From the NCBI GenBank assembly GCA_030068145.1, contig JAPJBO010000393.1, forward strand, positions 17,501-81,500: a DNA stretch of 64,000 nt, read 5' to 3'. Position numbers and translations under genes: made by a program. Source of the stretch: Diplonema papillatum (lineage: Eukaryota > Euglenozoa > Diplonemea > Diplonemida > Diplonemidae). The first letter of the stretch is position 1. The number at the start of each line of letters is the position of its first letter. The notes below the pieces were generated by a model. The model saw nothing but the letters and a program-made list of their open reading frames with translations. It did no database searches and was not told the origin of the DNA. This document shows positions 1 through 64,000 of the stretch, one piece after another.

Positions 1-241
1 TCATTCGCAGCTCTGGTGCATGCTGCAAAAAAGTCCCTTTCGTGTCTGTTGATGGAACACACCTAACACATGGGGCATCTTGTTCACCGCAATGACAGTG
101 GACACAGAACAGAGTATCCCTGTGGTGTAGAGCTTTTGACCCAAATTTCCGACCCAAATTCCAGCCCAATTGTACTCAATTTTACTCAGGACTTCTTTTC
201 TCGTATATCCCTAAAGAGTTTCTCTTATATCCCTAATGCCA

Positions 242-275
242 TTCCCTTATATCCCTAATTAGGGATATAAGGGAA
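242..275. repeat. 34-bp perfect palindrome
   Basis: The arm TTCCCTTATATCCCTAA is followed directly by its exact reverse complement. Further copies of the core TATATCCCTA or its complement lie at about 201-210, 230-239 and 289-297, so this is a local cluster of one motif rather than a lone palindrome. It could be a binding-site cluster, a cruciform or a transposon end. No gene is recognised around it. Confidence 0.75.
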
Positions 276-584
276 AACTTTTTCAACCCTAGGGATATAA
301 GGTAATTCCACCAAATAAGTTCGACCGGTCCCATTTCATCCAAGGACAGAGGCGATGTTAAACGGCATAGTAGCAGTTTGCTCCAAAGACAGCTGGAATG
401 ACGCCAAACCCGTGTACCCTCAGGACGTAGCCTTCGCTCAATGGAAGCTGAAGTTTCCCATCAAGGTGTCAGCCGCCGCCGTAGGCCGCGCAGTCGCGAG
501 GAAGAAGAGGGCCCGCAGCGTTACAAGGCGGCGATCTCCCGCGAGACGAGCTCACCCGCCGGCCAGAGCGCCCGCTGCAGCACC

Positions 585-745
585 AACTCCGGTGCCGCCA
601 CTCACTGTAGCAGAGCCGCAACCTGCAGCGCGCCTCCGGAGCGACTTACGCCCGCCGTAGCAGTGCGAAGAGAAGTGAGGAGACCGGAAACTCCCCGGAG
701 AGATGGTCCCTACACTCTAACTCGTCTCTCTCTCTCTCTCTCCAA
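585..745 (+). repeat. Interspersed repeat family D, copy 1 (TC-tailed, SINE-like)
   Basis: The unit runs from a GC-rich head (GAGCCGCAACCTGCAGCGCG) through GACTTACGCCCGCCGTAG and CTCCCCGGAGAGATGGTCCC into a (TC)n tail. The same sequence recurs at about 2028-2152, 22905-23075, 31425-31497 and 62110-62262, always in + orientation and always ending in the TC run. A fixed 3' microsatellite tail is typical of SINE-like retroelements; that class assignment is an inference. Short reading frames across it are not credible genes. Confidence 0.65.
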
Positions 746-2027
746 TTTTGGCCGAACTTCCCGAGATTTGTCCGGTTCAAAACAGTCGCACGAGTCCGAA
801 TCCTAAATGTGTTCGGTACCAGCATATTCGTTTCCTTTCACGGTATCGTGCCGTATGTCACCGTATTGGCGAGCGTCGATAGAGGCGGTGCACCCCAGAG
901 CCTGTGACGACTCTTTGTCCTGCGTCTTGCGTGTTGCTGACTCTCCTATGCGTTCTCAGCACTACGTCCTGGGCACCTGCTCACCTGCTTGAATACTCGG
1001 TGATACCCGCACTAACGCACCAAGAACCGGACGCACGCGAATCAGGTCCACCAGAAGTCTACTCAACATGAGTGACTTCACCCACCGACATGTAGCTGGG
1101 GTTAATGCGTGCGTATTCGTCGCCTCCATTGCTGGCGTGACCATTCACCATGCAGAAAGCGAAGTGAGACCCCTCGTCAATACCGGCTGCGACACGCACT
1201 GCGTAATGCCCCGGCGCTAGGGTCGGGCAAGAGCGAGCAATGTCACAACTGTATCCGAAAACATGAGACGAGAGGCCCCGGTTCACTCTGCCAAGAAAGA
1301 AAAAAAACGGCAAACCCACTGCCGCGGCCGGAGACGCGCGACGCCGGGCGACAGCCCAGCAATTGTAACATTGTAAAAAAAAAAAAAAAAAAAGGTCGAA
1401 AGACACCAATCTGTACGTCCCACGGGATCGTCGGAAACACAAGAATCGCCCACCCGGACAACCGACACGCGTTCATCGCTGACAAAAAAACCTTCAGCTC
1501 TAAAAAAACTCAAGCGGGAAGCCGATCAACAACCAACGCACAAGCAAACTCGATCTTTTCTGTGCGTATAGCCTTGTGTGTAAAATGCTCTCGAAATACT
1601 CCGAAAGACCGTCGAGATGGCAGTAGTACCACATCAACCACTCACAAGAACAACCACCCCAAAGGCAGAGCTAGTTTTCTTGCGTTAACAATGCATTGTT
1701 GGGTACTAATAATCAGTAGTTGGCAGCGTACCACATGAAACTTACCAAAGCAGGTGGTTCCACTAGTGCGCACTAACAAAAGAAGTGAGGGAGGAAATGT
1801 GCTGTGGCCCAACAAAAAATAGGTACAAAATTCTGGGTGTAGTGTGGAGTTCCATCGTGCTGCGGGAGAGAGGGGTGAGATAATCCGCCAAGCTGCTAGC
1901 CGCCGCCAGGGCGGGCTATTGCCAAAAGGAGGAGAGCCCGCGAAACAACGTGTCTGCCAGGCGGTCTCGTCCGTCGGTCAGAACGCCCCCGGCTGCGCCA
2001 CCATCGGTGCAACAACCATCTTTGACT
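746..2027. other. Intergenic, no gene recognised
   Basis: I find no protein with recognisable domains here. The stretch holds a 19-20 A run near 1375-1393. Around 1785-1845 there is a weak resemblance to MITE family C (GAGGAAATGTGCTGTGGCCC). The open frames are short, overlap on both strands and lack coding composition. Confidence 0.5.
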
Positions 2028-2152
2028 GGGCCGCGGCTCGCTCCGCGCCCACGGCGTAACGACTTACGCCCGCCGTAGTAGTACGGGACAGTAGTGGGGA
2101 CCGGATACTCCCCGGAGAGATGGTCCCTGCACTCTATCTCGTCTCTCTCTCT
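2028..2152 (+). repeat. Family D, copy 2
   Basis: It shares GACTTACGCCCGCCGTAG, CTCCCCGGAGAGATGGTCCC and the terminal TCTCTCTC run with the copy at 585-745. The GC-rich head is diverged. Confidence 0.6.
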
Positions 2153-3479
2153 CTTTTTCGTGCTTGTGCCATGCAGCGGAGCCAGGTTAGTGTTCGTGTT
2201 CATCTGGACTTCATGATGCACGGCAGCCGTACCGTTTGGTGCCTGTACGGGACGCCTGCACTGCAACAGTGCACAATGATAGTAAGCACTGATCACCCCC
2301 CGTTTCTGACAGGAAACCCAGTACCCATATTTCCTCATAAATGTCTGCTTCAGTAAAGGGGGGGATATGAATACCACCTGTGTTATCGCACATATCCCTA
2401 ACCATCGTTGCATCGTTGCAGGAAATCATGGGTCTTTTTCTTTTTTTTTGCATCGTTGCAGGGGTTATTCGAATCCCCGAAATTCAGGAAAATCCCGGTT
2501 AAGAAGTCGACATGGCCAGAAAGTTTTTTTCCCGGGAAAAAAAAGGGACTTGTGTGAGTGAAAGTTTGCTTGAAACTCCGGTACTCCGGCAGTCTCACAA
2601 AAATTTCTGTGGCGAGCAACGAACAGACTAACCTCCCTGTATTTTTTTAATTTTTTTTTTTTCCAATTTGGTCCAAAAATACAACCTGCCCCTTTTCTTT
2701 TAGAAACATTATCTCCTTTCCTCCTTTACTTTGATCATAGGTGTCACGGCAAGTTTTGGCAGCCGCTGCTTAACAAAATTTGACGTGGGCGAATTTGGTC
2801 CAAAAATTCAACCTGCGCAAACCATAAGCAGCACCACAAATACACGAAAAGAGACGGTCAGACGGTACCAAGAAGACAGACAGTCACCTACTGCGGCACC
2901 ATACTGAGGAGGGCCTACCGTAAGTAAGGTATGTGGACAGTGGCCGAAACCACCAATGACCAACGACCAAGGTACCCACCGATCCTCTTACCTCGTGCAA
3001 CCACCACTCTTACGACACTCAGAGCACAAAGAATATCTTCCCTTAACGACGAAGGTCACCCGGAGACTTTAAAACCCCGGAGTTTCAAGCGAACTTTCAC
3101 TCTAAAAATGCTACAACTGTCGCTTTTAAGTTAGTAGGACAGTGTGAGCTTGCAGTCGAGTCGACGCTTGTGCAGCAGTTTCACAGTAGCTCATTGCTGT
3201 AGTGACACACTGTACAAGTCGACAACCCAATGTGTCACGTTGTGGATCATACAAAGATGGCCAGCGGAGTCTTCGGATGTGCCTGATTTCATAGGTGGAA
3301 TTACAGGTGGGGTGCACTCGCAGGCTGCGCGGCGCATGCTGCAATGGTCGTTACCTGGTCGGGTTTCGCTCACGACCGTTTCCTGAACAATCCTTCACTA
3401 AATCGGCGGCTAAATAACCTGGCCTCAGTGGTGCAAGCACCACGCGCTCTTCAAAATCAAGAAACATTTTCCCCCCTGC
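2153..3479. other. Intergenic, no gene recognised; fragment of repeat family U
   Basis: No supported gene. At 3053-3108 a segment (GGTCACCCGGAGACT, then TTCAAGCGAAC and ACTCTAAAA) recurs at 9369-9422, with weaker traces near 44452-44500 and 62429-62455. Poly-T stretches occur near 2640-2665. Confidence 0.45.
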
Positions 3480-3615
3480 GAGGTTCCGCACTGATGATGG
3501 TCCGCCTTATGTGTCCGTGGCTAAAAGGACCGAAACACGGCGCAGCCGGGACCAGCGCGGTGTTGAGCACATACCCATTCCAAGCACGTTCTTGCAATTT
3601 CCCCTGCGAGGTTAT
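3480..3615 (+). repeat. Interspersed repeat family E, copy 1
   Basis: The core GATGGTCCGCCTTATGTGTC, then GGCTAAAAGGACCGAAACAC and CCATTCCAAGCACGTTCT, recurs at 21268-21420 and 51868-52005. A second block of the same family (ACTCCAGCTTCTGGGGCTGG) lies at 3910-3950 and again near 52105-52135. In both places the two blocks lie a few hundred bases or less apart and in the same order. No coding signal. Confidence 0.6.
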
Positions 3616-4317
3616 AACCTGCACACGCGAAGAACAGAATGTGTACGTTCCGCCCGTGCAGGGAGGCTTCCTCAAGCCGCAGCACCACATCACTCGCACA
3701 TAGGACACTGCCGGTGGGGAGTGCCGCCTACTATTGTGTTCAAGCGACGCACAACTCAAGCAAAACAACACGTTCACAACACGGGGGCGTGAATGGCCAG
3801 GGAGCTGGCAACCGCCTTTTTTGCCTCACTTCAACACAGGGCTACAACGGAGTTTCCGTTCCAACAGCAGAGTGTCCTGTGTTGTGTTAGGGCGAGGTGT
3901 GTCTCTCACTCCAGCTTCTGGGGCTGGACTCCACTGTGTACTGAAGGGCGGGTCGTGTCCCCTGTTGTGAACATTTTGTATTTTTTTCCAACCGTCCACG
4001 TGACACGAGACCGGAAACGAAAAGAAAGTCTTCAAGACAACAGCCTGCACGTCAACTTCCGGTAGGTTGGTCGCCAGTAAATTCAACAAGAAACCCAGCC
4101 AATACATACAGCATCAAACACCGACAAACAGAAGAAAAAAAGAAAGAAAAAACTAATAACAATTCTTAAATCAACCAAGGTCAATAAATCAGTGCAAATT
4201 AACAGGAAAATGTCAACACAAAAAAAAAAAAGGGAAACACAAAAGAACTCGCGTAGAACTCGTGCCGAAAGCGCACCCCACCTCCAACAAAACCTTTGTA
4301 TAAGCACCTGCTTTGTA

Positions 4318-4440
4318 GGAAATGCTTGAGGAGACTGCCAGTTGCGATAGATCAAAGGAGGTAAATGTGCTGTGGCCCACACGAAACACAGGTAAATCTG
4401 GGTTTAGTGGCGGGCGTAAGCATTCAACAAAAAAACTCTG
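4318..4440 (+). mobile_element. MITE family C, truncated copy
   Basis: It begins GTAGGAAATGCTTGAGGAGA and continues through GGTAAATGTGCTGTGGCCCA to GGCGGGCGTAAGC, matching the left two-thirds of the 192-bp family C elements at 21851-22045 and 29901-30092. The right terminal inverted repeat is missing. Confidence 0.65.
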
Positions 4441-5031
4441 CATTCTCTTCGGAAGAAGCCTCGATGCCCTGGAACGCACGGGAGGCCAGAGACCAGGCCG
4501 CGCAAAGCACTAAGACACTAATGAAACCAGACCAGCCCCTTGGAAGTGCATCGAATCGCCTGCCCGCTGTCGAACACGCCAGCAATCAGCACCGGGGGCA
4601 CTGTAGACTACAGTGTAGTCGCCTTACACAGGGGTACCTCACCCCCGTGTTTAAGATGGATTGGCATTCTCGCCCGTTATCCATCTTATGCACGGGGGTG
4701 GTAGGTAGCTAACAAATCCCGCATGTCACCGCAACCGAGGAAGACATCGTCGCCGGTAGCGTAACGACGGAGGCATGCCGGCAAGGGAAAGTCTGGTAAA
4801 CACAAGTTGGTGCGTTCCGTAAGGTAATCACCCGAGTGGCTGATGCAAACTATCGCCACAGATTCCTTGCAGCCTATCCTCCAGCATGCATGGAGCTGCA
4901 TCAAATTCCCTGAGCACACCAGTCAGGGAGGGCACGACACACATCGACCGCGCGAAGACGATGCTGCGCATGCGTGCAAGCGCCGGAAACATGACACGGT
5001 GCGTCCGAAGAGGTTGTCACCTCAGTGACCA

Positions 5032-5840
5032 ATGCAGACCATCGCCACCGATTCTCTGCTCTATCAGGACGAGACGATGGGTCAGCTGAAAGCTTAGTAT
5101 TTCCCCTCCGTCTAGCCTCAAGAGGTAGTCACCCGAGTGACAAATGCAGACCATCGCCACCGATTCTCTGCTCTATCAGGACGAGACGATGGGTCAGCTT
5201 AAAGCTTAGTATTTCCCCTCCGTCTAGCCTCAAGAGGTAGTCACCCGAGTGACAAATGCAGACCATCGCCACCGATTCTCTGCTCTATCAGGACGAGACG
5301 ATGGGTCAGCTGAAAGCTTAGTATTTCCCCTCCGTCTAGCCTCAAGAGGTAGTCACCCGAGTGACAAATGCAGACCATCGCCACCGATTCTCTGCTCTAT
5401 CAGGACGAGACGATGGGTCAGCTGAAAGCTTAGTATTTCCCCTCCGTCTAGCCTCAAGAGGTAGTCACCCGAGTGACAAATGCAGACCATCGCCACCGAT
5501 TCTCTGCTCTATCAGGACGAGACGATGGGTCAGCTTAAAGCTTAGTATTTCCCCTCCGTCTAGCCTCAAGAGGTAGTCACCCGAGTGACAAATGCAGACC
5601 ATCGCCACCGATTCTCTGCTCTATCAGGACGAGACGATGGGTCAGCTTAAAGCTTAGTATTTCCCCTCCGTCTAGCCTCAAGAGGTAGTCACCCGAGTGA
5701 CAAATGCAGACCATCGCCACCGATTCTCTGCTCTATCAGGACGAGACGATGGGTCAGCTGAAAGCTTAGTATTTCCCCTCCGTCTAGCCTCAAGAGGTAG
5801 TCACCCGAGTGACAAATGCAGACCATCGCCACCGATTCTC
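5032..5840. repeat. Tandem array, 112-bp period, about 7.2 copies
   Basis: The marker ATGCAGACCATCGCCACCGA recurs at 5032, 5144, 5256, 5368, 5480, 5592, 5704 and 5816, so the period is exactly 112 bp. Copies are almost identical and differ mainly at GCTGAAAGC versus GCTTAAAGC. Because 3 x 112 is a multiple of three, identical 71-codon frames repeat every 336 bp; these are artefacts of the array. The marker relates to TGCAGATTATCGCCACAGAT at 19153, 46885 and 47309. Confidence 0.9.
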
Positions 5841-6002
5841 TGCATTCGGACCTCGAAACGACGGCACATCATACTTTATTAGGAGACGATGGACCAGCTT
5901 GGGTTAAGATCTCCCCTCCGTCTAGCCTCAGCGCGGAGCAAGGCAAAAACGAAATCCGAACTACCCAGCACCCGCATCCGAAAAGGTTCGCAACCCCTCC
6001 TA

Positions 6003-6232
6003 CCCGTCTCTGTCTCTCAAAGGCCGGCAGGGATGCGCAGGGTAGGAGGATTCTCTTTACTTCTCAGTGCTGCCCAAGAGGCCGTGTAGGAGGATTCTCT
6101 TGACTTCTCAGTGCTGCCCAAGAGGATGCGCAGGGTAGGAGGATTCTTTTTACTTCTCAGTGCTGCCCAAGAGGCCGGCAGGGATGCGCAGGGTAGGAGG
6201 ATTCTCTATACTTCTCAGTGCTGCCCAAGAGG
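6003..6232. repeat. Short tandem array, about 62-bp unit, ~4 copies
   Basis: Units read GATGCGCAGGGTAGGAGGAT followed by CTTCTCAGTGCTGCCCAAGA, with variable GCCGGCAGG or GCCGTG junctions. Unit length varies because pieces are deleted. No coding value is evident. Confidence 0.8.
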
Positions 6233-6424
6233 TCCACCCCGTCCAATAAGTCCGATTAGATGCCACCCGTTTTCTTGTTCTCCTCCCGACTCTTCGCATG
6301 TGGCTGAAGCAAGAAATATAATTGAGAGAGTCCCAAGTTTCATTTTTCTACTCACCCACCCTCTCCCGTGTTTAAGATCCCTCTTGTATAAGATCGGGGG
6401 CTTTGAGAAATGGCCGCGATTTCT

Positions 6425-6528
6425 TTTAGTACTAACAATCTTGCGGGTTGCCCTTCAATGTATTGTGCAGGCTAAAAAGACGTAGGCAGCGTGTTTTGGC
6501 GGTGTTGATCAGAATTCCTTTCCTCGTC
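6425..6528 (+). repeat. Interspersed repeat family A, partial copy 1
   Basis: It begins TTTAGTACTAACAATCTTG and continues through GTATTGTGCAGGCTAAAAAG to TTGATCAGAATTCC, then departs from the family. Family A carries a TACTAAC followed about 30 bases later by a pyrimidine-poor TGTGCAG, resembling a branch site and 3' splice site. Confidence 0.7.
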
Positions 6529-6910
6529 GACACCTCCGTCCGGCCAAGCCTCTCGGTGATGGAACAGGTGCACCAATTTGAAGGTGGTCCGCTTGCCCGT
6601 GGTTCCGTGCCTATAATTCTCTCCGTCGACTGTGGCTATGAGCTGCGAGGCCGCGACAGCCGGTAGGTCGGATGCGGTCTGGGTGAAAAGGGTGATCGGG
6701 ACGATGTCCCGTCCCTGTTTTCATTCACCGCCAACAACCGCCGTCTCTCGACGGTGTTGAAGGTCGCCCGCGAGGTCGAGGGCACCGCGTGTACAAAGTT
6801 CCCAGCTTAACGGCTTTATCACGTGGGCGGCCCTGAGATTACCCCCACCTTCATCTTTAGCCATACTTCAACTATCTTTCTATAAATCAAAACTACGCTT
6901 TGCTTCGACG

Positions 6911-7512
6911 GTAGTATGTAGGTAGTATGTATACCACCATACTACGTATGCGTGTATACTACCACGATACCATGCATCTAGGGACGCAGGATGGTATATC
7001 CACCCACGCGGTGTGAGTATCCACACACCTCCTGATGCTACGTGGTATCACATACCACCACATGCACCTACGTAGTACCACCACGTAGTACCACATGGTA
7101 CTACAGGGTAGTATGTAGGTAGTATGTATACCACCATACTACGTATGTGTGTATACCATGCATCTAGGGACGCAGGATGGGATATCCACCCACGCGGTCT
7201 GAGTATCCACACACCTCCTGATGCTACGTGGTATCACATACCACCACATGCACCTACGTAGTACCACCACGTAGTACCACATGGTACTACAGGGTAGTAT
7301 GTAGGTAGTATGTATACCACCATACTACGTATGTGTGTATACCATGCATCTAGGGACGCAGGATGGGATATCCACCCACGCGGTCTGAGTATCCACACAC
7401 CTCCTGATGCTACGTGGTATCACATACCACCACATGCACCTACGTAGTACCACCACGTAGTACCACATGGTACTACAGGGTAGTATGTAGGTAGTATGTA
7501 CGTACGTATGCA
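6911..7512. repeat. Tandem array of 186-197 bp units rich in ATACCAC/GTGGTAT
   Basis: Units start at 6911, 7108, 7294 and 7480 (last partial) with GTAGTATGTAGGTAGTATGT. The first is 197 bp, the next two are 186 bp. Each unit is packed with mutually complementary pieces (GTGGTATCACATACCAC, TACGTAGTACCACCACGTAG) and would fold extensively. Copies two and three are almost identical. Confidence 0.9.
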
Positions 7513-7665
7513 CACACGAGACCCGATGCTAAGGGGCGAAGTGCCACCGAAATATTAACCTGTGGTATCGGCCCCAAAAAGCCGTCCCAAGCAACCACCA
7601 GTAGATGAAGCTCGCCCAAAAGCAACCAACTGCCTTCGGGTGGGCTGTCTGACACTTGCTGTCTT

Positions 7666-7945
7666 TCGGGGGGGGGGGGGGTAAAGAATTATTAACATGC
7701 TGTTCTGAAAATATCCTTGGATCTTGGAAGATTGCTACTCAGGGATTTATACGCCGGTCTAGATGGGCGGGTCACCCGTCCATCCTCAAAAAAAAAAAAA
7801 AAAAAAACCCACGGGCTGGCGGGTGTGGGTAGGCTACCACAGCAGTCATAGGGGGTCATGGGGGGGCCCATAGGGGGTCCATAGGGGGGTCATGGGGGGG
7901 TCCATAGGGGGTCCCAGGGGGGTCATAGGGGGGGGGGGTCATGGA
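7666..7945. other. Homopolymer and G-run cluster
   Basis: A G run near 7667-7681, an A run near 7788-7807, and from 7850 to 7945 several close G runs (units like CATAGGGGGTC) that would permit G-quadruplexes on the + strand. No gene. Confidence 0.6.
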
Positions 7946-8665
7946 GGCGAGCAAGCGGCCCAACCCGGCGAGACACAGCCGAACTTCCAACCGCAGTGGT
8001 GGATTCTATCACGCCCAACTCAGGATGGGGCCGGGACAATGCCGGGGAAAAGGAAGGACATGCTAGGGCAACATACGTTGTTCAGCTCCTGGAAGAGACA
8101 GTGCACGGCAACCCAGCCAGCCTCACGAAGCGAAACCCCACCGCCTCCATACACGAAGGACTACAGCCTATGGGAAGACTCGAAGGTGGGCATCCTTGTA
8201 ATCCAACTGCTGTGTTTTCCCCCTCACGCGCCCTTTGCCGGACAACTGCTGGTTCTCCCACCTCTCTGCTGCTCTCTGGAACATCTGGCTCGGAATCTAT
8301 ACACGGTGCGCAGTGATGCACGGTGATGCACAGTGATCCACGCTAGTGCGGTGTGCACAGTGACACGATAGCGCATGGTGGTGCATAGTGATCCACAGTG
8401 GAGGACAGTGGTGGCACTAATTTTCGGGCCCTCAACGACTTTGCAGGGCTGGCTGGGGTGGCTGGACAGGCTGGACCACCACTGGGGGGGGGGGGTCTGG
8501 GGGGTCGACAAACACGTGCTCGGCACCCCGGTGCAAAAGACGGGTACCCGTCCATCTACATGGACTATTGCTCTAGGCCGAAATCCCCTTATAAATCCCT
8601 GTTGCTACTGTCCAAAAAAAAAAAAAAAAAAAAAGAACTTCAAACCAGGAGTTCTTTTTCTCTCA

Positions 8666-8696
<31 letters not shown>

Positions 8697-8968
8697 CACT
8701 CTTACCCACCCAGTCCACCCGCTTGCTTTCTGCGTCCTGACGGAGGCGCCATGGAATTGTGGCAACCCGCGATCCTAGCTCTTTCTACCTTCCATTCTGC
8801 AGCGAGGCTCAGGGGACTCGAAGACAAAGAACACCGAACCTCTAACCCACTGGAGGGGGAGGAGTGTTGTTGTGCTCCCATGTCTATTCCAACTCTCTAA
8901 CAGCAAGAGCGTGAGGGGTTGTGTGAGGGAGCGAGAGGCCCTGTATGACAGTATATAACACATTAGTC

Positions 8969-9670
8969 GGTTAGTCTCAAACTTCGAAGACTAGCGTCTT
9001 GTACGACTACTACAACGCCTCCAGGTGCTAGTTTGACACTTGCTGTCGCGGGGGGAGAATAAATACAGCAAGCGGGTCACCGTTTCCCCCACCCGATGGC
9101 GACCCCCATGCACATCCAAGCGGGGGGCCGGCTGGGCCGCCGGAGGAACGGCGGAAACAGCAACAACAAGGGGAGGCGCGGCAAGCAGGCGGCGACGACG
9201 GGCGGCGCGACGCCGACGCTGCCGGAGATCGGGCTCGGCAGGCAGACAGCGCACGCGGGCGGGGGAGGTGCGGGGGACGACGGCGCCCCGGGCACGCCCG
9301 TGCACCCTTCGGCGGGTAGGCCCGGGACGAGTACGTATTAGCTTTTAAAAGAACCCATTCGACGAAAGGTCACCCGGAGACTCTAAATTCCCGGATTCTC
9401 AAGCGAACGATAACTCTAAAAGAGCAGCAGGGAGTAGTCACCTGAGTGGCTTCACCTGTGGTAGTCCTGCAGCCCATCCCATGCCAGCGACACAGGGGTC
9501 GACGCTGCGCGAGCAGCAGCTCCAGCTGGCCGCGCGGAACTTCCCGGCGGCGGCGGGGAAGGACGGCGGCGGCTACGGGCGCGCGTTCCTTTGCCTCGTC
9601 AACAGGCTGAGGCAACCGGGCGACCGGCCAACCCGCCGCAGGTCCCACCGCGGCGGGTCGGTCGTGTAGC
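8969..9670 (+). pseudogene. 5'-end echo of the ART-LamG gene
   Basis: Sequence from 8969 repeats the 5' flank and first coding segment of the gene at 9972. The shared stretch covers ACTTCGAAGACTAGCGTCTT, GTTTGACACTTGCTGTCG, the start context ACCCGATGGCGACC at 9096, and about 80 codons. The match breaks at about 9330, where about 178 bp of unrelated DNA is inserted. It resumes at about 9508 (GCTGCGCGAGCAGCAG) and ends near 9665 inside what is codon ~140 of the real gene. It is a truncated, interrupted copy, not a functional gene. Identity to the parent is high, so it is recent or homogenised. Confidence 0.85.
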
Positions 9671-9971
9671 AGCATTATTCCAGGTGGGCGTAGTATGTGA
9701 TTGGGAAGAATGGACATACAAAGACAGCGATCCTTTGGGGGTAATGCCCCGGTTAGATTCACGGTTAACGAAGCCAGCGCAAAAAGCGTCGCCTGATCTC
9801 GCACCGGCTTTCCGATACCAAATAGATGCTTTATTCCAACTCTCTAACAGCCTCAAACTTCGAAGACTAGCGTCTTGTACGACTACTACAACGCCTCCAG
9901 GTGCTAGTTTGACACTTGCTGTCGCGGGGGGAGAATAAATACAGCAAGCGGGTCACCGTTTCCCCCACCCG

Positions 9972-12900
9972 ATGGCGACCCCCATGCACATCCAAGCGGG
10001 GGGCCGGCTGGGCCGCCGGAGGAACGGCGGAAACAACAACAACAAGGGGAGGCGCGGCAAGCAGGCGGCGACGGGCGGCGCGACGCCGACGCTGCCGGAG
10101 ATCGGGCTCGGCAGGCAGACAGCGCACGCGGGCGGGGGAGGTGCGGGGGACGACGGCGTCCCGGGCACGCCCGGGCACCCTTCGGCGGGCAAGCCCGGGA
10201 CGTTGGCCGCGCTGCTGCGCGAGCAGCAGCTCCAGCTGACCGCTCGGAACTTCCCGGCGGCGGCGGGGAAGGACGGCGGCGGCTACGGGCGCGCGTTCCT
10301 TTGCCTCGTCAACAGGCTGAGGCAACCGGGCGACCGGCCAACCCGCCGCAGGTCCGACAGCACGGGAGCCGGAGCTCACCGCGGCGGGTCGACGGACGCC
10401 CTCGCCCTCAGCGTCGTCGGCAGCGGTTGCAGCGACTCATCCCTTACCCCCGTCGCCGACGTTGCGCCGCCGCCGCCAAACCCGACCAAACTCCCGTCCC
10501 TCGACGGCCCCAAGCCCCGGCGCACCCCCTCCCTCCCTTCCCCCGAGCCGTCCCAAGCCGCCAAGCCGGCCGCGGCGGCAACCCCGACGGCAGCGGGGGG
10601 AGCGAAAAAATCATCAGCGAGACCGGCGCCGACGGCAACCGCCGCCACCACCACCCCTCGAGACGCCGGGAAAAAACGGCCCCGCCAGCTGCTGGCGGAT
10701 GCCGGGCCGAGCGAAACCGACCCGCCCACCGTGTACGTGAGGTACCACGCGGACCACCCCGCGTCGCAGGCGCCCTCCAAGCTGCAGGGTGGCGGCGGGG
10801 GAGGGGGCGGCGTTTGGCAGCGGGGCGACGGGACGGCGGAGGAAGACGCGGGAACGGGCGCCGCCGGGCAGCGGAAATCGTCGCGAAGCGGCGCGCAAGC
10901 GGGGGAGGGGGCCGACCCGGGCGAGAGGGCCAGATCGGCGACTGCGAAGCGCCGCGCCACGAGCGACAAATCCGGCGACAAAACGTGCCGCAAAGCCAGC
11001 GACGCGGCCTGCGATAAAGCTTGCCGCAAAGCGAGCGAAAAAGCGGGCGACAAAACTTGCCGCAAAGCCAGCGACGCTGCTTGCGACAAAGCTTGCCGCA
11101 AAGAGAGCGAAACAGCGGGCGACAAAACTTGCCGCAAAGCCAGCGACGCGGCTTGCGATAAAGCTTGCCGCAAAGAGAGCGAAACAGCGGGCGACAAAAC
11201 TTGCCGCAAAGCTAGCGACGCGGCTTGCGATAAAGCTTGCCGCAAAGCGAGCGAAAAAGCGGGCGACAAAGCGTCGAAGAGCCCCGCGTATCCTTCGCCT
11301 GCCAGAGCAGGCAAGGGCCCGCACCTGGCCCCGCCGCCGAAGTCGAAGTTCATGACCGCGGTCGGGTTCGGCAGCGGGAACACGTCCGTCGCGCGCACGC
11401 TCGCGACGAAGCAGAAGATGCACGGGCTGCTCCGCGTGTCCCCGCGCAACCAGGCGAAGCATGCCTGCGTGGCGGCCGGCGCCGCGGCGCTGATGCGCGC
11501 CGTCGTGGATACCGCGCCGCTGGTGGTCGAGCTGAAGTACCTGGTGAAGACCGCGGCGGGATCCGCGGAATCGTCGATCTCTGGCGGGATGGCGCTGGCC
11601 CTGGGAGTGGACCGGCAGCGGGTGCTGGTGAAGGCGATCTCGATGCTCGACGCCGCACTTTCCGCGGATGCCGCGCGGGCGCTGGACACCGCGCTGTCCA
11701 TAGCAGAGGGCACCAACGCAGCGGCGGACTTGCAGAACTTGCTGGAGAACTTCGTGTCGGGGGTCTCGTTTCACGCGACTCGCGCGAAGCTGCTCGACTT
11801 CTACAAAAACCTCCGCCGGCTCTGGCTCGACAAACCGGGCGACATCCTAACCGAGCTATACGCGAACCTAAGAACCCCGGAGGACGAATCGCCGATCAAA
11901 AAGTACCGCCTCTTCGACTACATCACCGCGCGCATGGAAGCCAAAGCCGCCGCCGCGCCGCCGTCCGCCGACCAGGCCGCCCCGCCGGCTCCCCTCCAGC
12001 TGCTCGTCCTCTTCCTGTACACGCTCGACGGGCCGGACATCGACCGCCTGATGCTGTTCTCCGACGCCCCGCCCCTCGGTTACTACAAAACGGATCCGAC
12101 CGTCTGGAAGACGTACACCGACGCGTACACCGACTCTGGTGTTCGCAACCCGGACATCTACTACGAGATCGGAATCGCGCTGCGGGCGTTCGCCGAGAAC
12201 CCGGACCTGAGCGGCCGGGCCGCGGGGAAGGTGGGGAAGTGGATCAAGATGATCGGGCTGCTGATGGGGGTGCGGCTGAAGCGGGATCGGGCTGGCCCCG
12301 GCTTGTACTACAGGGGAATGTGCGGGGACGCCGTGCACGAGACGGCGGCGGGGCTGCAGGTCGGTGAGTGGGCGGGGTGGGCCGCGCCGAACAGCTGCAC
12401 CCCCCTGCGCTCGGCGTGCGACAACTTCCTGAAGACCGACGCGTCGGTGCTCTGGGAAGTCCGCAACAGCGGCGAGTTCATCGATATCGCGAAGTGGTCG
12501 AAGTACCCGGCCGAGGAGGAGGCCCTGTTCCCGCCGCTGACCATGCTCAAGGTCACGGCGGTCGACAAAAACGTGCCCCTGCGCGACGGGATCACCGGAA
12601 TCCGCGTCCGGTGCACGTCGGCCGGGCTCTTCGGCGCGCACGACCCGTGGCTGGGCAGCCCGGGCGACTACTGCGGGCCGTGGACCCGCCTCTGCCTCGA
12701 AGACGAGGAAGCCGCGCTCGTCCGTCTCCGGCACGTCATGGACTGCGCGAAGGCCGGGTACTCCACGGTCACGGTGCAGGTCTTCCCCGAAAACTCCACA
12801 AGCGGGCAGCTGCCGGGGCAGCAACCGAGCGACGCGCCGGTCGATTTCGTCAGGCTGTCGGGCCCAACCCCGGAGAACTCTGTCGGGTTGGCCGAGGGTG

Positions 12901-14543
12901 ACGGTCCTCCACGGAGAGCCAGCGTCGCGTTCGACGACAGTGTTTTCGACGGCGGAGCCGCGGGGGGTGCGCAGAAGGCGTGGCCTGCGTGGGTTGTAGG
13001 CGAGGTGCACTCGAGTCTGGACGTGAGCTCCGACGCGCTATCGGTGCTCCGTTCGAGGTTAGAGGGGCAGGGTGGCTCGCACGCCGTGATTCTCGGGGCG
13101 CACGGCATCGACGACGCGACGCCGTCGTTCGAGTGGTACGTTGCGGTCGGCGGGCCGCTGAAGGGCATCGACCTGGGGGTCGCGCGGAGCGCGCCGCTGC
13201 ACCCCGAAGCCGGCGGGTTCGACCCGCCGGCCTGCGCCCGCCTCCGGAAAAAAATTGCGCAGGCCCTCGCCTCCGCGAAGGGAGGGCAGCCCGCCGGCGT
13301 CTTCGGGTTCGCCGCGGGAGACCAGCTCCCGGGGAAAATGAGCGGGAACGCCGACGTGTTCCACCTGGTGTATCGCCGCGCCGAGCAGGCTACCCCTTCC
13401 GACTCCGGACCCCCCTGCGCCACGCTGTCTGTCACGGTGAACGACGACGTTCAGTCGTCGTTCACCGTGCCGTTGGACGGCGGCGGTCCTGGAGGAGCCG
13501 CCTTCTACCCGTTCTGCGGGCTGAAGCGGGTGGAGAGCTCCGCCCGCCTGCTGACCGCGGCGCAGGCCGCCGACCTGGCGCTGCGGCGCGTCGTGGTTGC
13601 GGAGGCGCGGGCCCGTGAGACCGCCGCGTCCGCCGAGGGGGCCGGGCGCGCGGCCGCGTGGTTCACCGCCGCCGGCATGCGCGAGGAGGCCGCCCGCGTG
13701 GTGGTGTGCAAGCGCGAGGTGGCAGACCTGCTCGAGATCAAGCTAGCAGCCACCCGCGACCGGCAGCAGCGCACGGCGCGCGACCTGCTGAACGTGTCGT
13801 CCTGGGAATGGGCCGGCCGCGAAGAAGTGCACCGAGGCGCCCTCGCGGCGCACGAACACGCGACACGCTGCGAGATGACGGCCGTTTGGTGCCGGCAGGT
13901 GCAAGCAGTCGCCGAAGCCTTGAGCTACCACTGGCCGCTTTCGGCACCCGAAGACCAGAGCCAAGCCTGCGTGGGGGGGTACCATTTGGGCGAAGTGCTC
14001 TGCGGGGGCTGGGCGGTGTCCTTCGCGCTGTGGGCGCGGTACGACTCCCTCGCGCAGACCCACTTTCTCCTCGAGCTGAACGACGCCGCCGACAACAAAA
14101 TAACGGTGAGAACCTGCATCGACGGCTACTGCAGCAAGACGACAACCGGGTGCTCCGTCGACATCAAGCAGCAGCGTGGAAAGTGCCCGCCGTTCCAGTC
14201 GTTCAATTTCTTCGAGGAAAACCAGTGGCAGCACGTCGCCGCCGTGTTCCACAAGAAAACGGTCTCCTTGTACCGCAACGGGGAGCTCCGAGAGATGTAC
14301 GAGCGACCGACCGACGTGTGCCCTGCGCGGCTCGCGCGCAAAGCGTGTGTGGCGGGTGGAACCGCCGCCGGGCTCAAGGACGTGCGCATCTACAACAGGC
14401 CGCTGCCCAAAGGCGACGTCAAGTATCTGTTCGACCACACTGCGCCCACCTCGCCACCCCGTCCGAAACTCTGCCTGCCGTCTACGTCTCGCCTTTCTGC
14501 GAGCATCAGTCAGCGCGCCGAAGAGAATGCAGCTTCAGGTTAA
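9972..14543 (+). CDS. Large protein with Lys/Cys repeats, ADP-ribosyltransferase domain and C-terminal LamG-like domain
   Basis: Single open frame of 1523 aa, strongly GC-rich; the start ATG has the same context as the upstream echo. Residues 1-330 are low-complexity (Gly, Arg, Pro, Ala). Residues ~331-433 are a 24-residue repeat (KTCRKASDAACDKACRKAS type). Residues ~440-760 are helical with no family recognised. Residues ~770-870 match arginine-specific mono-ADP-ribosyltransferases: GLYYRGM (Arg781), SCTPLRSA as the S-T-S-like strand, and YPAEEEALFPP with the E-x-E pair at 848/850, all three R-S-E elements. This family transfers ADP-ribose from NAD+ to a protein side chain. Residues ~1346-1490 look like a LamG/concanavalin-like fold (NQWQHVAAVFHKKTVSLYRNGE, LKDVRIYNRPL). 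No signal peptide or membrane segment is evident, so location is unknown. Substrate is unknown. Confidence 0.85.
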   Translation: MATPMHIQAGGRLGRRRNGGNNNNKGRRGKQAATGGATPTLPEIGLGRQTAHAGGGGAGDDGVPGTPGHPSAGKPGTLAALLREQQLQLTARNFPAAAGKDGGGYGRAFLCLVNRLRQPGDRPTRRRSDSTGAGAHRGGSTDALALSVVGSGCSDSSLTPVADVAPPPPNPTKLPSLDGPKPRRTPSLPSPEPSQAAKPAAAATPTAAGGAKKSSARPAPTATAATTTPRDAGKKRPRQLLADAGPSETDPPTVYVRYHADHPASQAPSKLQGGGGGGGGVWQRGDGTAEEDAGTGAAGQRKSSRSGAQAGEGADPGERARSATAKRRATSDKSGDKTCRKASDAACDKACRKASEKAGDKTCRKASDAACDKACRKESETAGDKTCRKASDAACDKACRKESETAGDKTCRKASDAACDKACRKASEKAGDKASKSPAYPSPARAGKGPHLAPPPKSKFMTAVGFGSGNTSVARTLATKQKMHGLLRVSPRNQAKHACVAAGAAALMRAVVDTAPLVVELKYLVKTAAGSAESSISGGMALALGVDRQRVLVKAISMLDAALSADAARALDTALSIAEGTNAAADLQNLLENFVSGVSFHATRAKLLDFYKNLRRLWLDKPGDILTELYANLRTPEDESPIKKYRLFDYITARMEAKAAAAPPSADQAAPPAPLQLLVLFLYTLDGPDIDRLMLFSDAPPLGYYKTDPTVWKTYTDAYTDSGVRNPDIYYEIGIALRAFAENPDLSGRAAGKVGKWIKMIGLLMGVRLKRDRAGPGLYYRGMCGDAVHETAAGLQVGEWAGWAAPNSCTPLRSACDNFLKTDASVLWEVRNSGEFIDIAKWSKYPAEEEALFPPLTMLKVTAVDKNVPLRDGITGIRVRCTSAGLFGAHDPWLGSPGDYCGPWTRLCLEDEEAALVRLRHVMDCAKAGYSTVTVQVFPENSTSGQLPGQQPSDAPVDFVRLSGPTPENSVGLAEGDGPPRRASVAFDDSVFDGGAAGGAQKAWPAWVVGEVHSSLDVSSDALSVLRSRLEGQGGSHAVILGAHGIDDATPSFEWYVAVGGPLKGIDLGVARSAPLHPEAGGFDPPACARLRKKIAQALASAKGGQPAGVFGFAAGDQLPGKMSGNADVFHLVYRRAEQATPSDSGPPCATLSVTVNDDVQSSFTVPLDGGGPGGAAFYPFCGLKRVESSARLLTAAQAADLALRRVVVAEARARETAASAEGAGRAAAWFTAAGMREEAARVVVCKREVADLLEIKLAATRDRQQRTARDLLNVSSWEWAGREEVHRGALAAHEHATRCEMTAVWCRQVQAVAEALSYHWPLSAPEDQSQACVGGYHLGEVLCGGWAVSFALWARYDSLAQTHFLLELNDAADNKITVRTCIDGYCSKTTTGCSVDIKQQRGKCPPFQSFNFFEENQWQHVAAVFHKKTVSLYRNGELREMYERPTDVCPARLARKACVAGGTAAGLKDVRIYNRPLPKGDVKYLFDHTAPTSPPRPKLCLPSTSRLSASISQRAEENAASG

Positions 14544-14596
14544 GCACGATGTGTCTAGTCGGACGCTTGCACGACAAGGCTGTGTCAGCGCGTGAC

Positions 14597-15470
14597 AGCC
14601 GTGTTTCAGAAGAAAACGTACCGCAACGGAGAGTTCTCCGTGAGAAGTTCGAGCGACCGACCGACGTGCCCTGCGCGGCTCGCGCAAAGCGTGCGTGTGG
14701 GCGGGTGGAACCGCCGCCGGCCTCAAGGATGTGCGCATCTACAACAGGCCGCTGCCCAAAGGCGACGCCAAGTATCTGTTCGACCACACTGCGCCCACCT
14801 CGCCGCCCCGTCCGAAACTCTGCCTGCCGCCTACGTCTCGCCTTGCCGCGAGCATCAAGCAGCGCGCCGAAGAGAATGCAGCTTCAGGTTAAGGACGATG
14901 TGTCCAGTCTGACACTTGCACGACAAGGCTGTGTCAGCACGTGGTTGCCGTGTTTCACAAGAAACCAGTCTCCTTAACGGGGTACTCCGGATGATGTGCA
15001 AGCGACCGGGCAATGTGTGTCCTGCGCGGCTCGTGCAAAGCTCGTGTCGCCGGCCCCAAGGACGTGCGCATCTACAACAGGCCGCCGCTGAAAGGCGACG
15101 TCAAGCACCTGTTCTGCGCCCACCTCGCCGCCCCATCCGAGACTCAGCTTGCCGTCTACGTCTCGCCTTGCCGCGACCATCAAGCAGCGCGCTGAAGAGA
15201 CGGCAGGTTAAGCACGAGTCGTCAGTCCGACAATTGCATGACAAGGCTGTGTCGGCAGATGCTGTTCACGCGACCAGGCAACGTGTGTCCTGCAAGGCTC
15301 GCGCGAAAGGCTTTCGTGGTTGGTGGCACCGCCGCCGACCTCAAGGACGTGCACATCTACTAAAACCGCCGCCCAAAGGCGACGTGAGTATCTGTTCGAC
15401 CACCCTGCGCTCACCCCGTCGTCCCGTCCGAAGCGCTACGTCTCGCCTACGTATCGCCTCAGCATCATAC
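14597..15470 (+). pseudogene. Three tandem 3'-end echoes of the ART-LamG gene
   Basis: The gene's last ~307 coding bases plus ~53 bases of 3' flank (14237-14596) are repeated three times: about 14597-14942, 14943-15261 and 15262-15470. Markers are GCCGTGTTTCA, CGTGCGCATCTACAACAGGC, GACGTCAAGTATCTGTTC and ACGACAAGGCTGTGTCAGC. Unit length falls with distance from the gene (360, 346, 319, about 209 bp) and later copies carry frameshifts and deletions. They are non-functional terminal fragments, not further genes. Confidence 0.9.
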
Positions 15471-15514
15471 CCATTTTTTTTTTTGGGACCGCGCAAGTGG
15501 CGAGCTCTGGGGCT

Positions 15515-15745
15515 CTGTGATGGCTGAGCACAACACGCAGAGCTGCATCCTCGTGTTGTAGCCGTGTTGTGCATAAGGCAGCGTGGGGGCCTGACCAACC
15601 TATCACTATCGGACCCTTTCGCGACCGTGGTTGGACAGTCGGGATTGCCGGATGCGGGTCCATCCATGCGGGTGCAAAGTAAAGGCAAAGCATGTGACCT
15701 GCCTGCCTGCGCCTGCTGTCTCCGGCTGCTTCGGCAGTTTGACAA
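15515..15745 (+). mobile_element. Element family P, copy 1 (left end lost)
   Basis: Shares GTAGCCGTGTTGTGCATAAG, GGTTGGACAGTCGGGATTGC and the right end GCCTGCTGTCTCCGGCTGCT followed by TCGGCAG with copies at 29342-29668, 42149-42348 and 62931-63255. The right end folds into CTGC-TTCG-GCAG, a stem capped by a TTCG loop. The interior has the same orientation as the 62.9-kb copy. The left terminal sequence is not recognisable. Confidence 0.7.
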
Positions 15746-15755
15746 TTACTATGCA

Positions 15756-16798
15756 TAACCGGCAGGCGCGTTGTTGCACACACATTATCAGATGCTGTCG
15801 ATGGTCACCAGTCCGCTGCTGTCAAAAAGAACCGACGCCCTTTGCGGGATTCGATGAGCGATGAGCAATCACTCGGACACCGTAAGTCATAATTTTGTTG
15901 CATTAGTGTGGTTGTCAGGCCTTCGATTACCCTGAGCAACGCACTATACCATCAGTCAGATCTCGGTTAATCCACGTCGTCAAGACCTGCCCGCCCCGTG
16001 CGAAAAGTGGCAGGCAGCATGCCGCTCCCGGAGTTCGTATCGGTTATTTCTTCGTCCCGCGTGTCCCTTTCCCCGAGAGAAGGAATGCCCCCGTTCCTTC
16101 CCCCTCGCCCCCTCCGTCTGGTAACGGCGCACCCGCTTGTTCGCATCCTCCCGACTTTTCAGTTTTGGAGGTGGTGCATGGCGCGGCTTCGGTTCTCTTT
16201 TGTTTTCTCCCGCAGCATCTTTTCCGCGTTCAGATTCAGGCGAAGCAGTTGATCGCGCAGCTTGCAAATCTAATTAAGACCGGATGCAGAGAAGAAGAAG
16301 AGCAAGTTCGCATCAAGCGACAAATGAATCAACAACTGCACAAGCGCAAAATCAGCATAAAAGGGCAGAAATGGAGCAAGAGCTTCTTCCGGCCCGCAGC
16401 GCCTCCGACAAAACGACCTCATTCTACAATGACCTACAATGACCTTACAATGACCTTACAATGACCAAAGTTACCAGAAAGGGCCCAGCTTGGACTCCGA
16501 GAGGACACTCAGAAGCACCTTGAAAAGGCCCGAAATGACCTCAAGGTAACCCACAACGGCCGCAATAGCACGGGGAGACCCTGTACTTCGGGAACTTCGG
16601 AAGGGGAGCTGCCAGTTGCTCCTGTGGTCTTTTGTCTGTGTTGCGCTTGATCAGCAGGTCGACCGAGTCGGAAGAGCTCGTCCAGAATCCTTCTTTCACC
16701 ACGTTCACGAACTACTCGCTCCCTCTTTCCCTAAATTGTCTCACCGCGCGATGTCAGGCTGAAAAGGCACGGGGAAAGGAAAAAGTGGCTTCTCTTGC
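15756..16798. other. Spacer before the transporter gene; one uncertain reading frame
   Basis: At 16228-16400 a + frame encodes a basic, helical stretch (LIAQLANLIKTGCREEEEQV, then KRQMNQQLHKRKIS) after a pyrimidine-rich CTCCCGCAG, so it could be an exon or fragment of a coiled-coil protein. It ends in a short repeat of TACAATGACCT at 16424-16464. No matching exon is found and no function is proposed. Confidence 0.3.
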
Positions 16799-17920
16799 AT
16801 GATAACGGCAGGCCCGCGGCCGCCCAAGGGGGTCGCCAGCGGCGTGGTGAGCGCGATAGTCGTCTGGTACGCGTGCTCGGTCGTGGGCAATGTGACCAGC
16901 AAGATGATCCTGCAGCGGTTCGACCACCCGGTGACGCTGATGATGGGGCCCATGCTCATCGGCGCGTGCTCCGTGCCGTTGATCGCCGCCCTCTTCCCCA
17001 AGAAGTGGGCGTCTTGGATACTCACGGGGAACTCCGTCAGCGGGGAATCTATGTTCCGCTACTCGGCGTCCTCTCTCTTCCACACAGCTTCCGAGCGCAA
17101 GATGTTGTGTTTCATCCTCGGGTTCTTTAATTTGGCCGCCGGATTGACACACCGGATGGCGTTGTCTTCCGTCCAGGTGTCCTTCGCGCATACGGTGAAG
17201 GCTATCCAGCCTTTGTATGCGTGTTTCTTCAGCTTCCTGACGTTCGGACGGTGTCCGACTGCTGCGTCGATCTTCTGTTTGACAGTTGTCATGTTTGGGG
17301 TGGTGATTAGTGTGTTCAACGAGGGTTCCGGGTCGTTCGCCGGCGTCGTCGCTTTGCAGGTGAGTGTGGCTTGCCTGAGCCTGAGTTCCGTCGTGCAGAA
17401 GCTGGTGCTCGCCGGGCTCGACAAGGCGGAGGTCTACTGCTTCATCACCGCCTCCGCGGCCATCATGAACTGCTTCCTGTGGCTCCTCGTCGACGCATAC
17501 ACACTTCTTTCGGCGGACTCTGCCTTCACGGGGTCGTTTCTATCCCTCGCTGCCTTGATCGCCGTCAATTCCGTCGCGTTGGCCCTGCAGCACTTCACCT
17601 CGCTCACCGCGCTGCAGCACTTGTCGCCGACGTCGCATTCAGTCGTCGCCTGCATGAAGCGCATCGTCATCATCACGATGTCGGACATCCTCCTTCACCA
17701 TCGGATGAACCCTGTCACTGCTGTGGGAGCCTCGCTCGCCGTCCTCGGGGCCACGGCGTACGAACGGACCGCCAAACAGCAGCGGAAGGCGATCGACCTC
17801 GAGCACAAGGCCGAGAAGGACGGCATGTCGCCGACCCACCACCGCCACGAGCCCGCGCCGCACGCTTTCTTTCAGTACCTGATGTCGGCTGGCTCGCGGA
17901 GGGAAGCGCTGGTCGTGTAG
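16799..17920 (+). CDS. Triose-phosphate/nucleotide-sugar transporter family protein (DMT superfamily)
   Basis: Intronless, 373 aa, about the usual size for the TPT/NST branch of the drug/metabolite transporters. These are ten-helix antiporters of Golgi, ER or plastid membranes that exchange phosphorylated sugars or nucleotide sugars. Hydrophobic helices cover residues ~14-315. Family-like features are NVTSKMIL in helix 1, SFAHTVKAIQPLYACFFSFL (cf. the SFTHVVKA...P signature) at ~residues 123-142, SSVVQKLVL, and the end segment ISVFNEGSGS. The tail from ~320 is charged (KQQRKAIDLEHK). Substrate and membrane cannot be read from sequence. The ATG at 16799 gives a full first helix; there is no obvious cleavable targeting peptide. 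Downstream lie several partial copies of the 3' end. Confidence 0.88.
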   Translation: MITAGPRPPKGVASGVVSAIVVWYACSVVGNVTSKMILQRFDHPVTLMMGPMLIGACSVPLIAALFPKKWASWILTGNSVSGESMFRYSASSLFHTASERKMLCFILGFFNLAAGLTHRMALSSVQVSFAHTVKAIQPLYACFFSFLTFGRCPTAASIFCLTVVMFGVVISVFNEGSGSFAGVVALQVSVACLSLSSVVQKLVLAGLDKAEVYCFITASAAIMNCFLWLLVDAYTLLSADSAFTGSFLSLAALIAVNSVALALQHFTSLTALQHLSPTSHSVVACMKRIVIITMSDILLHHRMNPVTAVGASLAVLGATAYERTAKQQRKAIDLEHKAEKDGMSPTHHRHEPAPHAFFQYLMSAGSRREALVV

Positions 17921-17945
17921 ACACGTGAGGTTCCTGGCACACTGG

Positions 17946-18500
17946 CCGCCGCACGCTTTCTTTCAGTACGGCTGGCTCGCGGAGGGAAGCGCTTGTCGTG
18001 TGACACGTGAGGTTACTGGCACACTGGCCGCCGCACGCTTTCTTTCAGTACGGCTGGCTCGCGGAGGGAAGCACTTGTCGTGCAAACAAGCCAGGTTTCC
18101 GGCATACTGAAGCTACGTGCAATGCCACTTGTTGACAACGTCGCATTCAATCGTTGCCTGCATGAAGCGAATCGTCATCACGATGTCGGACATCTTCCTC
18201 CACCATCGGATGAACCCTGTCACCCACCTGATGTCGTCTGGCTCGCGGGGAAGCGCTTGCCGTGTGTAACAAGTGCGAAAGGACAGCAGCGGAAGGCGAT
18301 CGACTTCGAGCACGAGGCCGCGAAGAACGGCATGTCGACCCACCTCCGCCACGAGCCCGCGCCGGACGCTTTCTTTCAGCACCCGATGTCGTCTGGCGGT
18401 TCACGGAGGGAAGCGCTTGTCGTGTAGACAAGCCAGGTTCCCGGCACACTGAAGGCTCGTGCAATGCCACTTGTTGACGACGTTGGACCCAGTCGTCGTT
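17946..18500 (+). pseudogene. 3'-end echoes of the transporter gene
   Basis: Two short copies (about 17946-18022 and 18030-18108; marker CCGCACGCTTTCTTTCAGTA and GCGGAGGGAAGC) are followed by a longer one at about 18121-18468. The longer copy repeats the region from CGTCGCATTCAATCGTTGCC to the stop and 3' flank with internal deletions. A remnant follows at 18470-18500. Another isolated remnant lies at 19247-19335 (CGCCACGAGCCTGCGCCGCA). The 3' flank motif CCAGGTTCCCGGCACACTGA is carried along. All are fragments. Confidence 0.88.
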
Positions 18501-18647
18501 GATGAAGCGGAATGCCATCATCACGGTTCCCGCACCATCGACCGCCTCTGTCATCCGTCCGTCCAGCCGCAAAACGAGGGCGTGTGGATCCTCTCGCTCG
18601 TCTCTCTCCCTCTCTTGGAATGTCAGCGCGGTGCGGACGAGAACATA

Positions 18648-19110
18648 TACAGGTGGGTGGGAAGAGGTCCTGGGACTGCTGAGGCAAGCCTCCTACCCGC
18701 CTCACAGCTTCCAGGCCAAGGAAAACGAGGGCGTGTGGATCCTACCTCGCTCGTCTCTCTCCCTCTCTCGGAATGTCAGCGCGGTAGCGTAGGCGGGTAG
18801 GAGGCTTGCCTCAGCAGTCCCAGGGCCTCTTCCCACCCACCTATAACGCTACGGCGCTGACATTCCGAGAGACGAACGAGGTGGGATCCACACGCCCTCG
18901 TTTTCCTTGGCCTGGAAGCTGTGAGGCGGGTAGGAAGCTTGCCTCAGCAGTCCCAGGGCCTCTTCACACACTCACAGCTTCCAGGCCAAGGAAAACGAGG
19001 GCGTGTAGATCCCACCTCGTTCGTCTCTCTCTCTACAGGTGGGTGGAAGAGGCCCTGGGACTGCTGAGGCAAGCCTCCTACCCGCCTCACAGCTTCCAGG
19101 CCAAGGAAGA
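18648..19110. repeat. Exon-like sequence in inverted and direct repeats
   Basis: A segment (GACTGCTGAGGCAAGCCTCC, TCACAGCTTCCAGGCCAAGG, GAGGGCGTGTGGATCC) occurs forward at 18650-18791. It is inverted at 18792-18843 and 18847-18970, and forward again at 18972-19020 and 19039-19110. The 130-bp arms form a near-palindrome. At 19039 the segment follows CTCTCTCTCTACAG and reads in frame as WVEEALGLLRQASYPPHSFQ to a TGA at about 19126, like a terminal exon behind a 3' splice site. The parent gene is not in the window. Confidence 0.6.
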
Positions 19111-19744
19111 GAACTATACCTTTTGACTCGTTTTTGATGTGTTCTCTCTCTATGCAGATTATCGCCACAGATTCTTTGCATTCTAATCCAAAACACACTC
19201 TCTCTCTCTCGATTGCGGCCGCCTTGGGTGACATTCTGCGAACTCGCAACCGCCACGAGCCTGCGCCGCACGCTTTCTTTCAGTGCCTGATGCGTTCTGG
19301 CGGCTCACGGGGGGAAATGCTTTGTCGTGCGGCGGAGTTATTGGCAGACAGGGGAAAGCGGAAATACGCGTGCATGTCCCCATTGCCGGCGCCTTCGATG
19401 CCTTCATTGTCTTCGACTACCCACTCAAGCACCCTCGTACCTGTGCTTTGGTGCCTGGGCCCGGCGTAGAATGCCAACTGGATGGGGGGAGGGCTCGGAC
19501 AGAAATGTTCTAGCAAAGAGTACGTTGTTGTGCATATGCGGGAGTGTGCGACCTATACCCTCCAGAACCAGTATTCTGAGGCCTGAATTGCATCCGGGAA
19601 GCCTTCTTCTGATCATAAAACCTTGTTTTCTCGCCAGAAAAGCCAGCGGAACGCGAGAAAGTCGGCATTTCACCATCTTGTCGTCGACGTTGAGCTGGCA
19701 CCGCGCGCATTCGTTCAGCGGTAGACTTCCCGACCCCGCTGTTT

Positions 19745-19920
19745 TTTTAGTACTAACAATCTTGTGGGTTGCCCTTCAATGTATTGTGCAGGCTAAAAAG
19801 ACGTAGGCAGCGTGTTTTGGTGGTTGATCAGAATTCCTTACCTGAATACACACAGGGTAAATACAAGTGGGAAAACGATCAACCGGCACGCACAAACAAA
19901 ACGAAGCGCCTGTCTTTTTT
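19745..19920 (+). repeat. Interspersed repeat family A, full copy
   Basis: About 175 bp from TTTAGTACTAACAATCTTG to GCGCCTGTCTTTTTT. Other copies: 22261-22706 (three in tandem), 33526-33686, 45778-45952 (reverse), 51592-51775, and rearranged pieces at 23080-23225 and 61450-61555. No inverted ends are seen. It is directly followed by a family B MITE. Confidence 0.75.
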
Positions 19921-19934
19921 ACTTCAGCTTGGAA

Positions 19935-20203
19935 GAAAACGCTCAACAAAAGCTGCCAGACAAAGAACCGAAGGGATCCCGAGTGCTGTAACCGAACCAC
20001 GTGTTGAACGGACGTGAGGTCATGCAGGTCTACCCTACACGACAAGACACACAAACACAACAGGTCAAAGTCCTGAGTGAGAAAACAGCACACGGTGGTG
20101 TAAGCGAAGAACAAATCAGATTGTGTTTGTATTGTATTTGCCCCTCTACCTCAACATTTCCTCCCTTTCATTCGGAGTCAAAGCAGCTACGTCGAGTATT
20201 TTA
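19935..20203 (+). mobile_element. MITE family B, copy 1
   Basis: Terminal inverted repeats of the form AAATRCTCGACG-N-GCTGC and its complement bound about 268 bp. The interior carries CCACGTGTTGAACGGACGTG, CACAACAGGTCAAAG and GCGAAGAACAAATCAGATTG. The left end of this copy is diverged (AAAACGCTCAACAAAAGCTG). No protein is encoded, so movement would depend on a transposase elsewhere. Confidence 0.75.
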
Positions 20204-20880
20204 CTTGACGAAGGAAGGATGCGACGAACAATGAAGCCATACAGCTGCGAGCGAAGCCCGAGACGAACGCGGTGCGCACACCACAAGCCGAAGGTCCTAG
20301 TCCACAGCGCAACGACGAATTCAAACGAACTATCAGGACCCCGCCGCCCCGATCCTCCGGCGACAATAAGTTGTCGACAACGAGCAAGTAAAAGAGCAAC
20401 GCAAACCCACGCATTTTCTTCTATTTCCTAGTTTACCAGCGACATTACCTTCGGAGAAGATTTTGGTGCTAGCATCATCAGTCATGCGCGGGAGGCAGGT
20501 TACCTCTAAACAGTCTTTTTTGGCTAGCCAAAGAGAGTAAAAGAGTGAAAGAGTACGTACAGGAGTGAGTAGAGAAGAGAACGAGTGTAAAATAATGGAG
20601 GTAGCACGAACTACCAGACCAGCGGAGGCCACCGCAAAAAGATTTTTTACCTTTCCCTTATCCCTCATAACCAGCGCCCCGGCCCCGTCATCAGAACGAC
20701 GAACTCAAACGAACTATCAGGACCCCGCCGCCCCGATCCTCCGCGCGTGGATTTTCCTCCGGCACCCTGGGCCTTCCGGCTGCAGGGGGCACTGGAACGC
20801 GACGCGGTTGCTAGCCCATCGGGTCAGCGCATCCCGACAGCAATACGGGGTTGTGGCAGCCAAGCGTTCATAGCGACGTT

Positions 20881-20912
<32 letters not shown>

Positions 20913-21267
20913 ACCGAGACAGGCAGAATTGTCTAAGGGTTGGATTGTTCACCCACTAACAGGGAACGTGAGCTGTGTTGGTTTTACCCTACTGATGGAG
21001 AGAGAGCCCATCGGGCCAGCGCATTCCGACAGCAATACGGGGGTAGCACGAGAGGAACTCCCGTTTCTAGAGTCCCTGGTATCTACGGTTGTTCGATCGG
21101 ACAGTGCCGTGATGCTACCACTGGATGGATTATGGCTGAACGCCTCTAAGCCAGAACCCACCCAGTACTCAGGGCACATCGGATTCATCGGGGCCGGGCG
21201 GCGGAGAGGTGCGTTTGCAAAGCCCCGCTGGGCCCTCCCCCTACCACACGCTTCCTTTTGGTACTTC
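20204..21267. other. Intergenic with small duplications, no gene recognised
   Basis: Two local duplications: CAAACGAACTATCAGGACCC at 20322 and 20706, and CCATCGGGYCAGCGCATYCC at about 20816 and 21008 (each followed by CGACAGCAATACGGGG). No recognisable protein. Confidence 0.5.
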
Positions 21268-21420
21268 GACTCACACCGCTGTCCTGTCTGCAGACACTCA
21301 GGTTCTGCGCTGATGGTCCGCCTTTTGTGTCCGTGGCTTAAAGGACCGAAACACGGCGCAGACGGGACCAGCGCGCCATTGAGCATATCCACCTTCTTGC
21401 AATCCCCCTTACCACATGGC
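21268..21420 (+). repeat. Family E, copy 2
   Basis: Carries CTGCAGACACTCAGGTTCTG, GATGGTCCGCCTTTTGTGTC and GGACCGAAACACGGCGCAGA. Together with the 51.9-kb copy it shows that the family's left part includes CACCGCTGTCCTGTCTGCAG, which is missing from copy 1. Confidence 0.6.
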
Positions 21421-21557
21421 CGACTTGAACGAGCGTGTTTTCGCATTTTTTCTTGACCTTTTCGCGGTGACCCTGCTCCAGGGCAGTGATGGGTGCGCAC
21501 GACATGCCGGTGCGGCCGTGCGGACTTTTTTTTTTACATAAGCGCCAGCTTGAAAGG

Positions 21558-21825
21558 AAATGCTCGACGATGCTGCCCGACAAAGAACAGAAGGGATCCA
21601 AAGTGCTGTAACTACCGAACCACGTGTTGAACGGACGTGAGGTCATGCGGGTCTACCCCTACACGACAAATCACACAAACACAACAGGTCAAAAGTCCTG
21701 AGTGAGAAAACAACACACGGTGGTGTAAGCGAAGAACAAATCAGATTGTGTTTGTATTGTATTTGCCCCTTACCTCTATATTTCCCCCCTTCCATTCGGA
21801 GTCGAAGCAGCTACGTCGAGTATTT
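21558..21825 (+). mobile_element. MITE family B, copy 2 (intact ends)
   Basis: 268 bp bounded by AAATGCTCGACGATGCTGCC at the left and GCAGCTACGTCGAGTATTT at the right, imperfect inverted repeats of each other. It is preceded by ATAAGCGCCAGCTTGAAAGG, which resembles the ATAAGCACCTGCTTTGTAGG that precedes family C, so the two families are related. Confidence 0.8.
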
Positions 21826-21850
21826 TTTGTATAAGCACCTGCTTTGTAGG

Positions 21851-22045
21851 AAATGCTTGAGGAGATTGCCAGTTGCGATAGATCAAAGGAGGTAAATGTG
21901 CTGTAGCCCACACGAAACACAGGTAAATCTGTGTTCAGTGGCGGGCGTAAGCGTTCAACAAAAAAAGACCCACTTTTGTAGTTGTATTGTTTTCTCCCCC
22001 TCTAGCCTCCTTCGAAATGAGCACAAGGCTGTCCCTCGAGTATTT
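21851..22045 (+). mobile_element. MITE family C, copy 2
   Basis: 195 bp from AAATGCTTGAGGAGATTGCC to the right end GTCCCTCGAGTATTTT. Interior landmarks: GATCAAAGGAGGTAAATGTG, GTAGCCCACACGAAACACAG and CTCCCCCTCTAGCCTCCTTC. It sits directly after a family B element with only about 25 bp between. Confidence 0.8.
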
Positions 22046-22260
22046 TAAAAATCGGCGCGCACGCGTGCGCATACATCACTGCTCAGGGGGGGGGCGCCCC
22101 ACCACCTCGACCTTGATTTAACACCGTATTCACGATTTCTAGCCTACCCCTTTGACGCTCCAGCCTGGAAAAAGAAACCACTCTGCTAGTTGTGTTTGTT
22201 GTGAATGAGCCGGTCAGTCCCTATCTATTGAAACTGCATCGAAGTGCCTGCCGCTGTTTA

Positions 22261-22706
22261 GGTTTGCGTGCTTTGGTGGTTGACCAGAATTTTTTACCTG
22301 AAGATGACACAACTGGGAAACCGATCAACCGGCACACACAAACAACACCAAGGGCTGTCTTTTCAGTACTAACAATCTTGTGGGTTGCCCTTCAATGTAT
22401 TGTGCAGGCTAAAAAGACGTAGGCAGCGTGTTTTGGTGGTTATCAGAATTCCTTACCTGAATATACACAGGGCAAATACAAGTGGGAAACCGATCAACCG
22501 GCACACACAAACAACACCAAGGGCTATCTTTTCAGTACTAACAATCTTGTGGGTTCTTCAATGTATTGTGCAGGCTAAAAAAAGACGTAGGCAGCGTGTT
22601 TTGGTGGTTGATCAGAATTCCTTACCTGAATATACACAGGGTAAATACAAGTGGGAAACCGATCAACCGGCACACACAAACAAAACGAAGCGCCTGTCTT
22701 TTTTGC
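22261..22706 (+). repeat. Three tandem copies of family A (first partial)
   Basis: Partial unit 22261-22360, then units at about 22361-22530 and 22531-22706. Each junction joins the family's right end (GGGCTRTCTTTTCAG) to its left end (TACTAACAATC). Here the TACTAAC therefore follows directly on a TTTTCAG. Head-to-tail repetition suggests unequal exchange or rolling amplification. Confidence 0.75.
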
Positions 22707-22904
22707 AGAAGTCGGAATAGCTGGCACTTCACTGCAGGCGCACCGGCAAGAGTAAGTCGGGTGCTGCGAGGAGGCCCGAAAGCACCACACACACACAGCA
22801 CCTTTACGCGAGCGAGAACCCACATCACAGTCGTCTGCCCTAACCACGCTACTCTACCCCCCACCGCAAAGCCCACGAACCCCGTGGAGTTTTAGTACTA
22901 TCAA

Positions 22905-23075
22905 TCTCACCTGCAGCGCCAACCCCGGCGCCGCCACTCCCTGTAGCAGAGCCGCAACCTGCAGCGCGCCTCCGGAGCGACTTACGCCCGCCGTAGCAGC
23001 ACGAAGGGAAGCGAGGAGACCGGAAACTCCCCGGAGAGATGGTCTCTGCACTCTAACTCGTCTCTCTCTCTCTCA
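22905..23075 (+). repeat. Family D, copy 3
   Basis: Full-length copy: CACCTGCAGCGCCAACCCCG, GTAGCAGAGCCGCAACCTGC, GACTTACGCCCGCCGTAGCA, CTCCCCGGAGAGATGGTCTC and a TC tail. It runs straight into a diverged family A piece (23080-23225, TTGCGGGTTGTCCTACAATG). Confidence 0.65.
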
Positions 23076-23331
23076 GTGTTGCGGGTTGTCCTACAATGTA
23101 CCGAGGCTAGAAGACGTCGGACATTTTCGGAGGCCGAAAGGTCAAAATTCCCAACCCGAGAAAAGAAAAAGAAAACAGAGCAAATACAAGCGGAAAACGA
23201 TCAACCGACACGCACAAAACAAGCCCAGCACCCTTTCCTCCCTCTCAAGTATTCTTTCCAGAAGTATGCGAATCCTGCTGGGAAGTTGACGAGGCCTCTT
23301 GGAGTTCGTTTCTGGCCGTGAATGCCGGTGT

Positions 23332-24310
23332 CGGGAGAACTTAACCCTATTCCGACGCCGGGCACTTATGTCCTGTTTAATCGGATTTATTTTCCTCTGG
23401 TGCTTAGGATGTGCGCCGGGATTATCCTGCATGGTTAAAAAAAGGGTTCTTCACAAAAATACTCGAGGGGCTGCCTTGTGCTTACTTCGAAGGAGGCTAG
23501 AGGGGGAGAAACAATACAACTACAAAATGGGTCTTTTTTGTTGAACGCTTACGCCCGCCACTAAACCCAGATTTACCTGTGTTTCGTGTGGGCTACAGCA
23601 CATTTACCTCCTTTGATCTTTTGCAACTGGCAGCCTCCTCAAGTATTTCCTACAAAGCAGGTGCTTATACAAAAAAAAAAAAGTATTCTCAAAACAGGCC
23701 GGTTAAAAAAGACTTTTTAACCACAGGAGTGTCTGTGGAAAACTCTTTGTGCACTTAACCCTATTCCGACGAGCCGGGCACTTATGTCCGGGTTCATCGG
23801 ATTTATTGTCCTCTGGTGCTTAGGATGTGCGCAAGCAGGGATTATCCTGCATGGTTAAAAAAGACTTTTTAACCACAGGAGTTTCTGTTGAAAACTCTTT
23901 GTGAACTTAACCCTATTCCGACGAGCCGGGCACTGATGTCCGGTTTCATCGGATTTATTTTCCTCTGGTGCTTAGGATGTGCGCAAGCAGGGATTATCCT
24001 GCATGGGTAAAAAAAGGTTTCTTCACCAAAAAAAAAGTATCCTCAAAACAGGCCGGTTAAAAAAGATTTTTTAACCACAGGAGTTTCTGTGGAAAACTCT
24101 TTGTGAACTTAACCCTATTCCGACGAGCCGGGCACTTATGTCCGGTTTCATCGGATTTATTTTCCTCTGGTGCTTAGGATGTGCGCAAGCAGGGATTATC
24201 CTGCATGGTTAAAAAAAGGTTTCTTCACCAAAAAAAAAGTATCCTCAAAGCAAACCGGTTAAAAAAGATTTTTTAGCCACAGGGGTTTCTGTTGAAAACT
24301 CTTTGTGCTT
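23332..24310. repeat. Tandem hairpin-bearing repeat (~150-190 bp unit) with a MITE between units
   Basis: Units carry ACTTAACCCTATTCCGACGA, TTATTTTCCTCTGGTGCTTA, GATTATCCTGCATGG and the hairpin GGTTAAAAAAGACTTTTTAA-CC (9-bp arms, 4-base loop). Hairpins lie at 23701-23722, 23853-23874, 24055-24076 and, imperfect, about 24258-24279. The first unit (23332-23440) is separated from the rest by a family C MITE at 23457-23647. Confidence 0.8.
23457..23647 (-). mobile_element. MITE family C, copy 3
   Basis: 191 bp in reverse orientation: left end AAAATACTCGAGGGGCTGCC, right end GGCAGCCTCCTCAAGTATTT. The uninterrupted GGAGGCTAGAGGGGGAGAAA here gives the empty-site sequence for the nested insertion at 44543-45158. 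Confidence 0.8.
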
Positions 24311-24774
24311 GCAAGACCAGCGACACGGAGGCCAGAGGACCCGCAAGACCCACAATTGGTGTCTACAACAAAGTGGCGAAGCAGCAACACACTCGCGGAG
24401 GTCGCATGGAAAAAATAGGTCTTTCCGGCCATGCGACGGACTTTTTTTATTGAACGGGAAAAAACACGCAGTCTTTCATCCCCGAGGTTTTATTATCCCG
24501 CAATCGAACCAGGTTGTAATACCTAAGCACATACACACCTTCTCCGGTAGCTCCTGGCTCAGCCGACTTCCGCGGCCTTTTTAAAAGGTCCAGTGTCCTC
24601 CCGCATGGATGTACACGGAAGAGTACCCAAGGGTGCTTCTTTCCAGGTCAGGTATTCTCATCTTGCAAGGTGGCCGGTGCTTCCTCACGGGCCCCGACGC
24701 ACGCCTGCGTCCTCTCCATCCAACCCTCTGCTTTTCTTCTTTCTCTGTATCTCCAAGTTTCTCCCCTCGTGCTG

Positions 24775-24951
24775 GCACAGAGCAAGATCTGGACTGCTCA
24801 AGTGCACAGTGCAACATCTGGACTGCTCAAGTGCACAGAGCAAGATCTGGACTGCTCAAGTGCACAGTGCAACATCTGGACGGCTCAAGTGCACAGAGCA
24901 AGATCTGGACTGCTCAAGTGCACAGTGCAACATCTGGACTGCTCAAGTGCA
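24775..24951. repeat. 29-bp tandem repeat, six units
   Basis: GCACAGAGCAAGATCTGGAC-TGCTCAAGT alternates with a variant carrying GTGCAACATC, giving a higher-order 58-bp period. Six near-identical units start at 24775 and step by 29. Confidence 0.85.
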
Positions 24952-26646
24952 CGAACTTTCACGTCAAAACTGCAACGCCGGGCTCGTGTTGCATAAATAA
25001 AGGGAGTCATTTTCACTAAGTTGAACTCTGCAAGATTGTTGCAGGACGCTCTGTAATCAACTGTTTTGACCCTGCTTTGGATTAACTCGCTGTAGCCTTG
25101 TACACAGGCGACACCACCCGCGTACTTGCTGCCTCCTCTGCTTCCTCTATGTCTATCACAGTCCGAAAAGAAGATGCAACCTAAGATCCTCCGGGGCGTC
25201 CATCGGCCGCCAGACTAGAAAGAAACCCCAGGGAAAAAAGCTTCGGCGCCCTTTCTTTTGTGAGAGATGGCCCCACACACTGCATGGCGAAGGTTAAGAA
25301 CAAAAAGACGCAGGGCAGCGTGCGTTTTCGGTGGTTTGATCACGCAGGGCGGACGCCGAAACGAGAGAGTGCACGGCGGATAAGTGCGGCCGGAGGTTTA
25401 CTGCTGGAGTCTGTGTTGGATGCAGCGGTTCACTTCGCCGCTGGACGTGACTGGAGGCAGACCAAGCACGCTTTGCGGGACTCGAAGAGCTCGGTTGCGC
25501 CAGGAAGAGAGCTAAATTTGAGAAATTCAAATTTACCCAAACCTCGAGACTCGGAAGACATTCAGAAGAGTCGCGCAGGAAACAGGTTTTGTGAGACTCG
25601 ATACGCCACACTCAGGGTATACAGTAGCCGCGCCTATTACAGTATCACTGCGGGAATGCTGCTGCGCAGTCGTCAAGCCACCCAAGAACCAGGTGGTTGG
25701 GGGGGGGTGTCGTTGGACGGGAAGAAAACCCACCCTCCCTTTCCCCTGTGACCTTGTCCAGACAAGCTTATTTCCGCAAGTCCCCTGGACGGGTATTTCC
25801 ATCTTGCCCCGAGCCGATGAGAGGCACACACGGCCGTGGACCCAAGGACCCGATTGCCGTCGTACCTAGGAGCACCGCGTGAGGAGCGGCGCCGAGGGGC
25901 CCATTCGTTGTGTTGACCCGGCCCTTGAGCTCGTACCGATCCATTCCCGGACGCCCTGCTGCTCGGAACCTCCTTCCGCTGTGTCCCTCCTGCTGTGTTG
26001 GGTTTGTCAATTGCAGGAGTTCGCTCAGCGGCGGGTGTTTCGGTAGCGGGCGGGCTGGGCGGGAGGGTCCGTTCTCTGGGAGCAAGGACGGCTGCGTGTT
26101 AACATTCCACGGAAAGAATCGTTCGTGATTCAAGAAGAGGGATGCCGATTAGAATGAGGTATGAATGCCATACCACATGCTCGAAAGACATGGAGGAAAT
26201 GCAAAATGAATCGGTCATGTGCCAATGAAAATGCAAAAGTCAAAACCGTTCCTCTCCCATGGACTCGTTCCCCCGGTTGAGCCCTCTCGTGCGGGCGTCT
26301 CCCCCGGTGGGCCGAGTGCCCCGGGTTCCACCCCTCTTGGGGGAACTCCGCTGCCGCCTTGCGTAGGGGCGACGTAGTTGTGGCCATGGCCTCCCTCGGC
26401 GCTTCGGCTCCACGGCTCGGCGGTGTGGCTCAGGCATTTGTAGGCAGCAGCGCACGTTCAGTATGCGAAGAATGTGTGGCAGATCTTTCTGCCTCGATCT
26501 GCACGTTCAGAAGGTGCTCAGCCACAGAAGTCCTCGCTTTTTGGACGAACCACATCCGTAGGCCAAGGCACGCTCCAAAACAGTTGACAGAGCAAAGGGA
26601 GAAGGGGGAGGGCGGGGGCTTGCACGTCCACTACCACCGGGCAGCC
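24952..26646. other. Spacer before the mS47-like gene, no gene recognised
   Basis: A 163-codon + frame at 25260-25751 has no recognisable family, includes low-complexity stretches and has no support beyond length, so I do not call it a gene. GC content rises at about 26640, where the next gene begins. Confidence 0.45.
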
Positions 26647-32430
<5,784 letters not shown>

Positions 32431-33125
32431 GTTTGGGAGGACCTTGGCAAGCTAGCGAGCGCATCCAGCTGGACAACCAGGCTTGTACAGGCACCGCCTT
32501 GTGCATTTGCTCTACTCATGTCGATGGCTCCGTGTCGGCCAGCGAGTACGCGGTGGTGATGATGCAGATGACTTTGTCGTACATGGTCTGGGACCTGGCA
32601 AGCCGGGCAATCTCGACACTTCAGCGTGTGGACCAACGAGCTTACACAGGCACTGCGTCATGCATTTGCTCTACTGATGTCGACGGCACCAAGTCGGCCA
32701 GCCGGAGTACGCGGTGGTGATGATGCAGATGACTTTGTCGTACATAGTCTGGGACCTGGCAAGCCGGGCAATGCATTTGCTCTACTCATGTCTGCGGCTC
32801 CAAGCCGGCCAGCCGGAGCACGCGGCGGTGATGATGCAGTAGCACGACTTCTAGTCTGGGGCCTGCAAGGCAAGCTGGGCAATCTCGACATCCTCAGCGT
32901 GCCCGTCCAGCTGGACGAACGGGCTTGTACAGGTTGTGCATTTGCTCTACTCATGTCTACGGCACCAAGTCGGCCAGCCGGAGTACGCGGTGGTGATGAT
33001 GCAGATGACTTTGCAGCACGACTTCTAGTCTGGGACCTGGCGAGCCGGGCAATCTCGACACCTCAGCGTGCGGACCAACAAGCTTGCACAGCCACTGCGT
33101 CATGCATTGCTCTACTCACTCCTTT
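32431..33125 (+). pseudogene. 3'-end echoes of the mS47-like gene
   Basis: The gene ends GATCTTGCAGCACGACTTCTAG. GCAGTAGCACGACTTCTAG recurs at about 32837-32855 and ACTTTGCAGCACGACTTCTAG at about 33008-33028. Two further units carry GATGATGCAGATGACTTTGT at about 32558 and 32718. Between them the 3' flank (GTGCATTTGCTCTACTCATG, CAAGTCGGCCAGCCGGAGTA, GTCTGGGACCTGGCAAGCCG) is repeated about four times with deletions. Most of each unit is 3' flank; only the last few codons of the gene are included. Confidence 0.8.
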
Positions 33126-33525
33126 TCTGCGTACTAAATTTGCTTCACTCGCACCAAGCCGTCCACCAAGGCCGTCGACGGGCGCGCAAGTGCCCCTGGG
33201 GCGCTTGGATGCTCAAACATGCCAATTCGACATCGCAAATCATCGCAGACGGCGAGAGAGGTGAATGCGCCGCCTCTGATCCATGCTTTTCACGAATGAA
33301 ATCCCAGGAGGTGCAGTTTCCCCACCCCTCAAGCTCTCGAGACAGGGTCAGCAACAGCTAGTCGGATCTCTTCATCGGAGCTCATCGCGAGCACGCGTGA
33401 ACCAGCAACATAGTGCCACCACCAGGGGATCGATACCCGTCCTGCCCACTGCACACCGGGTGGTTTCCAAGCCCGGTGCTCTGCATCCTGTAAGAACCCA
33501 CGGACCACGCACGTAATGTTTGATT

Positions 33526-33686
33526 TTTTAGTACTAACAATCTTGTGGGTAAAAAGACGTAGGCAGCGTGTTTTGGTGGTGATCAGAATTCCTTACCTGA
33601 ATACGCACAGGGTAAATACAAGTGGGAAAACGATCAACCGGCACGCACAAACTTTCACTCTAAACAAAATGAAGCGCCTGTCTTTT
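33526..33686 (+). repeat. Family A, copy with internal deletion
   Basis: TTTAGTACTAACAATCTTGTGGG joins directly to TAAAAAGACGTAGGCAGCGT, so about 30 bases including the TTGTGCAG are missing. The rest runs to GCGCCTGTCTTTTTT. Confidence 0.75.
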
Positions 33687-34283
33687 TTGACGGATCTGAA
33701 GGACAATCGCTTGAGTCGAACGCGGCGCAGTTGCCCTGTCGGCCTACCGTCTGTCTACGGGCTTGTGCTCAGCGCACTAAGCCCGGTAGCCACTTTGAGC
33801 CCTGTATCCCCTCCAGCACCTCACGCGAATCTTGCGCTCCACGGCTTTCCCCGGTACTCCGTCGTACTTGCGGCGAGAAAGAGCGAAGGAGTGCGAGCCC
33901 GCACAGCCAACCGACCGCCCGGGGGCCGCCCCCCGCCAATAAAAAAAGAGGCGCTTCGAACTGTGTGACCTTTACTTGCCTGCCCCAGCGCCCGTTCGTC
34001 TTTCTTCTGCATTCTGCTCCCCCTCCTTCTGTTTGATCCTGGTCAGCCGATGCTCGGCCAAAGCGCCTTCGGACGACGTTACCAAGTAACGCTAGTCACT
34101 AACGAGTGCAAGCCTACCGGAGGAGGGGGCGGGAGACGCGTGCGCGTCGCCGACCCCCCCCCCCCCCCCCCCAGTTCTTTTGTTGTCCGATTCCTTTGAA
34201 TCCGGTGCCCAACACCTTCCTAGAGAGTGGTTCGTTACGCGCTTAGCATTCCCACGATGAATCGACAGGGGTCATGCCCAATA
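33687..34283. other. Intergenic, no gene recognised
   Basis: A C run at about 34156-34173 and GC-rich patches; no recognisable protein or RNA. Confidence 0.45.
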
Positions 34284-34460
34284 TGAGCCAGTCCATCCCC
34301 TCTTGATAGACTGTGATAGACCGAAGAATACAGCACCGGGCAATTCGATGCAGCTCTAGGGACTAGGGATGGACCTGATAGACCGTGGTGGACCGTGATT
34401 CACTGTGATAAACAGCGGCAGGCACTTCGATGCAGGTTTCAAGAGATAGGGACGGACCAA
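34284..34460 (+). repeat. Repeat family Q, copy 1
   Basis: About 175 bp starting GAGCCAGTCCATCCCCTCTT, with GATAGACCGTGGTGGACCGT and GCACTTCGATGCAGGTTTCA. Nearly the same sequence is at 63316-63492. The unit is internally built from repeats of GATAGACCGTG. Confidence 0.8.
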
Positions 34461-34944
34461 CTCACAATACAGGAATCGGGGTCCTCCCCTCTTGGAAGCC
34501 TTGGCGCTCCAGGAGGACGAAAGGATCACTACCCCTGCGGTACCGCATTTAACGTTCAGACTGCTCGGCACGTCAACTTAGTGGCAGTATTCCGTCAAGG
34601 GACGTAGTCTTCGTCCACGTTCTGCGTTTTGTATAGGTCGAGCCCAATATCTTTGGGCTCAGGGCGGGGAGGTGAATTCTGAGCTCGTACGCCTGGTTGA
34701 AAAAGTGCGTCACACTTCGGAGTCGACGTCCACTTATGAGGGGAGCTGTAGAGTACGGGAGAAACCGGAATTCTCCGGAGAGATAGCACCCATCTTCCAA
34801 CTTGTCCCTCTCGGGAAAGGTCAGTCGACGACCGTATGCAGGTTTATTGGGTGGATGCTCGGATCACCCCTCGCGGGGGCATTCAAACTTGTAGGTATGT
34901 GTTTCAGCTGCTTCATGATATCCTCGATCATGCCGGTGATGATG

Positions 34945-35135
34945 GCTGCACTCCACAGTGCACTTCCTTGAGGAGTCGGCGCAAGTCATCAGCTTGCACT
35001 GATTACGTCCCTGCCATACACACCGCCCGTCGTTGCTACCGATTGGCTACTATAAGTGGCTACTTTGAACCAGGATTCTACGTCAGGGCTATTCGAAGCT
35101 TGTGTGAATAGGCCGAGGAAGCGATTTCCCCGAAT
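34945..35135 (+). pseudogene. Decayed small-subunit (18S) rRNA 3'-domain fragment
   Basis: GCGCAAGTCATCAGCTTGCA, TGATTACGTCCCTGCC and ACACACCGCCCGTCG are near-universal SSU rRNA sequence, here in the right order from about 34979 to 35030, followed by TGCTACCGATTGGCTACT. Between TGCC and ACACACC only AT is left, so about four bases (TTTG or similar) of an invariant stretch are missing. The expected 3' end of the gene (GTCGTAACAAGG) is not found downstream. This is a broken fragment rather than a working rRNA gene. Homology upstream of about 34945 is uncertain. Confidence 0.75.
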
Positions 35136-35801
35136 GCCCCAATAATTCGCTTTACCTGGCGTAACTCCTGATTTCGTTCTAGCTTTCCTTTGGGATCTTC
35201 GTGCCCTTAGGCCTCGGATTTCGTGCTGGGAGCGCGACTGCCGATACTAGGCCGACGAAAACTTTCTTCACCAGTACTGGCGACGACAAGTCTACCCACC
35301 GCAACCGGATCACCACAATGCGGCAACGAGGAACCGTCGACCACAACGAACAAGTCCTTCAGGAACGCATGACCCTCAACCATCAAGGCAACCGAAGGGA
35401 GGGGAAAGGACGACTGAAGGGAAACCCTTGTGCCCCCGTCCCCCTTTCTTCCCTCTTCCTTTCATTTGTCTTTTTTCTCATTTCGTTCTTTTTTACACCG
35501 CATTTTTTTTTTTCCATTGCTTTTCCCCCCGTCTCGTCAGGGGATTGCTGCCGCGCGCGCTATCACGCTCGAACCTGCTTTGTGAGGCCTCACGACGAAT
35601 CGCGACAAACGTCAAAAGAAAAGCTAAAACACACCTACCCCTAAAATCATCGTCCAGTTGAAGCCGCACAGTACTCCATCCGCACACTCACCCACCCCCC
35701 TCACTTCCTCTCGGCAAGCTTTTGCTTCAACTAGAGCACTTTTCCGTCGGCTTTCTCCGCCACGCCGCGCGGCTGGGGGGCCGAAAGTAGTTTCAAACCC
35801 A

Positions 35802-36163
<362 letters not shown>

Positions 36164-36431
36164 ACTCTTCTCCGTGCTCCTCGCAGTGGAAAAAGCGGTG
36201 ATCGTGCAAGCTAAAAAAATCTGCCGGTAGAGTAAACCTGCCTAAAGAAATCAACTGCCTTCGGGTGGGCTAGTCTGACACTTGCTGTCGTCGAGAAAAA
36301 GAAGACAAAAAAAAAAAGAATTTTCTTGCCTTCCCTGATTCCACGAAACCAGCACCGGTAGCGACACACACACACACACACACACGACCCCCACCCTCAA
36401 TCGATCCGGGGCCGCGTGCGCGTGGGGGCAA

Positions 36432-37985
36432 ATGGCTGCGATTGCGCACCCCAACCTCACGACGGGCAATGGCTGGCTGGCCCACGAGGAGAAGAAGGCG
36501 GAGCAGCTCCGCGCGATGCTGGCGGCGCTGAACCGGATGCTGATGTACGAGAAGGCGTTAGCGGCCGAGGAGGAGTTCCAGTCGAACGTGCTGCGGATGC
36601 CGGAGGTCGGCAGCCCGTGGGGCGGCGGCAGCGGTCTGGTCCAAGCGGCGCTGGGCGGGTATTCGGCGGTGGTGAAGCAGCAGGCGCGGCGCCGGCAGCG
36701 CGCGAAGGAAAAAGCCAAGCGGTACCTGAAAGAGATGCGCACAGCCTTCAACGACAAGCTCATCCGAACGTCGTCCTCGTTACACGGCACCCTCGATCGG
36801 TATACAAGCGGCAGGGCGACAGACGCCCTGCGGGAGAACCGAAGGGACTTCACCGCCCACCTGCACCGCGCAACCTCTCAACACCTCTGGCGCCTGCAGC
36901 ACCGCCTCGTCAAGTCCTTCGGGGCCGTCTTCGAGAAGGCCGCCGACGACGCGGCGCCGCCGCGATCCTTCGGGGGTTTCCAGCAATTTTTCGCGGCCCG
37001 CTGGCCGTTTCCTTCGGGCGGCGGCGAAGGGGGCGGAGGTGGCGAGGACGGCGGCAAGCCGGCGGCGCGGCTCTCGTTCTTCGGGGCCCCCCGGAAGCCT
37101 GCAGACTTCGAGGCGATCGGCGCGCTGGCGTTCCCGGAGGCGCGGCGGGCGCTCGACACGCCCTCCGCGGGCGGGGATTGGAACGAGATCCAGCCGACCG
37201 CCTTCCCGTCTGCATACGCGCCGTACCTGCACATCTACACCCGAAAAACCAACCTCGAGCACCTCCCGGCGACGCGGCTGGAAGCGTTTTTCCCGGACAC
37301 GCCGCTCGAAACCATGCGGGAAATCCTGCTCGACCCCGCTGAGCGCCTGCGCTGGGACCGGAATCTGACCGCATTCTTCGAGCCGGCCGCGCCGGCGGCC
37401 GACGACGAGGCGTCACCGCAGCCCGCGGGGGGCGAGGGGAAGGTGCTGTTCCACGCAGTAGAGAACAAGACCATGAACCTCTTCGGGTTCAAAGGCCGGT
37501 CGTTCCTGTACCGCAGGCTCGAAGAGCCCTGCGGCGACCGGTGCGTCGACGTGCGGTTTCGCTCCGTGACCGACGAAGCGATCGAAGACCAGGTGTCACA
37601 AGACAGCCGAACCCCCGCGAAAACCACGCGAGGCTTCATCTACTACCAGCACTACCGCCTGCAGGAAGAGTCGTACGCGGACTTCACTGCTCGTTCGGCC
37701 GGCCGAGAGGCGGAGCACGGAGAAGAAGAAGAAGACAGCCCCAGGGGCCTCTCGCTGACCATCACCGCGGCCACCGACACAGGGGGCACGACGCCGCCGC
37801 GGTCGGTCGTCAACTTCATGTGCAAGATGCTGGGCGGGAATCCGTACATCTGGATGCGGCAGCACCTGGACCGCAGGGCCGGCGTGCCCGTGGTCGGGTC
37901 CCTGCTGACGGGTGACAGCGACACCTTAGGCTACCCTGCTTCGTGGGCCACTCCGGTTGAGTATCACTTCGCCATGCTGGAGTGA
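36432..37985 (+). CDS. START-domain lipid-binding family protein
   Basis: Intronless, 517 aa, GC-rich. Residues ~15-130 are helical and charged (EEKKAEQLRAMLAALNRMLM), possibly coiled coil. Residues ~225-485 match the START/SRPBCC fold: MREILLDPAERLRWDRNL (cf. the 'L.D...R..WD' start-of-domain signature), then FRSVTDE and LSLTITAATDTGGTTPPR followed by SVVNFMCKML, the typical late START strand and C-terminal helix (T-D-x-G-G...P...VNFM). START domains bind a lipid in an inner cavity, for transfer between membranes or sensing; the ligand cannot be inferred. No signal peptide or membrane helix is seen. The protein continues about 30 residues past the domain. Five to six degenerate copies of its 3' end follow. 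Confidence 0.82.
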   Translation: MAAIAHPNLTTGNGWLAHEEKKAEQLRAMLAALNRMLMYEKALAAEEEFQSNVLRMPEVGSPWGGGSGLVQAALGGYSAVVKQQARRRQRAKEKAKRYLKEMRTAFNDKLIRTSSSLHGTLDRYTSGRATDALRENRRDFTAHLHRATSQHLWRLQHRLVKSFGAVFEKAADDAAPPRSFGGFQQFFAARWPFPSGGGEGGGGGEDGGKPAARLSFFGAPRKPADFEAIGALAFPEARRALDTPSAGGDWNEIQPTAFPSAYAPYLHIYTRKTNLEHLPATRLEAFFPDTPLETMREILLDPAERLRWDRNLTAFFEPAAPAADDEASPQPAGGEGKVLFHAVENKTMNLFGFKGRSFLYRRLEEPCGDRCVDVRFRSVTDEAIEDQVSQDSRTPAKTTRGFIYYQHYRLQEESYADFTARSAGREAEHGEEEEDSPRGLSLTITAATDTGGTTPPRSVVNFMCKMLGGNPYIWMRQHLDRRAGVPVVGSLLTGDSDTLGYPASWATPVEYHFAMLE

Positions 37986-38033
37986 TTAACCGAACATACC
38001 CCGGAAGAGAAGTAAGCAGACACCCCACAGCTA

Positions 38034-39345
38034 CTGATACCGGGGGCACAACGGCGTTGAAACTTGTCGTCAACTTCATGTTGAAGCTTGCTTTGGTGAG
38101 GGCATTATTGATGTTGGCAGCATCGACATCAGTTTTATCACGGTGAAACACTTCTGCAGCTGCCTTCGGGCCACTCCGGTTGAGTACCACTTCGCCATGC
38201 TGGAGTGACCAACCGAACAAACCCCGGAAGAGAAGTATGCAGACACCCCACAGCTACTGATACCGGGGGCACAACGGCGTTGAAACTTGTCGCCAACTTC
38301 ATGTTGAAGCGTGCTTGGGTGAGGGCGGCATTATTGATGTTGGCAGCATCGACATCAGTTTTATCACGGTGAAACACTTCTGCAGCTGCCTTCGGTTGAG
38401 TACCATTTCGCCATGCTGGAGTGACCAACCGAACAAACCCCGGAAGAGAAGTAAGCAGACACCCCACAGCTACTGATACCGGGGGCACAACGGCGTTGAA
38501 ACTTGTCGTCAACTTCATGTGCAAGATGGTAGGCGGCAATCCGTACACCTGGACCGCAGGGCCGGCGTGCCCGTGGTCGGGTCGCTGCTGACGGGTGACC
38601 AGCGACACCTTGGGCTGCCCTGCTTCGTGGGCCACTCCGGTTGAGTACCACTTCGCCATGTTGGTGTGACCAGCCGAACAAACCCCGGGAGAGAGACACC
38701 CCATAGCTACTGATACCGGAGGCACAACGGCGCTGGAACTTGCCGTCAACTTCATGCGCAAGATGCTAGGCGGCAGCACCTGGACCGCAGGGCCGGCGTG
38801 CCCGTGGTCGGGTCGCTGCTGACGGGTGACCAGCGACACCTTGGGCTGCCCTGCTTCGTGGGCCACTCCGGTTGAGTACCACTTCGCCATGTTGGTGTGA
38901 CCAGCCGAACAAACCCCGGGAGAGAGACACCCCATAGCTACTGATACTGGAGGCTCAACGGCGCTGGAACTTGCCGTCAACTTCATGCGCAAGATGCTAG
39001 GCGGCAGCACCTGGACCGCAGGGCCGGCGTGCCCGTGGTCGCGTGCCTGCTGACGGGTGCCAGCGACACCTTGCGGCTTCGGGGACCACTCCGGTTGAGT
39101 ACCACTTCGCCATGTGTTGGAGTGACCAACCGAACAAACCCTGGGGGAGAAGTAAGAACGGGACGTCCCATAGGCCTGACTAACACCGAGCTGCTGATAC
39201 AAGATGCACGACGGCGCCGAAACTTTTCGTGTGCAAGATGATATCCGTGCCTCTAGATGCGGCAGCGCCTCAACCGCAGGCCGGCGTGCCCGTGGGCTGC
39301 CCTGCTTCGTGGGTCACTCCTGTTGAGCACCACTCCGCCATGTTG
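38034..39345 (+). pseudogene. Five to six 3'-end echoes of the START-domain gene
   Basis: Units of about 215-250 bp begin at about 38034, 38251, 38471, 38706, 38940 and (partial) 39191. Each begins near CTACTGATACCGGGGGCACA, which corresponds to the gene's ACCGACACAGGGGGCACGAC. Units run through the gene's last coding stretch (TTCATGTGCAAGATG, GGCCACTCCGGTTGAGTACC) and its 3' flank (CCGAACAAACCCCGGAAGAG). The first two have their middle replaced by a shared foreign 90 bp (GGCAGCATCGACATCAGTTT). Later ones keep the gene-like middle (GGACCGCAGGGCCGGCGTGC) but carry deletions. Confidence 0.9.
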
Positions 39346-40589
39346 GAATGGCCCACCGAACCAGAAAAACTCTGGAACCCCGAGACTACAGAAGGGCCGC
39401 GTGCGCGGGCTTGGAGCAAGCTGAACAAGCAGCAAGGCCGCGGCGCCACGACGAAAAGGTGGCAAGCACACAAAGATCATTGGCAGTCGGTTCGTGGCGC
39501 AAAGAACACGGGCAAAGAGAACACAATATCCGCCAACATACCATTCCTCCCACCACCGCATCCTTCCGGGTGCCTAGCCATCGGTCTAGTCCTAACGACA
39601 TACTATGCCATCGAACGAACGAATCCAAAAGAGAATGCACATCCGCCGGGAAGCACAAAAACCAGCCTGCAGTTTCCGCCGAAAGTCTTTCTTCGCCAGG
39701 AAAACCCGACCCGTGTGTTGTGATTTCTTTTGTCCCCGCCCCCTTGGCGGTGGTCCTCCCGCGGTTGACAAGGGCTCGAACCTTCTTGTGAACCCTTTCT
39801 TCAGCAATGGCCACCTCGCCCGGTGCACAACAAACCGCGCTTTCTCTTTGTCGTGTAAGACGCTAGTCTTAGAAGGTTAGTATTAGCCGACTAATACCAA
39901 TACTGCGGCAAAGGACGTCTCTCTCGCGCGCACACATCCGCTCACGCTCTATCTCCGCGCGCTTGCGCGACGAAGGAAATGAGACAAACACGCGGAGGTC
40001 CTTGCCAGTCGGATTTTCCGCACCAGCACCGACTGGGGACAGTCGCAGCGCGTGCTTGTCGTGTGGCCTCAATTCAATCGGACACTCCAAAAAACTAGAC
40101 CATTGCATCGCCGCTAATTTTTCTGCGCTGAGTGACATGCTTACGTTTAGCACGCAGATCTCCACCAGCTGAGGTCGGCGAGAGTGTCGTTCGAGCACCC
40201 TGTTTTTTCCTGAATCAATTCGTGTCTTTGAAGTGTGATCCCCGAACCTCAAAAAAAAGAAAATGCGAACCTGTCCAAGCGAACTTCGGACGCTCAGACA
40301 GAACAGAGAAGACGCTGAATGAGGGGTTTTGGGCAGAACGATTCCGGCAACGATGCTGGACAACCTATGTGTGTAAAGAGGGACCTGCCTTAGCTTTCAC
40401 TTCGCAACGGAGCTTCAACTTCGTGCATGGTGGACCGGTTCGGCTTTCGCGCTTTTCCCCCCTCTTTTATTTGCACACGCAAAGCACCCGCGTTTCTCGC
40501 AGCTGTTTGAGCTGCACTCGGTCCACAGTTGCCTCAGCAATCCCTACCCCCCGCAATACAAAGTTGTTCCTCTACCACGTAGCGCCCTA
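39346..40589. other. Intergenic, no gene recognised
   Basis: Several open frames on both strands overlap one another and have no recognisable family. No repeats shared with the rest of the window were noticed. Confidence 0.45.
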
Positions 40590-41470
40590 GCCTGGGAGTG
40601 AAGGTTACAACGTTGTCCTTGTACCGTTGCGCTCTAGCCTGGAACTGAAGGTTACAACGTTGTCTTTCCACCACGTTGCGCTTTAACCTGGAACTGAAGG
40701 TCACCAAGTTGTCTTTCTACCAGCATGGAACTGTTGCGTTGTCTTTCCACCACTTTGCGCTCCATCCCTGGAATTGAAGGTTACGATGTTGGCTTTCTAA
40801 CACGTCACGCTGTAGCCTCGAACTGGAGGTTTTGTCTTTCTACCACGTTGCGCTAGCCTGGAACTGAAGGTCACAACGTTGCTTTCCACCACGTTGCGCT
40901 TTAACCTGGAACTGAAGGTAACGAAGTTGTCTTTCTACCGGCATGGAACTGTTGCGTTGTCTTTCGACCACGTTGTGCTCCGGCCTGAAATTGAAGGTGA
41001 CAAAATGTTGTCTTTCTACCATGTTGCGCTGTAGCCTCGAACTGAAGGTTTTGTCTTCCTACCACGTTGCGCTCTAGCCTGAACTGCGCTTAACCTGGAA
41101 CTGAAGGTTGCGAAGTTGTCTTTCTACCAGCATGGAACTGTTACGTTGTCTTTCGACCACGTTGTGCTCCAGCCTGAAATTGAAGGTGACAAAACGTTGC
41201 CTTTTCACCACGTTGCGCTTTAACCTGGAACTGAAGGTTACAAAGTTGTGTTTCTACCAGCATGGAACTGTTACGCTGTCTTTCGACCACGATGCACTCC
41301 AGCCTGATGAAGGCGACAACGTTGTCTTTCTACCACGTTGTCTTTTCACCACGTTGCGCTTTAACCAGAATAACTAGTACGTTGTCTTTCTACCACGCGG
41401 CACTCAAGCCTGGTGACAGAAATGCCTACAACGGTGTGCTCTAACCTGGAACTGAAGGACATACGTTGCC
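40590..41470. repeat. Degenerate tandem array built on GTTGTCTTTCTACCACGTTG / GCCTGGAACTGAAGGTTAC
   Basis: More than a dozen imperfect units of roughly 45-65 bp, each with TGCGCTCTAGCCTGGAACTG, AAGGTTACAACGTTG and TCTTTCYACCACGTTGCGCT in variable combination. CAGCATGGAACTGTT appears in every third or fourth unit. Heavy divergence indicates age. No coding function is assigned. Confidence 0.8.
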
Positions 41471-41493
41471 CCTCACGCGCCAGTGATCCGAGA

Positions 41494-41819
41494 AAATACT
41501 CGACGTAGCTGCTTTGACTCCGAATGGAAAAGGGGCAAATACAATACAAACACAATCTGATTTTGTTCTTCGCTTACACCGTGTGTTGTTTTTTCACTCA
41601 GGACTTTGACCTGTCGTGTGGGGGTAGACCCGCATGACCTCACGTCCGTTCAACACGTGGTTCGGTAGTTACAGCACTTGGGATCTCAAATGTCAGTTTT
41701 GGTGATCCAAAAAGTCGGACAACCCTCAAACGTCAGTTTTTGTGATACAAGAAGTTGGGACAACCCCTAAGACAGGAGAATCCCTTCTGTTCTTTGTCTG
41801 GCAGCATCGTCGAGCATTT
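41494..41819 (-). mobile_element. MITE family B, copy 3 with internal insertion
   Basis: Reverse-oriented copy: AAATACTCGACGTAGCTGCT at one end, GGCAGCATCGTCGAGCATTT at the other. It is about 60 bp longer than other copies because of a doubled ACGTCAGTTTTTGTGATACA-type segment at about 41685-41780. Confidence 0.78.
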
Positions 41820-42148
41820 CCTTCCAAGCTGGCGCTGATGTAAAAAAAGCGAGGACAACGTGTGCGCCATGTCTCAGATTCTGTTCTCTAGCCTAGAACT
41901 GTGGGTTACCCGATCTGGGAGGCCAACACAGCTTCACCCACCTCTCTGATCCCTCGCTCCCCCTACTGGTGGGCCCAATCCAGTGTTCCAGATAGGGAAT
42001 CGGCCTGCGGCCTACAGTCGGCACTCAGCAACGAACCGGCCGTTATTGGTCGACTAGGGAGAAAGAAAAAAGAAATCAGGAAAAAGGCGAAACATTTCAG
42101 CAGCGAGAGGGCAGACTTTCCCACGGCCCCTCCAGTCAGGTCAAGTAG

Positions 42149-42365
42149 CCTACACCTAAGCAGGGTTGAATCCTCGCGCCGTGGGGGGCATGGTCAACCT
42201 CCTCATCACTGCAGGGCGCAAACCTTTCGCCACCGTGATTGGACAGGCTCGGGATTGCCGGGGGGCGGGCCCCCCGGCAATCCCAGCCAAGGTTTAGCAC
42301 GCCACTGACCTGCCCCCTGCGCCTGCTGCCTCCGGCTGCTTCGGCAGTTCGACCATCACTACTAC
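42149..42365 (+). mobile_element. Element family P, copy 3
   Basis: Shares CACCTAAGCAGGG, GTGATTGGACAGGCTCGGGA, CTGCCTCCGGCTGCTTCGGC and the AGTTCGACCATCACTACTAC tail with the other copies. It contains a local palindrome GCCGGGGGGCGGGCCCCCCG-GC not seen in them. The left terminal repeat is lost. Confidence 0.68.
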
Positions 42366-44279
42366 TCCAAGGCCCGGGTATTGGCTTCGACCCTGCGGCG
42401 GGCTTGCAAACCTACGAGGGAACGGACCTGTAAGAGAGCCAACGCTACTCTTTCTATAACGTAGTCTATTCATGATAACCAACTACATATAAAAGGTGTC
42501 ATCGGAGAAGCCGGCAGTCAGGGGACACCACTTTATCTTTAGCCATACTTCAACCCTCTTTTGCAACGCGGGCTCTGGTTGTATTGGTGCCATTAATCTC
42601 ACTTTTTGCGCCGCATGTCAGAATCATCGGGAGTGCACCCTCTGATGATGATCAATTGCCACGTGCCACCTGCGACCACGTCCAGGAATTAGGTTCAGGG
42701 GCAGCGCGTTTCTTCACGGGCACTTCACTGGAGTGCCCGTTCCCGGCGAGCTACGAGGGAACGAACCTGTAAGAGTGCCAACGCTACTCTTTATAACGTA
42801 CGTATAAAAGGTACGGGATAAGCCGGCAGCCGCTGCTTAACGGTGCAGTGCATGTTAATCCATGTGGTTCATGTACTTTAAAGAACTCAATGCTTAACGG
42901 AGGCGACCACCCCCGACTCAGGGATGCATCGAAGGAAGAAGAAGGTTCCGAGGGCAAGCAGCTCTCAGAAACGACCGGGGACCACGGGCACGCCAATGCC
43001 CTCGAAAGTGAAAAACGGGCACACGTGCCCGCCCTCGTACTCGCCGACTCAGTCTCTGGAATCGCAAGAAAGCCAAACCCCGCTAGCTCCACAAATGCTC
43101 GACCTTGACGACGCGATGGCAGGTGACGAGGTCATCCGATAACCTGACTTTCAAGGCAGTGCATGTTAATCCGTGTGGTTCATGTACTTAAAAGAACTCA
43201 ATGCTTGACGGCTTATCACGTGGGCGGCCCTGAGATTACCCCTCAGGTGACACCACTTTATCTATAGTCATAAAGATCGCTCAAAGCATCTGCAGAAAAA
43301 CCCGTTTTCACTTTTCTTTCTCCCCGAGTTCTAACTACTACCGCTGCTCAATACACACCTGCTTTTGCACAAAAAAACCTCGAGGAGGCTCGCCAGCTGC
43401 GAATTCCAAAGGATTTAACATGGAATGTCGGAGGAAATGAGAAGCTCGTCGCCGCAGACGGTGGCGTTTTCACTTGCGTCCTGAATCCAACTTTACGTAA
43501 AAAAACGATCAGGCACTGCGTTCAACGAATACAACTGTGTGGTCGATCTCCATCGGGCTTGTGAACGAATGTCCGGCATACTACCACTGCCCTTGAAATG
43601 CAGGTTGAACGATTTTATCTTGCCTGCCGCATCATTGCCGATGATTATTGGCGATGCCGTTAATACCAGTCGAGATCACGGGCCATGTACCCGAATGGGT
43701 CATGGTCACGGATGTCAAGATTCTGATTTGACGGTTTTGTAGGGCGGCGGTAAATGGCCGCGTTTTTTTTTGACTGATCACGAATGGCTTGCAACACAAA
43801 CCACTGCTTGACGAGTGTCCAGTCAGAACGATGTGTCACACTTTTACACTGCGGTCGGGCAACGGTTGAGGCAACCACACCGCTTGAAACACTGCGTTAC
43901 GGTACTGAAGATCGTGTATCGAGCAAGCTTTTACCCTTATGCTCTACGCGAGATTTCTGTTCCCGCTGAGCTTGCCTTAGGACACCTGCGTTAATGTGCA
44001 ACAGATGTGCCGCCCCAGCCAAACTCCCCACCTGACTGGCGTCTCCAAACGAGGATTCGCGAGCCGAAGCCCGTTTGTCGCTGGAAACGGAGAAGCTACG
44101 GAATCCGAAGACCCTAACCCCACAAGGAAGCAGCTGCCGTCTTCCCATCATTGGATAAGTAAAGCGACAACAAGAGTAGTGGTATTTCATTGTGGCCTCC
44201 CACCACCACCCTTGCATTTCGATGCAATATATTAGTGCCAGTGCCCTCGCACATTCTAGCTGGCGACCTTCAGTCGTGT
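42366..44279. other. Intergenic with small shared repeats, no gene recognised
   Basis: CAGTGCATGTTAATCCRTGT-GGTTCATGTACTT occurs at 42845 and 43158. TATCACGTGGGCGGCCCTGA at 43216 recurs at 6818. TTTATCTTTAGCCATACTTC at 42533 recurs near 6850. A repeat at 43452-43532 matches intron 4 (31289-31371). No recognisable protein. Confidence 0.5.
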
Positions 44280-44425
44280 AAAGCGAACGTTATCGCCACT
44301 GCTGCGGGTACACTGCTTTCCCAAACTTGCGGTAGGTGAGAACGGCTGCTACGACCGCAGGGCGCGTCAACTCGACTGGCTGCAGCTGCTTGGCGCTTTC
44401 TTCGGGGTGCGACCGAAGAGAAATA
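44280..44425 (+). repeat. Repeat family V, copy 1
   Basis: AAGCGAACGTTATCGCCACT, CTTGCGGTAGGTGAGAACGG, and CTGCTTGGCGCTTTCTTCGG recur at 45370-45520. The second copy is bracketed by direct repeats of TGTTCGCAG...TTTGCCGCCCTGTG (45338-45372 and 45509-45550). Confidence 0.65.
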
Positions 44426-44542
44426 TATCCATACCCAAGCCTCTACGGTCAACCGGAGACTTTAAAATACCGACCTTCTAATCCACAAATAACGCTAGAA
44501 AATACTCGAGGGGCTGCCTTGTGCTTACTTCGAAGGAGGCTA

Positions 44543-45158
44543 CTGGGGGGGCCCAAATACAATAGGTATAATATTGTATTTGGAGGGGAAGGATAGAGAA
44601 AATCGGGTTTTCAAACAGTCCGGATGCTGATAGTCTGGGTGCAGGCACTTGCAGGTCAACATTGGAGGAAATTTGGCAAATATTTTGTGGGGTGGAAAGA
44701 GCTACCCCCCGGCATATAGGGCACCTTTTCCACACTAGATGTGGCCGAAAATCTGGCCCAGATGGCATTTCAGACTTTGGAAAAACCACTCCGCCGAGAA
44801 TCGAACCAGCACCCTCAGCACCACATGTGGGTGTGGTGACCGCTGGACCACGGGCTAAAAAAACGCGGGCCATTTACTTTTGTTTGGGTGCGGGCCTTAG
44901 GAATTATTGATCCCTGACCTGAGGAAAATGCCACAGATAGCGAAATCAAGTAGTAGGATTGAACTTTCGGCTTCAGGAGTGTTCCACATTGAACTTCTCT
45001 CGAAAAAGAAGCTGCTCTCGCGAGGGGAAGCCCGTGGAACCCCCTGCAAAACCCCACTGGGGACAAATAATATTGTATTCCGAAACAATGCTCAACGAAA
45101 CCCCCATTTCAGCGTACCTATTGTATACCGAAATAATATTGTATTTGGGCCCCCCCAG
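44543..45158. mobile_element. 616-bp TA-flanked element with 22-bp inverted ends, nested in a MITE
   Basis: Left end CTGGGGGGGCCCAAATACAA and the right end is its exact reverse complement over 22 bp. TA precedes (44541-44542) and follows (45159-45160). The uninterrupted family C sequence at 23500 (GGAGGCTAGAGGGGG) shows a single TA at the target. TA duplication and short inverted ends are typical of Tc1/mariner-type non-autonomous elements. No transposase frame is present. A tRNA-like sequence lies inside on the - strand. Confidence 0.88.
44785..44858 (-). other. tRNA-like sequence with pol III A and B boxes
   Basis: On the - strand TGGTCCAGCGGTCA (44850-44837) resembles a tRNA A box and GGTTCGATTC (44807-44798) a B box, about 30 bases apart. 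Between them CACCACA and TGTGGTG pair. Acceptor and T stems pair poorly and no proper anticodon loop (T at position 33) is seen, so it is a degenerate tRNA or a tRNA-derived promoter rather than a working tRNA. Confidence 0.5.
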
Positions 45159-45566
45159 TAGAGGGGGAGAAACAATACAACTGCAAAGTGGGTCTTTTTT
45201 GTTGAACGCTTACGCCCGCCACTGAACCCAGATTGACCTGTGTTTCGTGTGGGCTACAGCACATTTACCTCCTTTGATCTTTTGCAGCTGGCAGCCTCCT
45301 CAAGTGTTTCCTACAAAGCAGGTGCTTGTACAAAAATGTTCGCAGGTTGACTACTTCTTTGCCGCCCTGTGTGGAGCGAACGTACTCGCCACTGCTGGGG
45401 ACACTGCTTTCCCAGGCTTGCGGTAGGTGAGAACGACTGCTACGACCGGGGGGCATGTCAGCTCGACTGACTGCAACTGCTTGGCGCTCTCTTCGGGGCG
45501 CGAGCGAAGAAAGTGTTCGCAGAGTGACCACTACTCTTTGCCGCCCTGTGGTAGCACGATACAACA

Positions 45567-46025
45567 TACCGCAATTGGAATAATGTTGAACTGGAAGAAA
45601 GCTGGAACGGGTAAATGACAGACCGGGTAAAACCTGGGACACCCGGGGGGGGGTGTCCCAGGTAGTCACCTGCACCAGTGGTGGTCCTGCAGCCTCCTGT
45701 GACAGCGGCATCCAGGGGTCGAGCTGAGTATTGAGCACCCGAAAGCACGGGCAAGCACCAGGGTCGCGATATTCTGCAACGTCGACGCAAAGTCGTACCT
45801 GTGCGTGCCGGTTGATCGTTTTCCCACTTGTATTTACCCTGTGTGTATTCAGGTAAGGAATTCTGATCAACCACCAAAACACGCTGCCTACGTCTTTTTA
45901 GCCTGCACAATACATTGAAGGGCAACCCACAAGATTGTTAACACTAAAAAATCCTGGGACACCCAGCCCCATATTTGGGGGATGTCCAAGGGTTTACCCG
46001 GTTCAACATTAAATCCAATTCCGGC
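45567..46025 (+). mobile_element. Element family S, copy 1, with family A inserted
   Basis: Left end CCGCAATTGGAATAATGTTG-AAC and right end GTTCAACATTAAATCCAATTCCGG are inverted repeats, followed inward by GGGTAAA/TTTACCC. Near the left end GGGACACCC...GGGTGTCCC forms a hairpin. A reverse family A copy occupies 45778-45952 and is absent from the sister element at 59310-59610, showing that it inserted later. Confidence 0.82.
45778..45952 (-). repeat. Family A, reverse copy inside element S
   Basis: Reverse complement of the 19.7-kb copy: starts about GTGCGTGCCGGTTGATCGTT, ends CAACCCACAAGATTGTTAAC. In this orientation it carries TATTCAGGTAAGGAATTC, a consensus 5' splice site. Confidence 0.8.
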
Positions 46026-46299
46026 ACCGCTTCTTCCAGCGCGGAGCATACCCCAGCCAGCGTGGCGCCCGTTGATCCTTCAATTGGTGGCCATCTCGGG
46101 CCTTGGGACCCGCAACCTGCCGCGGAAGCAGCAACATTTTGTTTCTCTTTTTCCCGGCTCAATTTCAGGCCCCCCTCCCGCGCTTTTTATTTTGCTATTC
46201 TTTTCTTTTTCCCTTTGGGGGAGGTCCTCCCCGTCATTCCTTTCTGTGTTTAATAAAAAAACAAACCGGTTGAAGCTTAGGGTTACATTAAGACGTGCC

Positions 46300-46301
46300 C
46301 G

Positions 46302-46337
<36 letters not shown>
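46300..46337. repeat. Poly-A run of about 36
   Basis: Follows ATTAAGACGTGCCCG. It might be the tail of a retroposed transcript, but no parent is recognised. Confidence 0.7.
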
Positions 46338-46338
<1 letters not shown>

Positions 46339-46497
46339 ACGAGGTCTTTCTGCCGCTTCCGCAACTGGGGCTTGCAAGATGAATACGATCGAGATCCAGA
46401 TGAAGCCTAACATGAGCCAGAGATGAACATGGTCGAATCGGTGCTGAACTAAGCAGGAGTCAAAAGCTTGATCTGCAACAGACGAACTCAAACTATG

Positions 46498-46869
46498 TGA
46501 GGCAGGGACTGGACGCCTAGAATCAGGTTCCTAGAGATATCAGGAGTCTGCGTTCTAAGCCAAACTATTCCGCCGAAGCAAACGAAGCGCGCCAACGTGG
46601 TGCTGGTGCTTCCGAAAGCAGCTGAGGACGACGAGCGAATTCCAATCTCGAGAGTGAAGACGAAGAAGCGACGATCAACCTCGGCAACACCACAGGAGAC
46701 GACACGGTCATCGCCCAAGCGCCGCCGTAAGGAAGCAACCATCGACGCGCAACCGATGCACCTGGACGAGCAATCGAAGGAGAGGCAAGGCACCAAACGC
46801 GCGCCTGAGCGCGACGATCAAGACGAGCTCAAGAGGCGAAAGCATGACACATTACGCGCGAAGAGATAA
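46498..46869 (+). CDS. Possible C-terminal fragment of a basic protein (KRRKHDT tail)
   Basis: Open frame of 123 codons with no clear start (first ATG is late; probably truncated 5' or an exon). Order: RIRFLEISGVCVLSQT, IPPKQTKRANVVLVLPKAAE, several basic clusters (KTKKRRST, SPKRRRKEA) that look like nuclear-localisation signals, then DDQDELKRRKHDTLRAKR and stop. The last 12 codons match a frame ending at about 5015 (KRRKHDTVRPKR) with most base changes synonymous. Both are followed by the TGCAGAYYATCGCCACAGAT repeat. The family is not recognised; a retroelement polyprotein tail is one possibility. Confidence 0.4.
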
Positions 46870-46884
46870 CCGCGACGCCGGCGA

Positions 46885-47100
46885 TGCAGATTATCGCCAC
46901 AGATTCTTTGCATTCTAACCCAAACTAATCCAAGCTATCGCAGTCTATCAAGAATCTGCATTCTAAGCCAAACTAGTCCAAGCTATCAGCAGTCTGTCAG
47001 CAATCTGTCAGCAGTCTGTCAGCAGTTTGTCAGCAGTCTGTCAGCAGTTTGTCAGCAGTCTGCATTCTAATCCAAACCAATCCCTACCAAACCATCACCC
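46885..47100. repeat. Short repeats around TGCAGATTATCGCCACAGAT and GTCAGCAGTCT
   Basis: GATTCTTTGCATTCTAAYCC-AAACT occurs repeatedly, and CAGCAGTCTGTCAGCAGTTT is reiterated at about 46987-47055. This is the diverged relative of the 48-bp minisatellite that follows. Confidence 0.7.
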
Positions 47101-47289
47101 TATCACCGTGGACCGGCTCAAGGGGGGATGCTGCAAAGACTCCGGCTGTCGGGCATCCGCCAGCTGGGCACGACAGCCGGATCGGCTGCCCCGCAAGGAG
47201 CCGCGCAAAGAGGCTCCGCCGGCGGCGAGGCCGGAGCGCTGCCGCTGGTGCAGTCCGAGTCCCGGAGCCCGTCATGGTACGATCGAAGA
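47101..47289 (+). pseudogene. 5'-end echo 1 of the AspRS gene
   Basis: GTGGACCGGCTCAAGGGGGG then ATG and about 50 codons similar to AspRS (LRLSGIRQLGTTAGSAAPQG, LPLVQSESRS) with an internal deletion. It ends at about 47275, where it joins GAGGTAGTCACCTGGTGACT. It is the shortest and most diverged of three upstream echoes. Confidence 0.85.
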
Positions 47290-47332
47290 GGTAGTCACCT
47301 GGTGACTAATGCAGGCCATCGCTACAGATATT

Positions 47333-48025
47333 CTGCATTCCAACCTCAACGAATTCAAGCTATCACAGTCTATCAGGGGTCTACATTCTAACCTCAACGA
47401 ATTCAAGCTATCACAGTCTATCAGGGGTCTACATTCTAACCTCAACGAATTCAAGCTATCACAGTCTATCAGGGGTCTACATTCTAACCTCAACGAATTC
47501 AAGCTATCACAGTCTATCAGGGGTCTACATTCTAACCTCAACGAATTCAAGCTATCACAGTCTATCAGGGGTCTACATTCTAACCTCAACGAATTCAAGC
47601 TATCACAGTCTATCAGGGGTCTACATTCTAACCTCAACGAATTCAAGCTATCACAGTCTATCAGGGGTCTACATTCTAACCTCAACGAATTCAAGCTATC
47701 ACAGTCTATCAGGGGTCTACATTCTAACCTCAACGAATTCAAGCTATCACAGTCTATCAGGGGTCTACATTCTAACCTCAACGAATTCAAGCTATCACAG
47801 TCTATCAGGGGTCTACATTCTAACCTCAACGAATTCAAGCTATCACAGTCTATCAGGGGTCTACATTCTAACCTCAACGAATTCAAGCTATCACAGTCTA
47901 TCAGGGGTCTACATTCTAACCTCAACGAATTCAAGCTATCACAGTCTATCAGGGGTCTACATTCTAACCTCAACGAATTCAAGCTATCACAGTCTATCAG
48001 GGGTCTACATTCTAACCTCAAACTA
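47333..48025. repeat. 48-bp minisatellite, about 14 copies
   Basis: Unit CATTCTAACCTCAACGAATT-CAAGCTATCACAGTCTATCAGGGGTCTA. Copies are virtually identical. The 48-bp period is a multiple of three and the unit lacks stops in at least one frame per strand, so ~248-codon frames exist on both strands (HSNLNEFKLSQSIRGL on +). Flanking sequence has the same composition with stops, so I treat it as non-coding. Confidence 0.93.
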
Positions 48026-48097
48026 ATCCAAGTCCAACAGCAACCCGCATTCTAATCCAAACTTATTCAAAATAGTCCAAGCTATCACAGTCTAACA

Positions 48098-48515
48098 GCA
48101 GGGGGTGGACGGGCTCAAGGGGGGATGCTGCGAAGACTCCGGCTGTCGGGCGTCCGCCAGCTGGGCACGACGACCGGATCGGCAGCCTCGCAAGGAGGCT
48201 CCGCCGCCGCCTTGCGCGGCTCCGCCGGCAGCGAGGCCCTGCCGCGCGGGTTCGGAGTGCTGCTGCTGGTGCAGTCCGAGTCGCGGAGCACGCTCCCGTG
48301 GACCCCGGTCGCCCTGCTCGCCGCGGGGGACAGCCCCCGGACGCCTGTGCGCGTGCGGGCCCGCGTCGCGAGAAAACGCGGGTCCAGGGGAAGAAGCTCG
48401 TCTTCTGCGGGCTTGCACTCCGTGCAGGCAGTCGCCGCGAGGTCGGCGGACGCAGATGCGGGCGCTGACAACCCCGCCGCGGGTGAATCCAGCGTAGCCA
48501 TCACGAGCCACATAG
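48098..48515 (+). pseudogene. 5'-end echo 2 of the AspRS gene
   Basis: Repeats the gene's 5' flank (AGCAGGGGGTGGACGGGCTC-AAGGGGGG), start codon at 48125 and about 125 codons. It diverges from the gene at ACGAGCCAC (about 48510), just where the OB-fold would continue. A frame of 135 codons is open, but it lacks the rest of the synthetase. Confidence 0.9.
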
Positions 48516-48731
48516 ACCATCGCTACAGATAATCTGCATTCTAAGCTCAAACTACCACAGTCTATTAGGGGTCTGCATTCTACGCCAAATTAATTCAAGT
48601 CTAACTGCAACCTGCATTCTAGTCCAAACTCATTCAAACTAATCCAAGCCATTACAGTCGTAAAAATTTGTTGCATTCGTGTGATTGTCAGGCCTTCGAC
48701 TACCCTGAACAACGCACTATCATCACAGTCT

Positions 48732-49155
48732 AACAGCAGGGGGTGGACGGGCTCAAGGGGGGATGCTGCGAAGACTCCGGCTGTCGGGTGTCCGCCAGCT
48801 GGGCACGACAGCCGGATCGGCAGCCCCGCAAGGAGGCTCCGCCGCCGCCTTGCGCGGCTCCGCCGGCAGCGAGGCCCTGCCGCGCGGGTTCGGAGTGCTG
48901 CCGCTGGTGCAGTCCAAGTCGCGGAGCACGTTCCCGTGGACCCCGGTCGCCCAGCTCGCCGCGAGGGACAGCCCCCGGACGCCTGCGCGCGTGCGGGCCC
49001 GCGTCGCGAGAAAACCCGGGTCCAGGGGAAGAAGCTCGTCTTCCTCGCTCTGCGGGACGGCTTGCACTCCGTGCAGGCAGTCGCCGCGAGGTCGGCGGAC
49101 GCAGATGCGGGCGCTGACAACCCCGCCGCGGGTGAACCCAGCGTAGCCATCCACG
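48732..49155 (+). pseudogene. 5'-end echo 3 of the AspRS gene
   Basis: Same content and same right boundary (GAGCCAC) as echo 2, start codon at 48763, 127 open codons. It is closest in sequence to the real gene. The DNA between echoes (TCTGCATTCTACGCCAAATT, CATTCAAACTAATCCAAGC) is repeated too, so the unit is flank plus 5' coding segment, about 555-640 bp. Confidence 0.9.
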
Positions 49156-49317
49156 AGCCACCTAGACCATCCTCAAACTACCACAGTCTATTTGGGGTCT
49201 GCATTCTACGCCAAATTAATTCAAGTCTAACTGCAACCTGCATTCTAATCCAAACTCATTCAAACTAATCCAAGCTATCACAGTCTAACAGCAGGGGGTG
49301 GACGGGCTCAAGGGGGG

Positions 49318-51048
49318 ATGCTGCGAAGACTCCGGCTGTCGGGCGTCCGCCAGCTGGGCACGACAGCCGGATCGGCAGCCCCGCAAGGAGGCTCCGTCGC
49401 CGCCTTGCGCGGCTCCGCCGGCGGCGAGGCCCTGCCGCGCGGGTTCGGAGTGCTGCCGCTGGTGCAGTCCGAGTCGCGGAGCACGTTCCCGTGGACCCCG
49501 GTCGCCCAGCTCGCCGCGGGGGACAACCCCCGGACGCCTGTGCGCGTGCGGGCCCGCGTCGCGAGAACCCGGGTCCAGGGGAAGAAGCTCGTCTTCCTCG
49601 CTCTGCGGGACGGCTTGCACTCCGTGCAGGCAGTCGTCGCGAAGTCGGCGGACGCAGATGCGGGCGCTGACAATTCCACCGCGGGTGAACCCAGCGCAGC
49701 CGTCACGAGCCACGCCCTCAAGTGGATCGCATCCATCCCGACCGAAAGCGTCGTCGACGTGACTGGCTTCGTCCAGCCGACACCGGCGCCCATTAAAAGC
49801 TGCACGCAAGAATCCATCGAGCTCAAAGTGACCGGCCTGGCGCTGGTGTCGTCAGCCGCAGCCGTGTTGCCCTTCCAACTGTCGGACGCGACCGACCCCG
49901 ACACCACAGGCGCAGCCGTCCAGCAGGCCACTCGGTTGGAACACCGGTGGCTCGACATGCGCACGAGGCCAAACCAGGCCGTGTGGCGGCTGCAGAGCCG
50001 GGTCTGCCAGCTCTTCAGGGAGTTCCTGTCAAGCCCGGGGGAGGACTTCACCGAAATCCACACCCCGAAGCTGATCCCCGCAGCGTCCGAGGGTTCAGGT
50101 GCGACCGTGTTCAAGGTTGAGTACCTGCACGGCAAGCAGGCGTTCCTCGCTCAGAGCCCCCAGCTCTACAAGCAGATGGCCCTGCAAGGCGACCTGACCC
50201 GTGTCTTCGAAATCGGCCCCGTCTTCCGCGCCGAGGACTCGAACACGCACCGCCACCTGTGCGAGTTCACGGGCCTCGACGTAGAGATGGAGGTCAAGGA
50301 GCACTACTACGAAGTGCTCGACGTCGCGGACGGGCTATTCAGCCACATCTTCGACAACCTGCCCGGGAAGTCCGCGGCCGCTGGCTGCGACTTGGTAGCG
50401 GAGGTTGCGGGTTCGATGCCGGGGTGGACGCCGTTCGTGCACAGAGTGCCGGAAGAGGTGGTGGAGAAACTCGGGCTTGGCGTGGACAGCGCGAGTGGGT
50501 ACGAGGAGTCTCGCGACGAATTCAACGCGAGAATCGGTTCGAGGGGCAGCGGGATGCTCCGCCTGCGCTACGCGGACGCGGTGGAGATCATCAACGCGAA
50601 CGGTTGCGCCGAGGAAGCGGCGGAGATGGGCCCGCTGGATGACATGTCCACGGAGAACGAGCGTACCCTGGGCCGGTTCGTGAAGGCACGCTACGGCGTC
50701 GACTTCTACGTCGTGGACCAGTTCCCGGCCGGCATCCGGCCGTTCTACACGATGCCGAGCCCGCGCGGCGACGGGTACTCGAACAGCTACGACATCTACA
50801 TGCGGGGCGAGGAGGTGTCCTCCGGAGCTCAACGAGTCCACTGCGCCGAGCTCCTGATGAAGCAGGCGGCCGACCGCGGGCTGAGTCTCGAGCAGCTGCA
50901 GCACTACATCAACTCCTTCACCCTGGGGGCGTGGCCGCACGGAGGCTTCGGCGTCGGGCTGGAACGCGTGCTGATGCTGTACCTGGGGCTGCCCAACGTC
51001 AGGGCCTGCTCCATGTTCCCGCGAGACCCGCGGCGCATCGCCCCGTGA
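49318..51048 (+). CDS. DARS: Aspartyl-tRNA synthetase, eukaryotic type
   Basis: 576 aa, intronless. Attaches aspartate to tRNA-Asp. Residues 1-~55 (MLRRLRLSGVRQLGTTAGSA...) are Arg/Ser/Ala-rich like a mitochondrial presequence, so an organellar or dual-targeted form is possible. Residues ~60-180 are the OB-fold anticodon-binding domain (RVRARVARTRVQGKKLVFLA, IPTESVVDVTGFV, IKSCTQESIELKV). The class II catalytic core follows: motif 1 around FTEIHTPKL, motif 2 RVFEIGPVFRAEDSNTHRHL (residues ~296-315), and motif 3 GGFGVGLERVLMLYLGLPNV near the C-terminus. The layout is that of the cytosolic/archaeal-type enzyme, not the bacterial one. Start chosen because all three upstream echoes preserve the same ATG context. 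Echoes flank both ends. Confidence 0.95.
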   Translation: MLRRLRLSGVRQLGTTAGSAAPQGGSVAALRGSAGGEALPRGFGVLPLVQSESRSTFPWTPVAQLAAGDNPRTPVRVRARVARTRVQGKKLVFLALRDGLHSVQAVVAKSADADAGADNSTAGEPSAAVTSHALKWIASIPTESVVDVTGFVQPTPAPIKSCTQESIELKVTGLALVSSAAAVLPFQLSDATDPDTTGAAVQQATRLEHRWLDMRTRPNQAVWRLQSRVCQLFREFLSSPGEDFTEIHTPKLIPAASEGSGATVFKVEYLHGKQAFLAQSPQLYKQMALQGDLTRVFEIGPVFRAEDSNTHRHLCEFTGLDVEMEVKEHYYEVLDVADGLFSHIFDNLPGKSAAAGCDLVAEVAGSMPGWTPFVHRVPEEVVEKLGLGVDSASGYEESRDEFNARIGSRGSGMLRLRYADAVEIINANGCAEEAAEMGPLDDMSTENERTLGRFVKARYGVDFYVVDQFPAGIRPFYTMPSPRGDGYSNSYDIYMRGEEVSSGAQRVHCAELLMKQAADRGLSLEQLQHYINSFTLGAWPHGGFGVGLERVLMLYLGLPNVRACSMFPRDPRRIAP

Positions 51049-51120
51049 GAGCTGCGTGCGCCAATGCGGGTTTCCGATCCCGCGCTGGAAAGGCTGTTAC
51101 GCAAGGAACGCCACCTCTGA

Positions 51121-51560
51121 GGCTTCGGTGTCGGGCTGCTGAAGCTGTACCTGGGGCTCCCCAACGTCAGGGCCTGCTCCATGTTCCCGCGAGACCGTAA
51201 CGCCCCGTGCGCTGGAAAGGCTGTTACGCAAGGACAACGCTACCTCGGAGGCTTCCTGCCGATGCTGTACCTGGGGCTCAATGGCAGGGCCTCCCGCAAG
51301 ACCCGCGGCGTATCGCCCGTGAGAGCTGCGTGCGCTAATCCGGTTTGACGATCCCGTGCTGGAAAGGCTGTTACGCAAGCAACGCCACCTCGGAGGCTTC
51401 GGTGTCGGGCTGCTGATGCTGTACCTGGGGCTGCCCAACGTCAGGGCCTGCTCCATGTTCCCGCGAGACCCGCCCCGTGAGAGCTGCGTGCCCCAATCCG
51501 GGTCGACGATCCTGCGCTGGAAAGGCTGTATAGTAAGAACGCCACCACCCCTCCACCCTT
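51121..51560 (+). pseudogene. Three 3'-end echoes of the AspRS gene
   Basis: Copies start at about 51121, 51250 and 51397 with GGCTTCGGTGTCGGGCTG, equivalent to motif 3 in the gene (50944). They include TGTACCTGGGGCTGCCCAAC, GCCTGCTCCATGTTCCCGCG, the stop and flank GAGAGCTGCGTGCGCCAAT, and GCTGGAAAGGCTGTTACGCA. All carry deletions. Confidence 0.92.
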
Positions 51561-51591
51561 TCTGAGCACATTCAGGGCGGAGGCCCCGAGT

Positions 51592-51775
51592 TTTTAGTAC
51601 CAACAATACTCACAATCTTGTGTGTTGCCCTTCAATGTGTTGTGCCGGCTTAAAAGACGTAGGCAGCGTGTTTTGGTGGTTGATCAGAATTCCTTATCTG
51701 AAAATGTCACAGGATAAATACACAGCGGGAAACCGATCAACCGACACGCACAAGCAAAACGAAGCGCCTGTTCTT
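51592..51775 (+). repeat. Family A, diverged copy
   Basis: TTTAGTACCAACAATACTCA, GTTGCCCTTCAATGTGTTGT, GACGTAGGCAGCGTGTTTTG and AAACGAAGCGCCTGTTCTTT. TACTAAC has become TACCAAC and TGTGCAG has become TGTGCCG, so the splice-like signals are lost here. Confidence 0.75.
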
Positions 51776-51867
51776 TTCTATCTGATTGCTCAGAAGCCTT
51801 CCCCGCTAGCACGGGTGGTCCTGGCTTTGACGAGCTACGACCGCAGCCGCGTGACAAACCAGACTCA

Positions 51868-52145
51868 CACTGCTGTCCTGTCTGCAGACACTCAGGTTCC
51901 GCGCTGATGATGGTCCGCCTTATGCGTCCGTGGCTTAGAGGACCGAAACACAGCGCAGAGGACCAGTGCGGTATTGAGCACATTTTCCATTCCAAGCACG
52001 TTCTACGGAGGATCGTTACTACACGGTGGGGTCCAGTCTCAGAAGCAGGAGTCAAAGAGGGTGTGCCCGAGTCATAAAAAGGTCAGACACCCGCTTTTTA
52101 AACTCCAGCTTCTGAGGCTCGACTCCACCGTGTACAACGAGCCGA
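51868..52145 (+). repeat. Family E, copy 3
   Basis: CACTGCTGTCCTGTCTGCAG, GATGATGGTCCGCCTTATGC, CCATTCCAAGCACGTTCT, then after about 100 bp CTCCAGCTTCTGAGGCTCGA. Both family E blocks are present in the same order as near 3.5-3.95 kb. Confidence 0.62.
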
Positions 52146-52594
52146 GCCGAATACTCTTTTGGGAGCACTGTCCCAGGCTATTTAGCCCGGGTCACGTCCT
52201 GCCTCAGTGATTTGGTCGTCCGGATCGTAGGGGATGACCGGCAATCGAAAAATTCGGACCATAGGTGGGTCGGGAGCCAGCCGACGCTCTCGCGAGACGC
52301 CCCGACGATAAACTGAAAACAGTACCGTAGCCTGCTCTCGAAAACCTAATGTACGACCAACTGCGGGCATTGCAGGCCTCCATTCCAGCGGGGAGAGAAG
52401 CTCGCACACCACGTATCGGCGATTCGACCTTCTGCGTTGATACTGGCTTTCGTCCATTCTCTGATCTGTTTGCGCTAGCTTCAGGTCTGCAAAAGGTTGG
52501 AAGGGAAGAGCTGTTCGCGTGAAATCGTACCGTACTCTCCATGGGCTCGCATGCACCCTGGCGAAGTCTTCTTGTCTCCCCGTTTTCCGTTCGT
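52146..52594. other. Intergenic, no gene recognised
   Basis: A 148-codon frame on the - strand has no recognisable family and I do not call it. Confidence 0.4.
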
Positions 52595-52800
52595 GGCATC
52601 ACAAAGCTAGTACCCGCCGTTAAGAGATTGAAAGTGGAGTGGCATCGCAAAGCTAGTACCCGCCGTTAAGAGATTGAAAGTGGAGTGGCATCACACCCGC
52701 CGTAAAGAGATTCAAGTGACATCACAAAGCTAGTACCCGCCGTTGGGAGATTAAAAGTGGAGTGAGATCACAAAGCTAGTATCCCGCTGTTGGGAGCTGG
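52595..52800. repeat. 46-bp tandem repeat, five units
   Basis: GGCATCACAAAGCTAGTACC-CGCCGTTAAGAGATTGAAAGTGGAGT at 52595 and 52641, then shortened units at 52687, about 52716 and about 52761. There is no unique spacer between units, so it is not a CRISPR array. Confidence 0.85.
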
Positions 52801-53441
52801 GGAACCGACCCCAAACCGCGCTGGAAGAGACTCTTCGTCCCATTGGCAACTGCGTACACTCAGAGATTTTGTGTAACAAGGACTTGCTCCTGGACAACAC
52901 CAGAATCCTGGTGTGCATCACCAGGCCGGCTTCAGAGGTGCGAAGCAGGCTCAGCAAGGCATTGGAAGATGCGTTCTGCGTTCGTGGAGTGACACATCCG
53001 GCGAGAAGTTGCGACTGCGGAGCCACCGGGTCTGTTGTAGAGTACTCGAACGTCCACGTAACGGTCAAGTGTTTGCGGCAGTTTGGCATTTGGCTAGGCG
53101 ACGATGCGAGACGACGGAGTGATGTCTCATTGCGACGCCTCCTAAAACTGCCGAACAGCGCGCCCCGCTTCTGCCGGCTGCTCTGTGTGCTCCGCTTCGT
53201 GCTGACTGCCCTAAAGGAGACATGCTTTGCACTCTCTGAATACCCACTGACTGTGATCCGCTTCGGTGCCGACTGCTTTGGAAGAGGGACTGTGCTCTGC
53301 TTCGTGCTGACTGCCCTAAAGGAGGCATACTTTGCACTCTCTGAATACCCACTGACTGTGATCCGCTTCGGTGCCGACTGCTTTGGAAGAGGAACTGTGC
53401 TCTGCTTCGTGCTGACTGCCCTAAAAGAAGGCACTCTCTGA
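52755..53441 (+). CDS. Uncertain open frame running into a 105-bp repeat
   Basis: Open for 228 codons without a convincing start. The first ~110 codons read like ordinary protein (TALEETLRPIGNCVHSEILC, LLDNTRILVCITRPASEVRS, SVVEYSNVHVTVKC), after which it runs in frame through 35-residue repeats (CFVLTALKE, YPLTVIRFGADCFGRGT). No family is recognised. The opposite strand is also open here, which weakens the case. It could be a fragment of a gene, or chance. Confidence 0.25.
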   Translation, partial: KWSEITKLVSRCWELGNRPQTALEETLRPIGNCVHSEILCNKDLLLDNTRILVCITRPASEVRSRLSKALEDAFCVRGVTHPARSCDCGATGSVVEYSNVHVTVKCLRQFGIWLGDDARRRSDVSLRRLLKLPNSAPRFCRLLCVLRFVLTALKETCFALSEYPLTVIRFGADCFGRGTVLCFVLTALKEAYFALSEYPLTVIRFGADCFGRGTVLCFVLTALKEGTL

Positions 53442-53800
53442 ATACCCATTGATTGTGATCCGCTTCGGTGCCGACTGCTTTGGAAGAGGAACTGTGTTCC
53501 GCTTCGTGCTGACTGCCCTAAAAGAGGCAGTTTTGCACTCTCTGAATACCCACTGACTGTTATCCGCTTCGTGCTGACTGCCCTAAAAAGAGGCATGCTT
53601 TGCACTCTCTGAATACCCACTGATTGTGATCCGCTTCGGTGCCGACTGCTTTGGAAGAGGAACTGTGTTCCGCTTCGTGCTGACTGCCCTACAAGAGGCA
53701 TGCTTTGTGAATACCCATTGATTGTGATCCGCTTCGGTGCCGACTGCTTTGGAAGAGGAACTGTGCTCTGCTTCGTGCTGACTGCCCTAAAAGAGACGTG
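53185..53800. repeat. 105-bp tandem repeat, five to six units
   Basis: CTTCGTGCTGACTGCCCTAA, ACTCTCTGAATACCCACTGA, and TTCGGTGCCGACTGCTTTGG recur. The marker GCCGACTGCTTTGG lies at 53268, 53373, 53470, 53641 and 53739. Later units have 7-8 bp deletions that break any shared frame. Confidence 0.88.
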
Positions 53801-54240
53801 CTTGGCATTCTCTAGCCAGAGGTCCGCTGCCGTATTCTTTGCTTCTTTCTCGCATCCCCCCCAGGGGCCTGGGCGAGAGCCAGAGCTCCCCCGGCTGTGA
53901 AGGGAAGACCGAGATGCGACGATCGCCAGCCCTGTGGCACACGGTGGTAGACGGCCCTGCGCCGGCGAGCGCGCCTGGCATGTGTCTGCATGTGCAATAT
54001 ACAAAATACGGCTGTCGTTCAGCACGGAGAGAGTGGTGCGGTCCTCGTGGTCCCGGAAGGCGATCGCCCGTCTGTGTTCTCCCCGTAGGCGGTACCGCAT
54101 GGGTCTGGTCTGCCCATCCATGCACAGAATCGCGGCGGTCTCGGTGGCCTTCGAGTTGTGGTTCGGGGGCGGCAGGACACCTCGTCTGCGAGGACAGCAT
54201 GACCCGGACGAAGCAGCATCGGGGCCCCGTTCATGCGCTC
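53801..54240 (-). pseudogene. Possible frameshifted coding fragment on the - strand
   Basis: On the - strand 54235-54170 reads MNGAPMLLRPGHAVLADEVS, then after a one-base shift KATETAAILCMDGQTRPMRY and LRGEHRRAIAFRDHEDRTTL down to about 53985. The two halves look like ordinary protein in adjoining frames, which suggests a decayed gene. I cannot name the family. Confidence 0.3.
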
Positions 54241-54940
54241 TGGGAGTTCCTGGCTCGGGAAGGGTCAGGTTTCAGCTTATCCCGGTGGGTTACACATTGC
54301 GGACCTCTCGAGTAGTTGCCTCTACGGCCTAAAACCCCGGAGGCGTGGCCTCGAGCATGGTGTGGTGGAAAAGGAGCTCGCAAGTTGGTTGAAGAAGAAC
54401 GTTGTTTCACCAGCCGCGCTTCCGCGCGTGCAGGCTGAGCGTAGAAAGGGGAGAGACTGTTGCAGTCTGCATTATCCCGCAGCCTTCTCTGTTGGCAACG
54501 GACCATTGAGCTAGGACAATCCCATGGTACGGCGTGAAAAGCGCGATCGGGCCCACGGCAGCGCAAGCCAGCCAGCTAGCGGTCGTGCACACAGCCTGTC
54601 TGCTCGCGGTCGCCGGCCCGGCAAGCCGCTATCTGCCTCACAGGTTCCCTGCAGGAGCTGACAACAGGCTTGCCACAAACAGCATGGTTCGCACAGGGTT
54701 TAAGCTCAGAATTCAGTTTCGTAGGGAGGAAACGTCGGTGAGAAATTGCAGTGTGCGACTGATTTTCGACAATCCAACGCCGGACCGGATTCTCATGCCC
54801 CCATCCAACCACGATTCCCCCCCCTAAATTCAGTAAACTAAGATTTCACCCCCGTTTTCGACGATGCCACCTAAACCCTTCGTAGGATTTGCAAAACATC
54901 ACAAATCACTTCTGTCCCGTTAGCTGCGCACTCGCGCAGT

Positions 54941-57900
54941 ATGCGCAGTCAAGCACTCTTTTGCCTCCTGGCGGCGGCCACGGTGGCTGCTAATCCGTTC
55001 GACAACGGTGGCAACTGGTACGTGAACCCTTCGTACTACGCGTCTCTCGACTCATCGATCAACACCGCCAGCGGCGCTGTCAAGACCACCCTGCAGAGTA
55101 TGAGGGACATCCCGTCTGCGTGGTGGATTGACGTGAAGGCTAAGGTGTACGGCGACAACACGAACACGGTTGAGGGTATCCTGAAGGATGCGGCGAGCAA
55201 GGCCAATCCGCCTCTGGTAACTTTCATCGTGTACGACCTGCCGAACAGAGACTGCCACGCGAAGGCTTCGAACGGGGAGATCTGCTGCACGTACTTGCCT
55301 GATGGAAGGTGCGACTACATGGCACAGAGTGACTGCTCCGCCGGGTTGCAGGAGTACCAGACGACGTACATCGACCCCCTTGTCGACGTGTTCTCTCAGT
55401 ACCAAGGCATTGTGCCGATGGTCCTCGTGATCGAGCCGGACTCGCTGCCGAACCTCGCAACCAACCTCGGGGATCCTCGATGCAGCAACCAAGCCACTCA
55501 GAACGCTTACAAGCAGGGTATCGCGTACGCGATTAACCAGTTTGCAGAGAAGGTTCCGCAGGCAACTATTTACTTGGACGCTGCGCACGGTGGCTGGCTT
55601 GGATGGGAGAACAACATCGCCTCCTTCAACACGCTGCTTCAAGGCATGAACATCTTGAACAAGATCAGAGGTTTCGCTACGAACGTTGCCAACTACCAGC
55701 CTGTTGGTGAGTCGTGCCCGTCGTACGGGTTCTGCGTGAACAACCAGAACCAGGGCCACCCTTGCTGTGATGACCCGTGCAACGTTCAGTCGCAGTACAA
55801 CCACGGCCACAACGAGGCCAACTACGTCATGATGTTGCGGCAGACATTCCCCGGCAAGTTCGTCATCATCGACACCGGCAGGAATGGTGTTGAAGACATG
55901 AGGAACGACTGCGGCAACTGGTGCAATGCGCGTGGTGCGGGTATCGGGCGCGTGCCGTCTATTTCCACGGGCATCCAAATGGTCGATGCGTTCTACTGGC
56001 TGAAGACACCGGGTGAGTCGGACGGTTGCACCCAGATTCTGCCGAGCGGTGGCGCCTGCCCTCGATTCGACGACTTTTGCGGATCGGCTGACAGTCTTGG
56101 TTCTGCGTCTGGGGAGCCGCGATCGCCTGAGGCTGGCCACTGGTTTGACTACCAGATCAAGCAACTGGCCGCCAACGCGAACATGTACCCGAATGGTGGT
56201 GCTCCGCCGGCGGGGCCCACAACCCCCACGACACCTACAACACCTACTACACCTACTACACCTACTACACCTACTACACCTACTACACCTACAACACCCA
56301 CTACACCAACGACACCTACAAACCCTATGCCACCAACCACTGGCAACCCGTTCGACAACGGTGGCAACTGGTACGTGAACCCTTCGTACTACGCGTCTCT
56401 CGACACGTCGATCAACACTGCCAGCGGCGTTGTCAAGACCACCCTGCAGAGTATGAGGGACATCCCGTCTGCGTGGTGGATTGACGTGAAGGCTAAGGTG
56501 TACGGCGACAACACGAACACGGTTGAGGGTATCCTGAAGGATGCGGCGAGCAAGGCCAATCCGCCTCTGGTAACTTTCATCGTGTACGACCTGCCGAACA
56601 GAGACTGCCACGCGAAGGCTTCGAACGGGGAGATCTGCTGCACGTACTTGCCTGATGGAAGGTGCGACTACATGGCACAGAGTGACTGCTCCGCCGGGTT
56701 GCAGGAGTACCAGACGACGTACATCGACCCCCTTGTCGACGTGTTCTCTCAGTACCAAGGCATTGTGCCGATGGTCCTCGTGATCGAGCCGGACTCGCTG
56801 CCGAACCTCGCAACCAACCTCGGGGATCCTCGATGCAGCAACCAAGCCACTCAGAACGCTTACAAGCAGGGTATCGCGTACGCGATCAACCAGTTTGCAG
56901 AGAAGGTTCCGCAGGCAACTATTTACTTGGACGCTGCGCACGGTGGCTGGCTTGGATGGGAGAACAACATCGCCTCCTTCAACACGCTGCTTCAAGGCAT
57001 GAACATCTTGAGCAAGATCAGAGGTTTCGCTACAAACGTTGCCAACTACCAGCCTGTTGGTGAGTCGTGCCCGTCGTACGGGTTCTGCGTGAACAACCAG
57101 AACCAGGGCCACCCTTGCTGTGATGACCCATGCAATGTTCAGTCGCAGTACAACCACGGCCACAACGAGGCCAACTACGTCATGATGTTGCGGCAGACAT
57201 TCCCCGGCAAGTTCGTCATCATCGACACCGGCAGGAATGGTGTTGAAGACATGAGGAACGACTGCGGCAACTGGTGCAATGCGCGTGGTGCTGGTATCGG
57301 GCGCGTGCCGTCTATTTCCACGGGCATCCAAATGGTCGATGCGTTCTACTGGCTGAAGACACCGGGTGAGTCGGACGGTTGCACCCAGATTCTGCCGAGC
57401 GGTGGCGCCTGCCCTCGATTCGACGACTTTTGCGGATCGGCTGACAGTCTTGGTTCTGCGTCTGGGGAGCCGCGATCGCCTGAGGCTGGCCACTGGTTTG
57501 ACTACCAGATCAAGCAACTGGCCGCCAACGCGAACATGTACCCGAATGGTGGTGCTCCGCCGGCGGGGCCCACAACCCCCACGACACCTACTACACCTAC
57601 TACACCTACTACACCTACAACACCCACTACACCAACGACACCTACAAACCCTATGCCACCAACCACTGGCAACCCGTTCGACAACGGTGGCAACTGGTAC
57701 GTGAACCCTTCGTACTACGCGTCTCTCGACACGTCGATCAACACTGCCAGCGGCGTTGTCAAGACCACCCTGCAGAGTATGAGGGACATCCCGTCTGCGT
57801 GGTGGATTGACGTGAAGGCTAAGGTGTACGGCGACAACACGAACACGGTTGAGGGTATCCTGAAGGATGCGGCGAGCAAGGCCAATCCGCCTCTGGTAAC

Positions 57901-59113
57901 TTTCATCGTGTACGACCTGCCGAACAGAGACTGCCACGCGAAGGCTTCGAACGGGGAGATCTGCTGCACGTACTTGCCTGATGGAAGGTGCGACTACATG
58001 GCACAGAGTGACTGCTCCGCCGGGTTGCAGGAGTACCAGACGACGTACATCGACCCCCTTGTCGACGTGTTCTCTCAGTACCAAGGCATTGTGCCGATGG
58101 TCCTCGTGATCGAGCCGGACTCGCTGCCGAACCTCGCAACCAACCTCGGGGATCCTCGATGCAGCAACCAAGCCACTCAGAACGCTTACAAGCAGGGTAT
58201 CGCGTACGCGATCAACCAGTTTGCAGAGAAGGTTCCGCAGGCAACTATTTACTTGGACGCTGCGCACGGTGGCTGGCTTGGATGGGAGAACAACATCGCC
58301 TCCTTCAACACGCTGCTTCAAGGCATGAACATCTTGAGCAAGATCAGAGGTTTCGCTACGAACGTTGCCAACTACCAGCCTGTTGGTGAGTCGTGCCCGT
58401 CGTACGGGTTCTGCGTGAACAACCAGAACCAGGGCCACCCTTGCTGTGATGACCCGTGCAACGTTCAGTCGCAGTACAACCACGGCCACAACGAGGCCAA
58501 CTACGTCATGATGTTGCGGCAGACATTCCCCGGCAAGTTCGTCATCATCGACACCGGCAGGAATGGTGTTGAAGACATGAGGAACGACTGCGGCAACTGG
58601 TGCAATGCGCGTGGTGCGGGTATCGGGCGCGTGCCGTCTATTTCCACGGGCATCCAAATGGTCGATGCGTTCTACTGGCTGAAGACACCGGGTGAGTCGG
58701 ACGGTTGCACCCAGATTCTGCCGAGCGGTGGCGCCTGCCCTCGATTCGACGACTTTTGCGGATCGGCTGACAGTCTTGGTTCTGCGTCTGGGGAGCCGCG
58801 ATCGCCTGAGGCTGGCCACTGGTTTGACTACCAGATCAAGCAACTGGCCGCCAACGCGAACATGTACCCGAATGGTGTTCCGCCGCCTGTGACACCGTCC
58901 ACACCTCCTCCTGTGACACCGTCCACACCTCCCCCTGTGGCGCCGCCGACACCTCCTTCTGTCACTCCGCCCAGTCCTTGTCTGTACGGCGGCTGCACGG
59001 ACGGAGGTGTTTGTTGCGGCAACACCGCCTGCTACACGCTGCTCTCCGGATTCCCGATCGGAATGTGCATGCCCAGCTGCAACAGCGCGCACTGGGACTG
59101 CACGCTGCAGTGA
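54941..59113 (+). CDS. Secreted cellulase with three GH6 domains
   Basis: 1390 aa, no introns. Residues 1-17 (MRSQALFCLLAAATVAA) are a signal peptide. Three GH6 catalytic domains begin at residues 18, 469 and 911 (NPFDNGGNWYVNPSYYASLD), nearly identical even at DNA level. GH6 enzymes hydrolyse beta-1,4-glucan with inversion. Each domain keeps WWID (Asp64 in the first), YDLPNRDC (Asp104, the expected general acid), VIEPDSLPNL (Asp167) and GESDG, which correspond to the key aspartates of fungal Cel6A. Extra Cys pairs (ICCTYL, HPCCDDPC) distinguish it from the fungal form. (TTP)n linkers join the domains, the first three TTP units longer than the second. The end is a Pro/Thr linker and a 44-residue Cys-rich module (YGGCTDGGVCCGNTACYTLL), a possible carbohydrate-binding domain. 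Acts outside the cell. Confidence 0.95.
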   Translation: MRSQALFCLLAAATVAANPFDNGGNWYVNPSYYASLDSSINTASGAVKTTLQSMRDIPSAWWIDVKAKVYGDNTNTVEGILKDAASKANPPLVTFIVYDLPNRDCHAKASNGEICCTYLPDGRCDYMAQSDCSAGLQEYQTTYIDPLVDVFSQYQGIVPMVLVIEPDSLPNLATNLGDPRCSNQATQNAYKQGIAYAINQFAEKVPQATIYLDAAHGGWLGWENNIASFNTLLQGMNILNKIRGFATNVANYQPVGESCPSYGFCVNNQNQGHPCCDDPCNVQSQYNHGHNEANYVMMLRQTFPGKFVIIDTGRNGVEDMRNDCGNWCNARGAGIGRVPSISTGIQMVDAFYWLKTPGESDGCTQILPSGGACPRFDDFCGSADSLGSASGEPRSPEAGHWFDYQIKQLAANANMYPNGGAPPAGPTTPTTPTTPTTPTTPTTPTTPTTPTTPTTPTTPTNPMPPTTGNPFDNGGNWYVNPSYYASLDTSINTASGVVKTTLQSMRDIPSAWWIDVKAKVYGDNTNTVEGILKDAASKANPPLVTFIVYDLPNRDCHAKASNGEICCTYLPDGRCDYMAQSDCSAGLQEYQTTYIDPLVDVFSQYQGIVPMVLVIEPDSLPNLATNLGDPRCSNQATQNAYKQGIAYAINQFAEKVPQATIYLDAAHGGWLGWENNIASFNTLLQGMNILSKIRGFATNVANYQPVGESCPSYGFCVNNQNQGHPCCDDPCNVQSQYNHGHNEANYVMMLRQTFPGKFVIIDTGRNGVEDMRNDCGNWCNARGAGIGRVPSISTGIQMVDAFYWLKTPGESDGCTQILPSGGACPRFDDFCGSADSLGSASGEPRSPEAGHWFDYQIKQLAANANMYPNGGAPPAGPTTPTTPTTPTTPTTPTTPTTPTTPTNPMPPTTGNPFDNGGNWYVNPSYYASLDTSINTASGVVKTTLQSMRDIPSAWWIDVKAKVYGDNTNTVEGILKDAASKANPPLVTFIVYDLPNRDCHAKASNGEICCTYLPDGRCDYMAQSDCSAGLQEYQTTYIDPLVDVFSQYQGIVPMVLVIEPDSLPNLATNLGDPRCSNQATQNAYKQGIAYAINQFAEKVPQATIYLDAAHGGWLGWENNIASFNTLLQGMNILSKIRGFATNVANYQPVGESCPSYGFCVNNQNQGHPCCDDPCNVQSQYNHGHNEANYVMMLRQTFPGKFVIIDTGRNGVEDMRNDCGNWCNARGAGIGRVPSISTGIQMVDAFYWLKTPGESDGCTQILPSGGACPRFDDFCGSADSLGSASGEPRSPEAGHWFDYQIKQLAANANMYPNGVPPPVTPSTPPPVTPSTPPPVAPPTPPSVTPPSPCLYGGCTDGGVCCGNTACYTLLSGFPIGMCMPSCNSAHWDCTLQ

Positions 59114-59309
59114 GGCACGCCACGAATTGCACTGGGCCAGCCGAGGGGCGTCGTCGGATCCGTCTCTTGAAAGCACGCGCTTGCTCATCTAGGTTCCATC
59201 TTTTCAGACGAGCAAACGCGACACCCTTTTTCGATTTGTCGTCTCTGGCGGTCGCCTTTACGCATATTGTTTGAGACCGACACATGCATTTCAAGTTCAA
59301 ACTGCTACA

Positions 59310-59610
59310 TACCGTAATTGGAATAATGTTGAACTGGACTAAAGCTGGAACGGGTAAATGACAGACCGGGTAAAACCTGGGACACCCGCGGGTGTCCCAG
59401 GTAGTTACTTGAGTGTGGTGGTCCTGCAGCCTGTCCTATGACAGCGGTCGAGCTGAGTATTGAGCAGCCCAAGGCGCGGGCAAGCACCAGGGTCGCGTAT
59501 TGTGCAACGTCCGGAGACCTCGAGAACAAATAATGTCGAACCTGAGATACCCAGCCCCATTTTTGGGGGGGTCCCAGTTTTACCCGGTTCAACATTAATC
59601 CAATTCCGGT
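59310..59610 (+). mobile_element. Element family S, copy 2 (uninterrupted)
   Basis: About 300 bp bounded by ACCGTAATTGGAATAATGTT and GTTCAACATTAATCCAATTC-CGGT, with GGGTAAAACCTGGGACACCC-GCGGGTGTCCCAG as an internal hairpin. It lacks the family A insertion seen at 45778-45952. It starts about 200 bp downstream of the cellulase stop. Confidence 0.82.
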
Positions 59611-60823
59611 TCCTAGATGGTGCGAGTCTATCGTCACAGACAGTTGCTGCATATCAAGTTCAAACGACCAACACCACTGCATGCACGGAATCTTCTTGAA
59701 GTTTTGCAAACCTTACCACTGCATTGTACGAAACACCTTCTCGAAGTTTTGCAAACGGACGTAGGGGTTCCGAGGATGTTGTGGCAGCACCACGGCCCTC
59801 CCAATGTTTTGAGCTCTGCTTCGTTTCCTCCTGCTTACGAGGAAGGAAGCAGGGCAAACACAAGAAGGGGGGGAGGGGGGGCGATCAACGGGCACCCTGT
59901 CTTTTTTTATCCCCCCTTCCGCTCAACCCGTACCACTTGTCGTGGCGCGGAGAAATACCGCCAGATACATAAACCAGCGGAGAGAAGGGGCCCGAGCATT
60001 CAATCAAAACCCTCGGCTCAAGCAGAATACAGGCCTCGCTTTCGGTTGGCAAGCATTGCTCCCCTCTTGCCCGCAGGTTACCATTCACGCACCACAAGGA
60101 GTCCAAAAGCGAAGCAACAGCACCAACACGGAAGCGCACGGCTCACTCTGTCAAAGGACCACACCACAAGCCGCCAAAGTGCCGCTGCGAGAACCGGCAC
60201 CGCGGTGCATAGAGCGTCAGCCTATCGAGGATTCAACCGGCTTCCCTCGTCTTTTGTCCGGGGGGTCATTTTTTCTCTCACCCCACCTTTCTTGTTCCCT
60301 CTTACTATTTTTTCCGTGTATCTTTTATGAACCCCCACCCTGGCCAATGGTGCGAGTGTACATCCGTTTCGCGATCGCCAACGTACACGTGGATGCGACA
60401 CAAAAATGTTTGCGTCTTTTTTTGTTGCTCGCCTTGGGGACAGCTCGATCCTTCAGGGATGGGAGCGGGGAAGCTGCCAGACGAAGAACCGTGCTGTATC
60501 TGGACGTGAGGTCATGCAGGTCTACCCCTACACGACAAGACACACGAACACAACCGGTCAAAAGCCCTGAGAAAATTATTCGTAGTTGCGCTGTATGCCC
60601 CCTCTAACCTCCGTCGAAACAGGCACCGGGCAACTCCTCCAAGTATTTTCAATCTGTATTGTCAAGATCTGCGACCCAACGATCCCTACAGATAGATTAC
60701 GTTCGGCGATCTATACGTATATCTCGCATCACAGCGCCCTGCCACCCTTATTTCAACAAAACTACGCATTCTTTTTTTGCCCCTTCTTTTTTTTTTTTCA
60801 AACAAAAGCGCCAGCTTGAAAAG
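59611..60823. other. Intergenic; diverged family B remnant
   Basis: At about 60462-60650 a remnant of MITE B is visible (AAGCTGCCAGACGAAGAACC, GACGTGAGGTCATGCAGGTC-TACCCCTACACGACA). The overlapping open frames at 59617-60330 and 59942-60607 have no recognisable family. Confidence 0.5.
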
Positions 60824-61071
60824 AAATTCTCGACGATGCTGCCTGACAAAGAACAGAAAGGATCCCAAGTGCTGTAACTACCGAACCACGTGTTGAACTA
60901 CCCCTACACGATCAAATCACACAAACACAACAGGTCAAAGTCCTGAGTGAGGGAACAACACACGGTGGTGTAAGCGAAGAACAAAACAGACTGTGCTTGT
61001 ATTGTATTTTCCCCTCTACCTCTATATCTCCTCCCTTCCATTCGGAGTCGAAGCAGCTACGTCGAGTATTG
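60824..61071 (+). mobile_element. MITE family B, copy 4
   Basis: AAATTCTCGACGATGCTGCC at the left, GCAGCTACGTCGAGTATT at the right, followed by a T run. Interior as in copy 2 but about 20 bp shorter, with GGACGTGAGGTCATGCGGGT missing. Confidence 0.78.
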
Positions 61072-61449
61072 TTTTTTTTTTTTTTTTTTTTTGAAAAGAA
61101 ACGAAGCACCCGTCGCTTCGGCTTTTGCTAGTCGGAGCCGAAGACGGGCTCGAAAATCTTTCTCCCCACCCCCCGCAATATTCGTATATCGTCCTGAAGG
61201 GGTTCGTGCCTGCGCTCTCACAGCGGCCGGGTTGGTGCAACCAGCCACAGGGGACCCCTCACGCCTCGTTTTTGCAGCAGCTCCGCGCGAGTGTCCGCCT
61301 ATTGTGCTCGTACCAAACCTTCACGGCTGGGGATACGTAGTCATGCCCAAAAGAAATCAGAACCGAGCTGGCGCTCTCACGTTTTGCGTCTCCAGGGCGA
61401 CGAAACACGTCAGCAGAACGGCCTGCTGTGACGTGCCAGAAATTGTAGG

Positions 61450-61555
61450 TGTTTAGGTCAGGAGTTCTGATCAGCCACCAAAACACGCTGCCTGGTAAAT
61501 ACAAGCGGGGAAACGATCAACCGGCACGTACAAACAAAATGTCTTCACCCTGGAG
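61450..61555. repeat. Family A fragment with an inverted segment
   Basis: GTTCTGATCAGCCACCAAAA-CACGCTGCCT (reverse orientation) is joined directly to GGTAAATACAAGCGGGGAAA-CGATCAACCGGCACG (forward orientation). In intact copies these two parts are adjacent and in the same orientation. Confidence 0.75.
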
Positions 61556-62109
61556 GCGCAGTGTCTGAACTCCAGCCCCGGTTCTGACTTTTTTGACATG
61601 AGTACATATGTCCCGCATCTGTGTAGGTCGACGAACCGAAGCCCGGAGCAGATAGGGGTCTTCCGGTGTGTTGCGCACAAACCATATTCCAAGCGCGTCT
61701 TCGCCTCCCCTCACAAGTTTGTTCTCGGTAACCTTGCGACGGCTAGCGCACACCATCCGGTCGTTGGAAGGCTGCCCTGTTTTCATTTGTTTCTCTCTCT
61801 CACCAGCTGCTTTGAACAAGCACCCGCCTTCGTCGGTGCTCGAAGGTGGCCGCCCGGCGCATATCGCAAACCACACCTACGGCAGCATCTGCATCCATGC
61901 AACACATATATTGGGCGCACGGACGACGGCGACTAACATCAACATCAGCAGCCACAGTACCGGCCCGACCGAGTCGCCGGTGCGCAATCGACGTTGGTAG
62001 TTACTCTGACGCGAGGACGCCTGGGGTGCGCTGACTTGATGTGCTGCGGGCTCTCCTCTTTTTTCAACCGCCCAAATGAAGAGTGAACTCCTGACGACCC
62101 GTATTCTGC
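61556..62109. other. Intergenic, no gene recognised
   Basis: Open frames of about 110 codons on both strands overlap; none is recognisable. Confidence 0.4.
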
Positions 62110-62262
62110 GCTGTCTATGTACTCGCTGCAGCAGAGCCGCACTGCAGCGCGCCTCCGGAGCGACTTACGCCCGCCGTAGCAGTGCGAAGAGAAGTGAGGA
62201 GACCGGAAACTCCCCGGAGAGATGGTCCCTGCACTCTCACTCGTCTCTCTCTCTCTATGTTG
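62110..62262 (+). repeat. Family D, copy 5
   Basis: TGCAGCAGAGCCGCACTGCA, GACTTACGCCCGCCGTAGCA, CTCCCCGGAGAGATGGTCCC and TC tail. Closest to the copy at 585-745. Confidence 0.65.
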
Positions 62263-62930
62263 CCTTCAACACTTGGCAACCGATTCCGGTAAAGACGTTC
62301 AACACAAGGTAGTGCTTTCAAAGACCAGCCACCCTTTCAGGTCATGGCAGGTAAAGGCGCCGCATTCGAGCTAACCTGACTGCACCAGAGTCCTGCCTAG
62401 TCAAAATCAGCACCAAGAGGAAAGTGTTTTGAGCGAGCTTTAACTCTAAAAAACGCCAAAATCTGCCGCTCCACTATCCAACATCGTACCTTCTTGCAGG
62501 CAAAGAACGAGATATCTCCCGGGAACGCGTAGAAGAAAAGAAAAAGGATCAGAACAAAAGACACAACGGAATAAAAACAAATTGAAAAAAAAAAAAAGTA
62601 AGAAGGGCACAAGAACCAAGGACAGTGGGCGGCCGCTTCGGGGCGAACATACGGTTCCCGCCATAGAAGAAAGGAAAAGCAAATAGAAAGACCACGGGTC
62701 CAACACACCTTGTCAGCTGAGGGGTGCACCGACTGACGGACGAAGCCTCCGTCGCCCCCCGACGCGAGTAGGTATCCCTGGGGAAAACGGCTCCTACGAC
62801 GACGACGGCGTATGCTTTTTCCTTGTTTTGTGTTTTTTTTTTGTGTGTACGACAATAGGTGTCATGGGGGCCTTCACCGTTGACCGCACCTTAATTGAGT
62901 CGCGGTCGCCGATCCCCCAACCACCAGCAT
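62263..62930. other. Intergenic, no gene recognised
   Basis: A-rich and T-rich runs near 62585 and 62826. A 152-codon - strand frame here is low-complexity and hydrophobic and has no family signature. Confidence 0.4.
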
Positions 62931-63270
62931 CATGTACTTGATGCGACGCGGAACAAGTGCTGACAGCACCGGCGAATATAGGGCCACAAACGTGGCAAAC
63001 CGACCGGTCGGGGGGTGCTTAGCAGCCAATGGCCTGATGGCTGAGTGCACACCTAAGCAGGGCTCCATTCTCGTCTTGTAGCCGTGTTGTGTATAAGGCT
63101 TCGTGGGGGCCTGGTCGACCTCATCACAGTAGGCGCAACCTTTCTCGACAGTGATTGGACAGTCGGGACGCCGGGGGCGGGTCTCCATGAAGAAGAGAAA
63201 GTAAAGCAAGACCTGCCCCCTGCGCCTGCTGTCTCCGGCTGCTTCGGCAGACGACACGTACTACTACTAG
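62931..63270 (+). mobile_element. Element family P, copy 4 (reference orientation)
   Basis: Left end CATGTACTTGATGCGACGCG, interior 62996-63218, right end GCCTGCTGTCTCCGGCTGCT-TCGGCAGACGAC with ACTACTACT tail. The left GACAGCACCGGCG and right CGCCTGCTGTC are inverted repeats. The interior contains no protein. Confidence 0.85.
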
Positions 63271-63315
63271 ACAGGGGTTGTTACAGTTAAAAAGAGCTGG
63301 CAGCGGTCCTCTTTG

Positions 63316-63492
63316 TATGAGCCGGTCCATCCCCTCTTGATAGACCGTGATAGACCGAAGAATACAACACCAGGCTATTCGATGCAGCTCTAGGGACTAG
63401 AGATGGACCTGATAGACCGTGGTGGACCGTGATTCACTGTGATAAACAGAGGCAGGCACTTCGTTGCAGTTTCAAGAGATAGGGACGGACCG
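63316..63492 (+). repeat. Repeat family Q, copy 2
   Basis: Near-identical to 34284-34460, from GAGCCGGTCCATCCCCTCTT to AGAGATAGGGACGGACC. Confidence 0.8.
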
Positions 63493-63589
63493 GCTCAATG
63501 TAGTAATCTCAAAGGCAAGGCAAAGTGTGGTACTCATCGGCATGCCGATGACTCCCCACTATCGCAACAGTATTCCACAATCTCAAAGG

Positions 63590-63668
63590 GAGGGGGTAAA
63601 TGTGCTGTAGCCCACACGAAACACAGGTAAATCTGGGTTTAGTGGCGGGCGTAAGCGTTCAACAAACA
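63590..63668 (+). mobile_element. MITE family C fragment
   Basis: GGGGGTAAATGTGCTGTAGC, CCACACGAAACACAGGTAAA, and GGCGGGCGTAAGCGTTCAAC. Both ends are missing. It stops about 70 bp before the last gene. Confidence 0.7.
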
Positions 63669-63735
63669 CAACCACACATTCTTACAGCAGCCGCAGCGGC
63701 GAGAGAGTGAGGCGGCGGGGGGCGCCGGACGAAGC

Positions 63736-64000
63736 ATGAGCGAAAAGCAGAGCAGCGTAGGGCTGCCCGTCCCCCTGCACACCGCCGTGTACCACCAGCA
63801 GTACCAGCAGCTACAGCAGCAGCAGCAGTACCAGCAGCTGCAGCAGCAGCACCACCACCGCTCCCTGTACCAACAGCCGCCTCCGTCGGCTTCGTACGGA
63901 CACCATGCGTCGCAGCCAGCCTACGGCATGTCGCCGTCGCACCCTATGTACTATTCGTATCCACCGGTCTACCCCGCTTCTCATCACCCTTCCCACACCC
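63736..64000 (+). CDS. N-terminus of a poly-Gln/His/Tyr-Pro-rich protein (cut by window end)
   Basis: ATG in the context GACGAAGCATGAGC opens a frame that stays open to the window end (88 codons). MSEKQSSVGLPVPLHTAVYH is followed by Gln runs broken by Tyr and Leu (QQYQQLQQQQQYQQLQQQHH), then Pro/Tyr/Ser/His-rich sequence (YGMSPSHPMYYSYPPVYPAS). Such disordered, prion-like N-termini are common in RNA-binding proteins and transcriptional regulators, but no domain is visible, so no function is claimed. The preceding ACATTCTTACAG (63673-63684) could be a 3' or trans-splice acceptor. Confidence 0.7.
   Translation, partial: MSEKQSSVGLPVPLHTAVYHQQYQQLQQQQQYQQLQQQHHHRSLYQQPPPSASYGHHASQPAYGMSPSHPMYYSYPPVYPASHHPSHT

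What the first reader, a model, noticed from the sequence alone, without database searches (positions are those of the whole stretch)
9972..54940. Genes flanked by tandem decaying copies of their own ends ('gene-end echoes')
Five of six complete genes (ART-LamG, transporter, mS47-like, START, AspRS) are followed by 2-6 head-to-tail partial copies of their 3' coding end plus 3' flank. Two of them also have 5'-end copies upstream. The phenomenon is gene-specific and repeats independently across the window, so it looks like a genome-wide process. Candidate causes are microhomology-driven tandem duplication anchored at gene ends, or copying linked to transcription ends. The copies could also act as alternative promoters, splice acceptors or 3' ends.
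Basis: partly seen in the sequence, partly recalled or inferred. Interest (0 to 1): 0.9.

Follow-up and report, generated by a model that had tools for sequence, protein, structure and literature searches.

The report
Tandem scraps flanking Diplonema genes
In the marine protist Diplonema papillatum many genes are followed or preceded by worn tandem copies of their own ends; this was already reported for this genome, and it is best read as the visible trace of a genome-wide habit of short tandem duplication that selection tolerates only where one intact gene copy survives.

Summary
In the window, 4 of 6 gene 3' ends and 2 of 5 tested 5' ends have local same-strand copies. A fifth 3' end (mS47-like) has an array that is almost all 3' flank. 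The GH6 gene has no echo but carries three in-frame domain copies. The genome is the diplonemid Diplonema (Paradiplonema) papillatum: a named 599-aa D. papillatum protein matches it at 100%. Its genome paper already describes such "repeat-bounded gene structures" at 5' and 3' ends, with PacBio support (PMC10161547, section 7). So the phenomenon is known; frequency and logic are not given in the parts I read.

My tests favour random local tandem duplication plus purifying selection. 3'-end copies lie only downstream, 5'-end copies only upstream, none inverted (12 cases in 27 ORFs). Gene ends outside the window are echoed at 9 of 60, noncoding control points at 9-16%, so anchoring at gene ends is not shown. 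Echoes decay like noncoding DNA. One feature could mean more: the gene-adjacent copy is the most gene-like in 5 of 5 gene-end arrays of the window, a possible gene-anchored conveyor.

The parts
8973..9651 (+). 5' echo of the ART-LamG gene: gapped copy of 9849-10361, about 97% identical
9972..14543 (+).
10960..11272 (+). 36/72-bp in-frame tandem repeats inside the ART-LamG ORF
14582..15459 (+). three 3' echoes of the ART-LamG gene (91, 83 and 79% to the gene copy)
16799..17920 (+). triose-phosphate-transporter-family gene (PF03151, E=4.3e-38)
17947..18525 (+). 3' echoes of the transporter gene (two short adjacent copies, one longer copy 18126-18451, one fragment)
26281..32430 (+). mS47-like gene in several exons (weak ECH hits below cut-off; last exon matches PDB mS47 7ane_z, E=2.3e-8)
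32403..33118 (+). array after the mS47-like gene; only about 27 nt of CDS, otherwise 3' flank
36414..37985 (+).
38168..39361 (+). about five 3' echoes of the START-labelled gene, with a dispersed repeat within (38301-38397)
47060..49276 (+). 5' echoes of AspRS (47060-47272, 48084-48659, 48722-49276) with a 48-bp array 47332-48021 between
49336..51048 (+). aspartyl-tRNA synthetase gene (PF00152, E=2.3e-69)
51119..51546 (+). three 3' echoes of AspRS; one also found with the other D. papillatum AspRS as protein query
54875..59113 (+). GH6 gene with three in-frame tandem catalytic domains (98-99% DNA identity) and no end echoes

Best explanation
The echoes are worn remnants of ordinary short-range tandem duplications (units of about 0.06-1.2 kb). 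These arise in many parts of this genome and are then filtered by selection. A tandem duplication that straddles a gene's stop codon leaves the first copy intact and puts the spare 3' end downstream. One that straddles the start puts the spare 5' end upstream and leaves the last copy intact. One wholly inside a gene survives only if in frame (GH6 domains, 72-bp ART repeats). One outside genes is neutral. Spare ends then decay by substitution and indels, and further unequal exchange or slippage adds copies. SHOWN HERE: orientation rule, occurrence at several other loci, similar density in noncoding DNA, mostly neutral decay, in-frame intragenic duplications. INFERRED: the molecular step (slippage, unequal sister exchange or microhomology-mediated template switching) and the absence of function.
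For: Order rule: of 27 ORFs scoring >=35 in the window and 19 sampled loci, 8 had 3' copies downstream (7 gene ends and one internal exon of the mS47-like gene) and 4 had 5' copies upstream; 0 had 3' copies upstream, 0 had 5' copies downstream, 0 were inverted.
Background: in 20 sampled loci (200 kb; every 15th contig C10-C295, bases 20001-30000, picked without looking) local direct repeats cover 23,010 bp in 150 pairs, inverted ones 1,872 bp in 13 pairs, palindromes 518 bp in 8. Noncoding points are spanned by a local duplication at 11.6% (10.7% without the L023 histone array), 9.0% with gene-touching repeats removed, 15.7% at >=2 kb from gene calls.
Gene ends outside the window: 3' 6 of 33, 5' 3 of 27, together 9 of 60 (15%, CI 7-27%). 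Same-locus permutation for the 30 sampled-locus ends: 5 observed, 3.9 expected, P=0.35.
Interior coding points are spanned at only 12 of 421 (L023 left out).
Decay: mismatches at codon positions 1/2/3 are 110/2204, 129/2199, 179/2208, and 23 of 68 indels are multiples of 3, the chance value.
Intragenic pairs: 25 of 25 end offsets and 23 of 25 start offsets are multiples of 3, from 7 arrays; intergenic 78 of 185, gene-end-crossing 25 of 52, pairs not independent.
Against: The 3' rate alone (6 of 33) leans above the strictest background (P=0.07), and the window is rich (6 of 11, P=0.08 against its own noncoding points; far above the 9-16% of the sampled loci, P<=0.003). Copies are polar: the gene-adjacent copy is the most gene-like in 5 of 5 window gene-end arrays, and identity to the gene copy falls steadily outward in 8 of 10 gene-anchored arrays against 4 of 15 intergenic ones, read from one end only. 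Slower evolution of the gene copy and detection limits explain part of this, perhaps not all. Some echoes are gapped rather than head to tail (L013b, L024, L040, ART 5'). L035 mismatches fall only at third positions (0/0/5), and all 5 indels are multiples of 3. The in-frame test is partly circular, since a frame-breaking duplication would end the ORF. L018 has a repeat pair on either side of a low-scoring ORF (score 26, left out of the order test), an arrangement the order rule does not cover.
Confidence: 0.78

Rival explanations
1. Gene-end-anchored conveyor: something at gene ends (transcript cleavage or trans-splice sites, R-loops, replication-transcription conflicts) repeatedly breaks DNA there, so new copies are born beside the gene and older ones are pushed outward.
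For: Polarity of copies in the window gene-end arrays; 6 of 33 3' ends against 9% background (P=0.07); the published SufC array also has its most distal copy the most diverged (47% against 71-96%).
Against: Same-locus null gives P=0.35; 5' ends at 3 of 27 are near background; many arrays lie away from genes; kinase 3' ends 0 of 8 (the reading frame of one, L046, is uncertain). The mS47-like flank array and the L030 5'-flank array show no outward fall. Polarity is also expected from a slowly evolving gene copy and from array growth between neighbours.
Confidence: 0.12
2. Functional echoes: the copies are kept as alternative 5' ends, trans-splice acceptors or long 3' UTR regulatory arrays.
For: Diplonema 3' UTRs are long (median about 800 bp), so echoes will often lie in transcribed sequence; L035 echoes look constrained.
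Against: Pooled echoes decay with random-length indels and little codon-position bias; the published array is absent from mature mRNA.
Confidence: 0.05
3. Retrocopies: 5'-truncated cDNA copies inserted beside the parent gene.
For: 3' ends are the commoner class (6 of 33 against 3 of 27).
Against: 5' echoes exist, the copies are same-strand and beside the parent, and several arrays carry 3' flank in register with the next unit.
Confidence: 0.02
4. Assembly artefact.
For: Repeats confuse assembly; no reads could be examined here.
Against: Copies differ by about 2-24% and carry distinct indels; PacBio reads supported the published example.
Confidence: 0.02

Closest known systems
Repeat-bounded gene structures of Diplonema papillatum (Valach et al. 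2023, PMC10161547, section 7 with Fig. 2 legend)
   Same: Same genome; part of the 5' region with CDS repeated in tandem upstream, or a 3' end repeated into an intron or the 3' UTR; degenerate copies.
   Different: The paper reports dozens of cases from manual validation and one drawn example; sections 5 and 7, read here, give no frequency, background comparison or mechanism. Other sections were seen only as search passages; supplements were not read.
Partial gene duplicates from small-scale duplication (review PMC3449122, search passages read)
   Same: Duplications that cover part of a gene are a recognised product of small-scale duplication.
   Different: Here units are very short, repeated several times, and mostly dead scraps beside an intact parent.
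Minisatellite or satellite arrays grown by slippage or unequal exchange (recalled)
   Same: Head-to-tail units, variable copy number, worn copies.
   Different: Unit includes a gene end, so one copy is under selection.

Membership tests
Repeat-bounded gene structures of D. papillatum | lies in the D. papillatum nuclear genome | tested here: met
   599-aa D. papillatum AspRS 100% identical over 599 of 599 residues at C57; assembly size near the published one
Repeat-bounded gene structures of D. papillatum | part of the 5' region including CDS repeated in tandem upstream | tested here: met
   AspRS and ART 5' echoes; L020, L022, L038 outside the window
Repeat-bounded gene structures of D. papillatum | 3' end repeated after the gene | tested here: met
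   ART, TPT, START-labelled, AspRS; L013 twice, L024, L035, L038, L040
Repeat-bounded gene structures of D. papillatum | copies degenerate (71-96% in the published case) | tested here: met
   75.7-97.6% to the gene copy in five window arrays
Repeat-bounded gene structures of D. papillatum | array confirmed by long reads and absent from mature mRNA | not testable with these tools
   no reads or RNA data held
Random tandem duplication plus selection | same density at gene ends and in noncoding DNA | tested here: inconclusive
   9 of 60 ends against 9-16% background; not different, low power
Random tandem duplication plus selection | 3' copies downstream, 5' copies upstream, same strand | tested here: met
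   8 and 4 of 27 ORFs, 0 exceptions
Retrocopy | dispersed, 5'-truncated copies | tested here: not met
   copies lie beside the parent and include 5' ends
Retrocopy | poly(A) tail and loss of introns | not tested
   not scored
Dispersed transposable element | many copies across the genome | tested here: not met
   two arrays searched; the ART array has one 109-bp match elsewhere, the START array only a 90-odd-bp insert that is dispersed, in a capped list

The most novel reading that the evidence does not exclude
Gene ends in diplonemids act as recurrent duplication origins: each gene is an intact master that keeps shedding copies of its end into its flank, newest next to the gene, giving a readable time-ordered record beside thousands of genes.
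Probability: 0.1. Interest if true: 0.75.

Novelty: already known. Interest (0 to 1): 0.35.

Why it matters
It shows how a genome with abundant short tandem duplication can surround its genes with partial copies without harming them. It also warns annotators: repeats adjacent to genes give over-long models and spurious introns (noted in PMC10161547). If 15% of gene ends (9 of 60, CI 7-27%; a sample partly chosen by gene family) is representative of about 37,000 genes, thousands of ends are affected, far more than the dozens reported. Whether the copies are ordered in time beside genes is directly testable with the public assembly.

Tried and rejected
Retrocopy, dispersed-element and assembly-artefact readings were considered and rejected (see rivals). 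A strict outward gradient by raw BLAST identity was mixed; full alignment of units chosen by hand gave the clearer result.

Rows dropped before counts: L023 (histone-like array) from gene-end, direction, interior-point and permutation counts; ORFs scoring under 35 as genes; ends too near a locus edge; the window's own TPT gene (L029) from the outside-window counts. Near misses not counted: L035 5' (about 22 nt of CDS) and the L030 5'-flank array. Arrays with a single echo copy (ART 5', L013a, L040) are not in the polarity count. The ORF caller was trained on six window genes, so gene calls and start codons are approximate. Literature searches; of the 19 papers only PMC10161547 held 'repeat-bounded gene'. 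Of PMC10161547 I read sections 5 and 7 and search passages; of PMC12621601 and PMC3449122, search passages only.

Full report
WHAT WAS CHECKED. Self-comparison of the window confirms tandem same-strand copies beside the named genes. With a fixed criterion 4 of 6 3' ends and 2 of 5 tested 5' ends are spanned by a local duplication. The mS47-like gene fails narrowly because its array shares only about 27 nt of coding sequence. The GH6 gene has no echo but consists of three in-frame tandem domains. Gene labels: LamG, TPT, AspRS and GH6 are supported by Pfam. mS47 is supported by a match of the last exon to PDB mS47 chains and by weak ECH hits below cut-off.

WHERE IT COMES FROM. The genome has 271 Mb in 2910 contigs. 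A protein named Aspartate--tRNA ligase of Diplonema papillatum matches it over 599 of 599 residues at 100% on contig C57, so the window is D. papillatum; the published assembly has 280 Mb in 6181 contigs of 200 bp or more. [quoted passage not shown] It draws one array of 12-13 degenerate copies, with PacBio support and no presence in mature mRNA. The finding is therefore an independent rediscovery.

IS IT TIED TO GENE ENDS? I used 20 stretches of 10 kb (every 15th contig from C10 to C295, bases 20001-30000, so blind but not strictly random), 12 loci of the TPT family (one of them the window's own) and 8 kinase 3' ends (chosen from the 133 matches for a complete domain end and a short frame). 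Outside the window, 3' ends: sampled loci 3 of 14, TPT 3 of 11, kinases 0 of 8. 5' ends: sampled loci 2 of 16, TPT 1 of 11. Together 9 of 60. Background points in noncoding DNA: 11.6%, or 10.7% without L023, 9.0% when repeats touching genes are removed, and 15.7% at least 2 kb from a gene call. The same-locus null gives P=0.35 for the sampled loci and P=0.08 for the window. So no attachment to gene ends is shown; 3' ends lean above the strictest background (P=0.07), and the sample cannot exclude a 2-3 fold excess. The window lies in a duplication-rich stretch (24-31% of its noncoding points spanned).

WHY GENES LOOK FRAMED. A tandem duplication across a stop keeps the gene in the first copy; across a start, in the last. 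This predicts the order rule. Of 27 ORFs examined, 8 had 3' copies downstream (one of them an internal exon of the mS47-like gene, so 7 gene ends), 4 had 5' copies upstream, and none had reversed or inverted copies. A low-scoring ORF in L018 with a repeat pair on either side was below the score limit and not tested. Interiors of coding regions are spanned at 12 of 421 points, and duplications inside ORFs are in frame (25 of 25 end offsets, 23 of 25 start offsets, 7 arrays). That test is partly circular, since a frame-breaking duplication would close the ORF. Local direct repeats outweigh inverted ones 150 to 13 pairs, with 8 palindromes.

FATE OF THE COPIES. Over 42 aligned pieces, mismatches at codon positions 1, 2, 3 are 5.0, 5.9 and 8.1%, and 23 of 68 indels are multiples of three. 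The mild third-position excess fits a constrained parent and an unconstrained echo. L035 is an exception (0, 0, 5 mismatches; 5 of 5 indels in threes) and may be recent conversion or a coding extension.

WHAT REMAINS ODD. In 5 of 5 window gene-end arrays the copy next to the gene is the most like the gene. Over 10 gene-anchored arrays, identity to the gene copy falls steadily outward in 8 (exceptions AspRS 3' and L038), against 4 of 15 intergenic arrays read from their low-coordinate end (W22266, L012, L019, L027); the mS47-like flank array and the L030 5'-flank array do not fall. A slowly evolving gene copy, neighbour-to-neighbour growth and loss of detection at the far edge explain much of this. 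A gene-anchored conveyor is the bold alternative, at about 10%. Some echoes are gapped (L013b, L024, L040, ART 5'); over all direct pairs 101 of 150 are more than 60 bp apart, but that count includes non-neighbouring copies of one array. Later deletions, insertions (a dispersed repeat sits in the START array) or non-tandem copying may also act.

VERDICT. Real, present at several loci across the genome, already in print for this genome; best explained by random short tandem duplication filtered by selection. Added here: a frequency estimate, a background comparison, the order rule, decay and the polarity question.

Noticed in passing
L023:480-9728: Tandem array of about nine ORFs spaced roughly 0.9-1.6 kb; the one tested encodes a histone H2A-like protein.
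   Followed up: partly
window 54875-59113: GH6 gene with three nearly identical in-frame catalytic domains joined by Pro/Thr-rich linkers.
   Followed up: partly
window 38301-38397: A stretch inside the START echo array is a dispersed repeat; 39 other places are listed, with 40 of 92 candidates scored.
   Followed up: no
G000 C199:122112-123601 and C217:130236-130337: Short fragments matching the other D. papillatum AspRS (82% and 71% protein identity), the C199 fragment occurring twice 1.3 kb apart.
   Followed up: no
window 47332-48021: A 48-bp unit repeated about 14 times at 99% sits between AspRS 5' echoes and is far more uniform than its neighbours.
   Followed up: no
window 28660-28934 and 35803-36165: Very long pure or nearly pure (GT)n and (CA)n runs of 275 and 363 bp; the first lies within the mS47-like gene region.
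   Followed up: no
L035 (reverse complement 2530-3846): 3' echoes of a TPT-family gene whose few differences are all at third codon positions and whose indels are multiples of three, unlike the pooled echoes.
   Followed up: partly
L018:1734-1867 and 3177-3310: Direct repeat pair on either side of a low-scoring ORF (1721-3166), an arrangement not explained by the order rule.
   Followed up: no
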